A stretch of DNA of 49,398 nucleotides from Rickettsiales bacterium (lineage in GTDB: Bacteria; Pseudomonadota; Alphaproteobacteria; Rickettsiales; JALZUV01). Positions 1-49,398 of the stretch are shown in pieces. The stretch spans positions 1-49,398 of the forward strand of contig JAQXAR010000047.1 of NCBI GenBank assembly GCA_029252805.1, in the 5' to 3' direction. The position numbers and the translations under genes are program-made. How positions within the stretch are numbered: the first letter of the stretch is position 1; each line of letters opens with the position of its first letter. Under the pieces are notes generated by a model that was given only the letters and a program-made list of their open reading frames with translations, did no database searches and was not told where the DNA came from.

Positions 1-232
1 TCAAGCCATTCGTTAGCTTCAAATGCCCCGACGATTACGCCTTGCTTAACGCCGAGCACATACTCGACACTTCGCACCTTTTTAATGTCCACCTTCCATG
101 CGTAGCGCGTGGCCGCATAGCGCTATCTGCAAATTCACGAGTCGTCCACTGTCTATCTTTAGGGATTTTTCCATCTAGGCGAATCAGATCTTTTTTACTT
201 TCAAGGTATTGTTTAATATATTTGTTTTTCAT
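1..232 (-). pseudogene. Hypothetical protein gene, probably frameshifted, cut by the window start
   Basis: An ATG at 232 opens a frame whose first 37 or so codons read as protein (rich in K/R/D, ending near TTREFADS) and which then runs to a stop at 35 with unconvincing sequence. From about base 118 leftward a second frame is open to the window edge and reads YAATRYAWKVD...EYVLGVKQG...GAFEANEW. I recognise that pattern (ATRxAWK, YVLxVxxG, FExxxW) from small uncharacterised bacterial proteins often found next to restriction or mobile genes. Deleting or adding one base near 118-122 would join the frames. This could be a true mutation or a sequencing error. No function is assigned. It lies in the mobile-element segment left of tRNA-Glu. 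Confidence 0.45.
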
Positions 233-302
233 AAGTTATCCTATAGCAATGGGAGCGACAACCATTGATTGTCGTTCTCATTCTTCTTTAATAATTTTGA
301 GT

Positions 303-575
303 TTAATCTAGTGGGTAGAGTGCAATTTCAGAGTTATCTGGCTTGCAACTGCTATATTCACGATCATTGTGCGCAGCTCCCATCAAGGTAACGAGACGGG
401 AGGTGTTAATGTGATTATAGAAATGCAAGCAGCTAGTACATAATGGAACATCGAATATACTAGCCTGAATTACCGCAATACCTTCACCCAGTATTTCTGG
501 TATCTCTGCCATATACTCTGCTTTACTTTTTCTATCGAAAAGTTCGCATATTTCGCATGTATAATTATTACTCAT
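303..575 (-). CDS. Small CxxC protein of unknown function
   Basis: A 90-residue protein starting at the ATG at 575. A longer in-frame start at 665 lies inside the upstream gene and is unlikely. The start overlaps the end of the HTH gene by 8 bases, so the two are probably translated together. Near the N-terminus there is CEIC and in the middle CTSC, an arrangement that could hold one zinc ion, with a few histidines between and after. I do not recognise the family. Its position behind an AlpA-like regulator in an integrase-bearing segment suggests accessory or phage-derived cargo. Confidence 0.55.
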   Translation of the reverse strand: MSNNYTCEICELFDRKSKAEYMAEIPEILGEGIAVIQASIFDVPLCTSCLHFYNHINTSRLVTLMGAAHNDREYSSCKPDNSEIALYPLD

Positions 576-765
576 GCTGCCCTCCCACTGTTGGAAGTGC
601 TTCAATCCATTGTTCGACGGATGCGAGGGGGACAAGCGTTTTACTTCCGAAGCGTTTAGTAGCAATATTGCCCTTCTTCACTTCTTCATAAAACGATGTT
701 CGCCCGATGCCCATTCTCTCAAGAGCCTCACTGACAGGGAGTAGTCTACCTTCTTTTTCATTCAT
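568..765 (-). CDS. AlpA/excisionase-type helix-turn-helix regulator
   Basis: A 65-residue protein. It has the plan of MerR-like excisionase/AlpA domains: LLPVSEALERMGIGRTSFYEEVKKG is the helix-turn-helix, followed by the wing (ATKRFGSKTLVP) and SVEQWIEALP, which matches the usual W-[IL] recognition tail. Two ATGs stand in tandem at 768 and 765. AGGAG lies only about 3 bases before the first but about 6 before the second, so I chose 765. Such proteins direct excision or activate integrase genes of integrated elements. The paired palindromes at 842-876, just upstream, are the obvious candidate binding sites. The downstream CxxC gene overlaps it. Confidence 0.75.
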   Translation of the reverse strand: MNEKEGRLLPVSEALERMGIGRTSFYEEVKKGNIATKRFGSKTLVPLASVEQWIEALPTVGGQHE

Positions 766-841
766 CATTATCTCCTAAATTAATTAATACATGTACACAT
801 GCGGTACAGATTTAGGAGTATCGAAAAAGGTATATGATGAG

Positions 842-876
842 GGCCAATTGGCCTAATCTAAGACCAATTGGTCTTA
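842..876. promoter_or_regulatory. Two phased palindromes, probable operator
   Basis: GGCCAATTGGCC (842-853) is a perfect 12-base palindrome and TAAGACCAATTGGTCTTA (859-876) a perfect 18-base one. Both share the core CCAATTGG and their centres are exactly 20 bases apart, about two helical turns, so two dimers would bind the same face of the DNA. They lie between the end of the integrase fragment and the start of the AlpA-like gene, where that gene's promoter should be. Operator function is inferred. Confidence 0.55.
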
Positions 877-877
877 T

Positions 878-1417
878 TTATGTGTTGCTGTTCTCTTTAA
901 TCAACTCGGCTCCATCTCTGATTATATTAAGCAATGTACCTTTATTTACTGGAGCCCCACATTTCTCCAATACACTTAAGATCCTTTGCGTAGCTTCATT
1001 TCTCTCGGCTTTAGGGTCAAATTTATAAACTTGTTGTGCAATTCCGGATATTATTTTTGCGCAGCTATTAAGGTTCTGTAATTTTGAGCCAACCTTTTCT
1101 CTATGTAACTCATCTTGATGAAGGATGATATTATAGCGTAACTCCGCCATAGTGCTAATAACTTGCTCTGTTAGCGGCTTTTCGCCTTCTAATACACCTA
1201 CTTCAATTTTAGGCGGTCTAGGGGAGCTTTTATTTACCAATTCTTCCATAATGAGCATTACCTGTGTCTTAACTGCCTGAATGGCTTCACTATAAGACCG
1301 AATACCAAGACTTTTCCAGATTTCTTTTTTACCATTAGGTGTCTGTAAATATTTAGGAACAGGAACACGGCAATAATAAATACCGTTACGGTTCATCAAA
1401 TGTGTTTGGGTGGGCAT
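878..1417 (-). pseudogene. Truncated tyrosine-type integrase (DUF6538 N-terminal part only)
   Basis: The frame starts at the ATG at 1417 (an in-frame ATG at 1450 is also possible) and gives 179 residues. The N-terminus (LMNRNGIYYCRVPVPKYLQ...KKEIWKSLGIRSYSEAIQAV) is the DUF6538-type arm seen at the start of many alphaproteobacterial tyrosine recombinases. Such enzymes usually have about 400 residues. Here the protein stops before any core-binding or catalytic domain, and no R...HxxR...Y motifs follow. Its place beside the 3' end of tRNA-Glu fits an integrase of an island inserted in that tRNA gene, now inactive. A short functional DUF6538 protein cannot be fully excluded. Confidence 0.6.
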
Positions 1418-1506
1418 GATTGTAGCAGTCTTTCGTAGCAATGACCGCAATGCCTTTTAGATGCCTGATAGACATTCTTTTAAAATCAATACTTTGTGCA
1501 AAAACT

Positions 1507-1581
1507 TGGTGATCCCTACGGGATTCGAACCCGTATTGCCGCCGTGAAAGGGCGGTGTCCTAACCGTTAGACGAAGGGACC
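1507..1581 (-). tRNA. tRNA-Glu (anticodon TTC)
   Basis: Read on the minus strand the sequence begins GGTCCCTTCGTCTAACGG and folds as a full cloverleaf. The acceptor arm GGTCCCT pairs with AGGGATC (one G-U), the anticodon loop is CTTTCAC with anticodon TTC, the T-loop is GGTTCGAATCC, the discriminator base is A, and CCA is encoded. A good promoter lies just upstream at 1602-1630. The 3' end faces the integrase fragment, the usual geometry for an integration target. Confidence 0.97.
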
Positions 1582-1601
1582 ACTGCTTTGAAAGCTGAGC
1601 C

Positions 1602-1630
1602 GTTACACCATTATTCGCGCGCCCTGTCAA
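1602..1630 (-). promoter_or_regulatory. Sigma70-type promoter of tRNA-Glu
   Basis: On the minus strand, TTGACA (complement of 1625-1630) and TGTAAC (complement of 1602-1607) are separated by exactly 17 bases. The tRNA 5' end is about 21 bases downstream of the -10 box. The -35 box matches the consensus perfectly. Confidence 0.7.
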
Positions 1631-1667
1631 GCATCAGATTCATGAAAATGCATGAAGGGTTTCAGTC

Positions 1668-2747
1668 ATGCGCAAAACCTGCTATAAACGCCGCATGCCA
1701 CAGACAAAACATCACTCTCCTGCTTATGCTGCGCTTGATTTAGGCACTAATAATTGCCGCTTACTTATCGCATCACAACGTCAGAGCACAACGAATGAGT
1801 TCGCACTTAATGTGCTCGACAGTTATTCGCGCATCGTGCGCCTTGGCGAGGGTGTCAGCGAGACAGGACGCTTCTCTGAAGAGGCAATGGATCGTACGAT
1901 CGAAGCCCTGCGCCAATGCAAGAAAAAACTTGACAAACAAACGATTGCATCCGGACGCTTCATCGCTACAGAAGCATGTCGCCAAGCCGCAAACACTCCA
2001 CAATTCCTCATGCGCGTGCAAAAAGAAACCGGCCTAGAGATCGAAGTTATCTCCGCCGCAGAAGAAGCAAACCTTGCTTTTCGCGGCTGCGTATCGCTCG
2101 TAAAACCGGAGCCCCAACGCGCACTAATGCTAGATATTGGCGGCGGTAGCACCGAATTCATGTGGGTTGAAGTTGACGGCAAAAATGCCGCACCTTCTAC
2201 CCTACCCGTCGTGTCACATAAGGTACTTGATTGGTTCTCTATGCCTCAAGGGGTGATGAATTTGTCTGAAAAATTCGGTGGTGCGCAGTTCGCCGAAGTT
2301 TATTTCGAAGAAATGGTCGATTATTTGGAACAACAACTCCTCAAATTCCGTCGCTGCGAAGAAATTACCGAGGCCGTGAGCCGAAATGAAGTACAGCTAT
2401 TCTCCACTTCAGGAACCGTCACCACGCTTGCAGCGATTTTTCTTGGGCTACCACGCTATGAACGCTCTAAAATTGACGGCATTACCATTGAAACCGCACA
2501 GTTACGTGATGCCATTGCATCCATTCTGGACATGAGAGCCTCTGAACGCTTCCACCATCCCTGCATCGGCTCTGATCGCTCGGATTACATTATCTCGGGC
2601 TGTGCTATCTTTGAGGCACTCTGTCGCTTATGTCCCGTTAAACATATCACCATTGCCGATCGTGGCGTGCGTGAGGGAATCATCTTCTCGCTCGTAGCAG
2701 AAGAGCAAGGAGAGAACCGACTGTCTTCTAACGGTACATCATCATGA
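1668..2747 (+). CDS. Exopolyphosphatase / guanosine pentaphosphate phosphatase family protein
   Basis: A Ppx/GppA-family phosphatase that removes terminal phosphate from polyphosphate or pppGpp; it acts in the cytosol. It has 359 residues, and a second ATG at 1695 (MPQTKH) is an equally possible start. The ASKHA nucleotide-binding fold is visible: phosphate-1 loop LDLGTNNCRLLI near residue 24, the general-base glutamate region FSEEAMDRT, phosphate-2 loop LDIGGGSTEFMW, and a later STSGTVTTLAAI adenosine-type loop. The short length matches single-domain alphaproteobacterial members without the HD-like C-terminal half of E. coli Ppx. The stop overlaps the rlmE start by four bases. Which substrate it prefers cannot be read from the sequence. 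Confidence 0.9.
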   Translation: MRKTCYKRRMPQTKHHSPAYAALDLGTNNCRLLIASQRQSTTNEFALNVLDSYSRIVRLGEGVSETGRFSEEAMDRTIEALRQCKKKLDKQTIASGRFIATEACRQAANTPQFLMRVQKETGLEIEVISAAEEANLAFRGCVSLVKPEPQRALMLDIGGGSTEFMWVEVDGKNAAPSTLPVVSHKVLDWFSMPQGVMNLSEKFGGAQFAEVYFEEMVDYLEQQLLKFRRCEEITEAVSRNEVQLFSTSGTVTTLAAIFLGLPRYERSKIDGITIETAQLRDAIASILDMRASERFHHPCIGSDRSDYIISGCAIFEALCRLCPVKHITIADRGVREGIIFSLVAEEQGENRLSSNGTSS

Positions 2748-3439
2748 GTGTTACAGGAAAATCTGGCGGCGGCGGCGGGCGAAAAAACCCACGCCTTCAC
2801 CAAAAAGTAAAAACTGCACGCGGGCGTAAGAATGGCTCCACCAAGTGGCTACAACGTCAATTAAACGACCCTTATGTGCAAAAAGCACGAGCTCTGGGCT
2901 ATCGCTCACGCGCCGCATTCAAAATATCAGAGCTGGATGATAAGTTTAAATTCTTCAAACCAAACTTATCCGTGGTTGATTTGGGAGCCGCTCCAGGGGG
3001 CTGGACGCAAGTTGCCGTTGAACGCTGCAAAGGCAATAGTACGGTTGTGGCGATTGATCTCCTGCAAATAGATGAGATTGCCGGATCGACCCTCCTAGAG
3101 ATGGACTTTATGGCAGATGACGCACCCGAAAAGCTATGCTCATATTTACCCGAAGGCAAAGCTGACCTCGTCATCTCTGATATGGCACCTAATACAAGTG
3201 GCACGCCTTCACTCGATCATTTACGCATTATGGGCTTAGTCGAAGCAGCTGCGGAGTTCGCATGCGAGATTTTAAAGCCCGGCGGTGGATTCGTTTGCAA
3301 AGTATGGCAAGGTGGCGCAGAACGCGAAACACTCAAAGCCCTACAGAAGCGTTTTATTAAAGTACGTCACGCGAAACCTGCGGCAAGCCGTAAAGGCTCT
3401 GCGGAGACGTTCTTGGTCGCAAGCGGTTTTAAGGGCTAA
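2744..3439 (+). CDS. rlmE: 23S rRNA (uridine-2552-2'-O)-methyltransferase RlmE (FtsJ)
   Basis: SAM-dependent 2'-O-methyltransferase that modifies U2552 of 23S rRNA late in 50S assembly. It has 231 residues. A basic, glycine-rich N-terminal tail is followed by the Rossmann fold with SAM motif VVDLGAAPGGWTQ. All four residues of the K-D-K-E catalytic set are present: K in SRAAFKISELDDK, D in VISDMAPNTSG, K in GFVCKVWQGG and E in GSAETFLVA. It is coupled to ppx by an ATGA overlap, a pairing common in alphaproteobacteria. Its end overlaps the convergent small gene by four bases. Confidence 0.95.
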   Translation: MSVTGKSGGGGGRKNPRLHQKVKTARGRKNGSTKWLQRQLNDPYVQKARALGYRSRAAFKISELDDKFKFFKPNLSVVDLGAAPGGWTQVAVERCKGNSTVVAIDLLQIDEIAGSTLLEMDFMADDAPEKLCSYLPEGKADLVISDMAPNTSGTPSLDHLRIMGLVEAAAEFACEILKPGGGFVCKVWQGGAERETLKALQKRFIKVRHAKPAASRKGSAETFLVASGFKG

Positions 3440-3702
3440 TTCTTCCGACGCGAGGCAAACTCTATCATCGTGCGCCATACATGACCGACATGCTGTTCCG
3501 GCTTCATACGGCCAGTCGTCATGTTTTCAGCCGCAAACTCGCACATGTCTTCAGAGGCTTCACGCGGCACAATCACCAAGCCTTCTCGCTTAAGCATATT
3601 TATGACAGCACCCGCTTGCTTACCATAATCCTCAAAAAAATAGGATTTATCGGCTTTCTTGATCGTCTTAGCGACCATCTTTTTAATTTTTACGGCGTCC
3701 AT
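3436..3702 (-). CDS. Small conserved-looking protein of unknown function
   Basis: An 88-residue protein starting at the ATG at 3702 (MDAVKIKKMVAKTIKKADKS). A longer frame to 3753 lies inside murJ and is not favoured. It is basic at the start, mixed-charge later, with no signal peptide or membrane segment. Its start overlaps the last 20 bases of murJ on the same strand, suggesting translational coupling, and its stop overlaps the stop of convergent rlmE. I do not recognise the family. Confidence 0.6.
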   Translation of the reverse strand: MDAVKIKKMVAKTIKKADKSYFFEDYGKQAGAVINMLKREGLVIVPREASEDMCEFAAENMTTGRMKPEQHVGHVWRTMIEFASRRKN

Positions 3703-5215
3703 AGTTTGGAAAATAGCGGCTTCGATAAAGCAGTGCAAGTGCAAGCACGGCATAAACCACTAATCCACCAATAACGAGAGTGGAAAGGCTGATAACCTTT
3801 GACCAAAAAGTCGCAAAATCAAGCTGCGGCATAAGCCAGTAAAGCGCGACTCCCATCACTCCGGCAGCTACCAGCATTTTAAAGACTGCCCATAACAAAG
3901 ATGCATCCGGCACAAAATGCTTGCGCTTCAAAAGCACGAAACCCATCAAACCGGCATTCAGCCACGCCGAAAGCGTCGTCGCCATCGCTAAGCCCACATG
4001 CTCATAATATTGCATCAGGATGAGGTTACCGATGATATTGACCGCAACACAAAATATCGCAATTTTGACTGGTGTTTTTGTATCTTCGCGCGCAAAAAAG
4101 CCGGGGGCAAAAACCTTCACCAGAATAAAAGCAGGCAAACCTACTGCATAAGCGACCAAAGCAGGAACCACTGCCGCCGTATCCGATGCCGCAAAGGCGC
4201 CATATTCATAGATTGTACTAATGAGCGGTTGTGGGATAAGCGCTAATGCGACAGCCGCGGGTAGCGTAAAGACTAAAGCAAGCACGAGCGCGCGATTCAA
4301 CTTATCGATCGCCTCCAGTGTGTCGCCCGCTTTGATGGTCTTCGTGAGCATAGGCAACAGCGCTGTGCCAACCGCCACCCCAATCACTCCAATCGGAAGC
4401 TCGTTGAGCCTATCGGCATAATAAAGCCACGAAACCGCCCCCGGAAAGAGCGACGCGAGGATAATATCAATCAGCAAATTAATTTGCGCCACCCCTGCCC
4501 CAAGCGCAACAGGCGCCGCCAATAGCAGCAACTTCTTCACTGGAGCCGTTAGTTTCGGCCATTTGATCGTCAGGTTAATGCCCTCTTTCTTGCACGCCAG
4601 CACCAGCCACACAAATTGCGCGATACCGGCCGCCATCACGCCAATCGCCAATGCATGCGCCGAGGTATGCATGTAAGGCGTCAAGAACACCATCGCAAGA
4701 ATCAGGCATATATTAAGTAAGACCGGCGTCGCCGCCACAGCTGCGAACCGGTTAAAGCTATTGAGAACGCCACTCAATAAAGTGACGAGCGCAATCATCA
4801 GAATATACGGGAAACACATGCGCGCGAGTAGCACTGTGAGCAAGAACTTCTGCGGGTCATCCTGAAAGCCCGGTGCAAAAGCGAGAACCACCCATGGCAT
4901 AAATATCTCTGCCAGCGCTACGACTAACAATACCATCCACGCCAAAACGGAGAACACCTGCTCGGCCACTTGCTTGGCGGCATCTTTACCCTGCTCCTCC
5001 AACGTTCCGGCGAATAGCGGAACAAAAGCTGCGTTAAACGCTCCTTCTGCAAAAAGACGGCGCAGGAAGTTCGGTATTTTGAAAGCAACGAGGAACGCAT
5101 CGGCCAACACACCGGCACCGAGATAACGCGCGACCAGAATATCTCGCAAGAATCCGAATACGCGCGACAATAAGGTAAATCCACCAATGGTCGAAACTGC
5201 GCGGATCAAAGCCAT
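3683..5215 (-). CDS. murJ: Lipid II flippase MurJ
   Basis: Integral membrane flippase (MVF/MATE-like fold) that moves lipid II to the periplasmic side for peptidoglycan synthesis. It has 510 residues with about 14 hydrophobic segments. The N-terminus has the typical family opening: TIGGFTLLSRVFGFLRDILVARYLGAG, then AFLVAFKIPNFLRRLFAEGAFNAAFVP, which carries the conserved basic residues of the central cavity. The later LYYADRLNELPIGVIGVAVGTALLP block is also characteristic. It is followed by the small gene at 3436-3702 and preceded two bases away by the carbonic anhydrase-like gene. Confidence 0.96.
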   Translation of the reverse strand: MALIRAVSTIGGFTLLSRVFGFLRDILVARYLGAGVLADAFLVAFKIPNFLRRLFAEGAFNAAFVPLFAGTLEEQGKDAAKQVAEQVFSVLAWMVLLVVALAEIFMPWVVLAFAPGFQDDPQKFLLTVLLARMCFPYILMIALVTLLSGVLNSFNRFAAVAATPVLLNICLILAMVFLTPYMHTSAHALAIGVMAAGIAQFVWLVLACKKEGINLTIKWPKLTAPVKKLLLLAAPVALGAGVAQINLLIDIILASLFPGAVSWLYYADRLNELPIGVIGVAVGTALLPMLTKTIKAGDTLEAIDKLNRALVLALVFTLPAAVALALIPQPLISTIYEYGAFAASDTAAVVPALVAYAVGLPAFILVKVFAPGFFAREDTKTPVKIAIFCVAVNIIGNLILMQYYEHVGLAMATTLSAWLNAGLMGFVLLKRKHFVPDASLLWAVFKMLVAAGVMGVALYWLMPQLDFATFWSKVISLSTLVIGGLVVYAVLALALLYRSRYFPNYGRRKN

Positions 5216-5217
5216 GC

Positions 5218-5754
5218 TTAATTAAGCCCTAGCTCTTCGCGATATTCCTCACCGTGCAGTACATAGTTAGCCGATGATTGCGGGAAGAACTCAATATCTT
5301 TTTCACTTAAATCTTTGAAATATTTTGCAGGATTTCCGGCCCATAGCTGCCCCGTTGGCACTCGCTTATTGGGCGTCAGTAGCGCACCCGCAGCCAACAT
5401 TGCTCCCGACTCCACCACAGATCCATCGAGTAACTTCGCTCCCATGCCGATAAAGCTATCACTCTCGACCGTGCAGGCATGCAGCAACGCTTGATGGCCA
5501 ATCGTCACCCCATCACCAATACTCGTAGGGCCAACCACACGCGTCACATGAATGACTGTACCATCTTGAATATTCGTACGTTCGCCAATAGTAATGCTTT
5601 GCACATCGCCGCGCACTACGCAGCCAAACCAGATATTACTTTTCGCACCAATCATGACATCACCAATAATAACAGCACCCGGCGCGATAAAGGCAGTCGG
5701 ATGGATGGTCGGCATTTTGCCCTTATAAGGCAGAATAATAGGGTCAGTATTCAT
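5218..5754 (-). CDS. Gamma-carbonic anhydrase-like hexapeptide-repeat protein
   Basis: A 178-residue left-handed beta-helix protein of the gamma-carbonic anhydrase/YrdA family. Hexapeptide turns run through most of the length (PGAVIIGDVMIGAKSNIWFGCVVRGD...IGERTNIQDGTVIHV...GDGVTIGHQALLHAC). The metal-ligand histidines expected in this family are visible in VIHV, IGHQ and LLHAC, and the VRGD and NIQDG blocks are present. Many family members have weak or no carbonic anhydrase activity, so the exact reaction is uncertain. It sits between argC and murJ on the same strand. Confidence 0.85.
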   Translation of the reverse strand: MNTDPIILPYKGKMPTIHPTAFIAPGAVIIGDVMIGAKSNIWFGCVVRGDVQSITIGERTNIQDGTVIHVTRVVGPTSIGDGVTIGHQALLHACTVESDSFIGMGAKLLDGSVVESGAMLAAGALLTPNKRVPTGQLWAGNPAKYFKDLSEKDIEFFPQSSANYVLHGEEYREELGLN

Positions 5755-5763
5755 ACCCGTAAC

Positions 5764-6795
5764 TTAAGGGAATAAGGCCAGATGACGCAAGCCCGTATCC
5801 TCAGGCAACCCGAACATCAGGTTCATATTGTGAATTGCCTGCCCGGATGAGCCTTTCGTGAGGTTATCAATCGCCGAAACAATGATCGCTCTACCCGTAC
5901 GACGCTCACGTGAAACGCTGATGGCGCAATAATTGGAGCCGCGTACCTGCGCCGTACTCGGCAACTCGCCTTCTGGCAGAATATGCATAAAGGGTTCGTC
6001 TTTATACGTATCAACCAGATGGTGGCGCAGCTCATCGACCGTACTCGCTTGATGTAACTCCACATAAATGGTCGAAAGAATTCCACGATTCATCGGCACG
6101 AGATGCGGCGTAAAGGTAACCATGTGATTCGTGCCCAACTCCTGCTCAACCTCTGGGGTATGACGATGCGTCGCAATACCATATGCCATAAGCGAATCAT
6201 TCACTTCCGTATAAAGAAAGCTCTGCGCCACCTTACGCCCTGCCCCTGTCACACCAGATTTAGCATCAATCACAATATTATCGGCAGAGATCAACTCCGA
6301 CTTCACTAACGGAATTAGCGGCAATAAAGCACTCGTCGGATAGCAACCCGGGTTCGCAACAAGGCGTGCGCCTTTAACCGCCTCACGGTTCAGCTCGGTT
6401 AGGCCATAAACCGCATCCCTTTGTAGCATTGGCTGTGTATGTGGCTTTCCGTACCATTGCTCATACGTATCAATATCGCGCAAACGAAAATCAGCGGACA
6501 GATCGACCACTTTCACCGATTCCGGTAGAGCGGCAATCACCTCTTGCGTCGTACCATGCGGCAAACAGCAGAAGACTAAATCGAGAGCACTCGTATCAAT
6601 CTCTGAAATCTTTTTCAGACGCGGTAAACCCAACCCTCGTAGGTGCGGATAGACCTCCGTAATTTCTTTACCGGCTTGCGTTTCACCCGAAAGCGCTTCG
6701 ATCGAAACATCTGGATGCGTGTGTAGTAAGCGTAGTAGTTCTACCCCCGTATATCCACTGGCTCCAAAAATAGCGGTTTTAATTTTTTGTGTCAT
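5764..6795 (-). CDS. argC: N-acetyl-gamma-glutamyl-phosphate reductase ArgC
   Basis: Third step of arginine biosynthesis: NADPH-dependent reduction of N-acetylglutamyl phosphate to the semialdehyde. It has 343 residues from the ATG at 6795; a further in-frame ATG at 6825 lies in a dispersed repeat and is unlikely. The NADP motif FGASGYTGVELLRLL is at the start, and the catalytic cysteine is in VANPGCYPTSALLPL. The C-terminal part has the HRHTPEVEQEL and SNYCAISV blocks of the family. It is the long (AGPR type 1) form. It is the first gene after the rpsI terminator, so it probably has its own promoter in 6796-6860. Confidence 0.96.
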   Translation of the reverse strand: MTQKIKTAIFGASGYTGVELLRLLHTHPDVSIEALSGETQAGKEITEVYPHLRGLGLPRLKKISEIDTSALDLVFCCLPHGTTQEVIAALPESVKVVDLSADFRLRDIDTYEQWYGKPHTQPMLQRDAVYGLTELNREAVKGARLVANPGCYPTSALLPLIPLVKSELISADNIVIDAKSGVTGAGRKVAQSFLYTEVNDSLMAYGIATHRHTPEVEQELGTNHMVTFTPHLVPMNRGILSTIYVELHQASTVDELRHHLVDTYKDEPFMHILPEGELPSTAQVRGSNYCAISVSRERRTGRAIIVSAIDNLTKGSSGQAIHNMNLMFGLPEDTGLRHLALFP

Positions 6796-6806
6796 CGTTA
6801 CTTCCT

Positions 6807-6842
6807 TGTCATCTTGAGCGAGCATAGCGAGTCGAAAGATCT
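6807..6842 (+). repeat. Dispersed intergenic repeat unit (TGTCATCTTGAGCGAGC type)
   Basis: TGTCATCTTGAGCGAGCATAGCGAGTCG... is the start of a motif scattered between genes in many alphaproteobacterial genomes. A related but diverged copy, in the opposite orientation and with a matching inverted end, occurs at 48540-48595. It lies between argC and the rpsI terminator. Confidence 0.5.
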
Positions 6843-6860
6843 ATTCCACATGATAGATAG

Positions 6861-6892
6861 AAAAAGGGCGTTTGGAGAAACTCCAAACGCCC
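6861..6892 (-). terminator. Rho-independent terminator of rplM-rpsI
   Basis: On the minus strand there is a perfect 12-base stem GGGCGTTTGGAG / CTCCAAACGCCC with a three-base loop, followed directly by TTTTT. It begins 26 bases after the rpsI stop codon. Confidence 0.9.
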
Positions 6893-6918
6893 TAAATTCA
6901 ATATCTTGCTTGAACTGT

Positions 6919-7353
6919 CTAACGTTTAGAGAACTGGAAGCTACGACGTGCTTTCGCTTTACCGTATTTCTTACGTTCTACTGCACGTGAATCACGAGTC
7001 AGGAAGCCCATTTTGCGCAATATGCCGTGGAACTCACCACTATAATTGTCTAGCGCGCGGCTAACACCGTGACGAATCGCACCGGCTTGGCCTGAAAGAC
7101 CGCCACCTTTAACGGTGCAATGCACGTCAAATTTATCCATACGATCAAGCGCTTTGAAAGGCTGATTAATAATCATACGCAATACTGGACGCACAAAGTA
7201 ATTCGTGATCGGCAGTTTGTTAATGACGATTTGGCCAGTGCCTTCTTTTAACCATACGCGAGCAACGGCGTCTTTACGACGGCCTGTCGCATAAGAGCGG
7301 CCCTGTGCGTCTAGTTTCTTTGCAGTGGTTTCTGTCTGTGCAGCTTCAGTCAT
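6919..7353 (-). CDS. rpsI: 30S ribosomal protein S9
   Basis: A 144-residue ribosomal protein of the small-subunit head. It contains the S9 landmarks [12 protein letters not shown], the central [13 protein letters not shown], and the basic C-terminal tail ending in [16 protein letters not shown], which reaches the P-site tRNA. The short N-terminal extension is usual in alphaproteobacteria. It is co-transcribed with rplM, nine bases upstream, and closed by a strong terminator. Confidence 0.98.
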
Positions 7354-7362
7354 GTTCTTACT

Positions 7363-7818
7363 CTAGCTATTTTTTGTGTTTTCAGATGCAAAATCGATCA
7401 CTGTCGGATTTTGCGCGGTGTGTGGATGTTCAGAACCAGCGTAAACTTTCAATTTCTTGAGTTGCTGACGGGCCAATGGACCTGATGGCAGCATGTTCTT
7501 TACAGCAGCTCTAAATACGCGCTCAGGGAACTCGCCCTTAAGAACGGTTTCAGGATTCGTCGATTTAATACCACCCGGGTGACCCGTGTGACGATAATAA
7601 ATCTTATCCGTCATTTTTTTACCTTTGAACTTCACTTTATCAGCATTGATGATAACGACGTTGTCGCCACAATCCATGCTAGGTGTGAAAATAGGCTTAT
7701 GCTTGCCACGTAGCAAAGTGGCTACTTTAGCAGCCAAACGGCCTGTTACGAGGTCTTTTGCGTCAATAATCCACCACTCGTGGGTGATATCTTCAGGTTT
7801 TGCAGAATAGGTACTCAT
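7363..7818 (-). CDS. rplM: 50S ribosomal protein L13
   Basis: A 151-residue L13 with the conserved blocks WWIIDAKDLVTGRLAAKVATLLRGKHKP, GDNVVIINADKVKFKGKK, YRHTGHPGG and AAVKNMLP. It is first in the rplM-rpsI operon. A consensus -35 promoter lies at 7855-7883, 37 bases before the start. The C-terminus is a few residues longer than in E. coli. Confidence 0.98.
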   Translation of the reverse strand: MSTYSAKPEDITHEWWIIDAKDLVTGRLAAKVATLLRGKHKPIFTPSMDCGDNVVIINADKVKFKGKKMTDKIYYRHTGHPGGIKSTNPETVLKGEFPERVFRAAVKNMLPSGPLARQQLKKLKVYAGSEHPHTAQNPTVIDFASENTKNS

Positions 7819-7854
7819 GTTTGTAAACTATCTTGTAGGTTCAATAAGGCCGGC

Positions 7855-7883
7855 AATATGGTCATCTGACTCGCACTTGTCAA
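7855..7883 (-). promoter_or_regulatory. Promoter of rplM-rpsI
   Basis: On the minus strand a perfect TTGACA (complement of 7878-7883) is followed after 17 bases by CATATT (complement of 7855-7860). It lies between the pstB stop and the rplM start, so the ribosomal genes can be expressed independently of pst. Confidence 0.7.
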
Positions 7884-7891
7884 GCGCAGAA

Positions 7892-8665
7892 TCAGCCATA
7901 ACGCCCAGAAATGTAATCCTTGGTCCGCTGTTCATTCGGCGCGGAGAAAATTTGGTCCGTTTCGCCTTGCTCAATAATCTTACCAAGATGGAAAAAAGCC
8001 GTCTTCTGGCTTACGCGTGCTGCTTGCTGCATCGAGTGCGTGACAATCACCATTGTATAGTGCTCTCGCAGCTCTGCCATAAGCTCTTCAATCTTCGCGG
8101 TTGCGATCGGATCAAGCGCTGAACAAGGCTCATCCATAAGGATAACATCCGGTTCTACTGCGATAGTTCGAGCGATACACAGGCGCTGCTGTTGCCCACC
8201 AGACAGGCCAGTCCCCGATTCAGACAAGCGATCCTTCACCTCATCCCATAGGCCGGCTTTAATCAGACATTTCTCAACCTGAGCATCTAACTCAGCCTTA
8301 TTGGAAGTCATTCCGTGCAGGCGTGGCCCATAAGCCACATTATCATAAATAGATTTCGGGAAAGGGTTGGGTTTTTGAAAAACCATCCCCACATTCGCTC
8401 GTAAAAGCACAGGATCCTGCTCTGGCGAGTAGATTTCTTTATCATTTATTTCGATACTTCCGCTCACGCGACAAATATCAATCGAATCATTCATACGGTT
8501 AATACAACGTAAAAATGTTGATTTGCCACAACCGGAGGGACCGATAAGGGCCGTCACTTGCTTTTCCGGCATATCCAAGTCCACACCGAACAGCGCTTGT
8601 TTATCAGCGTAATGCACGCTCACATCGCGGGCTTTTACTTTTATGTTGGAGCTATTTTGCATCAT
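7892..8665 (-). CDS. pstB: Phosphate ABC transporter ATP-binding protein PstB
   Basis: The ATPase of the high-affinity phosphate importer. It has 257 residues with Walker [10 protein letters not shown], the PstB-typical [11 protein letters not shown]-loop [14 protein letters not shown], signature LSGGQQQR, Walker [14 protein letters not shown] and switch histidine IVTHS. About 100 bases separate it from pstA upstream. No phoU follows, as it often does; rplM comes next. Confidence 0.97.
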
Positions 8666-8764
8666 CGTTCCTTACATTTTCACTATCGCGGATAAGCTGG
8701 CAAGGCGCGCTCGCCAAATTTCTGGCGCAAGCCTGCGCGGTGCTTAAGCGCGCCATCAAAAGCC

Positions 8765-10033
8765 TTACCATTTTGTTTCAAACCTATTTCTAACCATAAT
8801 TGCGACGAAATTAAGCATTAGCAACACGGTCAGTAATACCATAATACCTGCGGAGGTTTTCTCCACAAAGCCAAGTTCTGGACTGCTCGCCCAAAGGAAT
8901 ACTTGCACCGGCATGGCTGAAGCAGGATCCGTAAAGCCCTCAGGCACATCGGCGATAAAGGCGACCATACCAATCATAAGAAGCGGCGCCGTCTCGCCAA
9001 TCGCGCGTGCGACGCCAAGAATTGTACCGGTCATAATACCCGGCAATGAAAGCGGTAACACATGATGGGCAACCACTTGCAATTCCGTCGCACCAAGCCC
9101 ACGCGCTGCATCGCGAATCGAAGGCGGCACCGCACGTAACGCGGCACGCGTGGCAATAATGATCACCGGCAGCACTAACATGGCGAGTGTTAACCCACCG
9201 ACAAGAGAGGCCGAACGCGGCATACCGAACAAATTCAGATACAACCCAAGCCCAAGCAGACCGAAAACAATCGACGGTACCGCTGCGAGGTTATTGATAT
9301 TTACCTCAATCAAATCGCTTATTTTGTTTTTCGGCGCAAACTCTTCTAAATACACCGCCGTCATCACCCCCATCGGGAACGCAACTGACAAACAAATCAA
9401 CACCGTTAGCAATGAGCCAATAATACTGGCCGCAAAGCCCGCTTGTTCAGGTTCGCGCGAATCGCCGCTTGTTAAGAAATCGATATCAAAAGTCTTTCTG
9501 ATATGACCTTGTTCTTTCCATTCCTTGAGCCACCCGAGCTGCTGCTCATTAAAACGGCCATCGGCCAGCATTTGCTCTTCGCTTAAGATGCCCTTATTCC
9601 AAATATCAACATTGGTGGCTGCGGTAATCCAACTCGTGTTTTTAATCTGACGGCGGATAGCCCCGCTAAAGAGTTTCTTCGCGAGCTTGTAATTCTGCTT
9701 CTGTTGCTTTGCTAAAACGACAGCAGGATCGACAACCTCTTCAGGTTCAATCAATGTGATCGCACTGACACCACTTGCAACGACGGGAGCGACCTCAGCC
9801 ACTCCTTCATCATCCTCAATAACCAAGACACCCGGCATTGCGGTGATTGCTTGTTTCATACCCTCTGCTTTTGGCAGGTAAATTTGCGTTTCAATAAAGC
9901 CAGTATAGCCACGCATGACAATATTGCCCAACAACACAAACAGCGCTAGGCACGCGAAACCAATCGCCAACTGTCCGTAGAGCTTAAATCGCCACGCAGC
10001 ACGCTGGCGTTTTTTGAAATGCGCGCTAGTCAT
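8765..10033 (-). CDS. pstA: Phosphate ABC transporter permease PstA, long alphaproteobacterial form
   Basis: A membrane subunit of the phosphate importer. It has 422 residues, against about 300 in E. coli. The first 200 residues form the DUF3333-like extension: one membrane segment near residues 20-45, then a soluble domain. The permease core follows with six or so membrane segments and the EAA loop RDAARGLGATELQVVAHHVLP(L). The start overlaps the end of pstC by eight bases. Confidence 0.95.
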   Translation of the reverse strand: MTSAHFKKRQRAAWRFKLYGQLAIGFACLALFVLLGNIVMRGYTGFIETQIYLPKAEGMKQAITAMPGVLVIEDDEGVAEVAPVVASGVSAITLIEPEEVVDPAVVLAKQQKQNYKLAKKLFSGAIRRQIKNTSWITAATNVDIWNKGILSEEQMLADGRFNEQQLGWLKEWKEQGHIRKTFDIDFLTSGDSREPEQAGFAASIIGSLLTVLICLSVAFPMGVMTAVYLEEFAPKNKISDLIEVNINNLAAVPSIVFGLLGLGLYLNLFGMPRSASLVGGLTLAMLVLPVIIIATRAALRAVPPSIRDAARGLGATELQVVAHHVLPLSLPGIMTGTILGVARAIGETAPLLMIGMVAFIADVPEGFTDPASAMPVQVFLWASSPELGFVEKTSAGIMVLLTVLLMLNFVAIMVRNRFETKW

Positions 10034-10913
10034 ACTTCTCCTGATATTTCTTCACCGTCACTAAGGCGACAACATTCAAAATAAGCGTTACCACAAAAAG
10101 CGTAAGCCCCAAAGCAAACGCCGCAAGTGTTTTGGCACTATCAAATTCTTGGTCACCCGTTAGCAATGCGACAATCTGCGCCGTCACTGTGGTCACGGAT
10201 TCCATCGGATTAATCGTGATATTCGCCGCCAATCCTGCCGCCATCACCACAATCATCGTTTCACCAATCGCCCGCGAGACTCCTAGCAATACTGAGCCCA
10301 TAATACCCGGCAATGCTGCAGGCAACACAACTTTAGCAATCGTCTCCGCCTTCGTTGCGCCTAAACCGCTCGAAGCATCACGCAGGCTTTGCGGCACAGC
10401 AGTTAAAATATCGTCCGAAAGTGATGAAATAAATGGGATAATCATTATCCCCATCACCACGCCAGCCGTTAGCGCACTTTCAGCTGAAACCGGAATATCA
10501 AGCGCCGCGCCTAAGCAACGAAAAAACGGCGAGACCATACTAATAGCGAAATAACCATAAACCACCGTCGGAATCCCTGCCAGCACCTCCAGCGCGGGCT
10601 TCACAACCTTGCGCACCGTACTATTTGCATATTCTGCGAGATAGATCGCCGCGAACAACCCCACCGGCACCGCCACTGACATCGCAATCAGCATAATAAA
10701 AATTGTACCCCAAAACAGCGGAATCGCGCCAAAATCATGTCCAGACTGCGGACTCCACTTTAAACTAAACAGAAACTCTGGCAATGGGATCAAGTTAAAG
10801 AAGCGCATCGCCTCAAACAAAACCGAAAGCACAATCGCTCCCGTAATCAAGATTGAGGCCAGCGCTGCCAGCTTAAGCAGCCACAGCACGACACTATCAA
10901 TACAATGACGCAT
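10026..10913 (-). CDS. pstC: Phosphate ABC transporter permease PstC
   Basis: The second permease of the phosphate importer, 295 residues from the ATG at 10913. The frame stays open to an ATG at 10988, but the extra 25 residues look unlike PstC and reach into the lepA leader, so the shorter start is preferred. Neither ATG has a clear ribosome site. It has six membrane segments, the glycine-rich GIPTVVYGYFAI block and the EAA loop RDASSGLGATKAETIAKVVLPAALPG. It heads the pstC-pstA-pstB block. The binding protein PstS is not encoded nearby. Confidence 0.93.
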   Translation of the reverse strand: MRHCIDSVVLWLLKLAALASILITGAIVLSVLFEAMRFFNLIPLPEFLFSLKWSPQSGHDFGAIPLFWGTIFIMLIAMSVAVPVGLFAAIYLAEYANSTVRKVVKPALEVLAGIPTVVYGYFAISMVSPFFRCLGAALDIPVSAESALTAGVVMGIMIIPFISSLSDDILTAVPQSLRDASSGLGATKAETIAKVVLPAALPGIMGSVLLGVSRAIGETMIVVMAAGLAANITINPMESVTTVTAQIVALLTGDQEFDSAKTLAAFALGLTLFVVTLILNVVALVTVKKYQEKYD

Positions 10914-11025
10914 CGGATGAGACGGAGGGAACTGCAGAGCACTAATCACGGAAATCTCATACCCTTTGCAATAAGAAAATGCAAACATGATTGCTGTTTT
11001 AATCAGACATCGCTACATAAGCGCC

Positions 11026-12825
11026 ATGACAAACATTTCGCGCATTCGCAACTTCTCCATTATTGCTCACATCGATCACGGTAAATCCACGCTTGCAGAC
11101 AGGCTCATCCAGCTTTGTGGCGGCTTGGCTGACCGTGATATGCAAGAGCAAGTGCTCGATAGTATGGATATTGAACGTGAGCGCGGCATCACCATTAAAG
11201 CACAAACCGTGCGTCTCGAATATAAAGCCAAAGATGGCGAAACCTATATTCTCAACCTAATGGACACTCCCGGCCATGTCGATTTCGCTTATGAAGTGAG
11301 TCGCTCACTGGCTGCCTGTGAAGGCTCGCTCCTCGTCGTCGATGCGTCGCAAGGCGTGGAAGCACAAACGCTGGCCAATGTGTATCAGGCGATTGATAAT
11401 AGCCATGAGATTGTCCCCGTACTTAATAAGGCAGACTTGCCTGCCGCAGAGCCAGATAAAGTCAAAGAACAAATTGAAGAGGTTATCGGTCTCGATGCCT
11501 CTGATGCGGTGCTTATTTCAGCCAAAACAGGAATGGGCGTACCTGACGTGCTCGAAGCCATCGTTCAGCGCTTGCCCGCGCCTAAAACACCTGAGAACGA
11601 TGAATTAAAAGCCCTACTAGTCGATAGCTGGTACGATAATTACCTCGGCGTAGTCATCCTCATTCGCGTCTTTAGCGGTGAAATCAAAAAAGGCATGAAG
11701 GCGAGATTCATCGCCGCTAAAGCGGAATACCTCGTAGAGCAAGTCGGTACCTTTACGCCAAAAACAACTCCGGTCGATACGCTCAGCCCTGGTGAAATGG
11801 GTTATATCATCACCGGCATTAAACAAGTGGCTGACTGCAAAATTGGTGACACGATCACCGATAGCAAAAAGCCATGCGCGGAAGCACTTGCTGGTTTTAA
11901 ACCAAATGTTCCGGTTGTTTTCTGCGGTCTCTACCCTTCCGATGCTTCGGATTATGAGCACCTAAAGGCATCTCTGGCAAAACTTGCGCTCAATGATTCC
12001 AGCTTCGAATTTGAAATCGAAAGCTCAAGCGCGCTCGGCATGGGCTTCCGTTGCGGTTTCCTCGGATTACTCCATCTGGAGATTGTGCAAGAACGCCTAG
12101 AACGCGAATTCGACCTCGATCTTATTACGACAGCGCCCAGCGTAAGCTATAAAATGAATATGATGAAAGGCCATCAAGAGGCGCTCCACAATCCCGTTGA
12201 TATGCCCGATGTTACCTACATTAAAAGCATGGAAGAGCCGTGGATTAAGGCAACCATCATGGTGCCGGATGAATTCCTCGGTAATGTGCTCGCGCTCTGC
12301 ACGGAAAAACGTGGCCAGCAAATAGAACTCACCTATGTCGGCACCCGCGCGATGGCAATCTATAAACTGCCCCTCAATGAAGTCGTCTTCGATTTCTATG
12401 ATCGCCTTAAAAGTTGCACACGCGGCTATGCCAGCTTCGATTATGAATTCGCAAGTTACGAGGAATCAGACCTCGTGCGCGTCAACATTCTCATCAATAA
12501 CGAGCCCGTCGATGCGCTATCACTCATTGTTCACCGATCTCAAGCAGACTATCGTGGCCGCGCCCTTTGCACACGCCTCAAAGACCTCATCCCACGTCAA
12601 ATGTTCCGTGTTGCGGTGCAAGCTGCTATTGGCGGCAAGATTATCGCCCGCGAAACCATCAGCGCGATGCGTAAAGATGTGACGGCCAAATGTTATGGGG
12701 GTGATATTTCACGTAAGAAAAAGCTTCTCGATAAGCAGAAGAAGGGTAAAGCAAAAATGCGCTCTATCGGTAATGTCGATGTGCCTAAATCCGCCTTTAT
12801 CGCCGCCCTCAAGATGGATGGCTAA
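11026..12825 (+). CDS. lepA: Translation elongation factor 4 (LepA)
   Basis: Ribosome-associated GTPase of 599 residues, counted from [22 protein letters not shown] at 11026. An earlier in-frame ATG at 10987 adds 13 residues absent from the family. G1 is AHIDHGKST, the switch I region has [12 protein letters not shown]3 is DTPGHVDF and G4 is NKADLP. The LepA-specific C-terminal domain is present, including [10 protein letters not shown]-like [11 protein letters not shown] and the basic end [21 protein letters not shown]. It is divergent from pstC, and its stop overlaps the start of the next gene. Confidence 0.97.
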
Positions 12826-13166
12826 TGCGCAGACACACCAAAGAGTCTTTTACATTACTGGCAAGCTGGCTGATTCTCTTCCAACTATTCGCACCGCTAG
12901 CCTATGCAGGGCAAGAGCTCACGCTGATCTGTGGCGAACAAGGTGTTCAAGAAGTTAGCTTTGATGCAGACGGAAACCCCGTTGAACTACCAAGCCTCAA
13001 TAAGCATTGCGAACTCTGCGTTCTATCCTTCGCGGTGCTGGCAGATGAGCTTTCCCTATCGCAAACCCATGCAGCTATTTACACTTCCGCTCCATTGGAG
13101 CAGCGCTTCTTACTATCCCCAAACCCCAAAGGATTCACTAGCCGCGCGCCTCCGACTCTTTCCTGA
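12825..13166 (+). CDS. DUF2946-like small exported protein
   Basis: A 113-residue protein with an N-terminal hydrophobic signal (SFTLLASWLILFQLFAPLAYAG). A mature part carries an isolated cysteine (LICGE) and the motif HCELC, typical of DUF2946 proteins, which are often near copper or other metal-handling genes. The start shares its first base with the lepA stop. The gene lies just upstream of a His-rich outer-membrane protein gene, which supports a metal-related envelope role, but no function is proven for the family. Confidence 0.65.
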   Translation: MRRHTKESFTLLASWLILFQLFAPLAYAGQELTLICGEQGVQEVSFDADGNPVELPSLNKHCELCVLSFAVLADELSLSQTHAAIYTSAPLEQRFLLSPNPKGFTSRAPPTLS

Positions 13167-13233
13167 ACCTTACCCACGTGTCATGCCGTTATTCGACGAG
13201 GTGACAAAATTCTCAATACTTATTTCAGGAACG

Positions 13234-14244
13234 ATGATGAAAAATCTACTTTTGGCGTTTACCGCGCTTACTCTCAGTCAGCCTGCCCTTGCCGGTGAGC
13301 ATGACAACCAGCACGATCACTCAACTCACCACCATGCCAGCGTAGAAGCGCCGATTGGCGTGATGGGTGCTCACCTGCATGAAACAGGTGATTGGATGTT
13401 CTCTTACCGTTATGGCCGCATGGCGATGGAGCAAAACCGCAGCGACACAAGCAATGTGACCGATGCATCCGTACTAACAGGCTTCCCAGTAGCTCCGACC
13501 GATATGGAAATGGAAATGCACATGTTTGGCGCCATGTACGGATTAAGCGATGACCTGACCTTAATGGCGATGATCCCTTACACCCTCAAAAGCATGAATC
13601 ATGTGACGCGGACCGGCGGGCGCTTCAATACAGAAACCGAAGGCTTCGGCGATGCCCGCCTCGGCGCGCTTATTCCGCTTTGGGAAGGCGAAGGACAAAG
13701 CTTGCACCTAAATGCCAACGTTAGCTTACCCACTGGCTCGATTGATGAAACAGGCCGTACGCCACTCGGTGTGATCCGTTTACCTTACCCAATGCAACTA
13801 GGCTCTGGTACCTTCGATCTAACTCCCTCCCTCACCTATCTTTATGAAAGCGGCGATTGGGCTTTAGGTTCGCAACTAAACCTCACCACGCGCCTTGGTC
13901 GCAACAGCGAAGATTACAGCTTGGGCAATGAAATCGGCATCTCCACTTGGGCGGGCTACCGCTTTAACGACCTTATAAGCGCCACTATGCGCCTAGAGGG
14001 CCGTGACTGGGGCGATATTGACGGTGCCGATAGTGCTATTAATTCACGTGTTGTGCCAACGGCTCGTCCTGATTTGCGCGGCGGCACCCGTGTCGATGCC
14101 CTTATCGGCGTTGATGTGACCATTCCGAAAGCGAAAGACCAACGTTTCGCGATCGAAGTCGGCGCACCTATCTATGAAAAGCTAGATGGCCCCCAGCTTT
14201 CAAGCGATTGGCGATTAACCGCTGGCTGGCAAGGCTCTTTCTAG
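13234..14244 (+). CDS. Outer-membrane beta-barrel protein with His-rich N-terminus (putative metal-linked transporter)
   Basis: 336 residues from the first of two tandem ATGs (13234 and 13237), which follow an AGGA. A much longer frame upstream is the overlap with the DUF2946-like gene. A signal peptide (LLLAFTALTLSQPALAG) precedes a His/Asp-rich stretch HDNQHDHSTHHH, then PIGVMGAHLHETGDWMFSYRYGRMAMEQNR. I recall that last pattern from outer-membrane proteins near copper genes. Alternating strands and a terminal aromatic (WQGSF) indicate a barrel that ends at the C-terminus. Transported substrate is unknown. The metal link is inferred from the histidines, methionines and the neighbour. Confidence 0.65.
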   Translation: MMKNLLLAFTALTLSQPALAGEHDNQHDHSTHHHASVEAPIGVMGAHLHETGDWMFSYRYGRMAMEQNRSDTSNVTDASVLTGFPVAPTDMEMEMHMFGAMYGLSDDLTLMAMIPYTLKSMNHVTRTGGRFNTETEGFGDARLGALIPLWEGEGQSLHLNANVSLPTGSIDETGRTPLGVIRLPYPMQLGSGTFDLTPSLTYLYESGDWALGSQLNLTTRLGRNSEDYSLGNEIGISTWAGYRFNDLISATMRLEGRDWGDIDGADSAINSRVVPTARPDLRGGTRVDALIGVDVTIPKAKDQRFAIEVGAPIYEKLDGPQLSSDWRLTAGWQGSF

Positions 14245-14257
14245 TTATAAAGAACCT

Positions 14258-15031
14258 ATGATTTATTTGCGCAAGCCACATCATTTACTTACAGCCACTC
14301 TATTGATGCTGTTATCGTTGATGGTGTGGCTGCCTTCTTTAGCCCAAGCCAAGCCGCTTATTGGCGATCTTTCAGAATATCACGTAAATATCAACTCAAC
14401 CTTCACAGGCAAAAATCTCATCCTCTTTGGCGCGCAGAATGACCCCGGGGATATTTTAATTGCCGTACGTGGCCCCAAGCGCAACGTGACCATCCGCCGA
14501 AAGAGAGAAACGGCCGCTGGCATATGGATAAATGACAAAGCAGTCACCTTCTTAAACGTCCCCTTCTATTACTCGCTTAATGGCAGCGGGACAGCCCCAA
14601 CAGGCACTCCTTCGCCCCTCTATAAGGCCTTGGAAATCGGCCAGGAGCAGGTGACCCTCAACACCCCACGCCCCATTGAAGCCTCTGAACGCGAGGAGTT
14701 CACTCAAGCCTTTCTCAATTTACAGCAGAAAAAAGGCCTCTACCGTAACTTCACAGAGCCACTGAAATTTATGGGTGACACATTATTTAAAACTCTCATT
14801 ACGTTCCCAGACACCTTGCCACGCGGCGATTATGCGCTTGATATGTATCTCGTGGAAGATGGCCGCCTTCGAGGCGTTCAAACCCTTCCTATCACGGTTG
14901 AAAAAGTAGGCTTTGACGCCTTCATTTACGATCTCGCTCACAATAACTCTATACTCTACGCCCTACTCGCCATTGGCATTGCGCTATCGGTGGGCTGGAC
15001 GATTAGCCAACTCTTCTCCCGGATCATTTAA
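14258..15031 (+). CDS. TIGR02186 family alphaproteobacterial transmembrane protein
   Basis: A 257-residue protein with an N-terminal signal/anchor (LLTATLLMLLSLMVWLPSLAQA), a periplasmic domain of about 190 residues with the family's LIGDLSEYHVNINSTFTG opening and VRGPKRNVTIRRK block, and one C-terminal membrane helix (ILYALLAIGIALSVGWTISQLF). The family is largely restricted to alphaproteobacteria and has no established biochemical role. It often lies next to TauE/SafE-type exporters, but here the neighbours are the His-rich barrel and a universal stress protein. Confidence 0.8.
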   Translation: MIYLRKPHHLLTATLLMLLSLMVWLPSLAQAKPLIGDLSEYHVNINSTFTGKNLILFGAQNDPGDILIAVRGPKRNVTIRRKRETAAGIWINDKAVTFLNVPFYYSLNGSGTAPTGTPSPLYKALEIGQEQVTLNTPRPIEASEREEFTQAFLNLQQKKGLYRNFTEPLKFMGDTLFKTLITFPDTLPRGDYALDMYLVEDGRLRGVQTLPITVEKVGFDAFIYDLAHNNSILYALLAIGIALSVGWTISQLFSRII

Positions 15032-15042
15032 GGAATATTGAA

Positions 15043-15537
15043 ATGACACTCGAAGCTATTAACCCCGATTCTTCCTCTCAACCTTCAACGCTGGTTTGCG
15101 TTAGCAATGCAGAAGAAAGCGCTATCGCCATCCAATTTGGCTGCTTGCGCGCAAAACGCCGAGGCCATCACTTAAAAATCCTACATGTCTTAGAGCCAAC
15201 GGAATTCCAAGGGCTTTCCGCCATTACGGATGCGATCCGCGAAGAGAAAGAAGAGGATGCTGGCGCACTTCTCGCCGAAATGGAACAACTGGCTGAAGAG
15301 CATGGCATCGAAAACCCAGACTTGATGGTACTTGAAGACAGCCTCAGCAACGGCATTCTATCGGCTCTGGAAGCAAACCCCAATATTAACATGATCATTC
15401 TTGCCATTAACCCGGCTTCTCATCGCGGACCAAAGCTTATGGCCGCACTGACTGAGGAACTAGGCAACACCATTAAGGTGCCGATTATGATGCTTCCAGG
15501 GAACTTGAACAAAGAGCAAACCGAACTACTCTCCTAG
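15043..15537 (+). CDS. Universal stress protein family (UspA fold)
   Basis: A 164-residue cytosolic protein with the UspA alpha/beta layout: an initial strand TLVCVSNAEESAIAIQFGCLRAKRRGHHLKILHVLEP, a central helix rich in E, then ANPNINMIILAINPASHRGPK and VPIMMLPGNL at the position of the nucleotide loop. The classic GxxG(9x)GS ATP motif is not clear, so it may not bind ATP. It starts 11 bases after the TIGR02186 gene and its end overlaps the convergent RDD gene by 12 bases. Confidence 0.75.
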   Translation: MTLEAINPDSSSQPSTLVCVSNAEESAIAIQFGCLRAKRRGHHLKILHVLEPTEFQGLSAITDAIREEKEEDAGALLAEMEQLAEEHGIENPDLMVLEDSLSNGILSALEANPNINMIILAINPASHRGPKLMAALTEELGNTIKVPIMMLPGNLNKEQTELLS

Positions 15538-16173
15538 TTCTTTGTCTTTAGGATCTTCGTCTTCTGCCGCATCCTCTGGTTTTTTCTTTCTAAAACGAAA
15601 CTTCCGTTTCAACACGACCGTTTGCGCCGCATAATCGTGCAGCGCCATTTTGCGCTGGTTGAAGAACATAACAAAGAGCCCCAACGTTAACGGAACAATG
15701 GCAATAATACCGACAAAATAGCGAATAACATATTGAATCAGCGTCGGCTTTTCGCCGGTATTAGCATCCGCTATATACATGCGCAGCACGAACATTCCGG
15801 GCGTCGTGTCATATTTTACCCATGCAAAGATGATCAGACAGGCAGAAACAATGATTTGCACCAAATAATCACTGGCCATTTTATCGAAGAATCCGAGCTG
15901 CCCAAGCCGCTCCATAGCATCAGCCACTGATATTTTATGCAACGCAGCGGCTTCGAAAGTGGCTTGAGCCTGTGTCAGGCCACCATTGGCATAAAAATCT
16001 GGATTCAAAAATTGACTGATATATTCAAAAACGGGGGTTAAAATCAGCAATATCAGAAGCATATCCAGCACTAATGCAGTGGTTCTAGCCGAAAAGCTCG
16101 CATAAGATAAATCGCTATCATCATCCGTTTTTTTGGAGGAAGACGAAAATAAGGAAAGGTTGGGGAATCTCAT
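15526..16173 (-). CDS. RDD family membrane protein
   Basis: A 215-residue protein with the RDD domain: YASFSARTTALVLDMLLILLILTPVF near residue 25 (R and D in the first helix), a second helix FVQIIVSACLIIFAWVKYDTTPGMFVLRMYIADA with the typical TPG block, and a third QYVIRYFVGIIAIVPLTLGLFVMFFNQRKMALHD. The tail is highly charged. RDD proteins are small multi-span membrane proteins, and some act in ion homeostasis. It overlaps the bioD stop by four bases, so it is probably the last gene of the bio block. Confidence 0.85.
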   Translation of the reverse strand: MRFPNLSLFSSSSKKTDDDSDLSYASFSARTTALVLDMLLILLILTPVFEYISQFLNPDFYANGGLTQAQATFEAAALHKISVADAMERLGQLGFFDKMASDYLVQIIVSACLIIFAWVKYDTTPGMFVLRMYIADANTGEKPTLIQYVIRYFVGIIAIVPLTLGLFVMFFNQRKMALHDYAAQTVVLKRKFRFRKKKPEDAAEDEDPKDKELGE

Positions 16174-16814
16174 TTCAATAAAGCCACGCTAGTTAAGTCA
16201 GGTTGTTTTTTCCAGTCTTGATCGAAATTTGGAAGATATTCCAGCACAAAAACAGGGAGTAGGTCTGGTAATTGTGGCGTTAAAGATGCAATCACCTGTT
16301 CTGGCCGCATATTTTCGCCTGAACTTTCTGATAACACCAGCCCCTTAACCACAACTCCCCGCTGTGCTAATACTGCCAATGCGGTTAGAATATGGCTGAT
16401 GCAGCCAAGGTAAAGTGATGAAACGAGTAAAGCATCGCTCTGCGTATCCACAATCAGATCAAGATTCGTATGATTCGACGTTAAAGGCGACATCACGCCC
16501 CCTGCACCTTCAATCACCTCAACCTCATCACGTTGGCAGAAGTTCAGCAACTCATCGTAATCTATTGATTTAGCTTCGGACTTCGCCGCCAGGTCAGGAG
16601 AGACGGGCGCTTCAAAACGCCACGGCGAGCATTCTTCAATACTCATACTCGAACAAGAAGCCTTAAGAATCAATGCAGTATCCGTCATTTCTGAAGCATT
16701 ATATCCACTTATGACGGGCTTGATGGCATAAACTCGCCCTAACTGCTTGCCTAGCAATCGAGTGACATAGGTTTTCCCTTGATCCGTTCCAGTTGAAGTT
16801 ACAAACAAGGCCAT
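16170..16814 (-). CDS. bioD: Dethiobiotin synthetase BioD
   Basis: ATP-dependent carboxylase that closes the ureido ring of dethiobiotin. It has 214 residues with the P-loop VTSTGTDQGKTYVTRLLG at the start, where TDQGKT replaces the usual TDxGKT. KPVISGY carries the conserved substrate-binding lysine, and VEVIEGAGGVMSPL is the typical E-G-A-G-G block. It sits between bioC (three-base gap) and the RDD gene (four-base overlap). Confidence 0.9.
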   Translation of the reverse strand: MALFVTSTGTDQGKTYVTRLLGKQLGRVYAIKPVISGYNASEMTDTALILKASCSSMSIEECSPWRFEAPVSPDLAAKSEAKSIDYDELLNFCQRDEVEVIEGAGGVMSPLTSNHTNLDLIVDTQSDALLVSSLYLGCISHILTALAVLAQRGVVVKGLVLSESSGENMRPEQVIASLTPQLPDLLPVFVLEYLPNFDQDWKKQPDLTSVALLK

Positions 16815-16817
16815 GCT

Positions 16818-17537
16818 TTAAATCTTTTTTGCTTTTATTTTAATGACTTCCCACTCAATATTAATCTTATTATTTAATCTTGCGGGGTAATGATTTTCTA
16901 ACACTTCCAGCCATTTCCTGCCTTTAAGACCAGCTGAATGTGTTACTTTATTTCTTGCACCTAATCCTTTAAGATTTATCAATAAAGATTGCACACTATC
17001 TTGCGATGTTGTAAGCATCTCTACTTCTTCTCGCACAATAGCCCATCCGGCTTTTTGCATTTCTTGCTGCAATTGCTCTAACGTCTGAAATGGCAGCAAA
17101 GGCGCCGTTAAACCTGCCTTCATGAAACTGTCACGCAAACTCTGCAATGTCTTTGGGCCGAGTGTGGCAATGACTAAGCCCCCCTCCTGCTGAACACAAC
17201 GATGCGCCTCTCTTAGAAAGGCGGGAAGATCAGCGAGCCATTGCATCGCTAAAGCGCTGAAAATCGCTTCTACACTTGAATCTGCAAGCGGCATCATCTG
17301 CATATCAGCACAAATACTTTTCTCATTCATACGGCACATGCCCTCGGCAATATCGAGTGCTAACCATCCTTCTTGCATCGCGTAGCCGGTGCCCGCCCCG
17401 GCATCTAGCACCTTGGATAGGTTAGAAGGCACCCATGGCAATAACCCATCGACCACCAAGCGCTGAAGTTGGGCAAACTCATCATACTGCTGCGCCGCCG
17501 TCGAGAAATCACGCGCGACACGCTGAGAGTAGCTCAT
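16818..17537 (-). CDS. bioC: Malonyl-ACP O-methyltransferase BioC
   Basis: SAM-dependent enzyme that masks the malonyl carboxyl group to start pimelate synthesis for biotin. It has 239 residues. The N-terminus VARDFSTAAQQYDEFAQLQ is typical of BioC, motif I is KVLDAGAGTGYAMQ, and motif IV has AIFSALAMQWLADLPAFLREAHRCVQQEGGLVIATLG. It overlaps the bioF stop by four bases. No BioH-type esterase is visible in the window. Confidence 0.88.
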   Translation of the reverse strand: MSYSQRVARDFSTAAQQYDEFAQLQRLVVDGLLPWVPSNLSKVLDAGAGTGYAMQEGWLALDIAEGMCRMNEKSICADMQMMPLADSSVEAIFSALAMQWLADLPAFLREAHRCVQQEGGLVIATLGPKTLQSLRDSFMKAGLTAPLLPFQTLEQLQQEMQKAGWAIVREEVEMLTTSQDSVQSLLINLKGLGARNKVTHSAGLKGRKWLEVLENHYPARLNNKINIEWEVIKIKAKKI

Positions 17538-18649
17538 GCCATCACCTCTTTAACGGCCACAATCAGGTTCTGAACCTGCTCTTTAGTATGGCGCGCAGAG
17601 AAGGTGAACCTAAGCCGCGCAGTCCCCGCAGGCACCGTTGGAGGGCGAATCGCCACCACATAAAAGCCCTTATTCTCGATCGCCTCAGCCATTTTCACCG
17701 CTTTAGCATCCCCCCCCACCATCATAGGCACAATCGCTGACTCTGGAACAGGAAGCGAAAATGCATGACTAAAATCACTAGCATGCTCCAGCGCTCTTTG
17801 CGCACGATTAGGATCACTTTCAATAATTTCCAATGATTTAAGGGACAAAGCTAACACCATAGGTGGAAGAGCTGTGGTGTAAATCAAGGAACGGCATTTA
17901 TTGATTAAGTAGTCCTTCAGCACCTGCGAACCACAGACATAACCTCCCAAGCCACCCACCGCTTTGGAGAGCGTTCCAAGCTGGGTCAGACGAGAATGAG
18001 CCGGCAATGACGGTAAAACACCAAAACCATGAGCATCATCCGCCACAAGCTGACAATCATATTTCTGCGCGAGTGTGAGAATCGCTTCTATCGGTGCTTT
18101 ATCCCCATCCATACTAAAAATGGTTTCCGTTAGGATAAAGGAGTGGCGGTGAGCTCCTCGGTGCTGTTTTAGCAAACGCTCTAAAGATTCAAGATCATTA
18201 TGCGCAAATCGGCAAAAGGCAGCTGCACTCGCCCGTGCCCCATCAATAAGCGAGGCATGACATAGCTTATCCGCAAAAATGATATCTTCTTTGTGCGCTA
18301 AAGCAGGAATGACACCGATATTCATCGCAAAACCGCTGGTAAAAACTAATGCAGCCTCTACTTGCTTCATGTGCGCTAATTTACTCTCTAATTGATCGTA
18401 GAGCGGGTGATTGCCATCGACTAAGCGGCTTGCCGCACCGCCGCCTACCCCTTGCTCACTGGCCGCTTGCGCAATACGCTTATCGCCGATCAAACCAAGA
18501 TAGTCATTATCGCAAAACGAAACACAGCCTTCCGGCGCGGCGCGTAACTCACGACGTAACCCAGCCTGCTCTAACTGGGTAAGCTGAGATTCAAGATAGC
18601 GAGAGAACTCCCTCCCCTCATTCGCCTCTACGGCTGAAACTGAAGACAT
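17534..18649 (-). CDS. bioF: 8-amino-7-oxononanoate synthase BioF
   Basis: PLP enzyme that condenses pimeloyl-ACP with alanine in biotin synthesis. It has 371 residues. VSFCDNDYLGL and GVGGGAASRLVDGNHPLYDQLE are the substrate-loop blocks. LVADDAHGFGVL carries the aspartate and histidine near PLP, and GTLSKAVGGLGGYVCG contains the Schiff-base lysine. Its start lies only nine bases after the outer-membrane barrel gene, with AAGG in that gap. Transcription from the alginate-export side may therefore continue into bioFCD. Confidence 0.95.
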   Translation of the reverse strand: MSSVSAVEANEGREFSRYLESQLTQLEQAGLRRELRAAPEGCVSFCDNDYLGLIGDKRIAQAASEQGVGGGAASRLVDGNHPLYDQLESKLAHMKQVEAALVFTSGFAMNIGVIPALAHKEDIIFADKLCHASLIDGARASAAAFCRFAHNDLESLERLLKQHRGAHRHSFILTETIFSMDGDKAPIEAILTLAQKYDCQLVADDAHGFGVLPSLPAHSRLTQLGTLSKAVGGLGGYVCGSQVLKDYLINKCRSLIYTTALPPMVLALSLKSLEIIESDPNRAQRALEHASDFSHAFSLPVPESAIVPMMVGGDAKAVKMAEAIENKGFYVVAIRPPTVPAGTARLRFTFSARHTKEQVQNLIVAVKEVMA

Positions 18650-18658
18650 AAGCCTTGT

Positions 18659-19930
18659 TTAGTACAAGACACCCAAACGTAGCAAGAACACATTCGACGC
18701 ATAATCGTTGCTCGCACGGTCAGAATCGCGATTTACATGCAAATATTCGCCGCCAACGACATAATCTTCGTGAAAATTGTAATCTGCGAAGATCCCGCCA
18801 TCGTAAATATTATCGGTACGCTTTACACCGCCAGCCGCTTGATTGACTTCGAAATCATTTTGAGTGTAGCGAAGCTTACCACCAACTTTTAACGTATCAA
18901 GCAGCTGATACGTTGCTTCCGTCCCAATACGCGTTTGCAGGTAACCCGACGCTCCCGTGGTGCTGGTTTCGCGCACATCACGGGTCACATTACCGCGCAC
19001 GCGCCATAAATCATCCGGGCGCCACTGTACGTTCCCCCGCAAAGCCACCCCAGTAACCTCTGGGAGTATGGCAGCATCATAATCCTGCTGCAAATAACCG
19101 ACACCTAAATCAACAAACAAGGGAGAGCTGCGGCGGTTACCAAGCTTCACACCGACAAGCGCTTCGATCCCGTCCGAATCACGCGGAAAAAGCAAGGTGC
19201 TATCAACACGGCTATCATATCGGCGGTTATTATACGTCCCTTCGACATAGAGCACGCTCTCTTCTTGTAATTTATAGCCTACACGCGCTGTCACATGATT
19301 TTCATCACGGTCACGATCATCATTGATGATCTGAGTACCATCACGACGGCGCGAGTTATCATAATCAAAAAAATCGATTCCCGTATTTACATGCGCCATC
19401 CAAACGGGTTCATCCACTTTCACGCCGCCGCTAAGCTCACCGTACATGTAATCGGTTGGTTCAGCTGCCTGACTATTGGGCGTATCGGTAAAAGCACCAA
19501 TCGCGACATGCTCTTTTTGATGACGACCGGCGACATAGACATTCGTCGTTGGCGTAATGTCGTACCCTACGCGAGCTTTCAGATCGGTATCAACGTAACT
19601 ATTTTCACTTTCAGAGAAATACTCTCCTACTTCCACTCGGCCTTCAATATCAACTTGATAGGGCTTTAAATCCGTCTTGAGGCGAACACCTGGGCGGAAG
19701 ATGCCAATAAAGTCACTCTCTTCATTGCCGTCAGAACGGTAGATATTATCATTATAAGCAACACCAGCAGTACCACCGACAGAAAGGCGCACCGCTTTAT
19801 CAGATTCATAGATTGTCTCTTCCGCACGCTCTAAGAGTGGCACCAGATCTTCTTCCACATCATCTTTCGCCACAGCGAAAGCAGGAAGTAAGAGGAGTAG
19901 AGTAGCAGATAAATAAGGAAGTTTCATCAA
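18659..19930 (-). CDS. Outer-membrane beta-barrel (BBP2-type), probable alginate exporter in place of AlgE
   Basis: A 423-residue protein with a signal peptide (LPYLSATLLLLLPAFAVAK) and a short acidic linker. Its beta-barrel starts with VGGTAGVAYNDNIYRSDGNEESDF, the pattern of putative beta-barrel porin type 2 proteins found with exopolysaccharide loci. Strands alternate to a final FLLRLGVLY with a C-terminal aromatic, the usual outer-membrane insertion signal. P. aeruginosa AlgE is about 490 residues and I do not see AlgE-specific sequence. It follows the Sel1 scaffold gene by seven bases. The alginate-export role is inferred from location and from the AlgK-AlgE precedent. Confidence 0.65.
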   Translation of the reverse strand: MMKLPYLSATLLLLLPAFAVAKDDVEEDLVPLLERAEETIYESDKAVRLSVGGTAGVAYNDNIYRSDGNEESDFIGIFRPGVRLKTDLKPYQVDIEGRVEVGEYFSESENSYVDTDLKARVGYDITPTTNVYVAGRHQKEHVAIGAFTDTPNSQAAEPTDYMYGELSGGVKVDEPVWMAHVNTGIDFFDYDNSRRRDGTQIINDDRDRDENHVTARVGYKLQEESVLYVEGTYNNRRYDSRVDSTLLFPRDSDGIEALVGVKLGNRRSSPLFVDLGVGYLQQDYDAAILPEVTGVALRGNVQWRPDDLWRVRGNVTRDVRETSTTGASGYLQTRIGTEATYQLLDTLKVGGKLRYTQNDFEVNQAAGGVKRTDNIYDGGIFADYNFHEDYVVGGEYLHVNRDSDRASNDYASNVFLLRLGVLY

Positions 19931-19937
19931 TTTAACC

Positions 19938-21554
19938 TTATGGGTTCGTTAAAGTATTTAATATAGCAGTCGCACGTGAGTAGCCATTTTTATTGGCCTT
20001 ATTCAGCCAGTTACGGGCTTTTTCCGCATCTTTATCGACTCCAATGCCACGCGCATAACCTAAACCAAGTTGATACTGCCCTGCCGCATAACCGGCATTG
20101 GCAGACTTTTCGTACCATTCATACGCTTTGGTGAGATCCATCGGAACCCCTAAACCAGTACTATGAATTTGCGCTAGAGCGTACATAGCCTCACCATTAC
20201 TGCGCGCTGCAGACTTATGCATCCATTCGATACCGGTGGCAGTATTAGCCTCCACCCCGTTACCTTGAATATACGCCTCGCCCACACGCAACATAGCCTC
20301 TGTATCGCCCGAGTCAGCCAAAGGCTTCCAGAACGTGATGCCACCTACCTTTTTACGCATTGCCAAACGATCTCTTGCAAGGCGCGCTTGCTTTTTATCT
20401 GTTCTTTTACGCTCTTGCTCTACGAGCTTCATTGCACGCTGTTCTGCCTGCATTTGCACACGTATTTCACGCTCAGCTAGCTCAGGCAGGGCTTTCTCAC
20501 TCCCGAGTGACGCCGCTTGCTGATAGAGCGATCTTGCACGTACTCTATCCATCACAACACGTTCACCCGCCCAATACATCCTCGCCTGTCGGATAATCGC
20601 ATCTGGATTACCTTTACTTGCAGCGACACGATACCAGTTAAATGCGACTTCATTATAAACTTCGTCCATCTTACCTTTCTCTTCATACCAACGCGCAATA
20701 CGATAGGCATTCGCCGGATCTGCTTCAACAGCTTGAGAGAAATATCGACGGCTCTTTTCGCCATCTTGCTCAACATTTTGACCTAGGGCATAAGCAAAGC
20801 CTAACTCTAACGCAGCACGCGCATTCCCAAGAGCTGCCGCGCTTTCCCACAAAGAAGCCACATCGCTGCTGGGCTGATGGTTCGTTTCCATCCACATTTT
20901 AGCGAGTTCCATCATGGCCGGCGCAGAACCCGCCTGTACAGCACGACCATACCAATATTCTGCTAAAGGCTGGTTTGCCGTCACGACAATACCATCACGA
21001 AAATGACGAGCCATCCGCAAAGTCACCTCGTTAGAGGGGGTCAATTCGCTTTCAAGCTTGGTTGCAGCAGACGCCATGTAATCACGCGCCAGCTCCGGAT
21101 CAACCATCAATTCGGCAAGTGACACGAGCGCTCCCGCATAACGGTCTTGCACTTGCGTGAAATAATCATAGGCTTTCGTTGCATCTGGCGGAACACCTTT
21201 ACCTTCTTGATAGACCGAACCTAAAACAAGCAATGAGCGTGAATAGCCTAGCTTCTCCGCTTGTTCTAACAAAGCGATCGCTTCTTGAGCTCTCTGGGCT
21301 GCAAGTGGTTCTTGTGATAAATAAATAGACGCGATCTGTGTCATCGAGCGCCCCTTAGTCTGATAATCGATAGACCTCTCAATCGCCTTTTCAAACTCAG
21401 CAATCGCCGTGACGTGATCGGATATATCACGTGCCTGCATCCCACGGATAACATGTTCGTTACCGGGTTTATCAATAATTTCAAACGTCCATGCCCCCGT
21501 AAAAAGAGCAATAAGTGGCAGAGCGAGAAGCGGTTTTAATACTTTTTTTTGCAT
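19938..21554 (-). CDS. Sel1-repeat periplasmic protein, probable AlgK-like scaffold
   Basis: A 538-residue exported protein with a signal sequence (LKPLLALPLIALFTGAWT) and no lipobox cysteine. Sel1 repeats of about 36 residues run through it: SLLVLGSVYQEGKGVPPDATKAYDYF, AALELGFAYALGQNVEQDGEKSRRYF, AMLRVGEAYIQGNGVEANTATGIEWM, AMYALAQIHSTGLGVPMDLTKAYEWY and others. A lysine/arginine-rich helix interrupts them near residues 370-400. AlgK of pseudomonads is a lipoprotein of about 475 residues with the same repeat type that partners AlgE. This gene lies seven bases before the barrel gene and is divergent from alg8, which supports the same partnership. Confidence 0.7.
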   Translation of the reverse strand: MQKKVLKPLLALPLIALFTGAWTFEIIDKPGNEHVIRGMQARDISDHVTAIAEFEKAIERSIDYQTKGRSMTQIASIYLSQEPLAAQRAQEAIALLEQAEKLGYSRSLLVLGSVYQEGKGVPPDATKAYDYFTQVQDRYAGALVSLAELMVDPELARDYMASAATKLESELTPSNEVTLRMARHFRDGIVVTANQPLAEYWYGRAVQAGSAPAMMELAKMWMETNHQPSSDVASLWESAAALGNARAALELGFAYALGQNVEQDGEKSRRYFSQAVEADPANAYRIARWYEEKGKMDEVYNEVAFNWYRVAASKGNPDAIIRQARMYWAGERVVMDRVRARSLYQQAASLGSEKALPELAEREIRVQMQAEQRAMKLVEQERKRTDKKQARLARDRLAMRKKVGGITFWKPLADSGDTEAMLRVGEAYIQGNGVEANTATGIEWMHKSAARSNGEAMYALAQIHSTGLGVPMDLTKAYEWYEKSANAGYAAGQYQLGLGYARGIGVDKDAEKARNWLNKANKNGYSRATAILNTLTNP

Positions 21555-21619
21555 GCCCGCTAAATATTGCTTTTAAGACGCAAATACAAGCGAAAGATAG
21601 CCCAACTCGTTAATTAAAA

Positions 21620-21645
21620 TTAATACTTTACTTGCGCAGTATTAA
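21620..21645. promoter_or_regulatory. Inverted repeat over the alg8 promoter, candidate operator
   Basis: TTAATACT (21620-21627) and AGTATTAA (21638-21645) form a perfect 8-base inverted repeat with a 10-base spacer. It covers the -35 box and most of the -35/-10 spacer of the alg8 promoter, a classic repressor position, and lies between the two divergent alginate blocks. Regulator unknown; function inferred. Confidence 0.45.
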
Positions 21646-21655
21646 ACTTTATATA
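21627..21655 (+). promoter_or_regulatory. Promoter of the alg8-alg44-algG-algL-sel1-algJ-algI operon
   Basis: TTTACT (21627-21632) and TATATA (21650-21655) are separated by 17 bases, ending 11 bases before the alg8 ATG. The leader is therefore very short and has no clear ribosome site. An alternative start further upstream is possible. No AlgU/sigma-E style GAACTT-TCTGA element is visible. Confidence 0.45.
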
Positions 21656-21666
21656 GCGCACAACCT

Positions 21667-23181
21667 ATGGATTACCTTACCGGACACATACTTTACCTCT
21701 TAGCGATGACGAGCTTCGCATTTGCGGTTCCTGAAATTTTATGGAACCCAGATACAACTCGCTTTATCTTTATTATTGGTATTCTCGCGATCTGGCGTTA
21801 TGGCTGGGCACTCACCAATTGTATCCGCTTTTTTATCTACAAGCGTATCGTTTTTCCTAAATGGAGAGCACAAGCGGATGGATTAGGCGAAACTGGCCTC
21901 CCCTCGCATAACTATTTCCTCGTGACCAGCTTCCGTATTGGTTCTGAAACCACTCGCCGCGTTTATGATAGCGTGATTGCGGAAGCGATCCATTGTGGAA
22001 TTCCGACAACGATTGTCGTTTCCTTAGTGGAGCGAGCGGATCAGTCCCTCGTGAAGAAACTCTTTATCGCGCACAACCCGCCAGAAAACGTCAAACTCGT
22101 TTTTGTACGTATTGCAGGCACCGGCAAACGTGACGCGCTCGCCGTTGGTTTCCGCGCCATCTCGCGCCGCTGCCCTCCTGAAGATGCTATTGTATCTGTG
22201 ATTGATGGCGACAGTATGTTGCCACAGGGCCTCGTCCGTAAATGTGCACCATTCTTCAAAACCATTGAAGGCTTAGGCGCTCTAACAACCGATGAACATT
22301 GCGAAGTTGAAGGCAGCTGGATGTTTCGCGAATGGTACAGCATGCGCTTCGCGCAACGTAACATGTATATGGGCTCTCACAGCTTATCCAAGCGCGTATT
22401 GACGCTCACTGGCCGTATGTCGATGTTCCGCGCGTCTATCGTAACGGACCCAGAGTTTATCCAGCGCGTCGAAGTCGACTTTATTGACCATTGGCGCTTG
22501 GGGCGCTTTAAGTTCCTAACCGGAGATGATAAATCTTCGTGGTTCCATATCCTTTCTAAGGGCCACCCAATGATCTATGTCGCAGATGTTAATGTTGTCA
22601 CGATCGAGACCCCTCCTTCTGAGCAGTTCATTGACAGCTCTATTACGCTCATGCGCCGCTGGTTTGGTAATATGCTGCGCACAAACGGACGTGCCATAAA
22701 ACTTGGCATCAAACCAATGGGCTTCTTCCCATGGCTTGCGATTGTCGATCAGCGCATTTCTATGTGGACCTCACTTGTAGGCCCTGTCATCGCGATTCTT
22801 GCGTCTTTCGTTTATGATCCCTTCGCGATCATTTATTACTTCTTATGGATGATGATCACCCGCTATATCATGGTTCTGATGTTGCTAGTCTCACGCCCAG
22901 TCGTATCCCCCTTTTGGCCGTTCTTTTTGTATTACAACCAAGTGGTTGGTTCTTTTGTCAAAACAATCGTGCTGTTTAGACTCGACAAACAGCGCTGGAC
23001 ACGGCAAAACACGACGTTACAAAAACGGCATTCCTCTTTCACTGATCGTATGATGGGATTGAGTTCTGCCTATATGCAAGGCTTTGCATTTGCGATATTT
23101 ATTGTTGGGTTAGCGACCGTAAGTGGTGTAATTAGCTTACCTGACCCTAATTTTTGGTTTCACTTGATGACGGAGTATTAA
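21667..23181 (+). CDS. alg8: Alginate polymerase, glycosyltransferase Alg8
   Basis: Inner-membrane GT2 glycosyltransferase that polymerises GDP-mannuronate into polymannuronate. It has 504 residues (about 494 in P. aeruginosa). Two N-terminal membrane segments are followed by the cytosolic GT-A domain: GTGKRDALAVGF, metal-binding DGDS at residues 180-183, TGDDKSSWFHIL with the catalytic aspartates, and LMRRWFGNMLR, equivalent to the Q/RxxRW motif. Several C-terminal membrane helices follow. Sequence blocks such as GSWMFREWYSMRFAQRNMYMGSHSLS separate it from cellulose and hyaluronan synthases. It is first in a seven-gene operon, four bases before alg44. Confidence 0.92.
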   Translation: MDYLTGHILYLLAMTSFAFAVPEILWNPDTTRFIFIIGILAIWRYGWALTNCIRFFIYKRIVFPKWRAQADGLGETGLPSHNYFLVTSFRIGSETTRRVYDSVIAEAIHCGIPTTIVVSLVERADQSLVKKLFIAHNPPENVKLVFVRIAGTGKRDALAVGFRAISRRCPPEDAIVSVIDGDSMLPQGLVRKCAPFFKTIEGLGALTTDEHCEVEGSWMFREWYSMRFAQRNMYMGSHSLSKRVLTLTGRMSMFRASIVTDPEFIQRVEVDFIDHWRLGRFKFLTGDDKSSWFHILSKGHPMIYVADVNVVTIETPPSEQFIDSSITLMRRWFGNMLRTNGRAIKLGIKPMGFFPWLAIVDQRISMWTSLVGPVIAILASFVYDPFAIIYYFLWMMITRYIMVLMLLVSRPVVSPFWPFFLYYNQVVGSFVKTIVLFRLDKQRWTRQNTTLQKRHSSFTDRMMGLSSAYMQGFAFAIFIVGLATVSGVISLPDPNFWFHLMTEY

Positions 23182-23185
23182 ACAC

Positions 23186-24274
23186 ATGACCAACCCCGCT
23201 ACCCCTACTGCGAGCAACGCCGCCCCCCAAATGGTGCATGAGGCAGAAGCTCAACGCCAACATATACGGATCAACTTGCCGGCAAGCGTCCATATTGACG
23301 GGCAAAACTATCCGCTAGCGGATTGGTCTGTCGGTGGCATTTCTGTTGTGCTTGAAGGCAATATGTCAGCTCCAGCCACAATGCGCGAAAAAGGTTCTGT
23401 CGTTGATAGCATCCTACAATTCCAGTTTGATGGCTTCGCTTTGAGCGTCCCTGTTCAACTTGAAGTCGGATTCACTAGTGATGATCGCATTGGCTGTAAG
23501 TTCGTCAATTCAGACCGTAACCAACGCTCCATTATGCAATATTTAGTCACCGCATACACTAGTGGAGAACTCGTAAATACCGGCGATCTTCTCGATGTCG
23601 TTGCTCGTAACAACATGACAAAACCTCGTAATGTTCCAGACCCTCTCGCAGGCTTAACCTCTGCAGAGATTGCCAAACACAAAATGGCAAAACTATTCAA
23701 AACTGGGACGGTTGCACTGATTTCCGCACTGCTACTCGCTTACATTTTATCAAGTGTGTATGAACGCCTTTACATTGTACAAGCCACTTCGGCGCAAGTC
23801 ACGGCACAGATGCTAACCGTTGACGCTCCTGCTGGCGGCAAACTTTACTACGCTCCTATCCTACCGGACATGAAAGTAAAGAAAGGTCAGCCCCTGCTCA
23901 ACGTTTCAACAACGACTGGCGCCAACTTCACGGTTGATAGCCCTTGTGACTGTATCGTGAAGAAACGTCTCTTAGCTAATAACCGTCTAGCGCGCAAAGG
24001 AGAGCCTGCACTTGAGCTCGTTCGTCCCGACACTCGCCCTTATGTAGAAGCTTACATCGCGCATAAAGAAGCAGTTAAACTTTCAATCAAACAGGAAGCA
24101 CTCATGGCCCTGCCCGGCCATAACAGCTACTTGCGCGGTACGATCTCAATCATTCAGGCGGGTAAAGGCATGGGCGGAAATTCGTTAGTTCGCATCGAAC
24201 CTAACCAACCGCTACCTGTTGAGTTCGTGGATGATCCTGTTGAAGTTCGTATTGATACGTTACGGATACTCTAA
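23186..24274 (+). CDS. alg44: Alginate co-polymerase Alg44 (PilZ domain plus HlyD-like periplasmic part)
   Basis: The c-di-GMP receptor that switches on Alg8. It has 362 residues (about 389 in P. aeruginosa). The cytosolic PilZ domain has the RxxxR motif as RQHIR (R24, R28) and the DxSxxG motif as DWSVGG (D46, S48, G51), so c-di-GMP binding residues look intact. One membrane helix follows near residues 175-195 (VALISALLLAYILSSVY), then a periplasmic barrel-sandwich/MFP-like part (TVDAPAGGKLYYAPILPDMKVKKGQPLLNVS). The order PilZ-helix-MFP is diagnostic of Alg44. It is two bases from algG. Confidence 0.9.
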   Translation: MTNPATPTASNAAPQMVHEAEAQRQHIRINLPASVHIDGQNYPLADWSVGGISVVLEGNMSAPATMREKGSVVDSILQFQFDGFALSVPVQLEVGFTSDDRIGCKFVNSDRNQRSIMQYLVTAYTSGELVNTGDLLDVVARNNMTKPRNVPDPLAGLTSAEIAKHKMAKLFKTGTVALISALLLAYILSSVYERLYIVQATSAQVTAQMLTVDAPAGGKLYYAPILPDMKVKKGQPLLNVSTTTGANFTVDSPCDCIVKKRLLANNRLARKGEPALELVRPDTRPYVEAYIAHKEAVKLSIKQEALMALPGHNSYLRGTISIIQAGKGMGGNSLVRIEPNQPLPVEFVDDPVEVRIDTLRIL

Positions 24275-24276
24275 TC

Positions 24277-27200
24277 ATGCTTAACGTGCGCATCCCCTTA
24301 TCTGGTCTTGCTTGCCTGCTGGTTTTACTAAACACACCTGCACAGGCTAGTGATGCAGGAACCTTGTGGCTAGAAGCCGAAGCCTTATCAAGTAAACCAA
24401 CCCAAGCCATTGCCAAATGGACTGAGGTTTTGAAGCTTATTCCTAAGGGTAAAACCGCCGGAGAAGGCCTAACGCATGAAGCCGCTAAATTGCAGTTATT
24501 TCACTCTCTGCTAAACGCCGCAGAACAAAGCAAAGACATTAAGCTAATACAACGCGCACAAAAGCTTTCCGAAGATTTCTCACTCCATCAAAAAATATTC
24601 GCGGACACCCTAGCGGGAAAAACAACGGCAACGATTGATAAAAAGATAGCCCTAAAGACCCTCAAGGCTGCAAAAAAGAATGCTCTAACCATCAAAGATC
24701 GACGTAAAAAGAGTGAAGCTTTGCACGCTATTGCACTGGCGATGCTGACCAAAAACAAAGACAATAAATTGCTCTTTAGTTGGGATGGCGTCGAGCTTGC
24801 AGAAGATATCACCCCTTACATCACCCTTTCCAAGCACCGCGCAGAACTCATGCAGATGCTTGCACACTATCAACGTGCACCTTCTGATAGCTGGGGTAAA
24901 AAACTTCATGAGCTAACACGCATTACCGGCAAAAAAGAAACCAAACAACGCAACACACAACTCATTGCGCTGCACGCCGCGGCATTAAAGTCTGATAAAT
25001 TCACCGTCGCTCTTAATGCTCTTTCTGCCATTACCGACCACAGCAAACAGCAAGAGAAGCTCTATCAGTGGTTCAAAAAAACATTCGAGCAAAAGAACCT
25101 CTCGCGCGCAGCGATGATTGCGGATCGAATCGACGATGGAAAATACGGAGCAAATAGCTGGGGCAAACTCGCCGTTCATTATTATGAAGCCGGTGAAAAA
25201 GTTCGCGCTAACGATGCGATAGAAAAAAGCTACCGAAGTGCATTATCGACTCGCCGAGATGACCGCAAAGTTCAAGCGCTTATTGAGACTGCTGATTATG
25301 CAGCCCACAGCAACAACCCTAAGCTTGCGCAAAAGGCGCTTGATGCAATTGGAGCATTTAAGAGTGACATCGCACAAAAAGGGGAAACACCTAAACTTAG
25401 CAAAGCATTTGCAGCCTTCATTAAATCACTCGCTGAGAATGGCCGCTTCGAAGAAGCACAGAATCGCCTCTCCGCCACTAAATTCTCAGACTCTGCCAAT
25501 TTAACGCTCGCGGTCACAGCTGTCGCAAAAAGTCTTGCAGAAAATGGCAACGCACAAGCAGCGCTCAGCCTATTAGAGAATAAAAACTTAATGGCAGGCA
25601 ACCGCCTAGATAAAGCCTATTACGCCACGGCCAAAGCTTTAACAATGAAGCAGAAATTTTTAGAGGCGCGAACGCTGGCGGGCATGATTAAAGATGCGAA
25701 GACTAAAATAAAAATTCAAGCTTACATTGATAGCAAAGCAAAAGCCGCTGCGAAGGAAAAGGAAACATCGGCGCTTCAAGCGCCTTTTTTTTCTTCGCTT
25801 AACCTAAAAATTAAAACACTCCCCGCTGCTCAACAAGAAGCCGCACGCCTTGAGCTCGCAGAGATGTTTATTGCAGAACCAGCCCTCCCTATAGCGCAGT
25901 GGGCAACGCTTATTACCTCAGCAGAAGCAAAAGACACCATGATTGCCTTGCGCTCCATTCATCTGGCCAAAGCCGGTAAGATTGAAGAGGCCTCCCGGTT
26001 AATGAAGAGCGTGAGTAATGCGATTCGTCGTGCGAAACATTACCGCCGCCTCGCAAAAGAAATTTCATTACATACCGATTTATTCGGTTTCATCGGCGAT
26101 AAAGTCGATCCTATTATTGAAGAAACCAAACAGAATATTTTCAATGCAGCAGATGCCACCCAAATTGATAGCAAAGCACTTGAAGTACGTCTTGATAGCT
26201 TCCTGCAGAGCAAAAAACCTGGCTTAGAACTAGCGGCACCAACGAGTTCAAATCTCGGACTTACTATCCCTGAAATGGACTTTCCAGAGCGTCTAGAGTT
26301 TGATTATGATTATGTAAAGGCACAGCTACCTGCCCTCACTCCCTTTACGCTGGATCGCGTGTATTATGAAAATAGTTTCTTCATTAATACGAAATTTAAG
26401 ATCGCCATTGCCTATTCTGACAATAACTTTGAATCGGGAAATATCAGCCCTGAAGTTCTCTATATCTCTAGCGGAACCACCAGCCTTCCCTTACTTTACG
26501 ATCGTCTAAAATCCCAAGGTTTAGAGGGTTACATCACACGCAAAGGCAAGGAATACACCCTCAATAACGGGCTCCTCATTGGTCCAGATGCAACGCTTGT
26601 CATTGACGGTGAGGAAGTATCGAAACTCTACCAATCCAAGCAAGCCAGTGCCATCCTAGTCAATGCGGGCCGCTTATATATTACGGGAACAAGCGTGATT
26701 GGTTGGGATGTGAACAAAGCACAACCTGCTTTTGCGCAACATAAAGACCGTTACGATTTCCGCCCATTCATTGCGGGCTGGAGTCGTTCACACACCTATC
26801 TCGCCGGCAATGAATTTGTCGCAATTGGCTATAGCAACCACAAATCTTACGGTATCTCACTTTCTGCCGGCCCCGAAAAACTGCAACAGAGCACCATCAC
26901 AGAACCGCAACGCCCTGACGGTATTATCGTCGATAATAGCTTCGAGAATGTCTATTACGGATTTTACTCTTATGAAGCAGATAATGTCTCGCTCATCGGC
27001 AATGAATATAAAGATAATATCATTTATGGCATCGATCCACATGACCGCTCACGCTGGTTAACCATCGCTTATAACACTGCCTATGGCGCCCAAAAGAAGC
27101 ACGGAATTATTATCTCACGCGAAGTAAATGACTCTAGCTATATCGGCAATCTCTCGTTTGATAATAAAGGCTCCGGCTTCATGATTGATCGCTTAAGCAA

Positions 27201-27810
27201 CGGAACCTTTGTGTACGGAAATACCGCATTCGGCAATGGGCAAGATGGCCTAACCGTCTTTGAAAGCAGCTGTAACTTCATCAGCAGTAATAGCTTCTTC
27301 AAAAACAAAAGTATGGGCCTCCGTATTCGCAACAGTCAAGATAACGGCATCTATTTCAACAATCTCGCACATAACAAACAAGGCGGCGTGAGCGGTTATA
27401 TCTCAGAACTTTTAAATGATCCTGCGCATAAACGTCGTAACTTCACACTTGATCCTTATTCCGATGTTGCTGCGATGACTTTGGTCGGCAACAAGATTGA
27501 AGCCAATGGGACTGGTGTGATCGGCGAAGACTTAAGCGCGCTCTTCTTGCGTGGAAACCGTTTCATCAACCAAGCACCCAAGCAATTTAATGGCAAATGG
27601 TTTAACGATCACAGCTATTTCACCAGTCAGTATGACCTTAAAAACAAAGGTGCCTTCCTGGGAGAAAAATGCCCTAAAGGAAAATGGATTCATCATGATT
27701 GCCGCTTCCGCAAAGACGGGCTTTATCGGGGAGATGCGCAAAAGAATCTCAAAACGCGTGTGAAATCTTCAAGTTGTCAGGTACAGAGTAAACAAGATGC
27801 CCATTCTTAA
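24277..27810 (+). CDS. algG: Mannuronan C5-epimerase AlgG with a large N-terminal TPR-like extension
   Basis: A periplasmic protein of 1177 residues, about twice the usual AlgG (near 543). A signal peptide (LSGLACLLVLLNTPAQAS) is followed by about 620 residues of helical repeats rich in A, K and L (for example KPTQAIAKWTEVLKLI, NGRFEEAQNRLSA, NGNAQAALSLLENK), resembling TPR/SPOR-less scaffold sequence. From about residue 660 the AlgG region begins, with the right-handed beta-helix and the catalytic block YGIDPHDRS (D920-S925, including H922). The helix repeats continue in IGNLSFDNKGSGFMIDR, VYGNTAFGNGQDGLTVF and ISSNSFFKNKSMGLRIRN. It converts mannuronate to guluronate in the polymer. The end overlaps algL by 14 bases. 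The extension may replace or complement the AlgK scaffold; this is inference. Confidence 0.9.
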   Translation: MLNVRIPLSGLACLLVLLNTPAQASDAGTLWLEAEALSSKPTQAIAKWTEVLKLIPKGKTAGEGLTHEAAKLQLFHSLLNAAEQSKDIKLIQRAQKLSEDFSLHQKIFADTLAGKTTATIDKKIALKTLKAAKKNALTIKDRRKKSEALHAIALAMLTKNKDNKLLFSWDGVELAEDITPYITLSKHRAELMQMLAHYQRAPSDSWGKKLHELTRITGKKETKQRNTQLIALHAAALKSDKFTVALNALSAITDHSKQQEKLYQWFKKTFEQKNLSRAAMIADRIDDGKYGANSWGKLAVHYYEAGEKVRANDAIEKSYRSALSTRRDDRKVQALIETADYAAHSNNPKLAQKALDAIGAFKSDIAQKGETPKLSKAFAAFIKSLAENGRFEEAQNRLSATKFSDSANLTLAVTAVAKSLAENGNAQAALSLLENKNLMAGNRLDKAYYATAKALTMKQKFLEARTLAGMIKDAKTKIKIQAYIDSKAKAAAKEKETSALQAPFFSSLNLKIKTLPAAQQEAARLELAEMFIAEPALPIAQWATLITSAEAKDTMIALRSIHLAKAGKIEEASRLMKSVSNAIRRAKHYRRLAKEISLHTDLFGFIGDKVDPIIEETKQNIFNAADATQIDSKALEVRLDSFLQSKKPGLELAAPTSSNLGLTIPEMDFPERLEFDYDYVKAQLPALTPFTLDRVYYENSFFINTKFKIAIAYSDNNFESGNISPEVLYISSGTTSLPLLYDRLKSQGLEGYITRKGKEYTLNNGLLIGPDATLVIDGEEVSKLYQSKQASAILVNAGRLYITGTSVIGWDVNKAQPAFAQHKDRYDFRPFIAGWSRSHTYLAGNEFVAIGYSNHKSYGISLSAGPEKLQQSTITEPQRPDGIIVDNSFENVYYGFYSYEADNVSLIGNEYKDNIIYGIDPHDRSRWLTIAYNTAYGAQKKHGIIISREVNDSSYIGNLSFDNKGSGFMIDRLSNGTFVYGNTAFGNGQDGLTVFESSCNFISSNSFFKNKSMGLRIRNSQDNGIYFNNLAHNKQGGVSGYISELLNDPAHKRRNFTLDPYSDVAAMTLVGNKIEANGTGVIGEDLSALFLRGNRFINQAPKQFNGKWFNDHSYFTSQYDLKNKGAFLGEKCPKGKWIHHDCRFRKDGLYRGDAQKNLKTRVKSSSCQVQSKQDAHS

Positions 27811-28903
27811 ACCCCTCTTATTAGTGATCGCACTATGCAGCGTTGCGGCCCCCAGCTTGGCGACGAATATCGCCTTTGATGTAAATCAACGTAAAGCCGA
27901 ATTACAGACCCCGGCCTATGCAAAGGCAAAAGAATATTGCCTCGCAAAAAATGTGAAATGGGATGGAAAGATTCCCTCTCCGATCAAAGGCTTAAAGACA
28001 ACAGATGGCTATGGCTCGGATAATCGCCCCGCCTCTTTTAGCTGGTATACGATGATATTAGGTGGCCGGGTACTCGCCGGCGATCAACAAGCTGCCAAGG
28101 ATCTAAAATTGGGTCTCCTAAAATGGGCTAAAGCAAAAGCACTTACTCAAAGTGATACCAAACATGACACTTACTACGCGCTCAAACGCTATCTGCTACC
28201 CGTCGTCATTAGTTTGGGCATCATTGATGATCAGTTAAGCAACGATGAACGCCGCATCATTGTAAGTTGGCTTGATTCAATTATTCCGAAACTCGATAAG
28301 AAGTTTGAAGGTGATGTCGATCACAATAATCACCGCTACTTAGCCGATTCTATTCTTATGGCATGGGGTGTTTATAAAAAGGATCAACATTTGATCCAAA
28401 TCGGACGCAACGGTTTCCAAAAAGCGCTACGTGAAATGCGCGCCGATGGATCACTTCCACTTGAAACCCGCCGCGGAGCTCGCGCGACTTGGTACATGCG
28501 CCACGCCCTGTCCAGCCTCATCACGGTTGCGGAAATTGATAAGTTTCTGGGTGGTTCACTTTACCAAGCACGCTCTAAAAGGAAATCAGTGGCGGCCCTT
28601 ATAAACTATTTCGTCACCGCCTCCTATGCCCCTCTCATTATCCTGCCCTATGCTGCGCAAAACTACATTCCCGGCCCCGGCAAAGATTACCTTGCCCAAG
28701 ATAGAGACTACATGCGCCTGCGAGGACATGATCGCCATTATATGGCCTTTGCCGAAGCGTATATTCAGCAACCTACCCTCGCAGCAAAACGACTTCATCT
28801 ACTTATGAAAAATGAAACCAAATGGCGTCACCGCCCCTACATTGATGAATATGTAGGCGGCAATGCAAGTTGCTTCTATTGGCAACCCGGAGAAAACTCA
28901 TAA
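27797..28903 (+). CDS. algL: Alginate lyase AlgL (polysaccharide lyase family 5)
   Basis: Periplasmic poly(beta-D-mannuronate) lyase that clears polymer that has missed export. It has 368 residues (367 in P. aeruginosa), with signal peptide KPLLLVIALCSVAAPSLAT. The catalytic NNH motif is present as DHNNHRY (N178, H179), where pseudomonads have NNHSYW. DIKAV-like and YYALKRYLLPVVISLG, GSLPLETRRGARATWYMRHAL (arginine and tyrosine of the active site) also match the alpha/alpha-toroid family. It starts inside the end of algG and its stop overlaps the next ATG (TAATG). Confidence 0.9.
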   Translation: MPILKPLLLVIALCSVAAPSLATNIAFDVNQRKAELQTPAYAKAKEYCLAKNVKWDGKIPSPIKGLKTTDGYGSDNRPASFSWYTMILGGRVLAGDQQAAKDLKLGLLKWAKAKALTQSDTKHDTYYALKRYLLPVVISLGIIDDQLSNDERRIIVSWLDSIIPKLDKKFEGDVDHNNHRYLADSILMAWGVYKKDQHLIQIGRNGFQKALREMRADGSLPLETRRGARATWYMRHALSSLITVAEIDKFLGGSLYQARSKRKSVAALINYFVTASYAPLIILPYAAQNYIPGPGKDYLAQDRDYMRLRGHDRHYMAFAEAYIQQPTLAAKRLHLLMKNETKWRHRPYIDEYVGGNASCFYWQPGENS

Positions 28904-30024
28904 TGCGTATTACCCTTCTATTCAGCTTATTATTAACATTCTTAGCGGTAAGTTCTGTGAGTAATGCGGCCGAAATTGTCGACCCGCTTACAGCGATGAT
29001 CAAGCAAGCCCGCTCAGGTGATGCGGTTGCCGCCTTCAAATATGCTGAACGTTTACAACGAGGCCTGCCGGGCGAGAAACCCAACTTTAAACTCGCCGCT
29101 CACTGGTTTAAAATTTCAGCGCAGCAAGGCAATGCCGATGCGGCTATTATTTTAGCGGACATGTATACAAACGGCGATGTCACTCCTCCGACGCCAACGG
29201 CAACAAAAGAGATGTACGCCTACGGTTACCGACTCCTCAAATCAGAAGCTGAAAAAGGCCGACCTTCTGCCGCAACCCGCTTGGGCCTCATGTTCTTCCA
29301 TGGTCAAGGCGTAGAACCTGACGCCAACCTCGCCATCAAATGGCTCCAACGCGGTGTTGAGCTTGGTAGCCCTCAGGCAAAGCTCGCACTAGGTCGTCTG
29401 ACGATCTGGAACTCCACTCCCGGTTACACTTCCGAACAAGCACTTGAAATGCTGCATGACGCAGCTGAAGGTGGCTTAGGTTCGGCTTGGCTTTATATCG
29501 GTTTGGCTTATTCAGGAGCATTCGGCGGACGCATTAATCACCCGCGCGCCGTCGAGGCATTCCGCATGGCACATGAATCTGGCACCAGTGCTGAAGGCAC
29601 TCGCCAATATGGCATGGCTCATTTCAGCGCCTTAGGGATGGATAGAAATCCCACTCGTGGCGCGGAGCTTATACAAAAAGCAGCCAAACGAGGCAACAGC
29701 GAAGCGATGTACAATTTAGCCCTGCTTTATCGCCATGGACGCGGTGTAGCTAAGGATAAAACGCAAGAACTCAAATGGCTCCGTAAAGCCTCTGACTATA
29801 AAGTGCCCGATGCTGATTATTACCTCGCGCTGGCTCACCGCGACGGTGTTGGTGTTAGCAGAAGCAAAACCAAAGCACTGAAATACTTTAAACGCGCACA
29901 AGCGAAGAAGCACGTTCTTGCCATTCGTGACTATAACGCGCTTGCAGGAAAACCAAAATCTTCCGCCAAAGCTAAAGCAGCTAAAGAGCCCGCTCCGGTC
30001 GATGAAGAAATTCAAATGGAATAA
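28903..30024 (+). CDS. Sel1-repeat exported protein of the alginate operon
   Basis: A 373-residue protein starting at the ATG that shares a base with the algL stop. An in-frame ATG at 28870 lies inside algL and would spoil the signal peptide (ITLLFSLLLTFLAVSSVSNAAE). About seven Sel1 repeats follow, such as AAFKYAERLQRGLPGEKPNFKLAAHWF, AATRLGLMFFHGQGVEPDANLAIKWL and AMYNLALLYRHGRGVAKDKTQELKWL, then a lysine/alanine-rich tail ending EPAPVDEEIQME. Its position in the operon matches that of a periplasmic assembly factor. It may share the AlgK job with the other two Sel1 proteins of the locus. Confidence 0.75.
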   Translation: MRITLLFSLLLTFLAVSSVSNAAEIVDPLTAMIKQARSGDAVAAFKYAERLQRGLPGEKPNFKLAAHWFKISAQQGNADAAIILADMYTNGDVTPPTPTATKEMYAYGYRLLKSEAEKGRPSAATRLGLMFFHGQGVEPDANLAIKWLQRGVELGSPQAKLALGRLTIWNSTPGYTSEQALEMLHDAAEGGLGSAWLYIGLAYSGAFGGRINHPRAVEAFRMAHESGTSAEGTRQYGMAHFSALGMDRNPTRGAELIQKAAKRGNSEAMYNLALLYRHGRGVAKDKTQELKWLRKASDYKVPDADYYLALAHRDGVGVSRSKTKALKYFKRAQAKKHVLAIRDYNALAGKPKSSAKAKAAKEPAPVDEEIQME

Positions 30025-30030
30025 TGTTGG

Positions 30031-31101
30031 ATGTTAAAAACTCACATTTCCGCCTTTTTCTTTTTACTCTGCTTACTCCTCTTTAGCCTTGGAGCTTTAT
30101 TCTCATTACCTCCGCAAGCCGAAGGATGGAAGATAGAAACACCAAACTTTTGGGGAAGCATTCGCGGCGAAACAGCCTCTCACCTCGAAAAAGAACTCGA
30201 AGATAAGTTAGCCTATAAAGAAACGGCGACTCAACTTTGGGGAAGCATTCGCTACGACCTATTCAAGACAGGTTCTAAAGGCGTGGTGATTGGCAAGGAT
30301 AACTGGCTCTTCACGAAAGAGGAATTTGAGACCACTCCCGAATTCCAAACGCATATTGAAGCAAACTATCAGCGCATTGACCAGATGATGCAAAAGTTAG
30401 ACACTCATGACATTAAAGCCGTCATGGCGTGGATCCCTTCCAAAGCACGTTTCCATGCGGACCAACTTGGCGGCAAAGCACAACCCGGACAGCATCTCGC
30501 CCTCACCCCGCCACATTCCATTCCGCTCATTGACGGCTCCCACGTTTTTGCCTCTCTGAAAGATTCCGCTTTCATGCGCACCGACACACATTGGTCGCAA
30601 GAGGCCGCGCTGGCGATGGCACAAGCAGTGGCGACTTACATTCACACAGAATATCCTGCATTAGAACTAGCTTCAAAAGCTTTCACAACCACGACTAAAG
30701 AGGCCCAAGCCTATGAAGGCGATCTCACAGAATTTGCTCCAAGTTTTTCTTTCGCAGGCCCGACAAGCGACTTAAGCAGCGGCAGCGAAACCATTCAAAG
30801 CTATCAAACCCATGCAGTTTCGACAGAAACTGCGAGCCTGTTTGGCGATGAAACACTCGATGTCGTTTTGATTGGCACCTCTTACAGCGCGCAAAAAGAT
30901 TGGCATTTCGAAGGTTTCTTAAAGCAAGTCCTACAGATGGATATCTTGAACTTAGCCGATGAAGGCGAAGGCCCTTTTGCGCCGATGGAGACCTTCCTCG
31001 CCCGTTTAGAAAAAGGCGAAACAACCGCAAAATTCGTCATTTGGGAATTCCCTGAACGTTACCTTCCACGCGAATATAAGAAGAAAGGCGTGAACAAGTA
31101 A
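30031..31101 (+). CDS. algJ: Alginate O-acetyltransferase AlgJ
   Basis: Periplasmic SGNH-type protein, anchored by an N-terminal helix (ISAFFFLLCLLLFSLGALFSL), that works with AlgI and AlgF to acetylate mannuronate. It has 356 residues (391 in P. aeruginosa). The family signature DTHW is at residues 185-188 and the nucleophile motif GTSYS at 282-286 with Ser284. GKDNWLF and VIWEFPERYLP are further DHHW-family blocks. Six bases follow the Sel1 gene; the stop overlaps algI by one base. Compared with AlgX it lacks a carbohydrate-binding C-terminal module. Confidence 0.88.
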   Translation: MLKTHISAFFFLLCLLLFSLGALFSLPPQAEGWKIETPNFWGSIRGETASHLEKELEDKLAYKETATQLWGSIRYDLFKTGSKGVVIGKDNWLFTKEEFETTPEFQTHIEANYQRIDQMMQKLDTHDIKAVMAWIPSKARFHADQLGGKAQPGQHLALTPPHSIPLIDGSHVFASLKDSAFMRTDTHWSQEAALAMAQAVATYIHTEYPALELASKAFTTTTKEAQAYEGDLTEFAPSFSFAGPTSDLSSGSETIQSYQTHAVSTETASLFGDETLDVVLIGTSYSAQKDWHFEGFLKQVLQMDILNLADEGEGPFAPMETFLARLEKGETTAKFVIWEFPERYLPREYKKKGVNK

Positions 31102-32540
31102 TGGTTTTTTCTTCTATCGTTTTCCTCACAATATTTCTACCGCTCTTCTTAGCGGTCTATTATCTCACGCCGAATCGTTGGCGTTCGCTCGTCATTTTAC
31201 TAGGCAGTTATTTATTTTACGCATGGTGGCGCGTGGACTTTGTCATCCTGTTTGGCGTCGTTACCTTCTTCAATTATTGGGTCTCAAAATACATCCTTCA
31301 CGCCAAGAAAAGTGATAATGCAAAGCGGGCCAAATACTGGCTGACAATTGGCGTCGTCGGCGATTTGGCCGTACTTGGCTATTTCAAATATTTCAACTTC
31401 GGTCTGGATGCGTTTAACGATCTCGTGCTCACGATGGGCGGCACCCCATGGGATGCATGGAGCGTGATTCTACCGATCGGAATTTCATTCTATATTTTCC
31501 AAGCGATCAGCTACCTGATCGACATTTATCGCGGCGACGCCGATCTCGCACCGAGCTTTTTGGACTTCGCCGCCTTTATCGCCCTCTTCCCACAACTCAT
31601 TGCGGGTCCTGTTATCCGTTATAAAGACATCGCCCATCAGTTTGAGAAACGCGAACATAACCTCACCTTATTCAATGAAGGTGCTATTTACTTCATGTGC
31701 GGATTTTGCAAAAAAGTACTGATCGCCGATACACTGGCACCGCTTGCCGATATGATGTTTGCGCAAAACAACCCGAGCTTTGCCGAAGCATGGCTAGGCA
31801 TTCTCGCCTATTCAGGACAGCTTTATTTTGATTTCTGTGGTTACAGTCAAATGGCTGTTGGCCTCGGCCTCATGATGGGCTTTCGGTTTATTCGCAATTT
31901 CAATCACCCTTACATTAGCCAATCCATCACCGAGTTTTGGCAGCGCTGGCACATCTCGCTTTCGACGTGGCTACGCGACTACCTCTACATTCCGTTGGGC
32001 GGAAACCGTAAAGGAAAAACCCGTACTTACATCAACCTCTCGCTGACAATGCTGCTTGGGGGTTTCTGGCACGGCGCTAACTGGACATTCATTTTATGGG
32101 GTGCATGGCACGGTGGAATTTTAGCAATTGAACGCATGCTCGGCGGCAGAAACGGCACCCCCTACCCGCGCGCGATTGCGTGGATCATCACCTTCATTTT
32201 TGTCTTGATGGGCTGGGTACTTTTCCGCGCGCCAGACGTCACAACCGCCTTCAATTTCTACAATGCTATGTTCGACCTCTCGCAAGGGTTCGCCATTACA
32301 GATGTCCTCGCATGGCAGATCACCCCGCTTATGCTGGGTACACTCGGCATTGCTTTTTCCGTTATTTTCTTAAGCCCCCGCTATTTGCAATGGCGCGGCC
32401 ACACCCAAGAAACGATTTTGGAAAGCTGGGCCGCTAAAGCCTCTACGACTGAACAGATTGTCATGATCGGATTATTCGTGACGGCATTCTGCAAATTGAT
32501 TGCTCAATCGCACTCACCGTTCTTATATTTCCAATTCTAG
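31101..32540 (+). CDS. algI: Alginate O-acetylation membrane protein AlgI (MBOAT)
   Basis: A membrane-bound O-acyltransferase that passes acetyl groups across the inner membrane for alginate acetylation. It has 479 residues and about ten to twelve membrane segments. The MBOAT core is clear: IGISFYIFQAISYLIDIYRGD, FPQLIAGPVIRYKDI, YFDFCGYSQMAVGLGLMMGF, FWQRWHISLSTWLRDYLYIPLGGNRKG, and GGFWHGANWTFILWGAWHG with the catalytic His324 and a second His337. It is the last gene of the rightward operon. Twenty bases separate its stop from the end of the convergent Sel1 gene, without an obvious terminator hairpin. Confidence 0.92.
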   Translation: MVFSSIVFLTIFLPLFLAVYYLTPNRWRSLVILLGSYLFYAWWRVDFVILFGVVTFFNYWVSKYILHAKKSDNAKRAKYWLTIGVVGDLAVLGYFKYFNFGLDAFNDLVLTMGGTPWDAWSVILPIGISFYIFQAISYLIDIYRGDADLAPSFLDFAAFIALFPQLIAGPVIRYKDIAHQFEKREHNLTLFNEGAIYFMCGFCKKVLIADTLAPLADMMFAQNNPSFAEAWLGILAYSGQLYFDFCGYSQMAVGLGLMMGFRFIRNFNHPYISQSITEFWQRWHISLSTWLRDYLYIPLGGNRKGKTRTYINLSLTMLLGGFWHGANWTFILWGAWHGGILAIERMLGGRNGTPYPRAIAWIITFIFVLMGWVLFRAPDVTTAFNFYNAMFDLSQGFAITDVLAWQITPLMLGTLGIAFSVIFLSPRYLQWRGHTQETILESWAAKASTTEQIVMIGLFVTAFCKLIAQSHSPFLYFQF

Positions 32541-32559
32541 AGAAAACTCATTTGCTCGC

Positions 32560-35082
32560 TTAGTGGCCGGGCTTCTTAACGGGAGCATCATGGACAACAC
32601 TTGCATCGACGGCGAGCATTTGCTTGGCCTTGGCACTACCTGCCTTAGCGGCACGCTCCCACCATTGGCGTGCTTTCACTTGAGAAGGCGCTATTCCAAG
32701 TCCCGTAGAAAAGGCATTTCCAATTTCCATCATCGAGACTGAATCGCCGGCTTGAGCCGCTTTCACATACCACCTAAACGCCTCTTTCGGGCTAGGTTCT
32801 ACCCCCGCAGCACCATAGATAAAACGTTGAGCCATTTTCCGCATCGCCCGCACATTACCTTGTTCTGCTTGCCTCTGAATCTCAGCAGGGCTTGTCAACA
32901 CATTGCCACTATTATGTGAATTGATTTTGGCCGTTAAACGTTCAATCTTTGCACGCTCTCTTGGTGAACAAGGATAGTAATCTACCACTTTTTCATACCA
33001 ATAGTTTGCTTTCTTAAAGGCTTGAACATCCGTTTTGGGTTTCGTTAGGTAATAGCTGACAAGCTCCATAATCGAATCAATATTATAAAGTGCAATGGAT
33101 CTTTCGAGCAGCTGTACGGCTTTCGCCTCTTTGCCCTGCTCAATGAACAGCCCTGCCAACTTACGCATTGCATTGTCATTATTCTGATTCACGGCATCAT
33201 AGAAAGCTACAATCGCAGCCTCTTTATCCGCAGGAAAATCTTTACTACCTTCGCTAAGTAACTTTCCTAATTCATACCCGGCATTATCGTTTCCGAGCAT
33301 CATCGCTCTTTCGAAATATTGCCTCGCTTTTAACGGCTGAGACTCAAACATCTCTCCCTCTTCAAGATAGGCCTCACCTAAAGCCACATACCCATTAGCT
33401 TCGCCTTCACCTTCACGAACCGCTTCTTGCAGCCACTTATCGGCAAGTTCTCGATCTTGCGCCGTACCAATACCATTATTATAGAAATGCGATAACATCA
33501 CCATGGCTTCACGATCCGAACCACTCACACGACGCTTCAACAACATGAAGCCATCAATATTATCTTGCTTCTTTTTACTCAACATTAAGCGCTTCACTTC
33601 AGGGCGAAGGAGTTTGCCTGCACCTTCGTGAATAGCGCGATGCTTCCAAAATGTCTGATAACGCTGGCTTGGCATTCTTCCAACACCACATTCATAATTT
33701 TCCACCAGATGCACCATCGCTTCACGGCTACCCGCAGACGCCGCCTGACGATAAAAACGGTATGATTTCATAGGAGTGCGTTTCACACCAATCCCATACT
33801 TATACGCATGACCAAGCTTCACCAATGCATCGAGGGAATTCAATTTTGCGGCACGATCATAAAGCGCGAAAGCACGCTTTTCGTTCTTTGCAATCCCCTT
33901 ACCCATTTCATAATCTTCAGCCAGCATGTAAGGAATTTCCGCGGCTATATCAGGAATCGTAATAGCGCGTTCCATAAGTTGAACGGCTTTTTCTGGCTGC
34001 GGTGTATCTTTGTAATCTCCGCGATAATAATGTGCGAGTTTTTTAATCGCGCCCTGATGCCCTTGTTGAGAAGCGCTCGCCAAATAAGCGGCACCTTTAT
34101 GGCGATTTTCAAGCAAATCACCTTGGCTCACCAACCAATAAATTCCCAAACGATAGAGCGACTCTGCATCATTATGTTTGGCGCCTAATTCGTAATAGGC
34201 AATGCCTTTATCAATATCCTGCTTCACCTGAATTCCGTATAAATAAAGCAGCCCTAAGTAACTAATAGCAGAATAATTATTGGACGCAGCCGACGCTTCC
34301 AGCCATTTTATTCCCGCAGGGTAATCATCTGAACTCAAATTATGGCGCAAAAAAATCTTACCAAAATCATGTGCAACTTTACAATTACCTTGCGCAATTT
34401 CTTCAAGCGCGCGATTTTCAGCTAGCGTAATAAATTGATCAATCTGGGCTTGATCTATACCTGCAATCAAACCATCACGATACATATACGCCAATGTGAG
34501 ATAAGCCATTGGGTTACCCGCCAATGCGGAACGTTTATAATACTCTTCAGCTTTACCATATTCACTCAATTTTTGGTGAATATGGCCCATAAAAAACGCG
34601 GCTTGGTATGGATCTCCGGGGGCAACTTCTTTCACTAAAGCACGTGCAATTTCCTGATTCTCCGGTAAAAAAATCCCTCCAATATACAAACGCGCTAATT
34701 GCATTTTTGCGCGTGCCGCATGAGGTGTTTTTGTTTCTGCAACCTCTCGCAACAAACGAATCGCCCGGACCGGATCAGGGAATACCCCCACTCCACCATT
34801 CAATAGCTTTAAGGCAACGTGTAGTCTTTTAGGGGTACTTAAGTGCGAGGTCTTTGCTCCCACAACGACATTTAACGGGGCTTGTGAAATACAGATTTTC
34901 GCATAATCTAAATTTGGAGGAGAGAAGGCTTTGATCTTTTTCGTTGGGCCAGCCTGCTGCTGAATCATCGCCGCAGCGTCACCCACATACAGTCCACCGC
35001 CCAGCAATAGCAAAGGAATGATCAATAAATATTTGAATGATTTAAAGTGACTCACTACTCTAGCGCTCCACCTCGTTTTCAA
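32560..35082 (-). CDS. Very large Sel1-repeat protein of the alginate locus
   Basis: An 840-residue protein with an N-terminal signal anchor (SFKYLLIIPLLLLGGGLYVGDAAA) and Sel1 repeats over almost its whole length. Examples are AMAYLTLAYMYRDGLIAGIDQAQI, ESLYRLGIYWLVSQGDLLENRHKGAAYL, ALVKLGHAYKYGIGVKRTPMKSYRFY, AMVMLSHFYNNGIGTAQDRELADKWL and SMMEIGNAFSTGLGIAPSQVKARQWW. I count more than a dozen. It ends in a short basic tail. It overlaps the algF stop by 23 bases as the last gene of the leftward algA-algX-algF block. It is far longer than AlgK (about 475) and lacks a lipobox. A scaffold role in the periplasm is inferred. Confidence 0.7.
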   Translation of the reverse strand: MKTRWSARVVSHFKSFKYLLIIPLLLLGGGLYVGDAAAMIQQQAGPTKKIKAFSPPNLDYAKICISQAPLNVVVGAKTSHLSTPKRLHVALKLLNGGVGVFPDPVRAIRLLREVAETKTPHAARAKMQLARLYIGGIFLPENQEIARALVKEVAPGDPYQAAFFMGHIHQKLSEYGKAEEYYKRSALAGNPMAYLTLAYMYRDGLIAGIDQAQIDQFITLAENRALEEIAQGNCKVAHDFGKIFLRHNLSSDDYPAGIKWLEASAASNNYSAISYLGLLYLYGIQVKQDIDKGIAYYELGAKHNDAESLYRLGIYWLVSQGDLLENRHKGAAYLASASQQGHQGAIKKLAHYYRGDYKDTPQPEKAVQLMERAITIPDIAAEIPYMLAEDYEMGKGIAKNEKRAFALYDRAAKLNSLDALVKLGHAYKYGIGVKRTPMKSYRFYRQAASAGSREAMVHLVENYECGVGRMPSQRYQTFWKHRAIHEGAGKLLRPEVKRLMLSKKKQDNIDGFMLLKRRVSGSDREAMVMLSHFYNNGIGTAQDRELADKWLQEAVREGEGEANGYVALGEAYLEEGEMFESQPLKARQYFERAMMLGNDNAGYELGKLLSEGSKDFPADKEAAIVAFYDAVNQNNDNAMRKLAGLFIEQGKEAKAVQLLERSIALYNIDSIMELVSYYLTKPKTDVQAFKKANYWYEKVVDYYPCSPRERAKIERLTAKINSHNSGNVLTSPAEIQRQAEQGNVRAMRKMAQRFIYGAAGVEPSPKEAFRWYVKAAQAGDSVSMMEIGNAFSTGLGIAPSQVKARQWWERAAKAGSAKAKQMLAVDASVVHDAPVKKPGH

Positions 35083-35692
35083 GCATCAATGCTTTATAAG
35101 CACCCGCTTTGCCAGTGACTAAAAAGCTCGTGCCAACACGGCGCTTCAATTGCACACCTTTAAATTCTTGCACCACTGCTTCACCCGCTTTCGCCTGCAA
35201 TGCAAGCTTCAGCGCATTCACTTCGCGCGAGCCACCTTCATTTGCGTTCACTTTATCCAAGATAGCCGCCCCATGCTCGGCTGCAAATAAACTCCCCTGC
35301 GCCGCATCGGAGAAGTTATAAAAATAAACACGTGCTTTTGCCGGATTGCTCAGCAGCTCATCTTTAATGAGCTTAACTTCGCCTGCATCGTTCAGCGCGA
35401 TGGTAAAGTAACCACCTGCATCAATCGTTAGCTCTTGTGAAACTGTACCCACCGTCGCTTTATGCTGACCACCTTTGACAATACGGTAGTTTGAAAGCGC
35501 CGGATAGCTTAACTCACCGTAAGTGATGCCACCAACCGTTGCCGAAACTTTATCCATTGCCGAAGCCGCATGAATCACACGCACAAAGGCAGAATCAGCC
35601 GGAGGCGCTGGATCGTATAATTCGTCATCATTTGCCTGCGCCATCGTAAAGGGCACAAGAGCCGCTATCATCCATGAGAAGAGAGTTTTCAT
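35060..35692 (-). CDS. algF: Alginate O-acetylation periplasmic protein AlgF
   Basis: A 210-residue secreted protein (216 in P. aeruginosa) required for alginate acetylation together with AlgI and AlgJ. The start at 35692 gives a clean signal peptide (TLFSWMIAALVPFTMAQAND). The earlier in-frame ATG at 35728 lies within the algX end and is rejected. Matching features are the LYDPAPPADSAFVRVIHA opening, the two-domain beta-rich layout, ARVYFYNFSD, and the closing GTSFLVTGKAGAYKALMLENEVER. It is 11 bases after algX and overlaps the large Sel1 gene. Confidence 0.88.
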   Translation of the reverse strand: MKTLFSWMIAALVPFTMAQANDDELYDPAPPADSAFVRVIHAASAMDKVSATVGGITYGELSYPALSNYRIVKGGQHKATVGTVSQELTIDAGGYFTIALNDAGEVKLIKDELLSNPAKARVYFYNFSDAAQGSLFAAEHGAAILDKVNANEGGSREVNALKLALQAKAGEAVVQEFKGVQLKRRVGTSFLVTGKAGAYKALMLENEVER

Positions 35693-35703
35693 TATTATCT
35701 TCC

Positions 35704-37095
35704 TTATCCTTTGTTGGAAATTCGACATAAGCGAACTTCTAGTTCTGATTTAATACTTGGGAGGCCAACCAATCGAACACTTTTCAAAGAAGACGTAATC
35801 TCCTCCGAAAGCTCGACAAAGAAGCGACCTGCATTCGTGAAATTCTGCCTACGGTCGAGCACAAACCACTCGCCATCGCCATCATCATATTCCATCTCCA
35901 ACGTAAAGTTAGAGAGGCCTTTATTGCTCGATTTCAAGAAAAGGTAATAATCGGTGCCGCTAATTTTCTGACCCGCAGGCAAACTGAAGAGCGCTTTTGC
36001 ATCGGTATTATCACCGACTAAATTCACCTTTGCCGTCTGAATCGCTTCCGCAGCGCTACACTCTCCATAAACGGCAGGAATCGCCTGACGGAACATCGTA
36101 TCACCGAGGTTAAAGTCATAATGCGCAAGGTTTTCCCACACCACAAAGTCAGGATTTAAACGTTCTTCTTTGGGCAAGGCCGTATAAGAAACAAGCGCAT
36201 TAAAGAGTTTGCCGGCGCTAATCGCAAAATTCGCTACTTCAAGCCCTGTATGCTCTGATAAAAACCCATCAAAGTTAAACCAAGATACGGCACTAAAGCT
36301 CGAACCTAACAAAACAATTGGCGAAGCAGAACTCACATCACCAAAGAGTGCATCCTGACCTTTACTAAGCTGCGCATTGGTTTGATAAGACGGATAAGGC
36401 TCCGCTGGCACTACTTCCGCACAAAGTGTTTCCACTTCCATGGCAATACTACCCTTCATACGCAATTCACCGGTCGCTTCTGTCGTATAAACCGTTGGCG
36501 TAATTTTCTGATAGGTAGTATCTGCTTTCAAAGCGGTGGCAATACGGCGCGCTGCGGCGCTCGCACCAAAAGGCGTCCAGTGCATATCACGCTTATAGAA
36601 AAAGTGGAGGCCCGTTTTAGGATCCACCTTATTCATCACATCGAGCAGATCAATCACCGTGGCACCCGTCGTCTTCAGCTCTTTGAGATAGTTTTCATAA
36701 TAGGGCATTCCATCAGCAAGTCGGAACGAACGCTGCCCCGGTTGCCCCCGATTAAAGTAACGATAGGAAGCAAATGGACGAGGCGGCACTTGCAATAAAA
36801 TCAATTTTGTCCCCTGATTCGCAAAAGCTTCCGTCAGACGCTTCAAATACCCCTTCGCATGCGGCAGAAGCGCAAAATACTCGTTAATATCACTCTGACG
36901 GAAAAACCAACCTTCATTCCCTTGCGTCAATTTTGCAAGCGTACGGCGAGTCTCATCATGTAAGTAAGGACAGTTATACTTCACCTCTTGCGCCTCAGGT
37001 TGAGCAGATTGAGCCTGTTGCGCAGCAGCGGGAGCCACCAAAAGCACTCCTGTCAGCAGCAATAGCGCTGTTATGAATAAAGATTTATCGTTCAT
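35704..37095 (-). CDS. algX: Alginate O-acetyltransferase AlgX
   Basis: Periplasmic protein that transfers acetyl to alginate and binds the polymer. It has 463 residues (474 in P. aeruginosa). A signal peptide (ITALLLLTGVLLVAPAAAQ) precedes the SGNH-like domain. The signature DMHW is at residues 170-173 and the nucleophile motif GSSFS at 264-268 with Ser266. ENLAHYDFN follows. From about residue 340 comes a beta-rich C-terminal module (SGTDYYLFLKSSNKGLSNFTLEMEYDDGDGEW), equivalent to the carbohydrate-binding domain of AlgX. The operon order algA-algX-algF differs from pseudomonads. Confidence 0.92.
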   Translation of the reverse strand: MNDKSLFITALLLLTGVLLVAPAAAQQAQSAQPEAQEVKYNCPYLHDETRRTLAKLTQGNEGWFFRQSDINEYFALLPHAKGYLKRLTEAFANQGTKLILLQVPPRPFASYRYFNRGQPGQRSFRLADGMPYYENYLKELKTTGATVIDLLDVMNKVDPKTGLHFFYKRDMHWTPFGASAAARRIATALKADTTYQKITPTVYTTEATGELRMKGSIAMEVETLCAEVVPAEPYPSYQTNAQLSKGQDALFGDVSSASPIVLLGSSFSAVSWFNFDGFLSEHTGLEVANFAISAGKLFNALVSYTALPKEERLNPDFVVWENLAHYDFNLGDTMFRQAIPAVYGECSAAEAIQTAKVNLVGDNTDAKALFSLPAGQKISGTDYYLFLKSSNKGLSNFTLEMEYDDGDGEWFVLDRRQNFTNAGRFFVELSEEITSSLKSVRLVGLPSIKSELEVRLCRISNKG

Positions 37096-37107
37096 CGGTG
37101 GCGGAGA

Positions 37108-38562
37108 TTACACAACTTCTGTCATGCGTCCATAGGTATCTTCAAAACGAACGATATCATCTTCGCCTAAATAAGAACCTGACTGCACTTCAATCAACTC
37201 TAATGGGATAGAACCTGGGTTCACCAAACGGTGCTTAGCGCCGCAAGGAATATAAACTGATTCGTTTTCCGAAACAACTTTGCGTGTATCATCGCGCGTT
37301 ACGATCGCGGTACCTTTCACCACAATCCAATGCTCGGCACGGTGATAATGCATCTGCAACGACAAGCTAGCCCCCGGCTTCACGGTAATACGCTTCACCT
37401 GATGGCGATCGCCATGGTCGATACTATCGTAGTTACCCCAAGGGCGAGCCATTTGGCGGTATTCATCCACCAGTTTAGGGTCTTCGACTTTCAGCTTATC
37501 AACCAGCTTCTTCACATCCTGTGCATTATTGCGATCAGCAACCATCACACAGTCTTTTGTCGAAATAACAATAAGGTCTTTCACACCCAGCACCGAAACC
37601 TTTACGCCGTCAGTACTATTGACGTAGCAATCTTTGCTGTCGAGGAACGTATTTTCACCTTCGGAGACATTACCGGCTTTGTCTTTATCCTTAACACGCC
37701 ATAGCGCATCGAAAGAGCCAGCATCCGTCCAACCGCAATCCACCGGCACAACCGCCGCTTTCGTGGTTGGCTCCATCACCGCATAATCAATAGATTCTGC
37801 AGGAATACTTGCGAACGCTTTAGCATCAAAATGGATAAAATCTTCACCTTCGCGTATCGTATTGAACGCTTTAGCCGTCGCTTGCGCAATATCAGAACGG
37901 TGCTCCAGCATCTCTTCAAGCAAGAGAGCAACAGGGAATGCGAACATACCGCTATTCCAAGTATACTCACCCGACGCGAGGTATTTCTCAGCCGTTTTCG
38001 CGTCAGGCTTCTCAACAAAAGCACTCACTGGGTGGGTGCCTTCGGAGATTTCCTTATCGCTAAACTTAATATAACCATACCCCGTATCGGCATGAGATGG
38101 CGTAATGCCAAAGGTCGTCAAATTACCTTTCACAGCAGATTGTGCCGCTTTCATCACCGCTTCACGGAATGCCGTCACATCATCAATAATATGATCCGAT
38201 GGCAAAACAAGCATCACCGCATCATCACCATGCGCTTTACGGATATAATGCGCCGCAATCGTGAGCGCTGGCGCCGTATTACGACCTTTAGGCTCTAGCA
38301 AAATTTCTGCGTCGTCAATTTCAAGTTCCTGAACGTTCTCAGCCACAAGAAAACGGTGATCTTCATTACTCACAAATACCGGAGCTTCGAAAACATCACG
38401 GTCAGCTACACGCAACATCGTTTGCTGAATCAGCGTATAATCCTCAGAAGCCAGCTTCAAAAACTGCTTCGGATAGTGGCTGCGAGACATCGGCCAAAGG
38501 CGTGTCCCCATCCCTCCAGAAAGAATTACGGGTACAATGGTTGCATTCTGCTTTGTTGGCAT
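37108..38562 (-). CDS. algA: Mannose-1-phosphate guanylyltransferase / mannose-6-phosphate isomerase AlgA
   Basis: Bifunctional cytosolic enzyme making mannose-6-phosphate and GDP-mannose for alginate. It has 484 residues (481 in P. aeruginosa). The N-terminal nucleotidyltransferase has VILSGGMGTRLWPMSRSHYPKQFL and VLPSDHII. The C-terminal cupin has the metal-binding QMHYHRAEHWIVVKGTA and IPCGAKHRLVNPG, the isomerase part. RPWGNYDSID is the usual link block. A good ribosome site AGGAGG (38570-38575) stands seven bases before the ATG, and a promoter lies at 38613-38641. Other polysaccharides can also use this enzyme (ManC type), but the operon places it with alginate. Confidence 0.93.
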   Translation of the reverse strand: MPTKQNATIVPVILSGGMGTRLWPMSRSHYPKQFLKLASEDYTLIQQTMLRVADRDVFEAPVFVSNEDHRFLVAENVQELEIDDAEILLEPKGRNTAPALTIAAHYIRKAHGDDAVMLVLPSDHIIDDVTAFREAVMKAAQSAVKGNLTTFGITPSHADTGYGYIKFSDKEISEGTHPVSAFVEKPDAKTAEKYLASGEYTWNSGMFAFPVALLLEEMLEHRSDIAQATAKAFNTIREGEDFIHFDAKAFASIPAESIDYAVMEPTTKAAVVPVDCGWTDAGSFDALWRVKDKDKAGNVSEGENTFLDSKDCYVNSTDGVKVSVLGVKDLIVISTKDCVMVADRNNAQDVKKLVDKLKVEDPKLVDEYRQMARPWGNYDSIDHGDRHQVKRITVKPGASLSLQMHYHRAEHWIVVKGTAIVTRDDTRKVVSENESVYIPCGAKHRLVNPGSIPLELIEVQSGSYLGEDDIVRFEDTYGRMTEVV

Positions 38563-38612
38563 TAAAGTTCCTCCTATTGAACAGGCCTGAGTTTCTTACA
38601 TTTTATGCGAGA

Positions 38613-38641
38613 CTTATACAGGTTTATTCCGTTTTACGCAA
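38613..38641 (-). promoter_or_regulatory. Promoter of algA-algX-algF-sel1
   Basis: On the minus strand TTGCGT (complement of 38636-38641) and TATAAG (complement of 38613-38618) are 17 bases apart. The -10 box matches TATAAT in five of six positions. It is followed by a leader of about 45 bases with a strong AGGAGG. It faces algC, which is divergent. Confidence 0.6.
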
Positions 38642-38716
38642 GTGCCATTATTAATAATTGTTAACTTTTACAACCTATCTGTGTACCCAGACTATTACAG
38701 AAGAAAAAGAAATCTC

Positions 38717-40108
38717 ATGCATAATTTTCATAGCTCCATCCTACGCGCTGGCGATATCCGCGGCATTTACAATGAGACTCTCTTCGACGCCGACGCCTTA
38801 GCCATCGGCAAAGCCTTTGCTACTTGCATTATTCGCGAAACAGGTAAGGCAAACCCCATCATCAATGTCGCTTATGATGGGCGCCTTAGCACCCCGGCTC
38901 TCAGTGGCGCCTTAAAAGAAGGCATCATCAGCACTGGGGCAACCGTACATGATTACGGCATCGGCCCTACCCCTCTGATGTATTTCTCTGTTTATCATAG
39001 CAATCCAGATGCGGGTATTATGGTCACCGGTTCGCATAACCCTGGCAACCATAACGGCTTTAAAATGATGATAGGCAAAGACTCCTTCTTTGGCGAACAT
39101 ATCGAAACCCTCGGCAAATACGCGAATACAGCCGATTACGAAATCGGACAAGGCGCAGTCATCAACAAAGACTGCAAAGACGAATATCTCGAAACCCTCG
39201 CCGCGGCCTTTAAACCTAAAGGTGCACGAAACATTAAAGTCGTCGTTGACCCTGGCAACGGCGCAGCAGGTGAAATTTCAGAACGCCTCGCGGCAATGCT
39301 CTCAGCAGATATCACCGTGATTAACGCAGAGATTGACGGCAACTTCCCCAACCATCACCCGGACCCAACCATCCCTGCCCTGATGCAGCAACTCATCGAA
39401 ACCGTGCAAGCCCAAGATGCCGATGTCGGTATCGCTTATGATGGCGATGGCGACCGCATTGGTGCCGTCGATAAAACGGGGCGCATCCTTTATGGCGATC
39501 AACTGATGGTTCTTTTTGGCCGCGACGTTCTTTTAAAACATCCCGGCGCGACCATCATTGCTGATGTTAAAGCCAGCCAAACCCTCTTCGACGATATCGC
39601 GCAACATGGCGGACAGCCCCTTATGTGGAAAACCGGACATAGCTTCGTCAAAGCGAAAATGAAAGAAACCAAAGCCCATCTCGCCGGTGAAATGAGCGGA
39701 CACATCTTCTTTGCCGATGAGTATTTCGGCTATGATGATGGTATCTATTCTGGTGTACGCCTTATCAACCTACTCGCTCATTCCGATAAGCCACTCGAAC
39801 AGCTGATGGACGAAATGCCTGAAGTTTATAACACGCCAGAAATTCGGATCGAGACCACTGAAACTCTCAAATTCAGCGCCGTCGCCGAAATTAAAGAACG
39901 CTTGGCAGCCGCCGGCGCCGATGTCGATGATGTCGATGGCGTACGTGTCAAGAACGCCGATGGCTGGTGGCTCGCTCGCGCCTCAAACACCCAAGCAGCC
40001 ATCATCGCCCGCGCCGAAGGCAACAGCCCCGAAGCGCTAGAACGATTAAAAACCCTACTCGCCTCCCAACTAAGCGAGAGCGGCATTATGGATTTTGATT
40101 TAGGTTAA
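38717..40108 (+). CDS. algC: Phosphomannomutase / phosphoglucomutase AlgC
   Basis: Converts mannose-6-phosphate to mannose-1-phosphate (and glucose phosphates), supplying AlgA. From the ATG at 38717 it has 463 residues, the length of P. aeruginosa AlgC. A GTG at 38642 would add 25 residues of no family likeness. The phosphoserine loop VTGSHNPGNHNGFK has Ser106. The metal loop DGDGDR sits at residues 242-247, the same numbering as the P. aeruginosa enzyme. The sugar loop is GEMSGHIFF and the phosphate-binding loop RASNTQAAIIARAEG. It is divergent from algA. Confidence 0.95.
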   Translation: MHNFHSSILRAGDIRGIYNETLFDADALAIGKAFATCIIRETGKANPIINVAYDGRLSTPALSGALKEGIISTGATVHDYGIGPTPLMYFSVYHSNPDAGIMVTGSHNPGNHNGFKMMIGKDSFFGEHIETLGKYANTADYEIGQGAVINKDCKDEYLETLAAAFKPKGARNIKVVVDPGNGAAGEISERLAAMLSADITVINAEIDGNFPNHHPDPTIPALMQQLIETVQAQDADVGIAYDGDGDRIGAVDKTGRILYGDQLMVLFGRDVLLKHPGATIIADVKASQTLFDDIAQHGGQPLMWKTGHSFVKAKMKETKAHLAGEMSGHIFFADEYFGYDDGIYSGVRLINLLAHSDKPLEQLMDEMPEVYNTPEIRIETTETLKFSAVAEIKERLAAAGADVDDVDGVRVKNADGWWLARASNTQAAIIARAEGNSPEALERLKTLLASQLSESGIMDFDLG

Positions 40109-40591
40109 TCAAGCAGACAATGCTTCGAAAGGTAGTTCCCAGCGCCGATCACAGCGTTCATAAACGTCATTATCATCTGAATGTAGCGGCACATTAACAA
40201 AACCAGATTTCTCGTAAAGCGAGTTTGCCGGCCCTAGCGTTGAGCTTGTTAGCAAGAATATCTTCGCAGGGTTCATCTCTCTGGCGCGCTTGAGTGCTGC
40301 TTGCATCAGTAATTTTCCAATACCCTGCCCTTGGTAATTTTCATCCACCGCCATTTTAGTCAGTTCCAAATCATCGCCATGATACATCAATGCGACCACG
40401 CCAACGATAACACCACTCAGTTCAGCCAAAAGTATCTCACCTTTTGCCGCGATAATGTACTCATCCGCATTCGCCAATACCTTGGCATCATAAGCCTCCA
40501 CATAGAAATACTTCTCAAGCCACGCAATATTGAGGCGTTCAAAATCTTGCGCGTAACGGGATTCATAGGGAATAATTTTTACATTCGTCAT
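40109..40591 (-). CDS. GNAT family N-acetyltransferase
   Basis: A 160-residue acetyltransferase starting at MTNVKIIPYE (40591). An in-frame ATG at 40627 adds 12 poor residues and overlaps the tRNA-Ala promoter area. Acetyl-CoA binding is shown by LTKMAVDENYQGQGIGKLLMQAALKRA (Q/R-x-x-G-x-G/A), then IFLLTSSTLGPANSLYEKSGF, the usual strand 5-helix 4 block. The length and the ALMYHGDDLELTKMAV block resemble small GNATs of unknown substrate. It abuts the algC stop, convergent with it, and is not obviously part of alginate synthesis. Confidence 0.85.
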   Translation of the reverse strand: MTNVKIIPYESRYAQDFERLNIAWLEKYFYVEAYDAKVLANADEYIIAAKGEILLAELSGVIVGVVALMYHGDDLELTKMAVDENYQGQGIGKLLMQAALKRAREMNPAKIFLLTSSTLGPANSLYEKSGFVNVPLHSDDNDVYERCDRRWELPFEALSA

Positions 40592-40615
40592 AAGAGTATA
40601 TATGTACATTAACGC

Positions 40616-40643
40616 TTGCAGTTTCAAGAGGCACTGTTAGTTT
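40616..40643 (+). promoter_or_regulatory. Possible promoter of tRNA-Ala
   Basis: TTGCAG (40616-40621) and TAGTTT (40638-40643) are 16 bases apart, ending 26 bases before the tRNA. The -10 box is weak, so this is tentative. Confidence 0.35.
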
Positions 40644-40669
40644 CCGACTCCCCTTTTGAAAAAAAGACT

Positions 40670-40745
40670 GGGGCCTTAGCTCAGCTGGTAGAGCGCCTCG
40701 CTGGCAGCGAGGAGGTCAGGAGTTCGACTCTCCTAGGCTCCACCA
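40670..40745 (+). tRNA. tRNA-Ala (anticodon GGC)
   Basis: GGGGCCTTAGCTCAGCTGG opens a full cloverleaf. The acceptor arm GGGGCCT pairs with AGGCTCC (one G-U), the anticodon stem-loop CTCGC-TGGCA-GCGAG gives anticodon GGC, the T-arm holds AGTTCGACTCT, and the 3' ACCA is encoded. Prophage remnants begin about 170 bases downstream, so the tRNA may have marked an integration site. I found no second copy of its 3' end in the window. Confidence 0.97.
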
Positions 40746-40917
40746 TGATTTTATTATTATATTACAGTTGCTTACATGCATACGCGTCATCCGCGCTGTG
40801 TGCGGGGCTTGCGAGGGTTCCGTTATCTGTATGCAGCATCCAGAGCCGATCTTACGCATAAATGCTGCCTGTAATCAGCAAGTACATCAATTGAAATTTT
40901 GAGATGAGCCGATTAGG

Positions 40918-41190
40918 CTAGTTTAGCAAGGCTTGCTCTTGCTTCGCCCAGCACCAGTGAGATAGGTTAGATAGGCTTTCGACACCAATGGCTTTATTGG
41001 AAAGATTGCTTTCTGACGATGTGATCTTTTCGATAATTTTTGGCGACAGAAATCTTTGCACAATGGCGCGCTTTACATATTTGATATTGTGATTCTCACA
41101 TTTTGATATTTCGGTTGGGGCTTTGTAAACACCGCTCTTTATCTGTTTGTTCCAATAAAATGACTTCGCGATAAAGGTGTATGCCGTGTT
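40918..41190 (-). pseudogene. C-terminal remnant of a large serine recombinase
   Basis: In the frame one step off the terminase there is an open stretch from about 41190 to a stop at 40918. It reads YTFIAKSFYWNKQIKSGVY, then YVKRAIVQRFLSPKIIEKI and ending SHWCWAKQEQALLN. This matches the helix-turn-helix tail of large serine recombinases of alphaproteobacteria (pattern LARAxxWxxxLxSGxY...YVxRxLRLxxLAPDIVEAI...W..Q...L). Only about 85 residues remain, with no catalytic or recombinase domain. It is joined directly to the broken end of the terminase gene, pointing to a deletion. Confidence is limited by the short length. Confidence 0.5.
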
Positions 41191-41912
41191 CCAAATAGAT
41201 CGCTGTAACTAAGTTCTTCAGGGGTTTCGCAGATGGCTGGCAAACTCACCACCTCCCAGCCTTCCTGCTCCAGCACATGGCCCACCAAATCATCTTCATG
41301 AAGGCGCTGCATGATAATGATGATGCAACCATTCACCTTATCATTAAGGCGAGAATAAAGTGTGCCATCATACCATTCATTGACATGCTTACGCTGTGCC
41401 TCTGAAACTGCTTCGGTGGGTTTAAGCGGATCGTCGATAATAAGAAAATCACCGCCACGGCCAGTAAGTGCGCCGCCAACAGAAGTTGCCATTCGAACTC
41501 CGCCCTTGGTAGTCATAAAATCTTCAATCGCCGTTTTGCGTTTATCGAGCCGAGTAGCGAAGAGTTGATGATACCAATGTGATTGCATCACATTACGCGT
41601 ATCCATTGCATGCTTTTGTGATAACTCCTGGCCATAGCTTGCGCAGATGATTTCCGTACGCGGATTATGCCCTAGCAGCCACGCCGGAAATGCCACCGAT
41701 GCACAGATAGATTTTAAATTACGCGGCGGAATATTGATAATAAGCCGTTTAATCTCACCCTTGCGGCATTGCTCTAATTTACTGGAAATCAGATCAATAT
41801 GCCAATTATGCTGATATTGTTTAGCATTGGATACCGTCGCAAAGCTTTGCTGAATAAAACTGCTAAAATCAGACTGCAAAAGGACGAGCATTTCTTGTTC
41901 AGTCATTTGCAT
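41139..41912 (-). pseudogene. Phage terminase large subunit, truncated (ATPase part only)
   Basis: 257 residues from the ATG at 41912 (an in-frame ATG at 41942 is also possible). The ATPase domain is recognisable: NWHIDLISSKLEQCRKGEIKRLIINIPPRNLKS (Walker A-like), ICASYGQELSQKHAMDTR, GRGGDFLIIDDPLKPTEAVSE (Walker B), and SRLNDKVNGCIIIIMQRLHEDDLVGHVL (coupling motif). Full-length homologues have about 450-500 residues. Here the nuclease domain is missing and the frame ends in unrelated residues after YSDLFGT. It overlaps the DUF5681 gene by 14 bases, the standard phage arrangement. Confidence 0.8.
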
Positions 41913-42327
41913 CGCTTGGCTCCTTCTTATTATCGTTGGCACGTTCGATAATATTCGCCAGAATCTGAGCTTGCTGTTCCTTGGGAATAATGCCGCGTTT
42001 TGACGTACCTTGCTCCATATCTTTGGCTTCCATATCCATCACTAACAGCAATAAGCGCTGTATCGCGCGCAAGTCGCCTTTGGCAGCCATATTGACCAGC
42101 TGCTTAAAAGTTGCTTCAAGCTTACTGATAGTGCGCTTGGTTCCATTCTCATTGATGGTCACGGTTTCCGCCAGCGCCTCTTTTAAGAATGTCGAGGCGT
42201 TCTTCTTACCTTTCGGCCGCCCCTGATAATTGCCCGATTGGCCCGGTTTAAATTGCGAGTGCTTGGGTGGCTTTTGATAGCCAACATCGTAATCGCCACC
42301 ATTATTATCGTCATTAGAATTACTCAT
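41899..42327 (-). CDS. DUF5681 domain phage protein (next to terminase)
   Basis: A 142-residue protein with the DUF5681 signature GYQKPPKHSQFKPGQSGNYQGRPKGKK near residue 16, followed by helices and a charged tail. The family is found in alphaproteobacterial prophages immediately upstream of the terminase large subunit and may act as the small subunit, though this is not established. It overlaps the methyltransferase stop by eight bases and the terminase start by 14, so the three genes form one unit. Confidence 0.8.
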   Translation of the reverse strand: MSNSNDDNNGGDYDVGYQKPPKHSQFKPGQSGNYQGRPKGKKNASTFLKEALAETVTINENGTKRTISKLEATFKQLVNMAAKGDLRAIQRLLLLVMDMEAKDMEQGTSKRGIIPKEQQAQILANIIERANDNKKEPSDAND

Positions 42328-43372
42328 TTTTGCCTCCCGAAATTACTTGAAGTTGATCGAAGTTTTTGCCCGATTCGCTATGGATGGCCGCATCGCCAGT
42401 CCATTGCTGCCATCGACGAATGGCAGTATCGACATAGAGAGGATCAAGCTCAATGCCGTAACATCGCCTGCCGACTTTCTCAGCAGCAATGAGGGTGCTG
42501 CCACTGCCTAAGAATGCATCCAACACGATATCACCGCGCTGGGTGCAATCGAGAATCGCATCCGCTACCAGTGGCACCGGTTTGACCGTGGGGTGCAAGG
42601 CGAGTAAATCGCCTTCTTCATTATTTTTACGCGCAAAACTATTCGCCCCGGCATATTCCCATACATTGGTGCGGTAGCGACCATGTCGACCCAGTTCGAC
42701 ATTATTGCGATGTGGTGCTTTGCCATGCTTAAAAACCGCGACAAATTCATGGCGGCTGCGATATAAACTGCCCATACCGCCATTATCTTTGACCCAAATG
42801 CAGAGGTTTTTGAGTTCAGAGTAGATGGTGTCTCCTGCCGCTAATAATTCCTGCAAATGACGCCAATCCATGCAGATATAGTGTAGTGAGCCATCGGCAC
42901 TGGCCTCTGCCTTTTGCGCGCAGACATCTTGTAGGAATTGAGTAAATTGTGCCGAGGACATTTCACCCGTCGCCATGGCGAACTCGCGATGCTGATGTTT
43001 ACCTAAGCCGCTAATATGGCCTTTGACTGGAACATTGTACGGCGGATCGGTAAAGACCATATTTGCCTTTGCGCCATCCATGAGCGCGCTACAACTATCC
43101 GCCTGCAAACTATCGCCGCAAATAATACGATGTGTGCCGAGTTGCCAGATATCGCCTAATTCGGAAACAGCATGGCCTGCTTCAACTGGTTCCTCCACAT
43201 GCTCTTCTTCAATTACGCCATTGCCCTCAATCAGCACATCAATCTCACCCATCTCAAAACCGGTAATCTCTAAATCAAAGTCTAGATCAAGTTCTGATAA
43301 CTCAACGAAGTGTTCAGCGAGTAAGACATCATCCCACTGTGCGTTTTCGGTGAGTTTGTTATCGGCAATCAT
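42320..43372 (-). pseudogene. ParB-type DNA methyltransferase lacking its ParB half
   Basis: A 350-residue frame. After an N-terminal MIADNKLTENAQWDDVLLAEHFVELSEL (the end of a ParB/Sulfiredoxin-type domain) comes a beta-class N6-adenine/N4-cytosine methyltransferase. DPPYN is motif IV, HPTVKPVPLVADAIL and DIVLDAFLGSGSTLIAAE are motifs X and I, and GIELDPLYVDTAIRRWQQWTG closes it. Coding sequence of the ParB linker extends upstream to about 43413 (EHLSDEQARAY) without a start. The ParB domain itself is gone, cut at a junction with unrelated sequence. The catalytic part is whole, so expression from an internal ATG is possible. Confidence 0.75.
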
Positions 43373-43413
43373 ATAGGCGCGTGCTTGTTCATCGCTGAGA
43401 TGTTCCGCGCAGA

Positions 43414-43508
43414 TGGGAGATCATCATCTTGACCTTCCAAAATACCTTTAAAGCCTTCGATTGTACGCTCACAATTTTGAATTGCAAAAGGCAAACGTAA
43501 ACAAGAAG
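43414..43508 (-). pseudogene. Short fragment resembling the C-terminus of ATP synthase beta subunit
   Basis: On the minus strand one frame reads LRLPFAIQNCERTIEGFKGILEGQDDDLPS. It resembles the F1-ATPase beta C-terminal block (LSQPFxVAE...DTIxGFKGIxxGxxDDLPEAAF) with a short internal loss. It has a stop upstream and runs into the methyltransferase remnant downstream. Only about 30 residues are left, so the match could be chance, but the position at a gene junction fits shuffled debris. Confidence 0.3.
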
Positions 43509-43622
43509 ATTATGGAGATCACAGTAAGCTTCTTCAGAGAGTGATAGCGCCTATAGCAAACTTGACGCCGCAAAAGATCACTTCGAAACTGTCGCCAAGG
43601 CGATTCAATAGCGGCAAAAGTA

Positions 43623-43761
43623 TTTCCCTGTTATTATCTTTAGGGAAATTTTCTCTTAACCCTTGAAGACTCTGGGTCTTAGGGTGTTAAAATAGATAAA
43701 AGTTGTGATTTACCCTGTAATTTTATGAAATTACCCTGCAGATGTGGGGGTAACAGGGAAA
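43623..43761. repeat. Inverted repeat with internal TACCCTG copies
   Basis: TTTCCCTGTTA (43623-43633) and TAACAGGGAAA (43751-43761) are perfect 11-base inverted repeats about 117 bases apart. Between them TTACCCTG occurs twice, 20 or so bases apart. The stretch has no gene and lies between the methyltransferase remnant and the recombinase remnant. It could be a small mobile-element relic or a binding array; nothing decides between these. Confidence 0.4.
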
Positions 43762-43785
43762 CTGATGGCTAGTAGATCATTTGTA

Positions 43786-44760
43786 TTAATCCACCACCAA
43801 AGACCGATTTTCACCACTCATTTGCTCTGTAAGCCTGAATAGAAGAGCCTTTTGGGGTTTTCGAAAATTTTTATCTTTTTTTACGAATATGTTCTTTGGG
43901 AAGACTAAGCGTTGAATAGTACGTTTGCGTTTGAGCCCTCCATCTTCCCATGCAAGCTGAGGATTAGCCAATACATCGAATACATTGCCTAATACTCTAT
44001 CAAAATCACTTTCTTCCAGCGGTTTTTGATCGAGCAGTGCCTTTACCTTCTCTCTATTCTCCTCCATTTCACTAATACGGCGTTTTAGAGCATTCTTAGT
44101 TTGCCTATTTTCACCTATCATCTCATCAATAAAACCATCAATCTCTGTTTCTAATGTTTGATGCTCTTTAGCCCATTCTTTTCGTTGAACCTCTAGCCTC
44201 TCTATTTGCTCTTTCCACACACCACGCATAACAACCTCTGCCATTTCCAGTATCAAAGAATCGGGCTGCATAGGCTGCAATAATTCAGAGAAGTTTTGAT
44301 GCGCGGTATTAACATAAATACCTTTGTGCCGACGAGAACATCCTGACTGCTTACAAACATAGTACATGTAGTGTTTTTTGTTTTCACCAGCGGAACCTTT
44401 ACCTGAACTCGTCAACGCCTTCCCACATTCACCACACAAAATGGAGCCCTTTAGCGGATATTGTTCTTCATTCTGCTTGTAATGGGTACGAATCCCACGT
44501 CCCGCTTTGCGTTCCTTGATACGCATTGCAGTTTGCATATCGATCAAAGGTTGGTGCTTACCATCAATATTCTTAATATCCTTTTGTGGATAATTGATTT
44601 TACCTGCATAGAAACTGGCTCGATCAATCAGCTTTCTGGCTACATCGTGACTACATTGAAATGCCTTTCCACGATTGCGGCCTTCAACTCTTACAGGCCT
44701 TCTCTCGTTGATATAGTGCATTACATCAACGATATTTCTTAGTGTACCATTTGCGTAGGT
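43786..44760 (-). pseudogene. Large serine recombinase remnant (recombinase and zinc-ribbon domains, no catalytic domain)
   Basis: The open frame begins right after a stop at 44761-44763 with TYANGTLRNIVDV; the first ATG is at 44721 (311 residues from there). It contains the recombinase domain (SHDVARKLIDRASFYAGKINYP), the zinc ribbon ILCGECGKALTSS...YYVCKQSGCSRR with four cysteines, a long coiled coil (about residues 170-240), and a basic end. The N-terminal resolvase domain with the catalytic serine is absent, so it cannot recombine DNA. Composition is AT-rich compared with the core genome. Confidence 0.75.
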
Positions 44761-44986
44761 TCAAGATCCATATAAATAACAAGCAGTTCACCTCCAGTTT
44801 TACTAACCTTAAGGCGGATGGCTTAACATTGGAACAAACATAGACTTAGATGCAAATTTCTCCGCCAAAAATCTTTAAGGGGATGCTAGAGAGCCTCACT
44901 CCTTATTAAGAAGACCTGCACTCTTATTCGATGCAACTTACCCTATTCACGAACATATCCCCAATTTAAGAAAGCCTCAATTCTGC

Positions 44987-45095
44987 TGCGCAACCTTTTC
45001 ACAGTTTTAGTTTTGGCCGTCCATACTCGAGGCAGCTGTATTTGTCTTCTGCTGCTGAAAACTTGCAAACTACTGGCACTGCGTTAGGTTGCGCA
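44987..45095. repeat. Ten-base inverted repeat upstream of the SulP transporter gene
   Basis: TGCGCAACCT (44987-44996) and AGGTTGCGCA (45086-45095) are perfect inverted repeats 89 bases apart. They lie in a gene-free stretch of 366 bases (44761-45126). The right arm overlaps a possible promoter: TTGCAA 45063-45068, TAGGTT 45085-45090. It may be a looping operator or a small element relic. I see nothing else of note in this stretch. Confidence 0.35.
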
Positions 45096-45126
45096 CAAAT
45101 TCATCTCATTCTTAGGAAAATCATCT

Positions 45127-46677
45127 GTGCTTAGCTCTTTATTTAAAAATTCGAAAATCGAAATTCTATCGGGCTTAACCGTGGCCTTGGCTTTGGTGCC
45201 TGAGGCCGTGGCCTTTGCATTTATTGCCGGAGTTGAACCGCTTGTCGGGCTTTACGCCGCGTTCCTCGTTGGCCTCATCACCTCTGTTTTCGGCGGTCGT
45301 CCGGGTATGATTTCTGGCGCTACTGGCGCACTTGCCGTCGTCATGGTCAGCCTAGTTGCACAGCATGGCGTCGAATACCTCTTCGCCACCGTTGTGCTGA
45401 TGGGTATATTACAGTTCCTCGCCGGGATATTTAAATTAGGTAAATTCATTCGCATGGTACCCCACCCCGTTATGTTGGGCTTTGTAAATGGCTTGGCTAT
45501 CGTGATTTTCCTCGCGCAGTTAGGGCAGTTTAAAATAGCAGATGAAACCGGAAATCTTGTGTGGCTAGACGACTTCTCCCTCACCATGATGCTCGGCGTG
45601 ATCGCCATTACGATGTTGGTCATTTACTTGCTTCCGAAGCTTACGAATAAATTCCCCGCGCCTCTAGCCGGAATTGGTGTCGCGACCGCCGTCGTTATCT
45701 TCTTTAACATCGATACTCGCACCGTTGGCGATCTTGCTAACATCGCGGGAACCTTCCCTGCCTTCGCCATTCCTAGTGTACCTTTCTCGCTAGAAACGCT
45801 GTATATTATCTTTCCTTATGCGATGATCCTCGCCGCGATTGGACTCATCGAATCCCTTTTAACCCTCACCCTCATTGATGAAATGACCGAGACTCGTGGC
45901 CGCAATAGCCGTGAGTGCATGGCGCAAGGCGCATCCAACATCGTCACCGGCTTTTTCGGTGGCATGGGCGGTTGCGCAATGATTGGGCAGAGCATGATCA
46001 ACATTAACTCCGGTGCACGCGGACGCCTCTCTGGTATCGCAGCGGCGCTATTCTTACTCTCCTTCATCCTCTTCGCCTCTTCATGGATTGAAATGATCCC
46101 GGTTGCGGCACTGATCGGCGTCATGTTCGTAGTAGTCATTGCGACCTTCGAGTGGTCCTCTTTGCGTATCATGCATAAGATTCCTAAATCCGATGCCTTC
46201 GTCTTAATCCTCGTCTCTGCCGTCACGGTCTTTACGGATTTGGCGATTGCCGTTGTTGTGGGTGTCATTGTCTCAGCCCTCGTATTCGCATGGGAATCGG
46301 CGAGCTCTATCTATGTGGATGTGCAATCAGAAACGAAAAAGAAGAAAGTCTACGTCCTGCACGGACAGCTCTTCTTCGCTTCGGTCAGCAAGTTCCGCCG
46401 CTTATTCCGCCCGCACAAAGACCCGGCGGATGTCGTGATTGATTTCAAACACTCCCGCGTATGGGATCACTCCGCGCTAGAGGTGATTGACTCACTCGCA
46501 GAGAGCTACATGAAGCATGGCACGCAACTACACCTCAAACACCTAAGTCCTGATTGCCGCACGCTCTTACGCAAAGCCGGCCACTTCATTGAAGAAGATG
46601 ATGCTGGTGATCCCCATTACCGTATCGTCGTTGATTACGCTGAGCGCGCCAAGAAGGTGAAGGAAGCCAAAGCTTAG
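45127..46677 (+). CDS. SulP family anion transporter with STAS domain
   Basis: Inner-membrane anion transporter of the SLC26/SulP family, 516 residues from a GTG start preceded by AGGAAAA. The N-terminal [32 protein letters not shown] is the family opening. [23 protein letters not shown]-type sequence ([15 protein letters not shown]) and [30 protein letters not shown] carry the two substrate half-helices. About 11-12 membrane segments are followed by a C-terminal STAS domain from about residue 405 ([16 protein letters not shown]...[21 protein letters not shown]). Sulfate or bicarbonate are both possible substrates. A shared two-way terminator separates it from rpoZ. Confidence 0.92.
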
Positions 46678-46720
46678 ACTCTTAGAGTCTTGAACTTAAA
46701 GGCAACAGCTCTCCACAAAT

Positions 46721-46757
46721 AAAAAAGGCGCAGTCATTATGACCGCGCCTTTTTTAT
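46721..46757. terminator. Bidirectional terminator between the sulP gene and rpoZ
   Basis: AAAAAAGGCGC-GTCAT and ATGAC-GCGCCTTTTTT form a stem of about 16 pairs with one mismatch, flanked by A6 and T6. It can therefore stop transcription from both convergent genes. Confidence 0.9.
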
Positions 46758-46775
46758 TATCTTGTCTGAAACGAC

Positions 46776-47180
46776 TTAGTCGTCAGTTTCAACTTCATCA
46801 TCCGCGAAAGACATGCCTTCAGGCTCTTCGCCGATCATCGCAGCTTCTTTGAACTCTTCTTCCATATCAGCGGAAACTTCAAGCTCTTCCATTGGAGCAG
46901 CAGGTGCTTCAATTTCTTCCTTCGGAGGCTCAACGCCTTCAATCACGTCAGGACGTTGGAAGCGGCTATAGCTCTCAATAATTTCTTCTTTCAACGGGGC
47001 GAAATCGATCGTTTTATCCGCGATCTCACGCAAAGATACAACGGCATCTTTATCGTTGTCACGATCAATCGTAATCGGGTTACCCGATGAGATTTGCTTC
47101 GCACGACGGGCTGCAATGGCCAGTAGTTCAAAACGGTTAGGGATGTTTTCAATACAATCTTCTACGGTAACGCGTGCCAT
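46776..47180 (-). CDS. rpoZ: RNA polymerase omega subunit RpoZ
   Basis: A 134-residue omega subunit. The N-terminal 60 residues match the family: [33 protein letters not shown], then a [12 protein letters not shown] block. After that comes a long acidic tail rich in E and P ([23 protein letters not shown]), as in many alphaproteobacterial omegas. It folds onto the beta-prime subunit. In many relatives rpoZ is followed by spoT; here its terminator follows at once. Confidence 0.95.
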
Positions 47181-47223
47181 AATATATACGATTCCTCTTT
47201 ATCTTAGGGGTGGAAAGGCGCTA

Positions 47224-47251
47224 TATATACCGCCCACACAACTAAATACAA
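47224..47251 (-). promoter_or_regulatory. Possible promoter of rpoZ
   Basis: On the minus strand TTGTAT (complement of 47246-47251) and TATATA (complement of 47224-47229) are 16 bases apart, about 44 bases before the rpoZ start. The stretch is shared with the leader of the divergent lipA gene. Confidence 0.4.
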
Positions 47252-47262
47252 GCACAAAACCT

Positions 47263-48177
47263 ATGTCAGAAGTCGTCAACTTGCAGGAAAAAAACGATAA
47301 AAAGCTACGCAAACCCGATTGGATTCGCGTAAAGGCTCCCGTTTCGAAGGGCTATAAAGAGACACGCGACCTCATGCGACGCCAAAGCTTGCATACCGTA
47401 TGCGAAGAAGCGGCATGCCCCAATATCGGCGAATGCTGGGAAAAGAAGCACGCCACCATCATGATTATGGGCGATACCTGCACCCGCGCCTGCGCCTTCT
47501 GCAACGTCAAAACCGGCCGCCCCAACATGCTCGACCCGATGGAGCCAGACAATACCGCCATCGCCGTAAAAGAGATGGGCCTACACCATGTCGTCATCAC
47601 CTCCGTTGACCGTGACGATCTACCTGATGGAGGCGCCGAACATTTCGCCCGCACCATTGAGCGCACCCGCGAAGTCGCAACTAAAACCACAATCGAAGTC
47701 CTGACGCCAGATTTCTTCCGCAGCGCCGATGGTTCACTAGAACGTGTACTTGCCGCCAAGCCGGACGTCTTTAACCATAATATCGAAACCGTGCCGCGCC
47801 TATATAAGCGCATCCGCCCTTCCGCCCGTTACTTCCACTCGCTTTACGTTCTCAAGCGTTCAAAAGAAATTGATCCCTTGATGTTCACCAAATCCGGCCT
47901 GATGGTAGGCCTCGGTGAAGGCAAAGACGAAGTGCTGCAAGTGATGGATGATTTACGCGCTGCCGAGGTGGACTTTATCACCATTGGCCAATATCTGCAG
48001 CCTACCCCGCGCCATGCGCCGGTTGAACGTTTCGTCACGCCTGATGAGTTCAAAATGTATGAACGTATGGCCCGCGCCAAAGGCTTCCTGATGGTGTCCA
48101 GCACCCCCCTCACCCGCTCCAGCTACCATGCAGGTGATGATTTCAAAAAGCTCCAAGCCGCACGACAAGCAAAGTAA
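47263..48177 (+). CDS. lipA: Lipoyl synthase LipA
   Basis: Radical-SAM enzyme that inserts two sulfurs into octanoyl groups on lipoyl domains. It has 304 residues from MSEVVNLQ at 47263; the longer in-frame start lies inside rpoZ. The auxiliary iron-sulfur cluster cysteines are in [15 protein letters not shown] and the radical-SAM motif is [18 protein letters not shown] (CxxxCxxC). Also present are [32 protein letters not shown], and the serine of [12 protein letters not shown] near the C-terminus that ligates the auxiliary cluster. Confidence 0.97.
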
Positions 48178-48198
48178 CACGCCCGCGCCCAATAGCGC

Positions 48199-48227
48199 TT
48201 GACTTGCTCGCCTAGATTGTGTTTATT
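48199..48227 (+). promoter_or_regulatory. Promoter candidate ahead of a structured RNA-like region
   Basis: TTGACT (48199-48204) and TTTATT (48222-48227) are 17 bases apart, 22 bases after the lipA stop. No protein-coding start of quality follows. The first transcribed bases would run into the hairpin at 48236-48254. Confidence 0.45.
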
Positions 48228-48233
48228 CACCTT

Positions 48234-48530
48234 AGAGTATCTGACTCAGATACTTCGGGGCTTTCAAAACCTCTTGTAGACTAGTGGCGGACTTAACCAC
48301 TATAAATCGTCCATCTCGATTCCTAGGGTCGGGGTGGCAACGTTATAGAATAGGCTTCGGCCAAAAGCGTTGCAGCTATGTCTACATAGTTTTGAACACC
48401 CCGGCCACCAGTGGGAATCTCCCCGCTGGCGGTCACTCGCTTGAGTCGGGAGGATCGGGAAATAGAATACCATTCGTGGGAATACTCGGTTGAACGTTAC
48501 AAATAAGGCTTAACCTCCCGGCACCTGCGG
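48234..48530 (+). ncRNA. Candidate structured non-coding RNA, family unassigned
   Basis: About 300 bases without a convincing gene but dense with complementary arms. AGTATCTGA/TCAGATACT is at 48236-48254, TAGTGG/CCACTA at 48282-48302, and GGTCGGGGTG pairs with CACCCCGGCC about 60 bases further on. That long stem encloses GCAACG/CGTTGC (itself containing GGC-TTCG-GCC) and CTATGT/ACATAG. Next come CCAGTGGG/CCCCGCTGG, and CGGGAGG (48447) pairs with CCTCCCG (48514), enclosing CCA-TTCG-TGG. Nested stems and UUCG tetraloops argue for an RNA. I could not match it to RNase P, tmRNA, 6S or SRP RNA. The strand is chosen from the promoter. Confidence 0.45.
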
Positions 48531-48539
48531 AGCGCCCAA

Positions 48540-48595
48540 TTGTCATGCTGAAAGAGCAGCAACCTAAGGTCCTTCGCTGCTACTCAAGCTGACAA
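48540..48595 (-). repeat. Dispersed intergenic inverted repeat (TTGTCAGCTTGAG type)
   Basis: TTGTCA...TGACAA ends bracket inner arms AGCAGC and GCTGCT, so the unit can fold into one hairpin. Read on the minus strand it begins TTGTCAGCTTGAGTAGCAGC and continues with GAAGGACCTT, a motif of the same kind as the one at 6807-6842. It may also serve as a stop for transcripts entering from the left. Confidence 0.5.
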
Positions 48596-48729
48596 GTTAG
48601 ATAATTCTAAATTTTTCCACTTCCGGCTTCGCCAAAAGGGCATTATTCTTTAAATATAGGCTCAAGAAATTGTGAGTACAGCAACAAGGAGTACAAAAAC
48701 CCACAAAAAAAAGGGGCCCCAAACACAGG

Positions 48730-48788
48730 AAACCACCTGAGATTTATTTAGCTCGTATAAATACAAACTAAATCTTCTCAAGTGGTTT
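48730..48788. terminator. Long hairpin downstream of the lysine-rich protein gene
   Basis: Arms of about 21-22 bases, 48730-48751 and 48768-48788, pair nearly throughout (AAACCAC with GTGGTTT, TGAGA with TCTCA, ATTTAG with CTAAAT) around a 16-base loop. It begins 21 bases after the stop of the leftward gene at 48809. Further left is GGGGCCCC followed on that strand by T8, which would complete a terminator. It could also be part of a small mobile element. Confidence 0.5.
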
Positions 48789-48808
48789 ACTTAAACGAAA
48801 CAAAAAAA

Positions 48809-49252
48809 CTACTGACCAGGACGGCTTTTACCGCACTTTTTCTGCATTCTTTTCGTTTCTTTTTTCTTTTTCTTTTTAGCACTACGTGCCTTTTTTCGTT
48901 TCTTTTTCTTTGATATCTTTTTACCTTTGGATTTAACCTTAGGCTTATTTTTTTTCAAAGACGAAATCTTTTCAGAAAGAATTCTTCTTACTTCAAGATT
49001 AGCTTTCCATCCCATAAGATCTAAAGCCTGCTTAGGACATTGCGTGAGCAATGAGTCCTTTGCTGCTCGCAAATACCTCATCGACTCTCCCCAATCCATT
49101 TTTTGGATAGAGATTTGAGTAATGATGTCATTTGCAATTACTTGAGGTGTTTGAACCTCAGAAAAAGTGTATTTTACTGGCGCATTATTTTGAGCGCTTA
49201 AAAAATTAAACACAGAAAAAGAAAAAATCAGAATTAAAATTAGATTTTTCAT
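48809..49252 (-). CDS. Exported protein with extremely lysine-rich tail, unknown function
   Basis: A 147-residue protein starting at MKNLILILIFSFSVFNFLSAQ (49252), a clear signal peptide whose style (FLSAQ end) is more usual in Bacteroidota. An in-frame ATG at 49300 lies in the adjacent IS end. The middle part (about residues 25-95) has no recognised domain. The last 50 residues are almost wholly K and R (KSKGKKISKKKKRKK and so on). The gene and its surroundings are AT-rich compared with lipA next door. It may be horizontally acquired. A simple-sequence origin of the tail is possible. Confidence 0.55.
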   Translation of the reverse strand: MKNLILILIFSFSVFNFLSAQNNAPVKYTFSEVQTPQVIANDIITQISIQKMDWGESMRYLRAAKDSLLTQCPKQALDLMGWKANLEVRRILSEKISSLKKNKPKVKSKGKKISKKKKRKKARSAKKKKKKETKRMQKKCGKSRPGQ

Positions 49253-49282
49253 GTAATTGGGTTTTATAAAATTTAAAAAAAT

Positions 49283-49398
49283 GGGGCTGACACCTAACAT
49301 TTAAATTGTTAGGAGTTATTGATGTATATAAAGCATTGTAAGTTATCGAGAAATAAGCAGTTAGAGTTGATAAAATATTTCATTGCGGGTTCTACGGC
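49283..49398 (+). mobile_element. Left end of an IS1595-type insertion sequence, cut by the window end
   Basis: GGGGCTGACACCTAAC (from 49283) looks like a terminal inverted repeat and is followed by a short near-palindrome (CCTAACA...TGTTAGG) and then the transposase start. The right end is outside the window, so the inverted repeat cannot be confirmed. Confidence 0.5.
49322..49398 (+). CDS. IS1595 family transposase, N-terminal fragment
   Basis: GGAG lies a few bases before the ATG at 49322. The 25 codons present read MYIKHCKLSRNKQLELIKYF then IAGSTA. This matches the N-terminal pattern of IS1595/ISXO2-like DDE transposases (xCKLSxxxQxxLIExFVAGxTAR). The gene continues beyond the window. 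Confidence 0.65.
   Translation, partial: MYIKHCKLSRNKQLELIKYFIAGST

Follow-up and report, generated by a model that had tools for sequence, protein, structure and literature searches.

Most of what is known about alginate secretion comes from Pseudomonas and Azotobacter. The window analysed here, a stretch of 49,398 nucleotides with about 47% GC from a Rickettsiales bacterium, carries genes that can be read with good support, from sequence, as an alginate locus for alginate synthesis. All ten named alg genes are intact frames with the catalytic motifs listed in the initial annotation, and the gene coordinates agree with its description of four divergent or convergent blocks in a non-pseudomonad layout: sel1A and a BBP2-family porin gene on the minus strand, alg8 to algI on the plus strand, algA-algX-algF-sel1C on the minus strand, and algC on the plus strand (Table 1). 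The alg8 to algI block consists of seven genes with gaps of -34 to +6 bp, and the two divergent gaps between blocks are 112 bp and 79 bp long. The assignment to an alphaproteobacterial host is likewise supported, and so is the impression that the accessory proteins had been rebuilt: there are three Sel1-repeat genes, one BBP2 porin gene and a long AlgG, and no AlgE. It is worth adding that the fusion of AlgG to a TPR-like part, the missing AlgE and the pairing of Sel1A with BBP2 are not described in the initial annotation, and that they are the more telling novelty.

Table 1. Features of the alginate locus, with positions in the window.
Feature	Position	Strand	Evidence
Outer-membrane porin of the BBP2 family, putative exit for alginate instead of AlgE	18659..19930	-	PF10082 211.5 bits; model
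Sel1A, AlgK-like Sel1 solenoid, proposed porin partner	19938..21554	-	Sel1 144.9 bits; AlgK profile match
Divergent intergenic region (112 bp), sel1A-BBP2 / alg8 operon	21555..21666	.	gene coordinates, sequence
alg8, mannuronan synthase (GT2)	21667..23181	+	PF13641 113.2 bits; identity; tree
alg44, PilZ + HlyD co-polymerase	23186..24274	+	PF07238, PF13437 above cut-off; motifs
algG, 1177 aa, TPR-like solenoid + mannuronan C5-epimerase	24277..27810	+	NF038177 282.3 bits; AlphaFold model; crystal AlgG match
algL, periplasmic alginate lyase, NNH	27797..28903	+	PF05426 73.5 bits, cut-off 22.2
Sel1B, Sel1-repeat protein	28870..30024	+	Sel1 121.6 bits
algJ, SGNH O-acetylation protein	30031..31101	+	PF16822 208.6 bits
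algI, MBOAT, acetyl transfer across inner membrane	31101..32540	+	PF03062 115.3 bits; Pseudomonas AlgI identity
Sel1C, large Sel1-repeat protein	32560..35082	-	Sel1 157.1 bits
algF	35060..35728	-	PF11182 87.4 bits, cut-off 34.4
algX, terminal alginate O-acetyltransferase	35704..37095	-	PF16822 165.9 bits
algA, GMP/PMI for GDP-mannose	37108..38562	-	TIGR01479 651.7 bits, cut-off 372.95
algC-type phosphomannomutase/phosphoglucomutase (PgmG)	38642..40108	+	NF046027 616.7 bits, cut-off 600

The synthesis genes resemble those of Pseudomonas. Alg8 is 51% identical to P. donghuensis Alg8 over 486 aa and has the motifs DGDS (residue 180) and TGDDK (residue 285). In a quick tree that left out cellulose synthases it is placed among Alg8 proteins, as the initial annotation would have it; a search against PDB sequences gave no match. 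In the alignment, Alg44 shows RQHIR and DWSVGG where Pseudomonas has RQHAR and DLSAGG, so that the c-di-GMP motif is kept, and the PilZ domain scores 25.6 bits (cut-off 22.5). AlgI shares 55% identity with Pseudomonas AlgI, AlgX contains RDMHW and GSSFS, AlgJ contains DTHW and GTSYS, and the NNH of AlgL lies at residue 177. Pfam cut-offs are exceeded by AlgL, AlgF, AlgX and AlgJ (both PF16822), AlgI (MBOAT) and AlgA, while the NCBIfam AlgL models reach AlgL with scores below their own cut-offs. The window lacks algD, which is found on a separate contig (C15) of the same genome; its product matches GDP-mannose 6-dehydrogenase best (299 bits, vs 212 for the best UDP-glucose dehydrogenase). Together with AlgA and AlgC this completes the GDP-mannuronate supply.

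The AlgG protein is about twice as long as that of Pseudomonas. In the AlphaFold model, a TPR-like solenoid of about 600 residues (approximately residues 21-600) lies N-terminal to the epimerase beta-helix (approximately 660-1130), which carries the catalytic motif DPHDRS at residue 920. The score against the AlgG equivalog NF038177 is below the cut-off (282.3 vs 700 bits), but the domain nonetheless has the AlgG fold and superimposes on AlgG crystal structures with Z 42 and an rmsd of 1.8 over 420 residues. We considered whether the TPR part could be a fused AlgK or a relative of Sel1A, and rejected both, as profile comparison shows no similarity in either case (hhalign 0.9% for AlgK). Even among long AlgG proteins the TPR parts are only 13-23% identical to that of the window. 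Such long AlgGs were found only in alphaproteobacteria among the genomes examined (Microvirga, Rhizobium, Devosia, Defluviimonas and others), and in the tree of epimerase domains they make up one side of a branch (support 97/94).

The length of AlgG goes together with the distribution of AlgE. All 18 short-AlgG genomes have AlgE: in a set of 34 genomes, PF13372 is matched with at least 97 bits in 7/7 short-AlgG genomes vs 1/12 long-AlgG genomes, and in 21 further genomes it lies beside AlgG in 11/11 of the short kind and is present in one of the ten others. The one long-AlgG genome with a match among the 34 (G130) has its PF13372 protein on a contig other than that of the alg genes, and its identity as AlgE is not supported (BLAST similarity to P. 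donghuensis AlgE not significant, E 0.34). Another genome (G798) has a PF13372 protein of 256.8 bits, with none in the 21 kb that surround its Alg8. In G525, from an even sample of the phylum, there is a long AlgG with Sel1/AlgK-type genes, and the PF13372 search gave no match. For the window, no AlgE gene adjoins the alg genes, and the search of its whole genome returned just one partial match, of 29.7 bits, in a porin that stands alone on contig C30, which led us to reject an AlgE elsewhere in this genome.

The porin encoded at the edge of the locus belongs with the BBP2_2/EpsL outer-membrane proteins (211.5 bits, against a PF10082 gathering score of 23.7), but with 69.3 bits it stays under the cut-off of 275 for the EpsL equivalog TIGR03014, and it is paired with Sel1A beside alg8. 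Its model (pLDDT 85) is a barrel with 18 long strands. With Z 18.7-19.7, AlgE structures are the best VIA matches, on a par with other porins including the OprD type; Foldseek ranks siderophore receptors first, and the profile match to AlgE is 58% over 105 columns. The charge facing into the barrel, examined for a positive lumen, does not separate alg-linked copies from others. Sel1A matches the AlgK profile at 99.3% over 381 columns, which is a likeness only, as the AlgK equivalog NF038194 requires 700 bits and Sel1A reaches 61.3 (Sel1B 35, Sel1C 34.3). At its N-terminus, Trp replaces the cysteine of the lipobox-like site of its relatives. Sel1B matches the C-terminal part of a larger Sel1 protein found at the equivalent place in UBA998 and Rhizobium, and Sel1C is conserved, with most of its length matched, in the type II loci of UBA998, Defluviimonas, Microvirga, Chthonobacter, Rhizobium, Devosia and G028.

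The initial annotation called a full alginate set in this background notable and proposed a search of other alphaproteobacterial genomes. Few members of the class have AlgG: 3 of the 385 genomes sampled, including this one. The locus is no lone oddity, however: the same AlgG type occurs in loci of Microvirga, Rhizobium, Devosia, Chthonobacter, Defluviimonas and further relatives. The loci of these five genera also have large Sel1 proteins, an AlgL in each genus, and no AlgE in the stretch examined, as in the window. Acetylation genes were absent from the stretches read in Microvirga and Rhizobium, in which they differ from the window, and G028 shares no common PL7 or acetylation pattern with it. 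The Micavibrionaceae-like loci are of type I, with AlgE in the genome and an AlgG that is short or, in G429, G430 and G270, was not found; they form a separate LepA clade, so we rejected placing the window among them.

On this basis the locus is probably a distinct alphaproteobacterial, c-di-GMP-controlled and acetylating alginate locus with a solenoid-fused AlgG, for which Sel1A and BBP2 would form the outer-membrane exit in place of AlgK and AlgE. The main competing explanation, rather unlikely in our view, accepts that alginate is made and gives the pair another role, the true pore being encoded elsewhere, as it would have to be in Microvirga. BBP2 was not found in three Microvirga genomes with long AlgG, and the single copies in Rhizobium (two genomes), Devosia and Chthonobacter are always on contigs other than alg, with Defluviimonas alone among these genera having it in the cluster; because of this, BBP2 cannot be the linked exit across the whole lineage. 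No porin was recognised among the genes read beside the Rhizobiales alg loci; one Chthonobacter frame presumably resembles a general alphaproteobacterial porin. BBP2 also coexists with AlgE in four genomes (G426, G427, G429 and G430, about 8 kb apart in the last). Against this, the Sel1A-BBP2 pair adjoins alg8 in the window, G001, G028, UBA998 and L070 and lies within the alg cluster in G130 and Defluviimonas; a Sel1 gene adjoins BBP2 in 5/6 alg-linked copies vs 0/11 other copies; and the window's genome offers nothing AlgE-like beyond the partial match on C30.

It is improbable that the product is another polyuronate or plain mannuronan. Alg8 relatives occur in 23 of the 385 sampled genomes of the class, and many Alg8/Alg44 pairs there lack AlgG and may make different polymers, but here the DPHDRS motif, the crystal-like AlgG fold, a GDP-mannose-type AlgD and an AlgL all point to alginate, as do the PL7 alginate lyases that adjoin 8 of the 21 type II loci examined (none in the window). 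The recent transfer of a Pseudomonas operon, followed by rearrangement, would fit the identities of Alg8 and AlgI and is very unlikely given the trees: Alg8 groups with UBA998, G028 and L070 (quick-tree support 95) and then Defluviimonas (97), apart from Pseudomonas, as does AlgG in its own tree, and LepA joins the window with G001, UBA998 and G028 (89/93). The loci that do stand nearer gammaproteobacteria are the Micavibrionaceae-like ones of type I (97 in the Alg8 quick tree, 93/87 in the AlgG tree). The Alg8 tree puts the long-AlgG genome G130 by the type I group (85), contrary to the AlgG tree. An origin of the long AlgG in faulty assembly or gene calling is scarcely credible: high-GC genomes often carry long open frames, but the window has about 47% GC, 12 of the 34 genomes (the window included) and G525 have the fused frame uninterrupted, and solenoid and beta-helix are mostly confident in the model.

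The locus is best read as an alphaproteobacterial version of the alginate machine that is old. Judging from the encoded proteins, AlgC, AlgA and AlgD would make GDP-mannuronate, which Alg8 with c-di-GMP-bound Alg44 would polymerise across the inner membrane. AlgI, AlgJ, AlgF and AlgX would acetylate the polymer, and AlgL would clear stray chains. AlgG may be kept in the secretion line by its own fused solenoid, the AlgK-like Sel1A and the BBP2 barrel may act as counterparts of Pseudomonas AlgK and AlgE, and Sel1B and Sel1C could be further periplasmic scaffold. A broader proposal, for and against which we see about equal grounds, is that a second machine for alginate secretion was assembled separately in alphaproteobacteria, with the epimerase in its own trans-periplasmic TPR scaffold, several Sel1 solenoids for AlgK and an exit pore other than AlgE (BBP2 in this order and a different one in Microvirga), in which the fusion would make epimerisation part of the secretion line, not a free periplasmic step.

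Compared with the Pseudomonas operon (algD-8-44-K-E-G-X-L-I-J-F-A), the window has in common Alg8, the Alg44 PilZ motif, the AlgG domain, AlgX, AlgL, AlgI, AlgJ, AlgF, AlgA and the AlgD chemistry; it differs in having no AlgE, Sel1 proteins for AlgK, a solenoid-fused AlgG, four blocks, and algD outside the window. 'Atypical' alginate operons of deep-sea bacteria have similarly lost the outer-membrane transport genes algKE (PMC7112194), but the parts of that paper available to us name no replacement porin, AlgG fusion or alphaproteobacterial alginate lineage. None of the titles and abstract openings surveyed, mostly of papers outside subscription journals, described a TPR-AlgG fusion or a BBP2 alginate exit. 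In Pseudomonas, AlgK binds AlgX and not AlgG, and one account, in its accessible part, describes the way in which AlgG enters the complex as unclear (PMC9734138). A natural AlgG-solenoid fusion where AlgE is missing offers a direct and testable handle on how AlgG joins the secretion complex. It further suggests that a synthase-dependent polymer may be given another outer-membrane exit with no change of its synthesis core, and makes cultured Microvirga, Rhizobium, Devosia and Defluviimonas possible alginate makers.

The alg locus lies on contig C47 of an alphaproteobacterial draft genome of 2.19 Mb (63 contigs, 99% complete) and comprises fourteen genes in four blocks, with gaps of -34 to +12 bp between genes within a block (see table). 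The initial annotation had named alg genes with their catalytic motifs in a near-complete alginate locus of non-pseudomonad layout. All of these are found in the frames, the blocks do differ in strand, and the alginate assignment is well founded: relative to Pseudomonas donghuensis, Alg8 is 51% and AlgI 55% identical (AlgG 37%, Alg44 30%, AlgX 26%, AlgL 24%), and Alg44 retains its PilZ motif (RQHIR, DWSVGG). After the tRNA-Ala there are apparent phage or integrative-element remnants.

Features of the alginate locus and its surroundings in the window
Feature	Strand	Content	Position
Flank		biotin genes (bioF/bioC-like)	16818-18649
Block 1	-	sel1A (19938-21554), BBP2 (18659-19930)	
Block 2	+	alg8, alg44, algG, algL, sel1B (28870-30024), algJ, algI	
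Block 3	-	algA, algX, algF, sel1C (32560-35082)	
Block 4	+	algC	
Flank		GNAT gene with tRNA-Ala	40109-40745
Remnants		weak terminase-like frame, DUF5681, DNA methylase, recombinase zinc-ribbon frame	40670-44721

The algD gene is absent from the window. Five dehydrogenases of the AlgD family are encoded in the genome, and one of these, chosen by eye on contig C15, has a GDP-mannose 6-dehydrogenase as its top match in a PDB search (299 bits; the highest-scoring UDP-glucose enzyme reached 212). Genes for PL7 alginate lyases, several of which carry RTX repeats, adjoin 8 of the 21 type II loci examined, i.e. those with a long AlgG and no AlgE by the alg genes (six of ten Microvirga, Devosia with three genes, and genome G028); four of the proteins also have Pfam support. 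No such gene turned up next to the window's locus, the G525 locus or any type I locus examined, type I being the kind with AlgE in the genome and an AlgG that is short or not found. From sequence comparison we have high confidence that this is a real locus for alginate synthesis, with precursor supply, polymerisation, c-di-GMP control, acetylation, epimerisation and lysis all predicted by homology. In Microvirga soli, the alg locus is flanked by a GGDEF diguanylate cyclase and two LuxR-type regulators (L167 14161-15687; L166 8005-10122), an arrangement in keeping with c-di-GMP control.

AlgG, at 1177 residues, is a fusion of a TPR-like solenoid and an epimerase. Its AlphaFold model (14 sequences, mean pLDDT 80) folds residues 21-600 into 32 helices. 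Residues from about 725 to 1130 form a right-handed beta-helix, which aligns with crystal AlgG over 420 residues (Z 42, rmsd 1.8) and for which Foldseek ranks AlgG top. The helical part is TPR-like and has no Pfam Sel1 match; an AlgK-type solenoid was considered and rejected, with no profile match to AlgK. In a tree of the epimerase domain only (40 rows), all 20 long AlgGs fall on one side of a branch (97/94), so the fusion looks like a single event.

In the genomes searched, a short AlgG goes together with AlgE. Among 34 genomes searched for both, AlgG matched in 22 at E 0.001 and in 20 at 1e-20, the latter being 12 long (frames of 1023-1298 aa), seven short (518-558) and one cut by a contig end (G001). 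A PF13372 match of at least 97 bits occurs in 7/7 short-AlgG versus 1/12 long-AlgG genomes. The lone long-AlgG case, G130, has the gene on another contig, and its identification as AlgE is not supported, since a BLAST comparison with Pseudomonas AlgE gave no significant similarity. In G431 (short AlgG) the strong match lies on a different contig and AlgG itself is adjoined by a 43-bit match; AlgE occurs without any AlgG match in G429, G430 and G270. In 21 further genomes AlgE stands beside AlgG in all 11 with short AlgG; the ten of the other kind (one a 788-aa fragment) gave PF13372 matches of 256.8 bits in G798 and 43 bits in G794. Neither set of counts consists of independent cases, because the fusion looks like one event. 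AlgE is absent from the window's alg locus.

Counting the window each time, Alg8 relatives occur in 4/36 near genomes and 23/385 genomes sampled from the class; they are also on 14 plasmid records (Rhizobium, Loktanella, Salipiger, Tateyamaria, Jannaschia). AlgG (NF038177, E up to 1e-20) was found in 3/385 class genomes, two of them long, and in 13/398 phylum genomes: 11 in a single family, f219, which is presumably Pseudomonadaceae and has open frames of 524-810 aa, and two with long AlgG in the window's class. Among the best 80 named loci (581 stretches qualified), 17 carry an AlgG of at least 1000 aa. Every one of these 17 is alphaproteobacterial (two MAGs, Defluviimonas, ten Microvirga, Chthonobacter, two Rhizobium, Devosia). 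Short AlgG occurs in gammaproteobacteria and three alphaproteobacterial MAGs (L072, L075, L079); an Aurantimonadaceae contig terminates within the gene at 788 aa. AlgG was not found in the examined stretch of five related alphaproteobacterial loci (L073, L074, L076, L080, L085). The alphaproteobacterial loci L042-L061 carry distant Alg8 genes, most with Alg44 and some near AlgD, AlgA, AlgI or Sel1-type genes, with no AlgG in the stretch examined, and may make other polyuronates. In L013 (8417-11167; G004, same order) the Alg8 frame has about 400 extra C-terminal residues, which by eye read like a beta-helix domain. A 1733-genome survey describes 'atypical' operons without algKE in deep-sea bacteria (PMC7112194), which may overlap with the window's lineage.

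A recent transfer from Pseudomonas is at odds with the Alg8, AlgG and LepA trees. The comparison with gammaproteobacterial homologues suggested in the initial annotation was made for Alg8 and AlgG. In the Alg8 tree (68 rows, built by a quick method with SH-aLRT support only) the window groups with its relative UBA998, L070 and G028 (95), next with Defluviimonas (97) and then Rhizobiales (84), and Micavibrionaceae-like type I loci group with gammaproteobacteria (97); contrary to the AlgG tree, G130 lies beside that type I/gammaproteobacterial group (85). By LepA (26 rows, two partial) the window is with G001, UBA998 and G028 (89/93), and six type I alphaproteobacteria form a separate clade (100/100). 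The locus thus looks like an old alphaproteobacterial form. In G028 (L224/L225, contig C11) lepA is matched in two parts, query 6-201 and query 200-610, with about 980 bp between them, suggesting an insertion or intervening element.

For the exit, the candidate is BBP2, a PF10082 porin, with Sel1A. The BBP2 model is confident (pLDDT 85) and shows a barrel of 18 long strands, as many as AlgE has. AlgE fills all of the top six rows in VIA-align (Z 18.7-19.7, rmsd 4.7-5.0, 311-323 aligned), yet a BenF-like porin (18.7) and porins of the OprD family (18.4) score on a par with these, so the match concerns the kind of barrel, not the cargo; Foldseek alone ranks siderophore receptors first, and by inward barrel charge the alg-linked copies do not stand apart from the others. 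The same order, which the initial annotation had proposed looking for, recurs in part: Sel1A and BBP2 adjoin alg8 in the window, G001, UBA998, L070 and G028; in G130 and Defluviimonas the two are within the cluster, separated by one opposite gene. Of 17 BBP2 genes in 19 genomes, a Sel1 gene is present in the flank examined of 5/6 alg-linked copies versus 0/11 others, one of which (G430, at a contig end) is about 8 kb from AlgE and so not wholly unlinked. Sel1A-type profiles, the only Sel1 group compared, match AlgK (99.3%, 381 columns). The lipobox-like site of Sel1A has Cys in relatives and Trp in the window and G001, reading GAW in the window's genus (also L015 243-1844), where the lipid anchor may have been lost. 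Three Microvirga genomes yielded no BBP2; in two Rhizobium, Devosia and Chthonobacter there is a single copy per genome, and it is not on the alg contig. In the window's order, BBP2-Sel1A is the likely exit.

We consider it fairly probable that this is a distinct alphaproteobacterial alginate locus with AlgG on its own solenoid and Sel1A-BBP2 as exit, our confidence being slightly lowered by the unlinked BBP2 of Rhizobium, Devosia and Chthonobacter and the unlinked copy near AlgE. The solenoid would keep AlgG in the secretion line, Sel1A-BBP2 would form the exit in the window's order, and Sel1B and Sel1C would serve as scaffold. In Pseudomonas, AlgK has 9.5 Sel1-like repeats and is a proposed hub at the porin (PMC9384988); AlgK was not pulled down by AlgG, whose mode of association is called unclear in another study (PMC9734138). 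The AlgG-solenoid fusion bears directly on how AlgG joins the Pseudomonas secretion complex.
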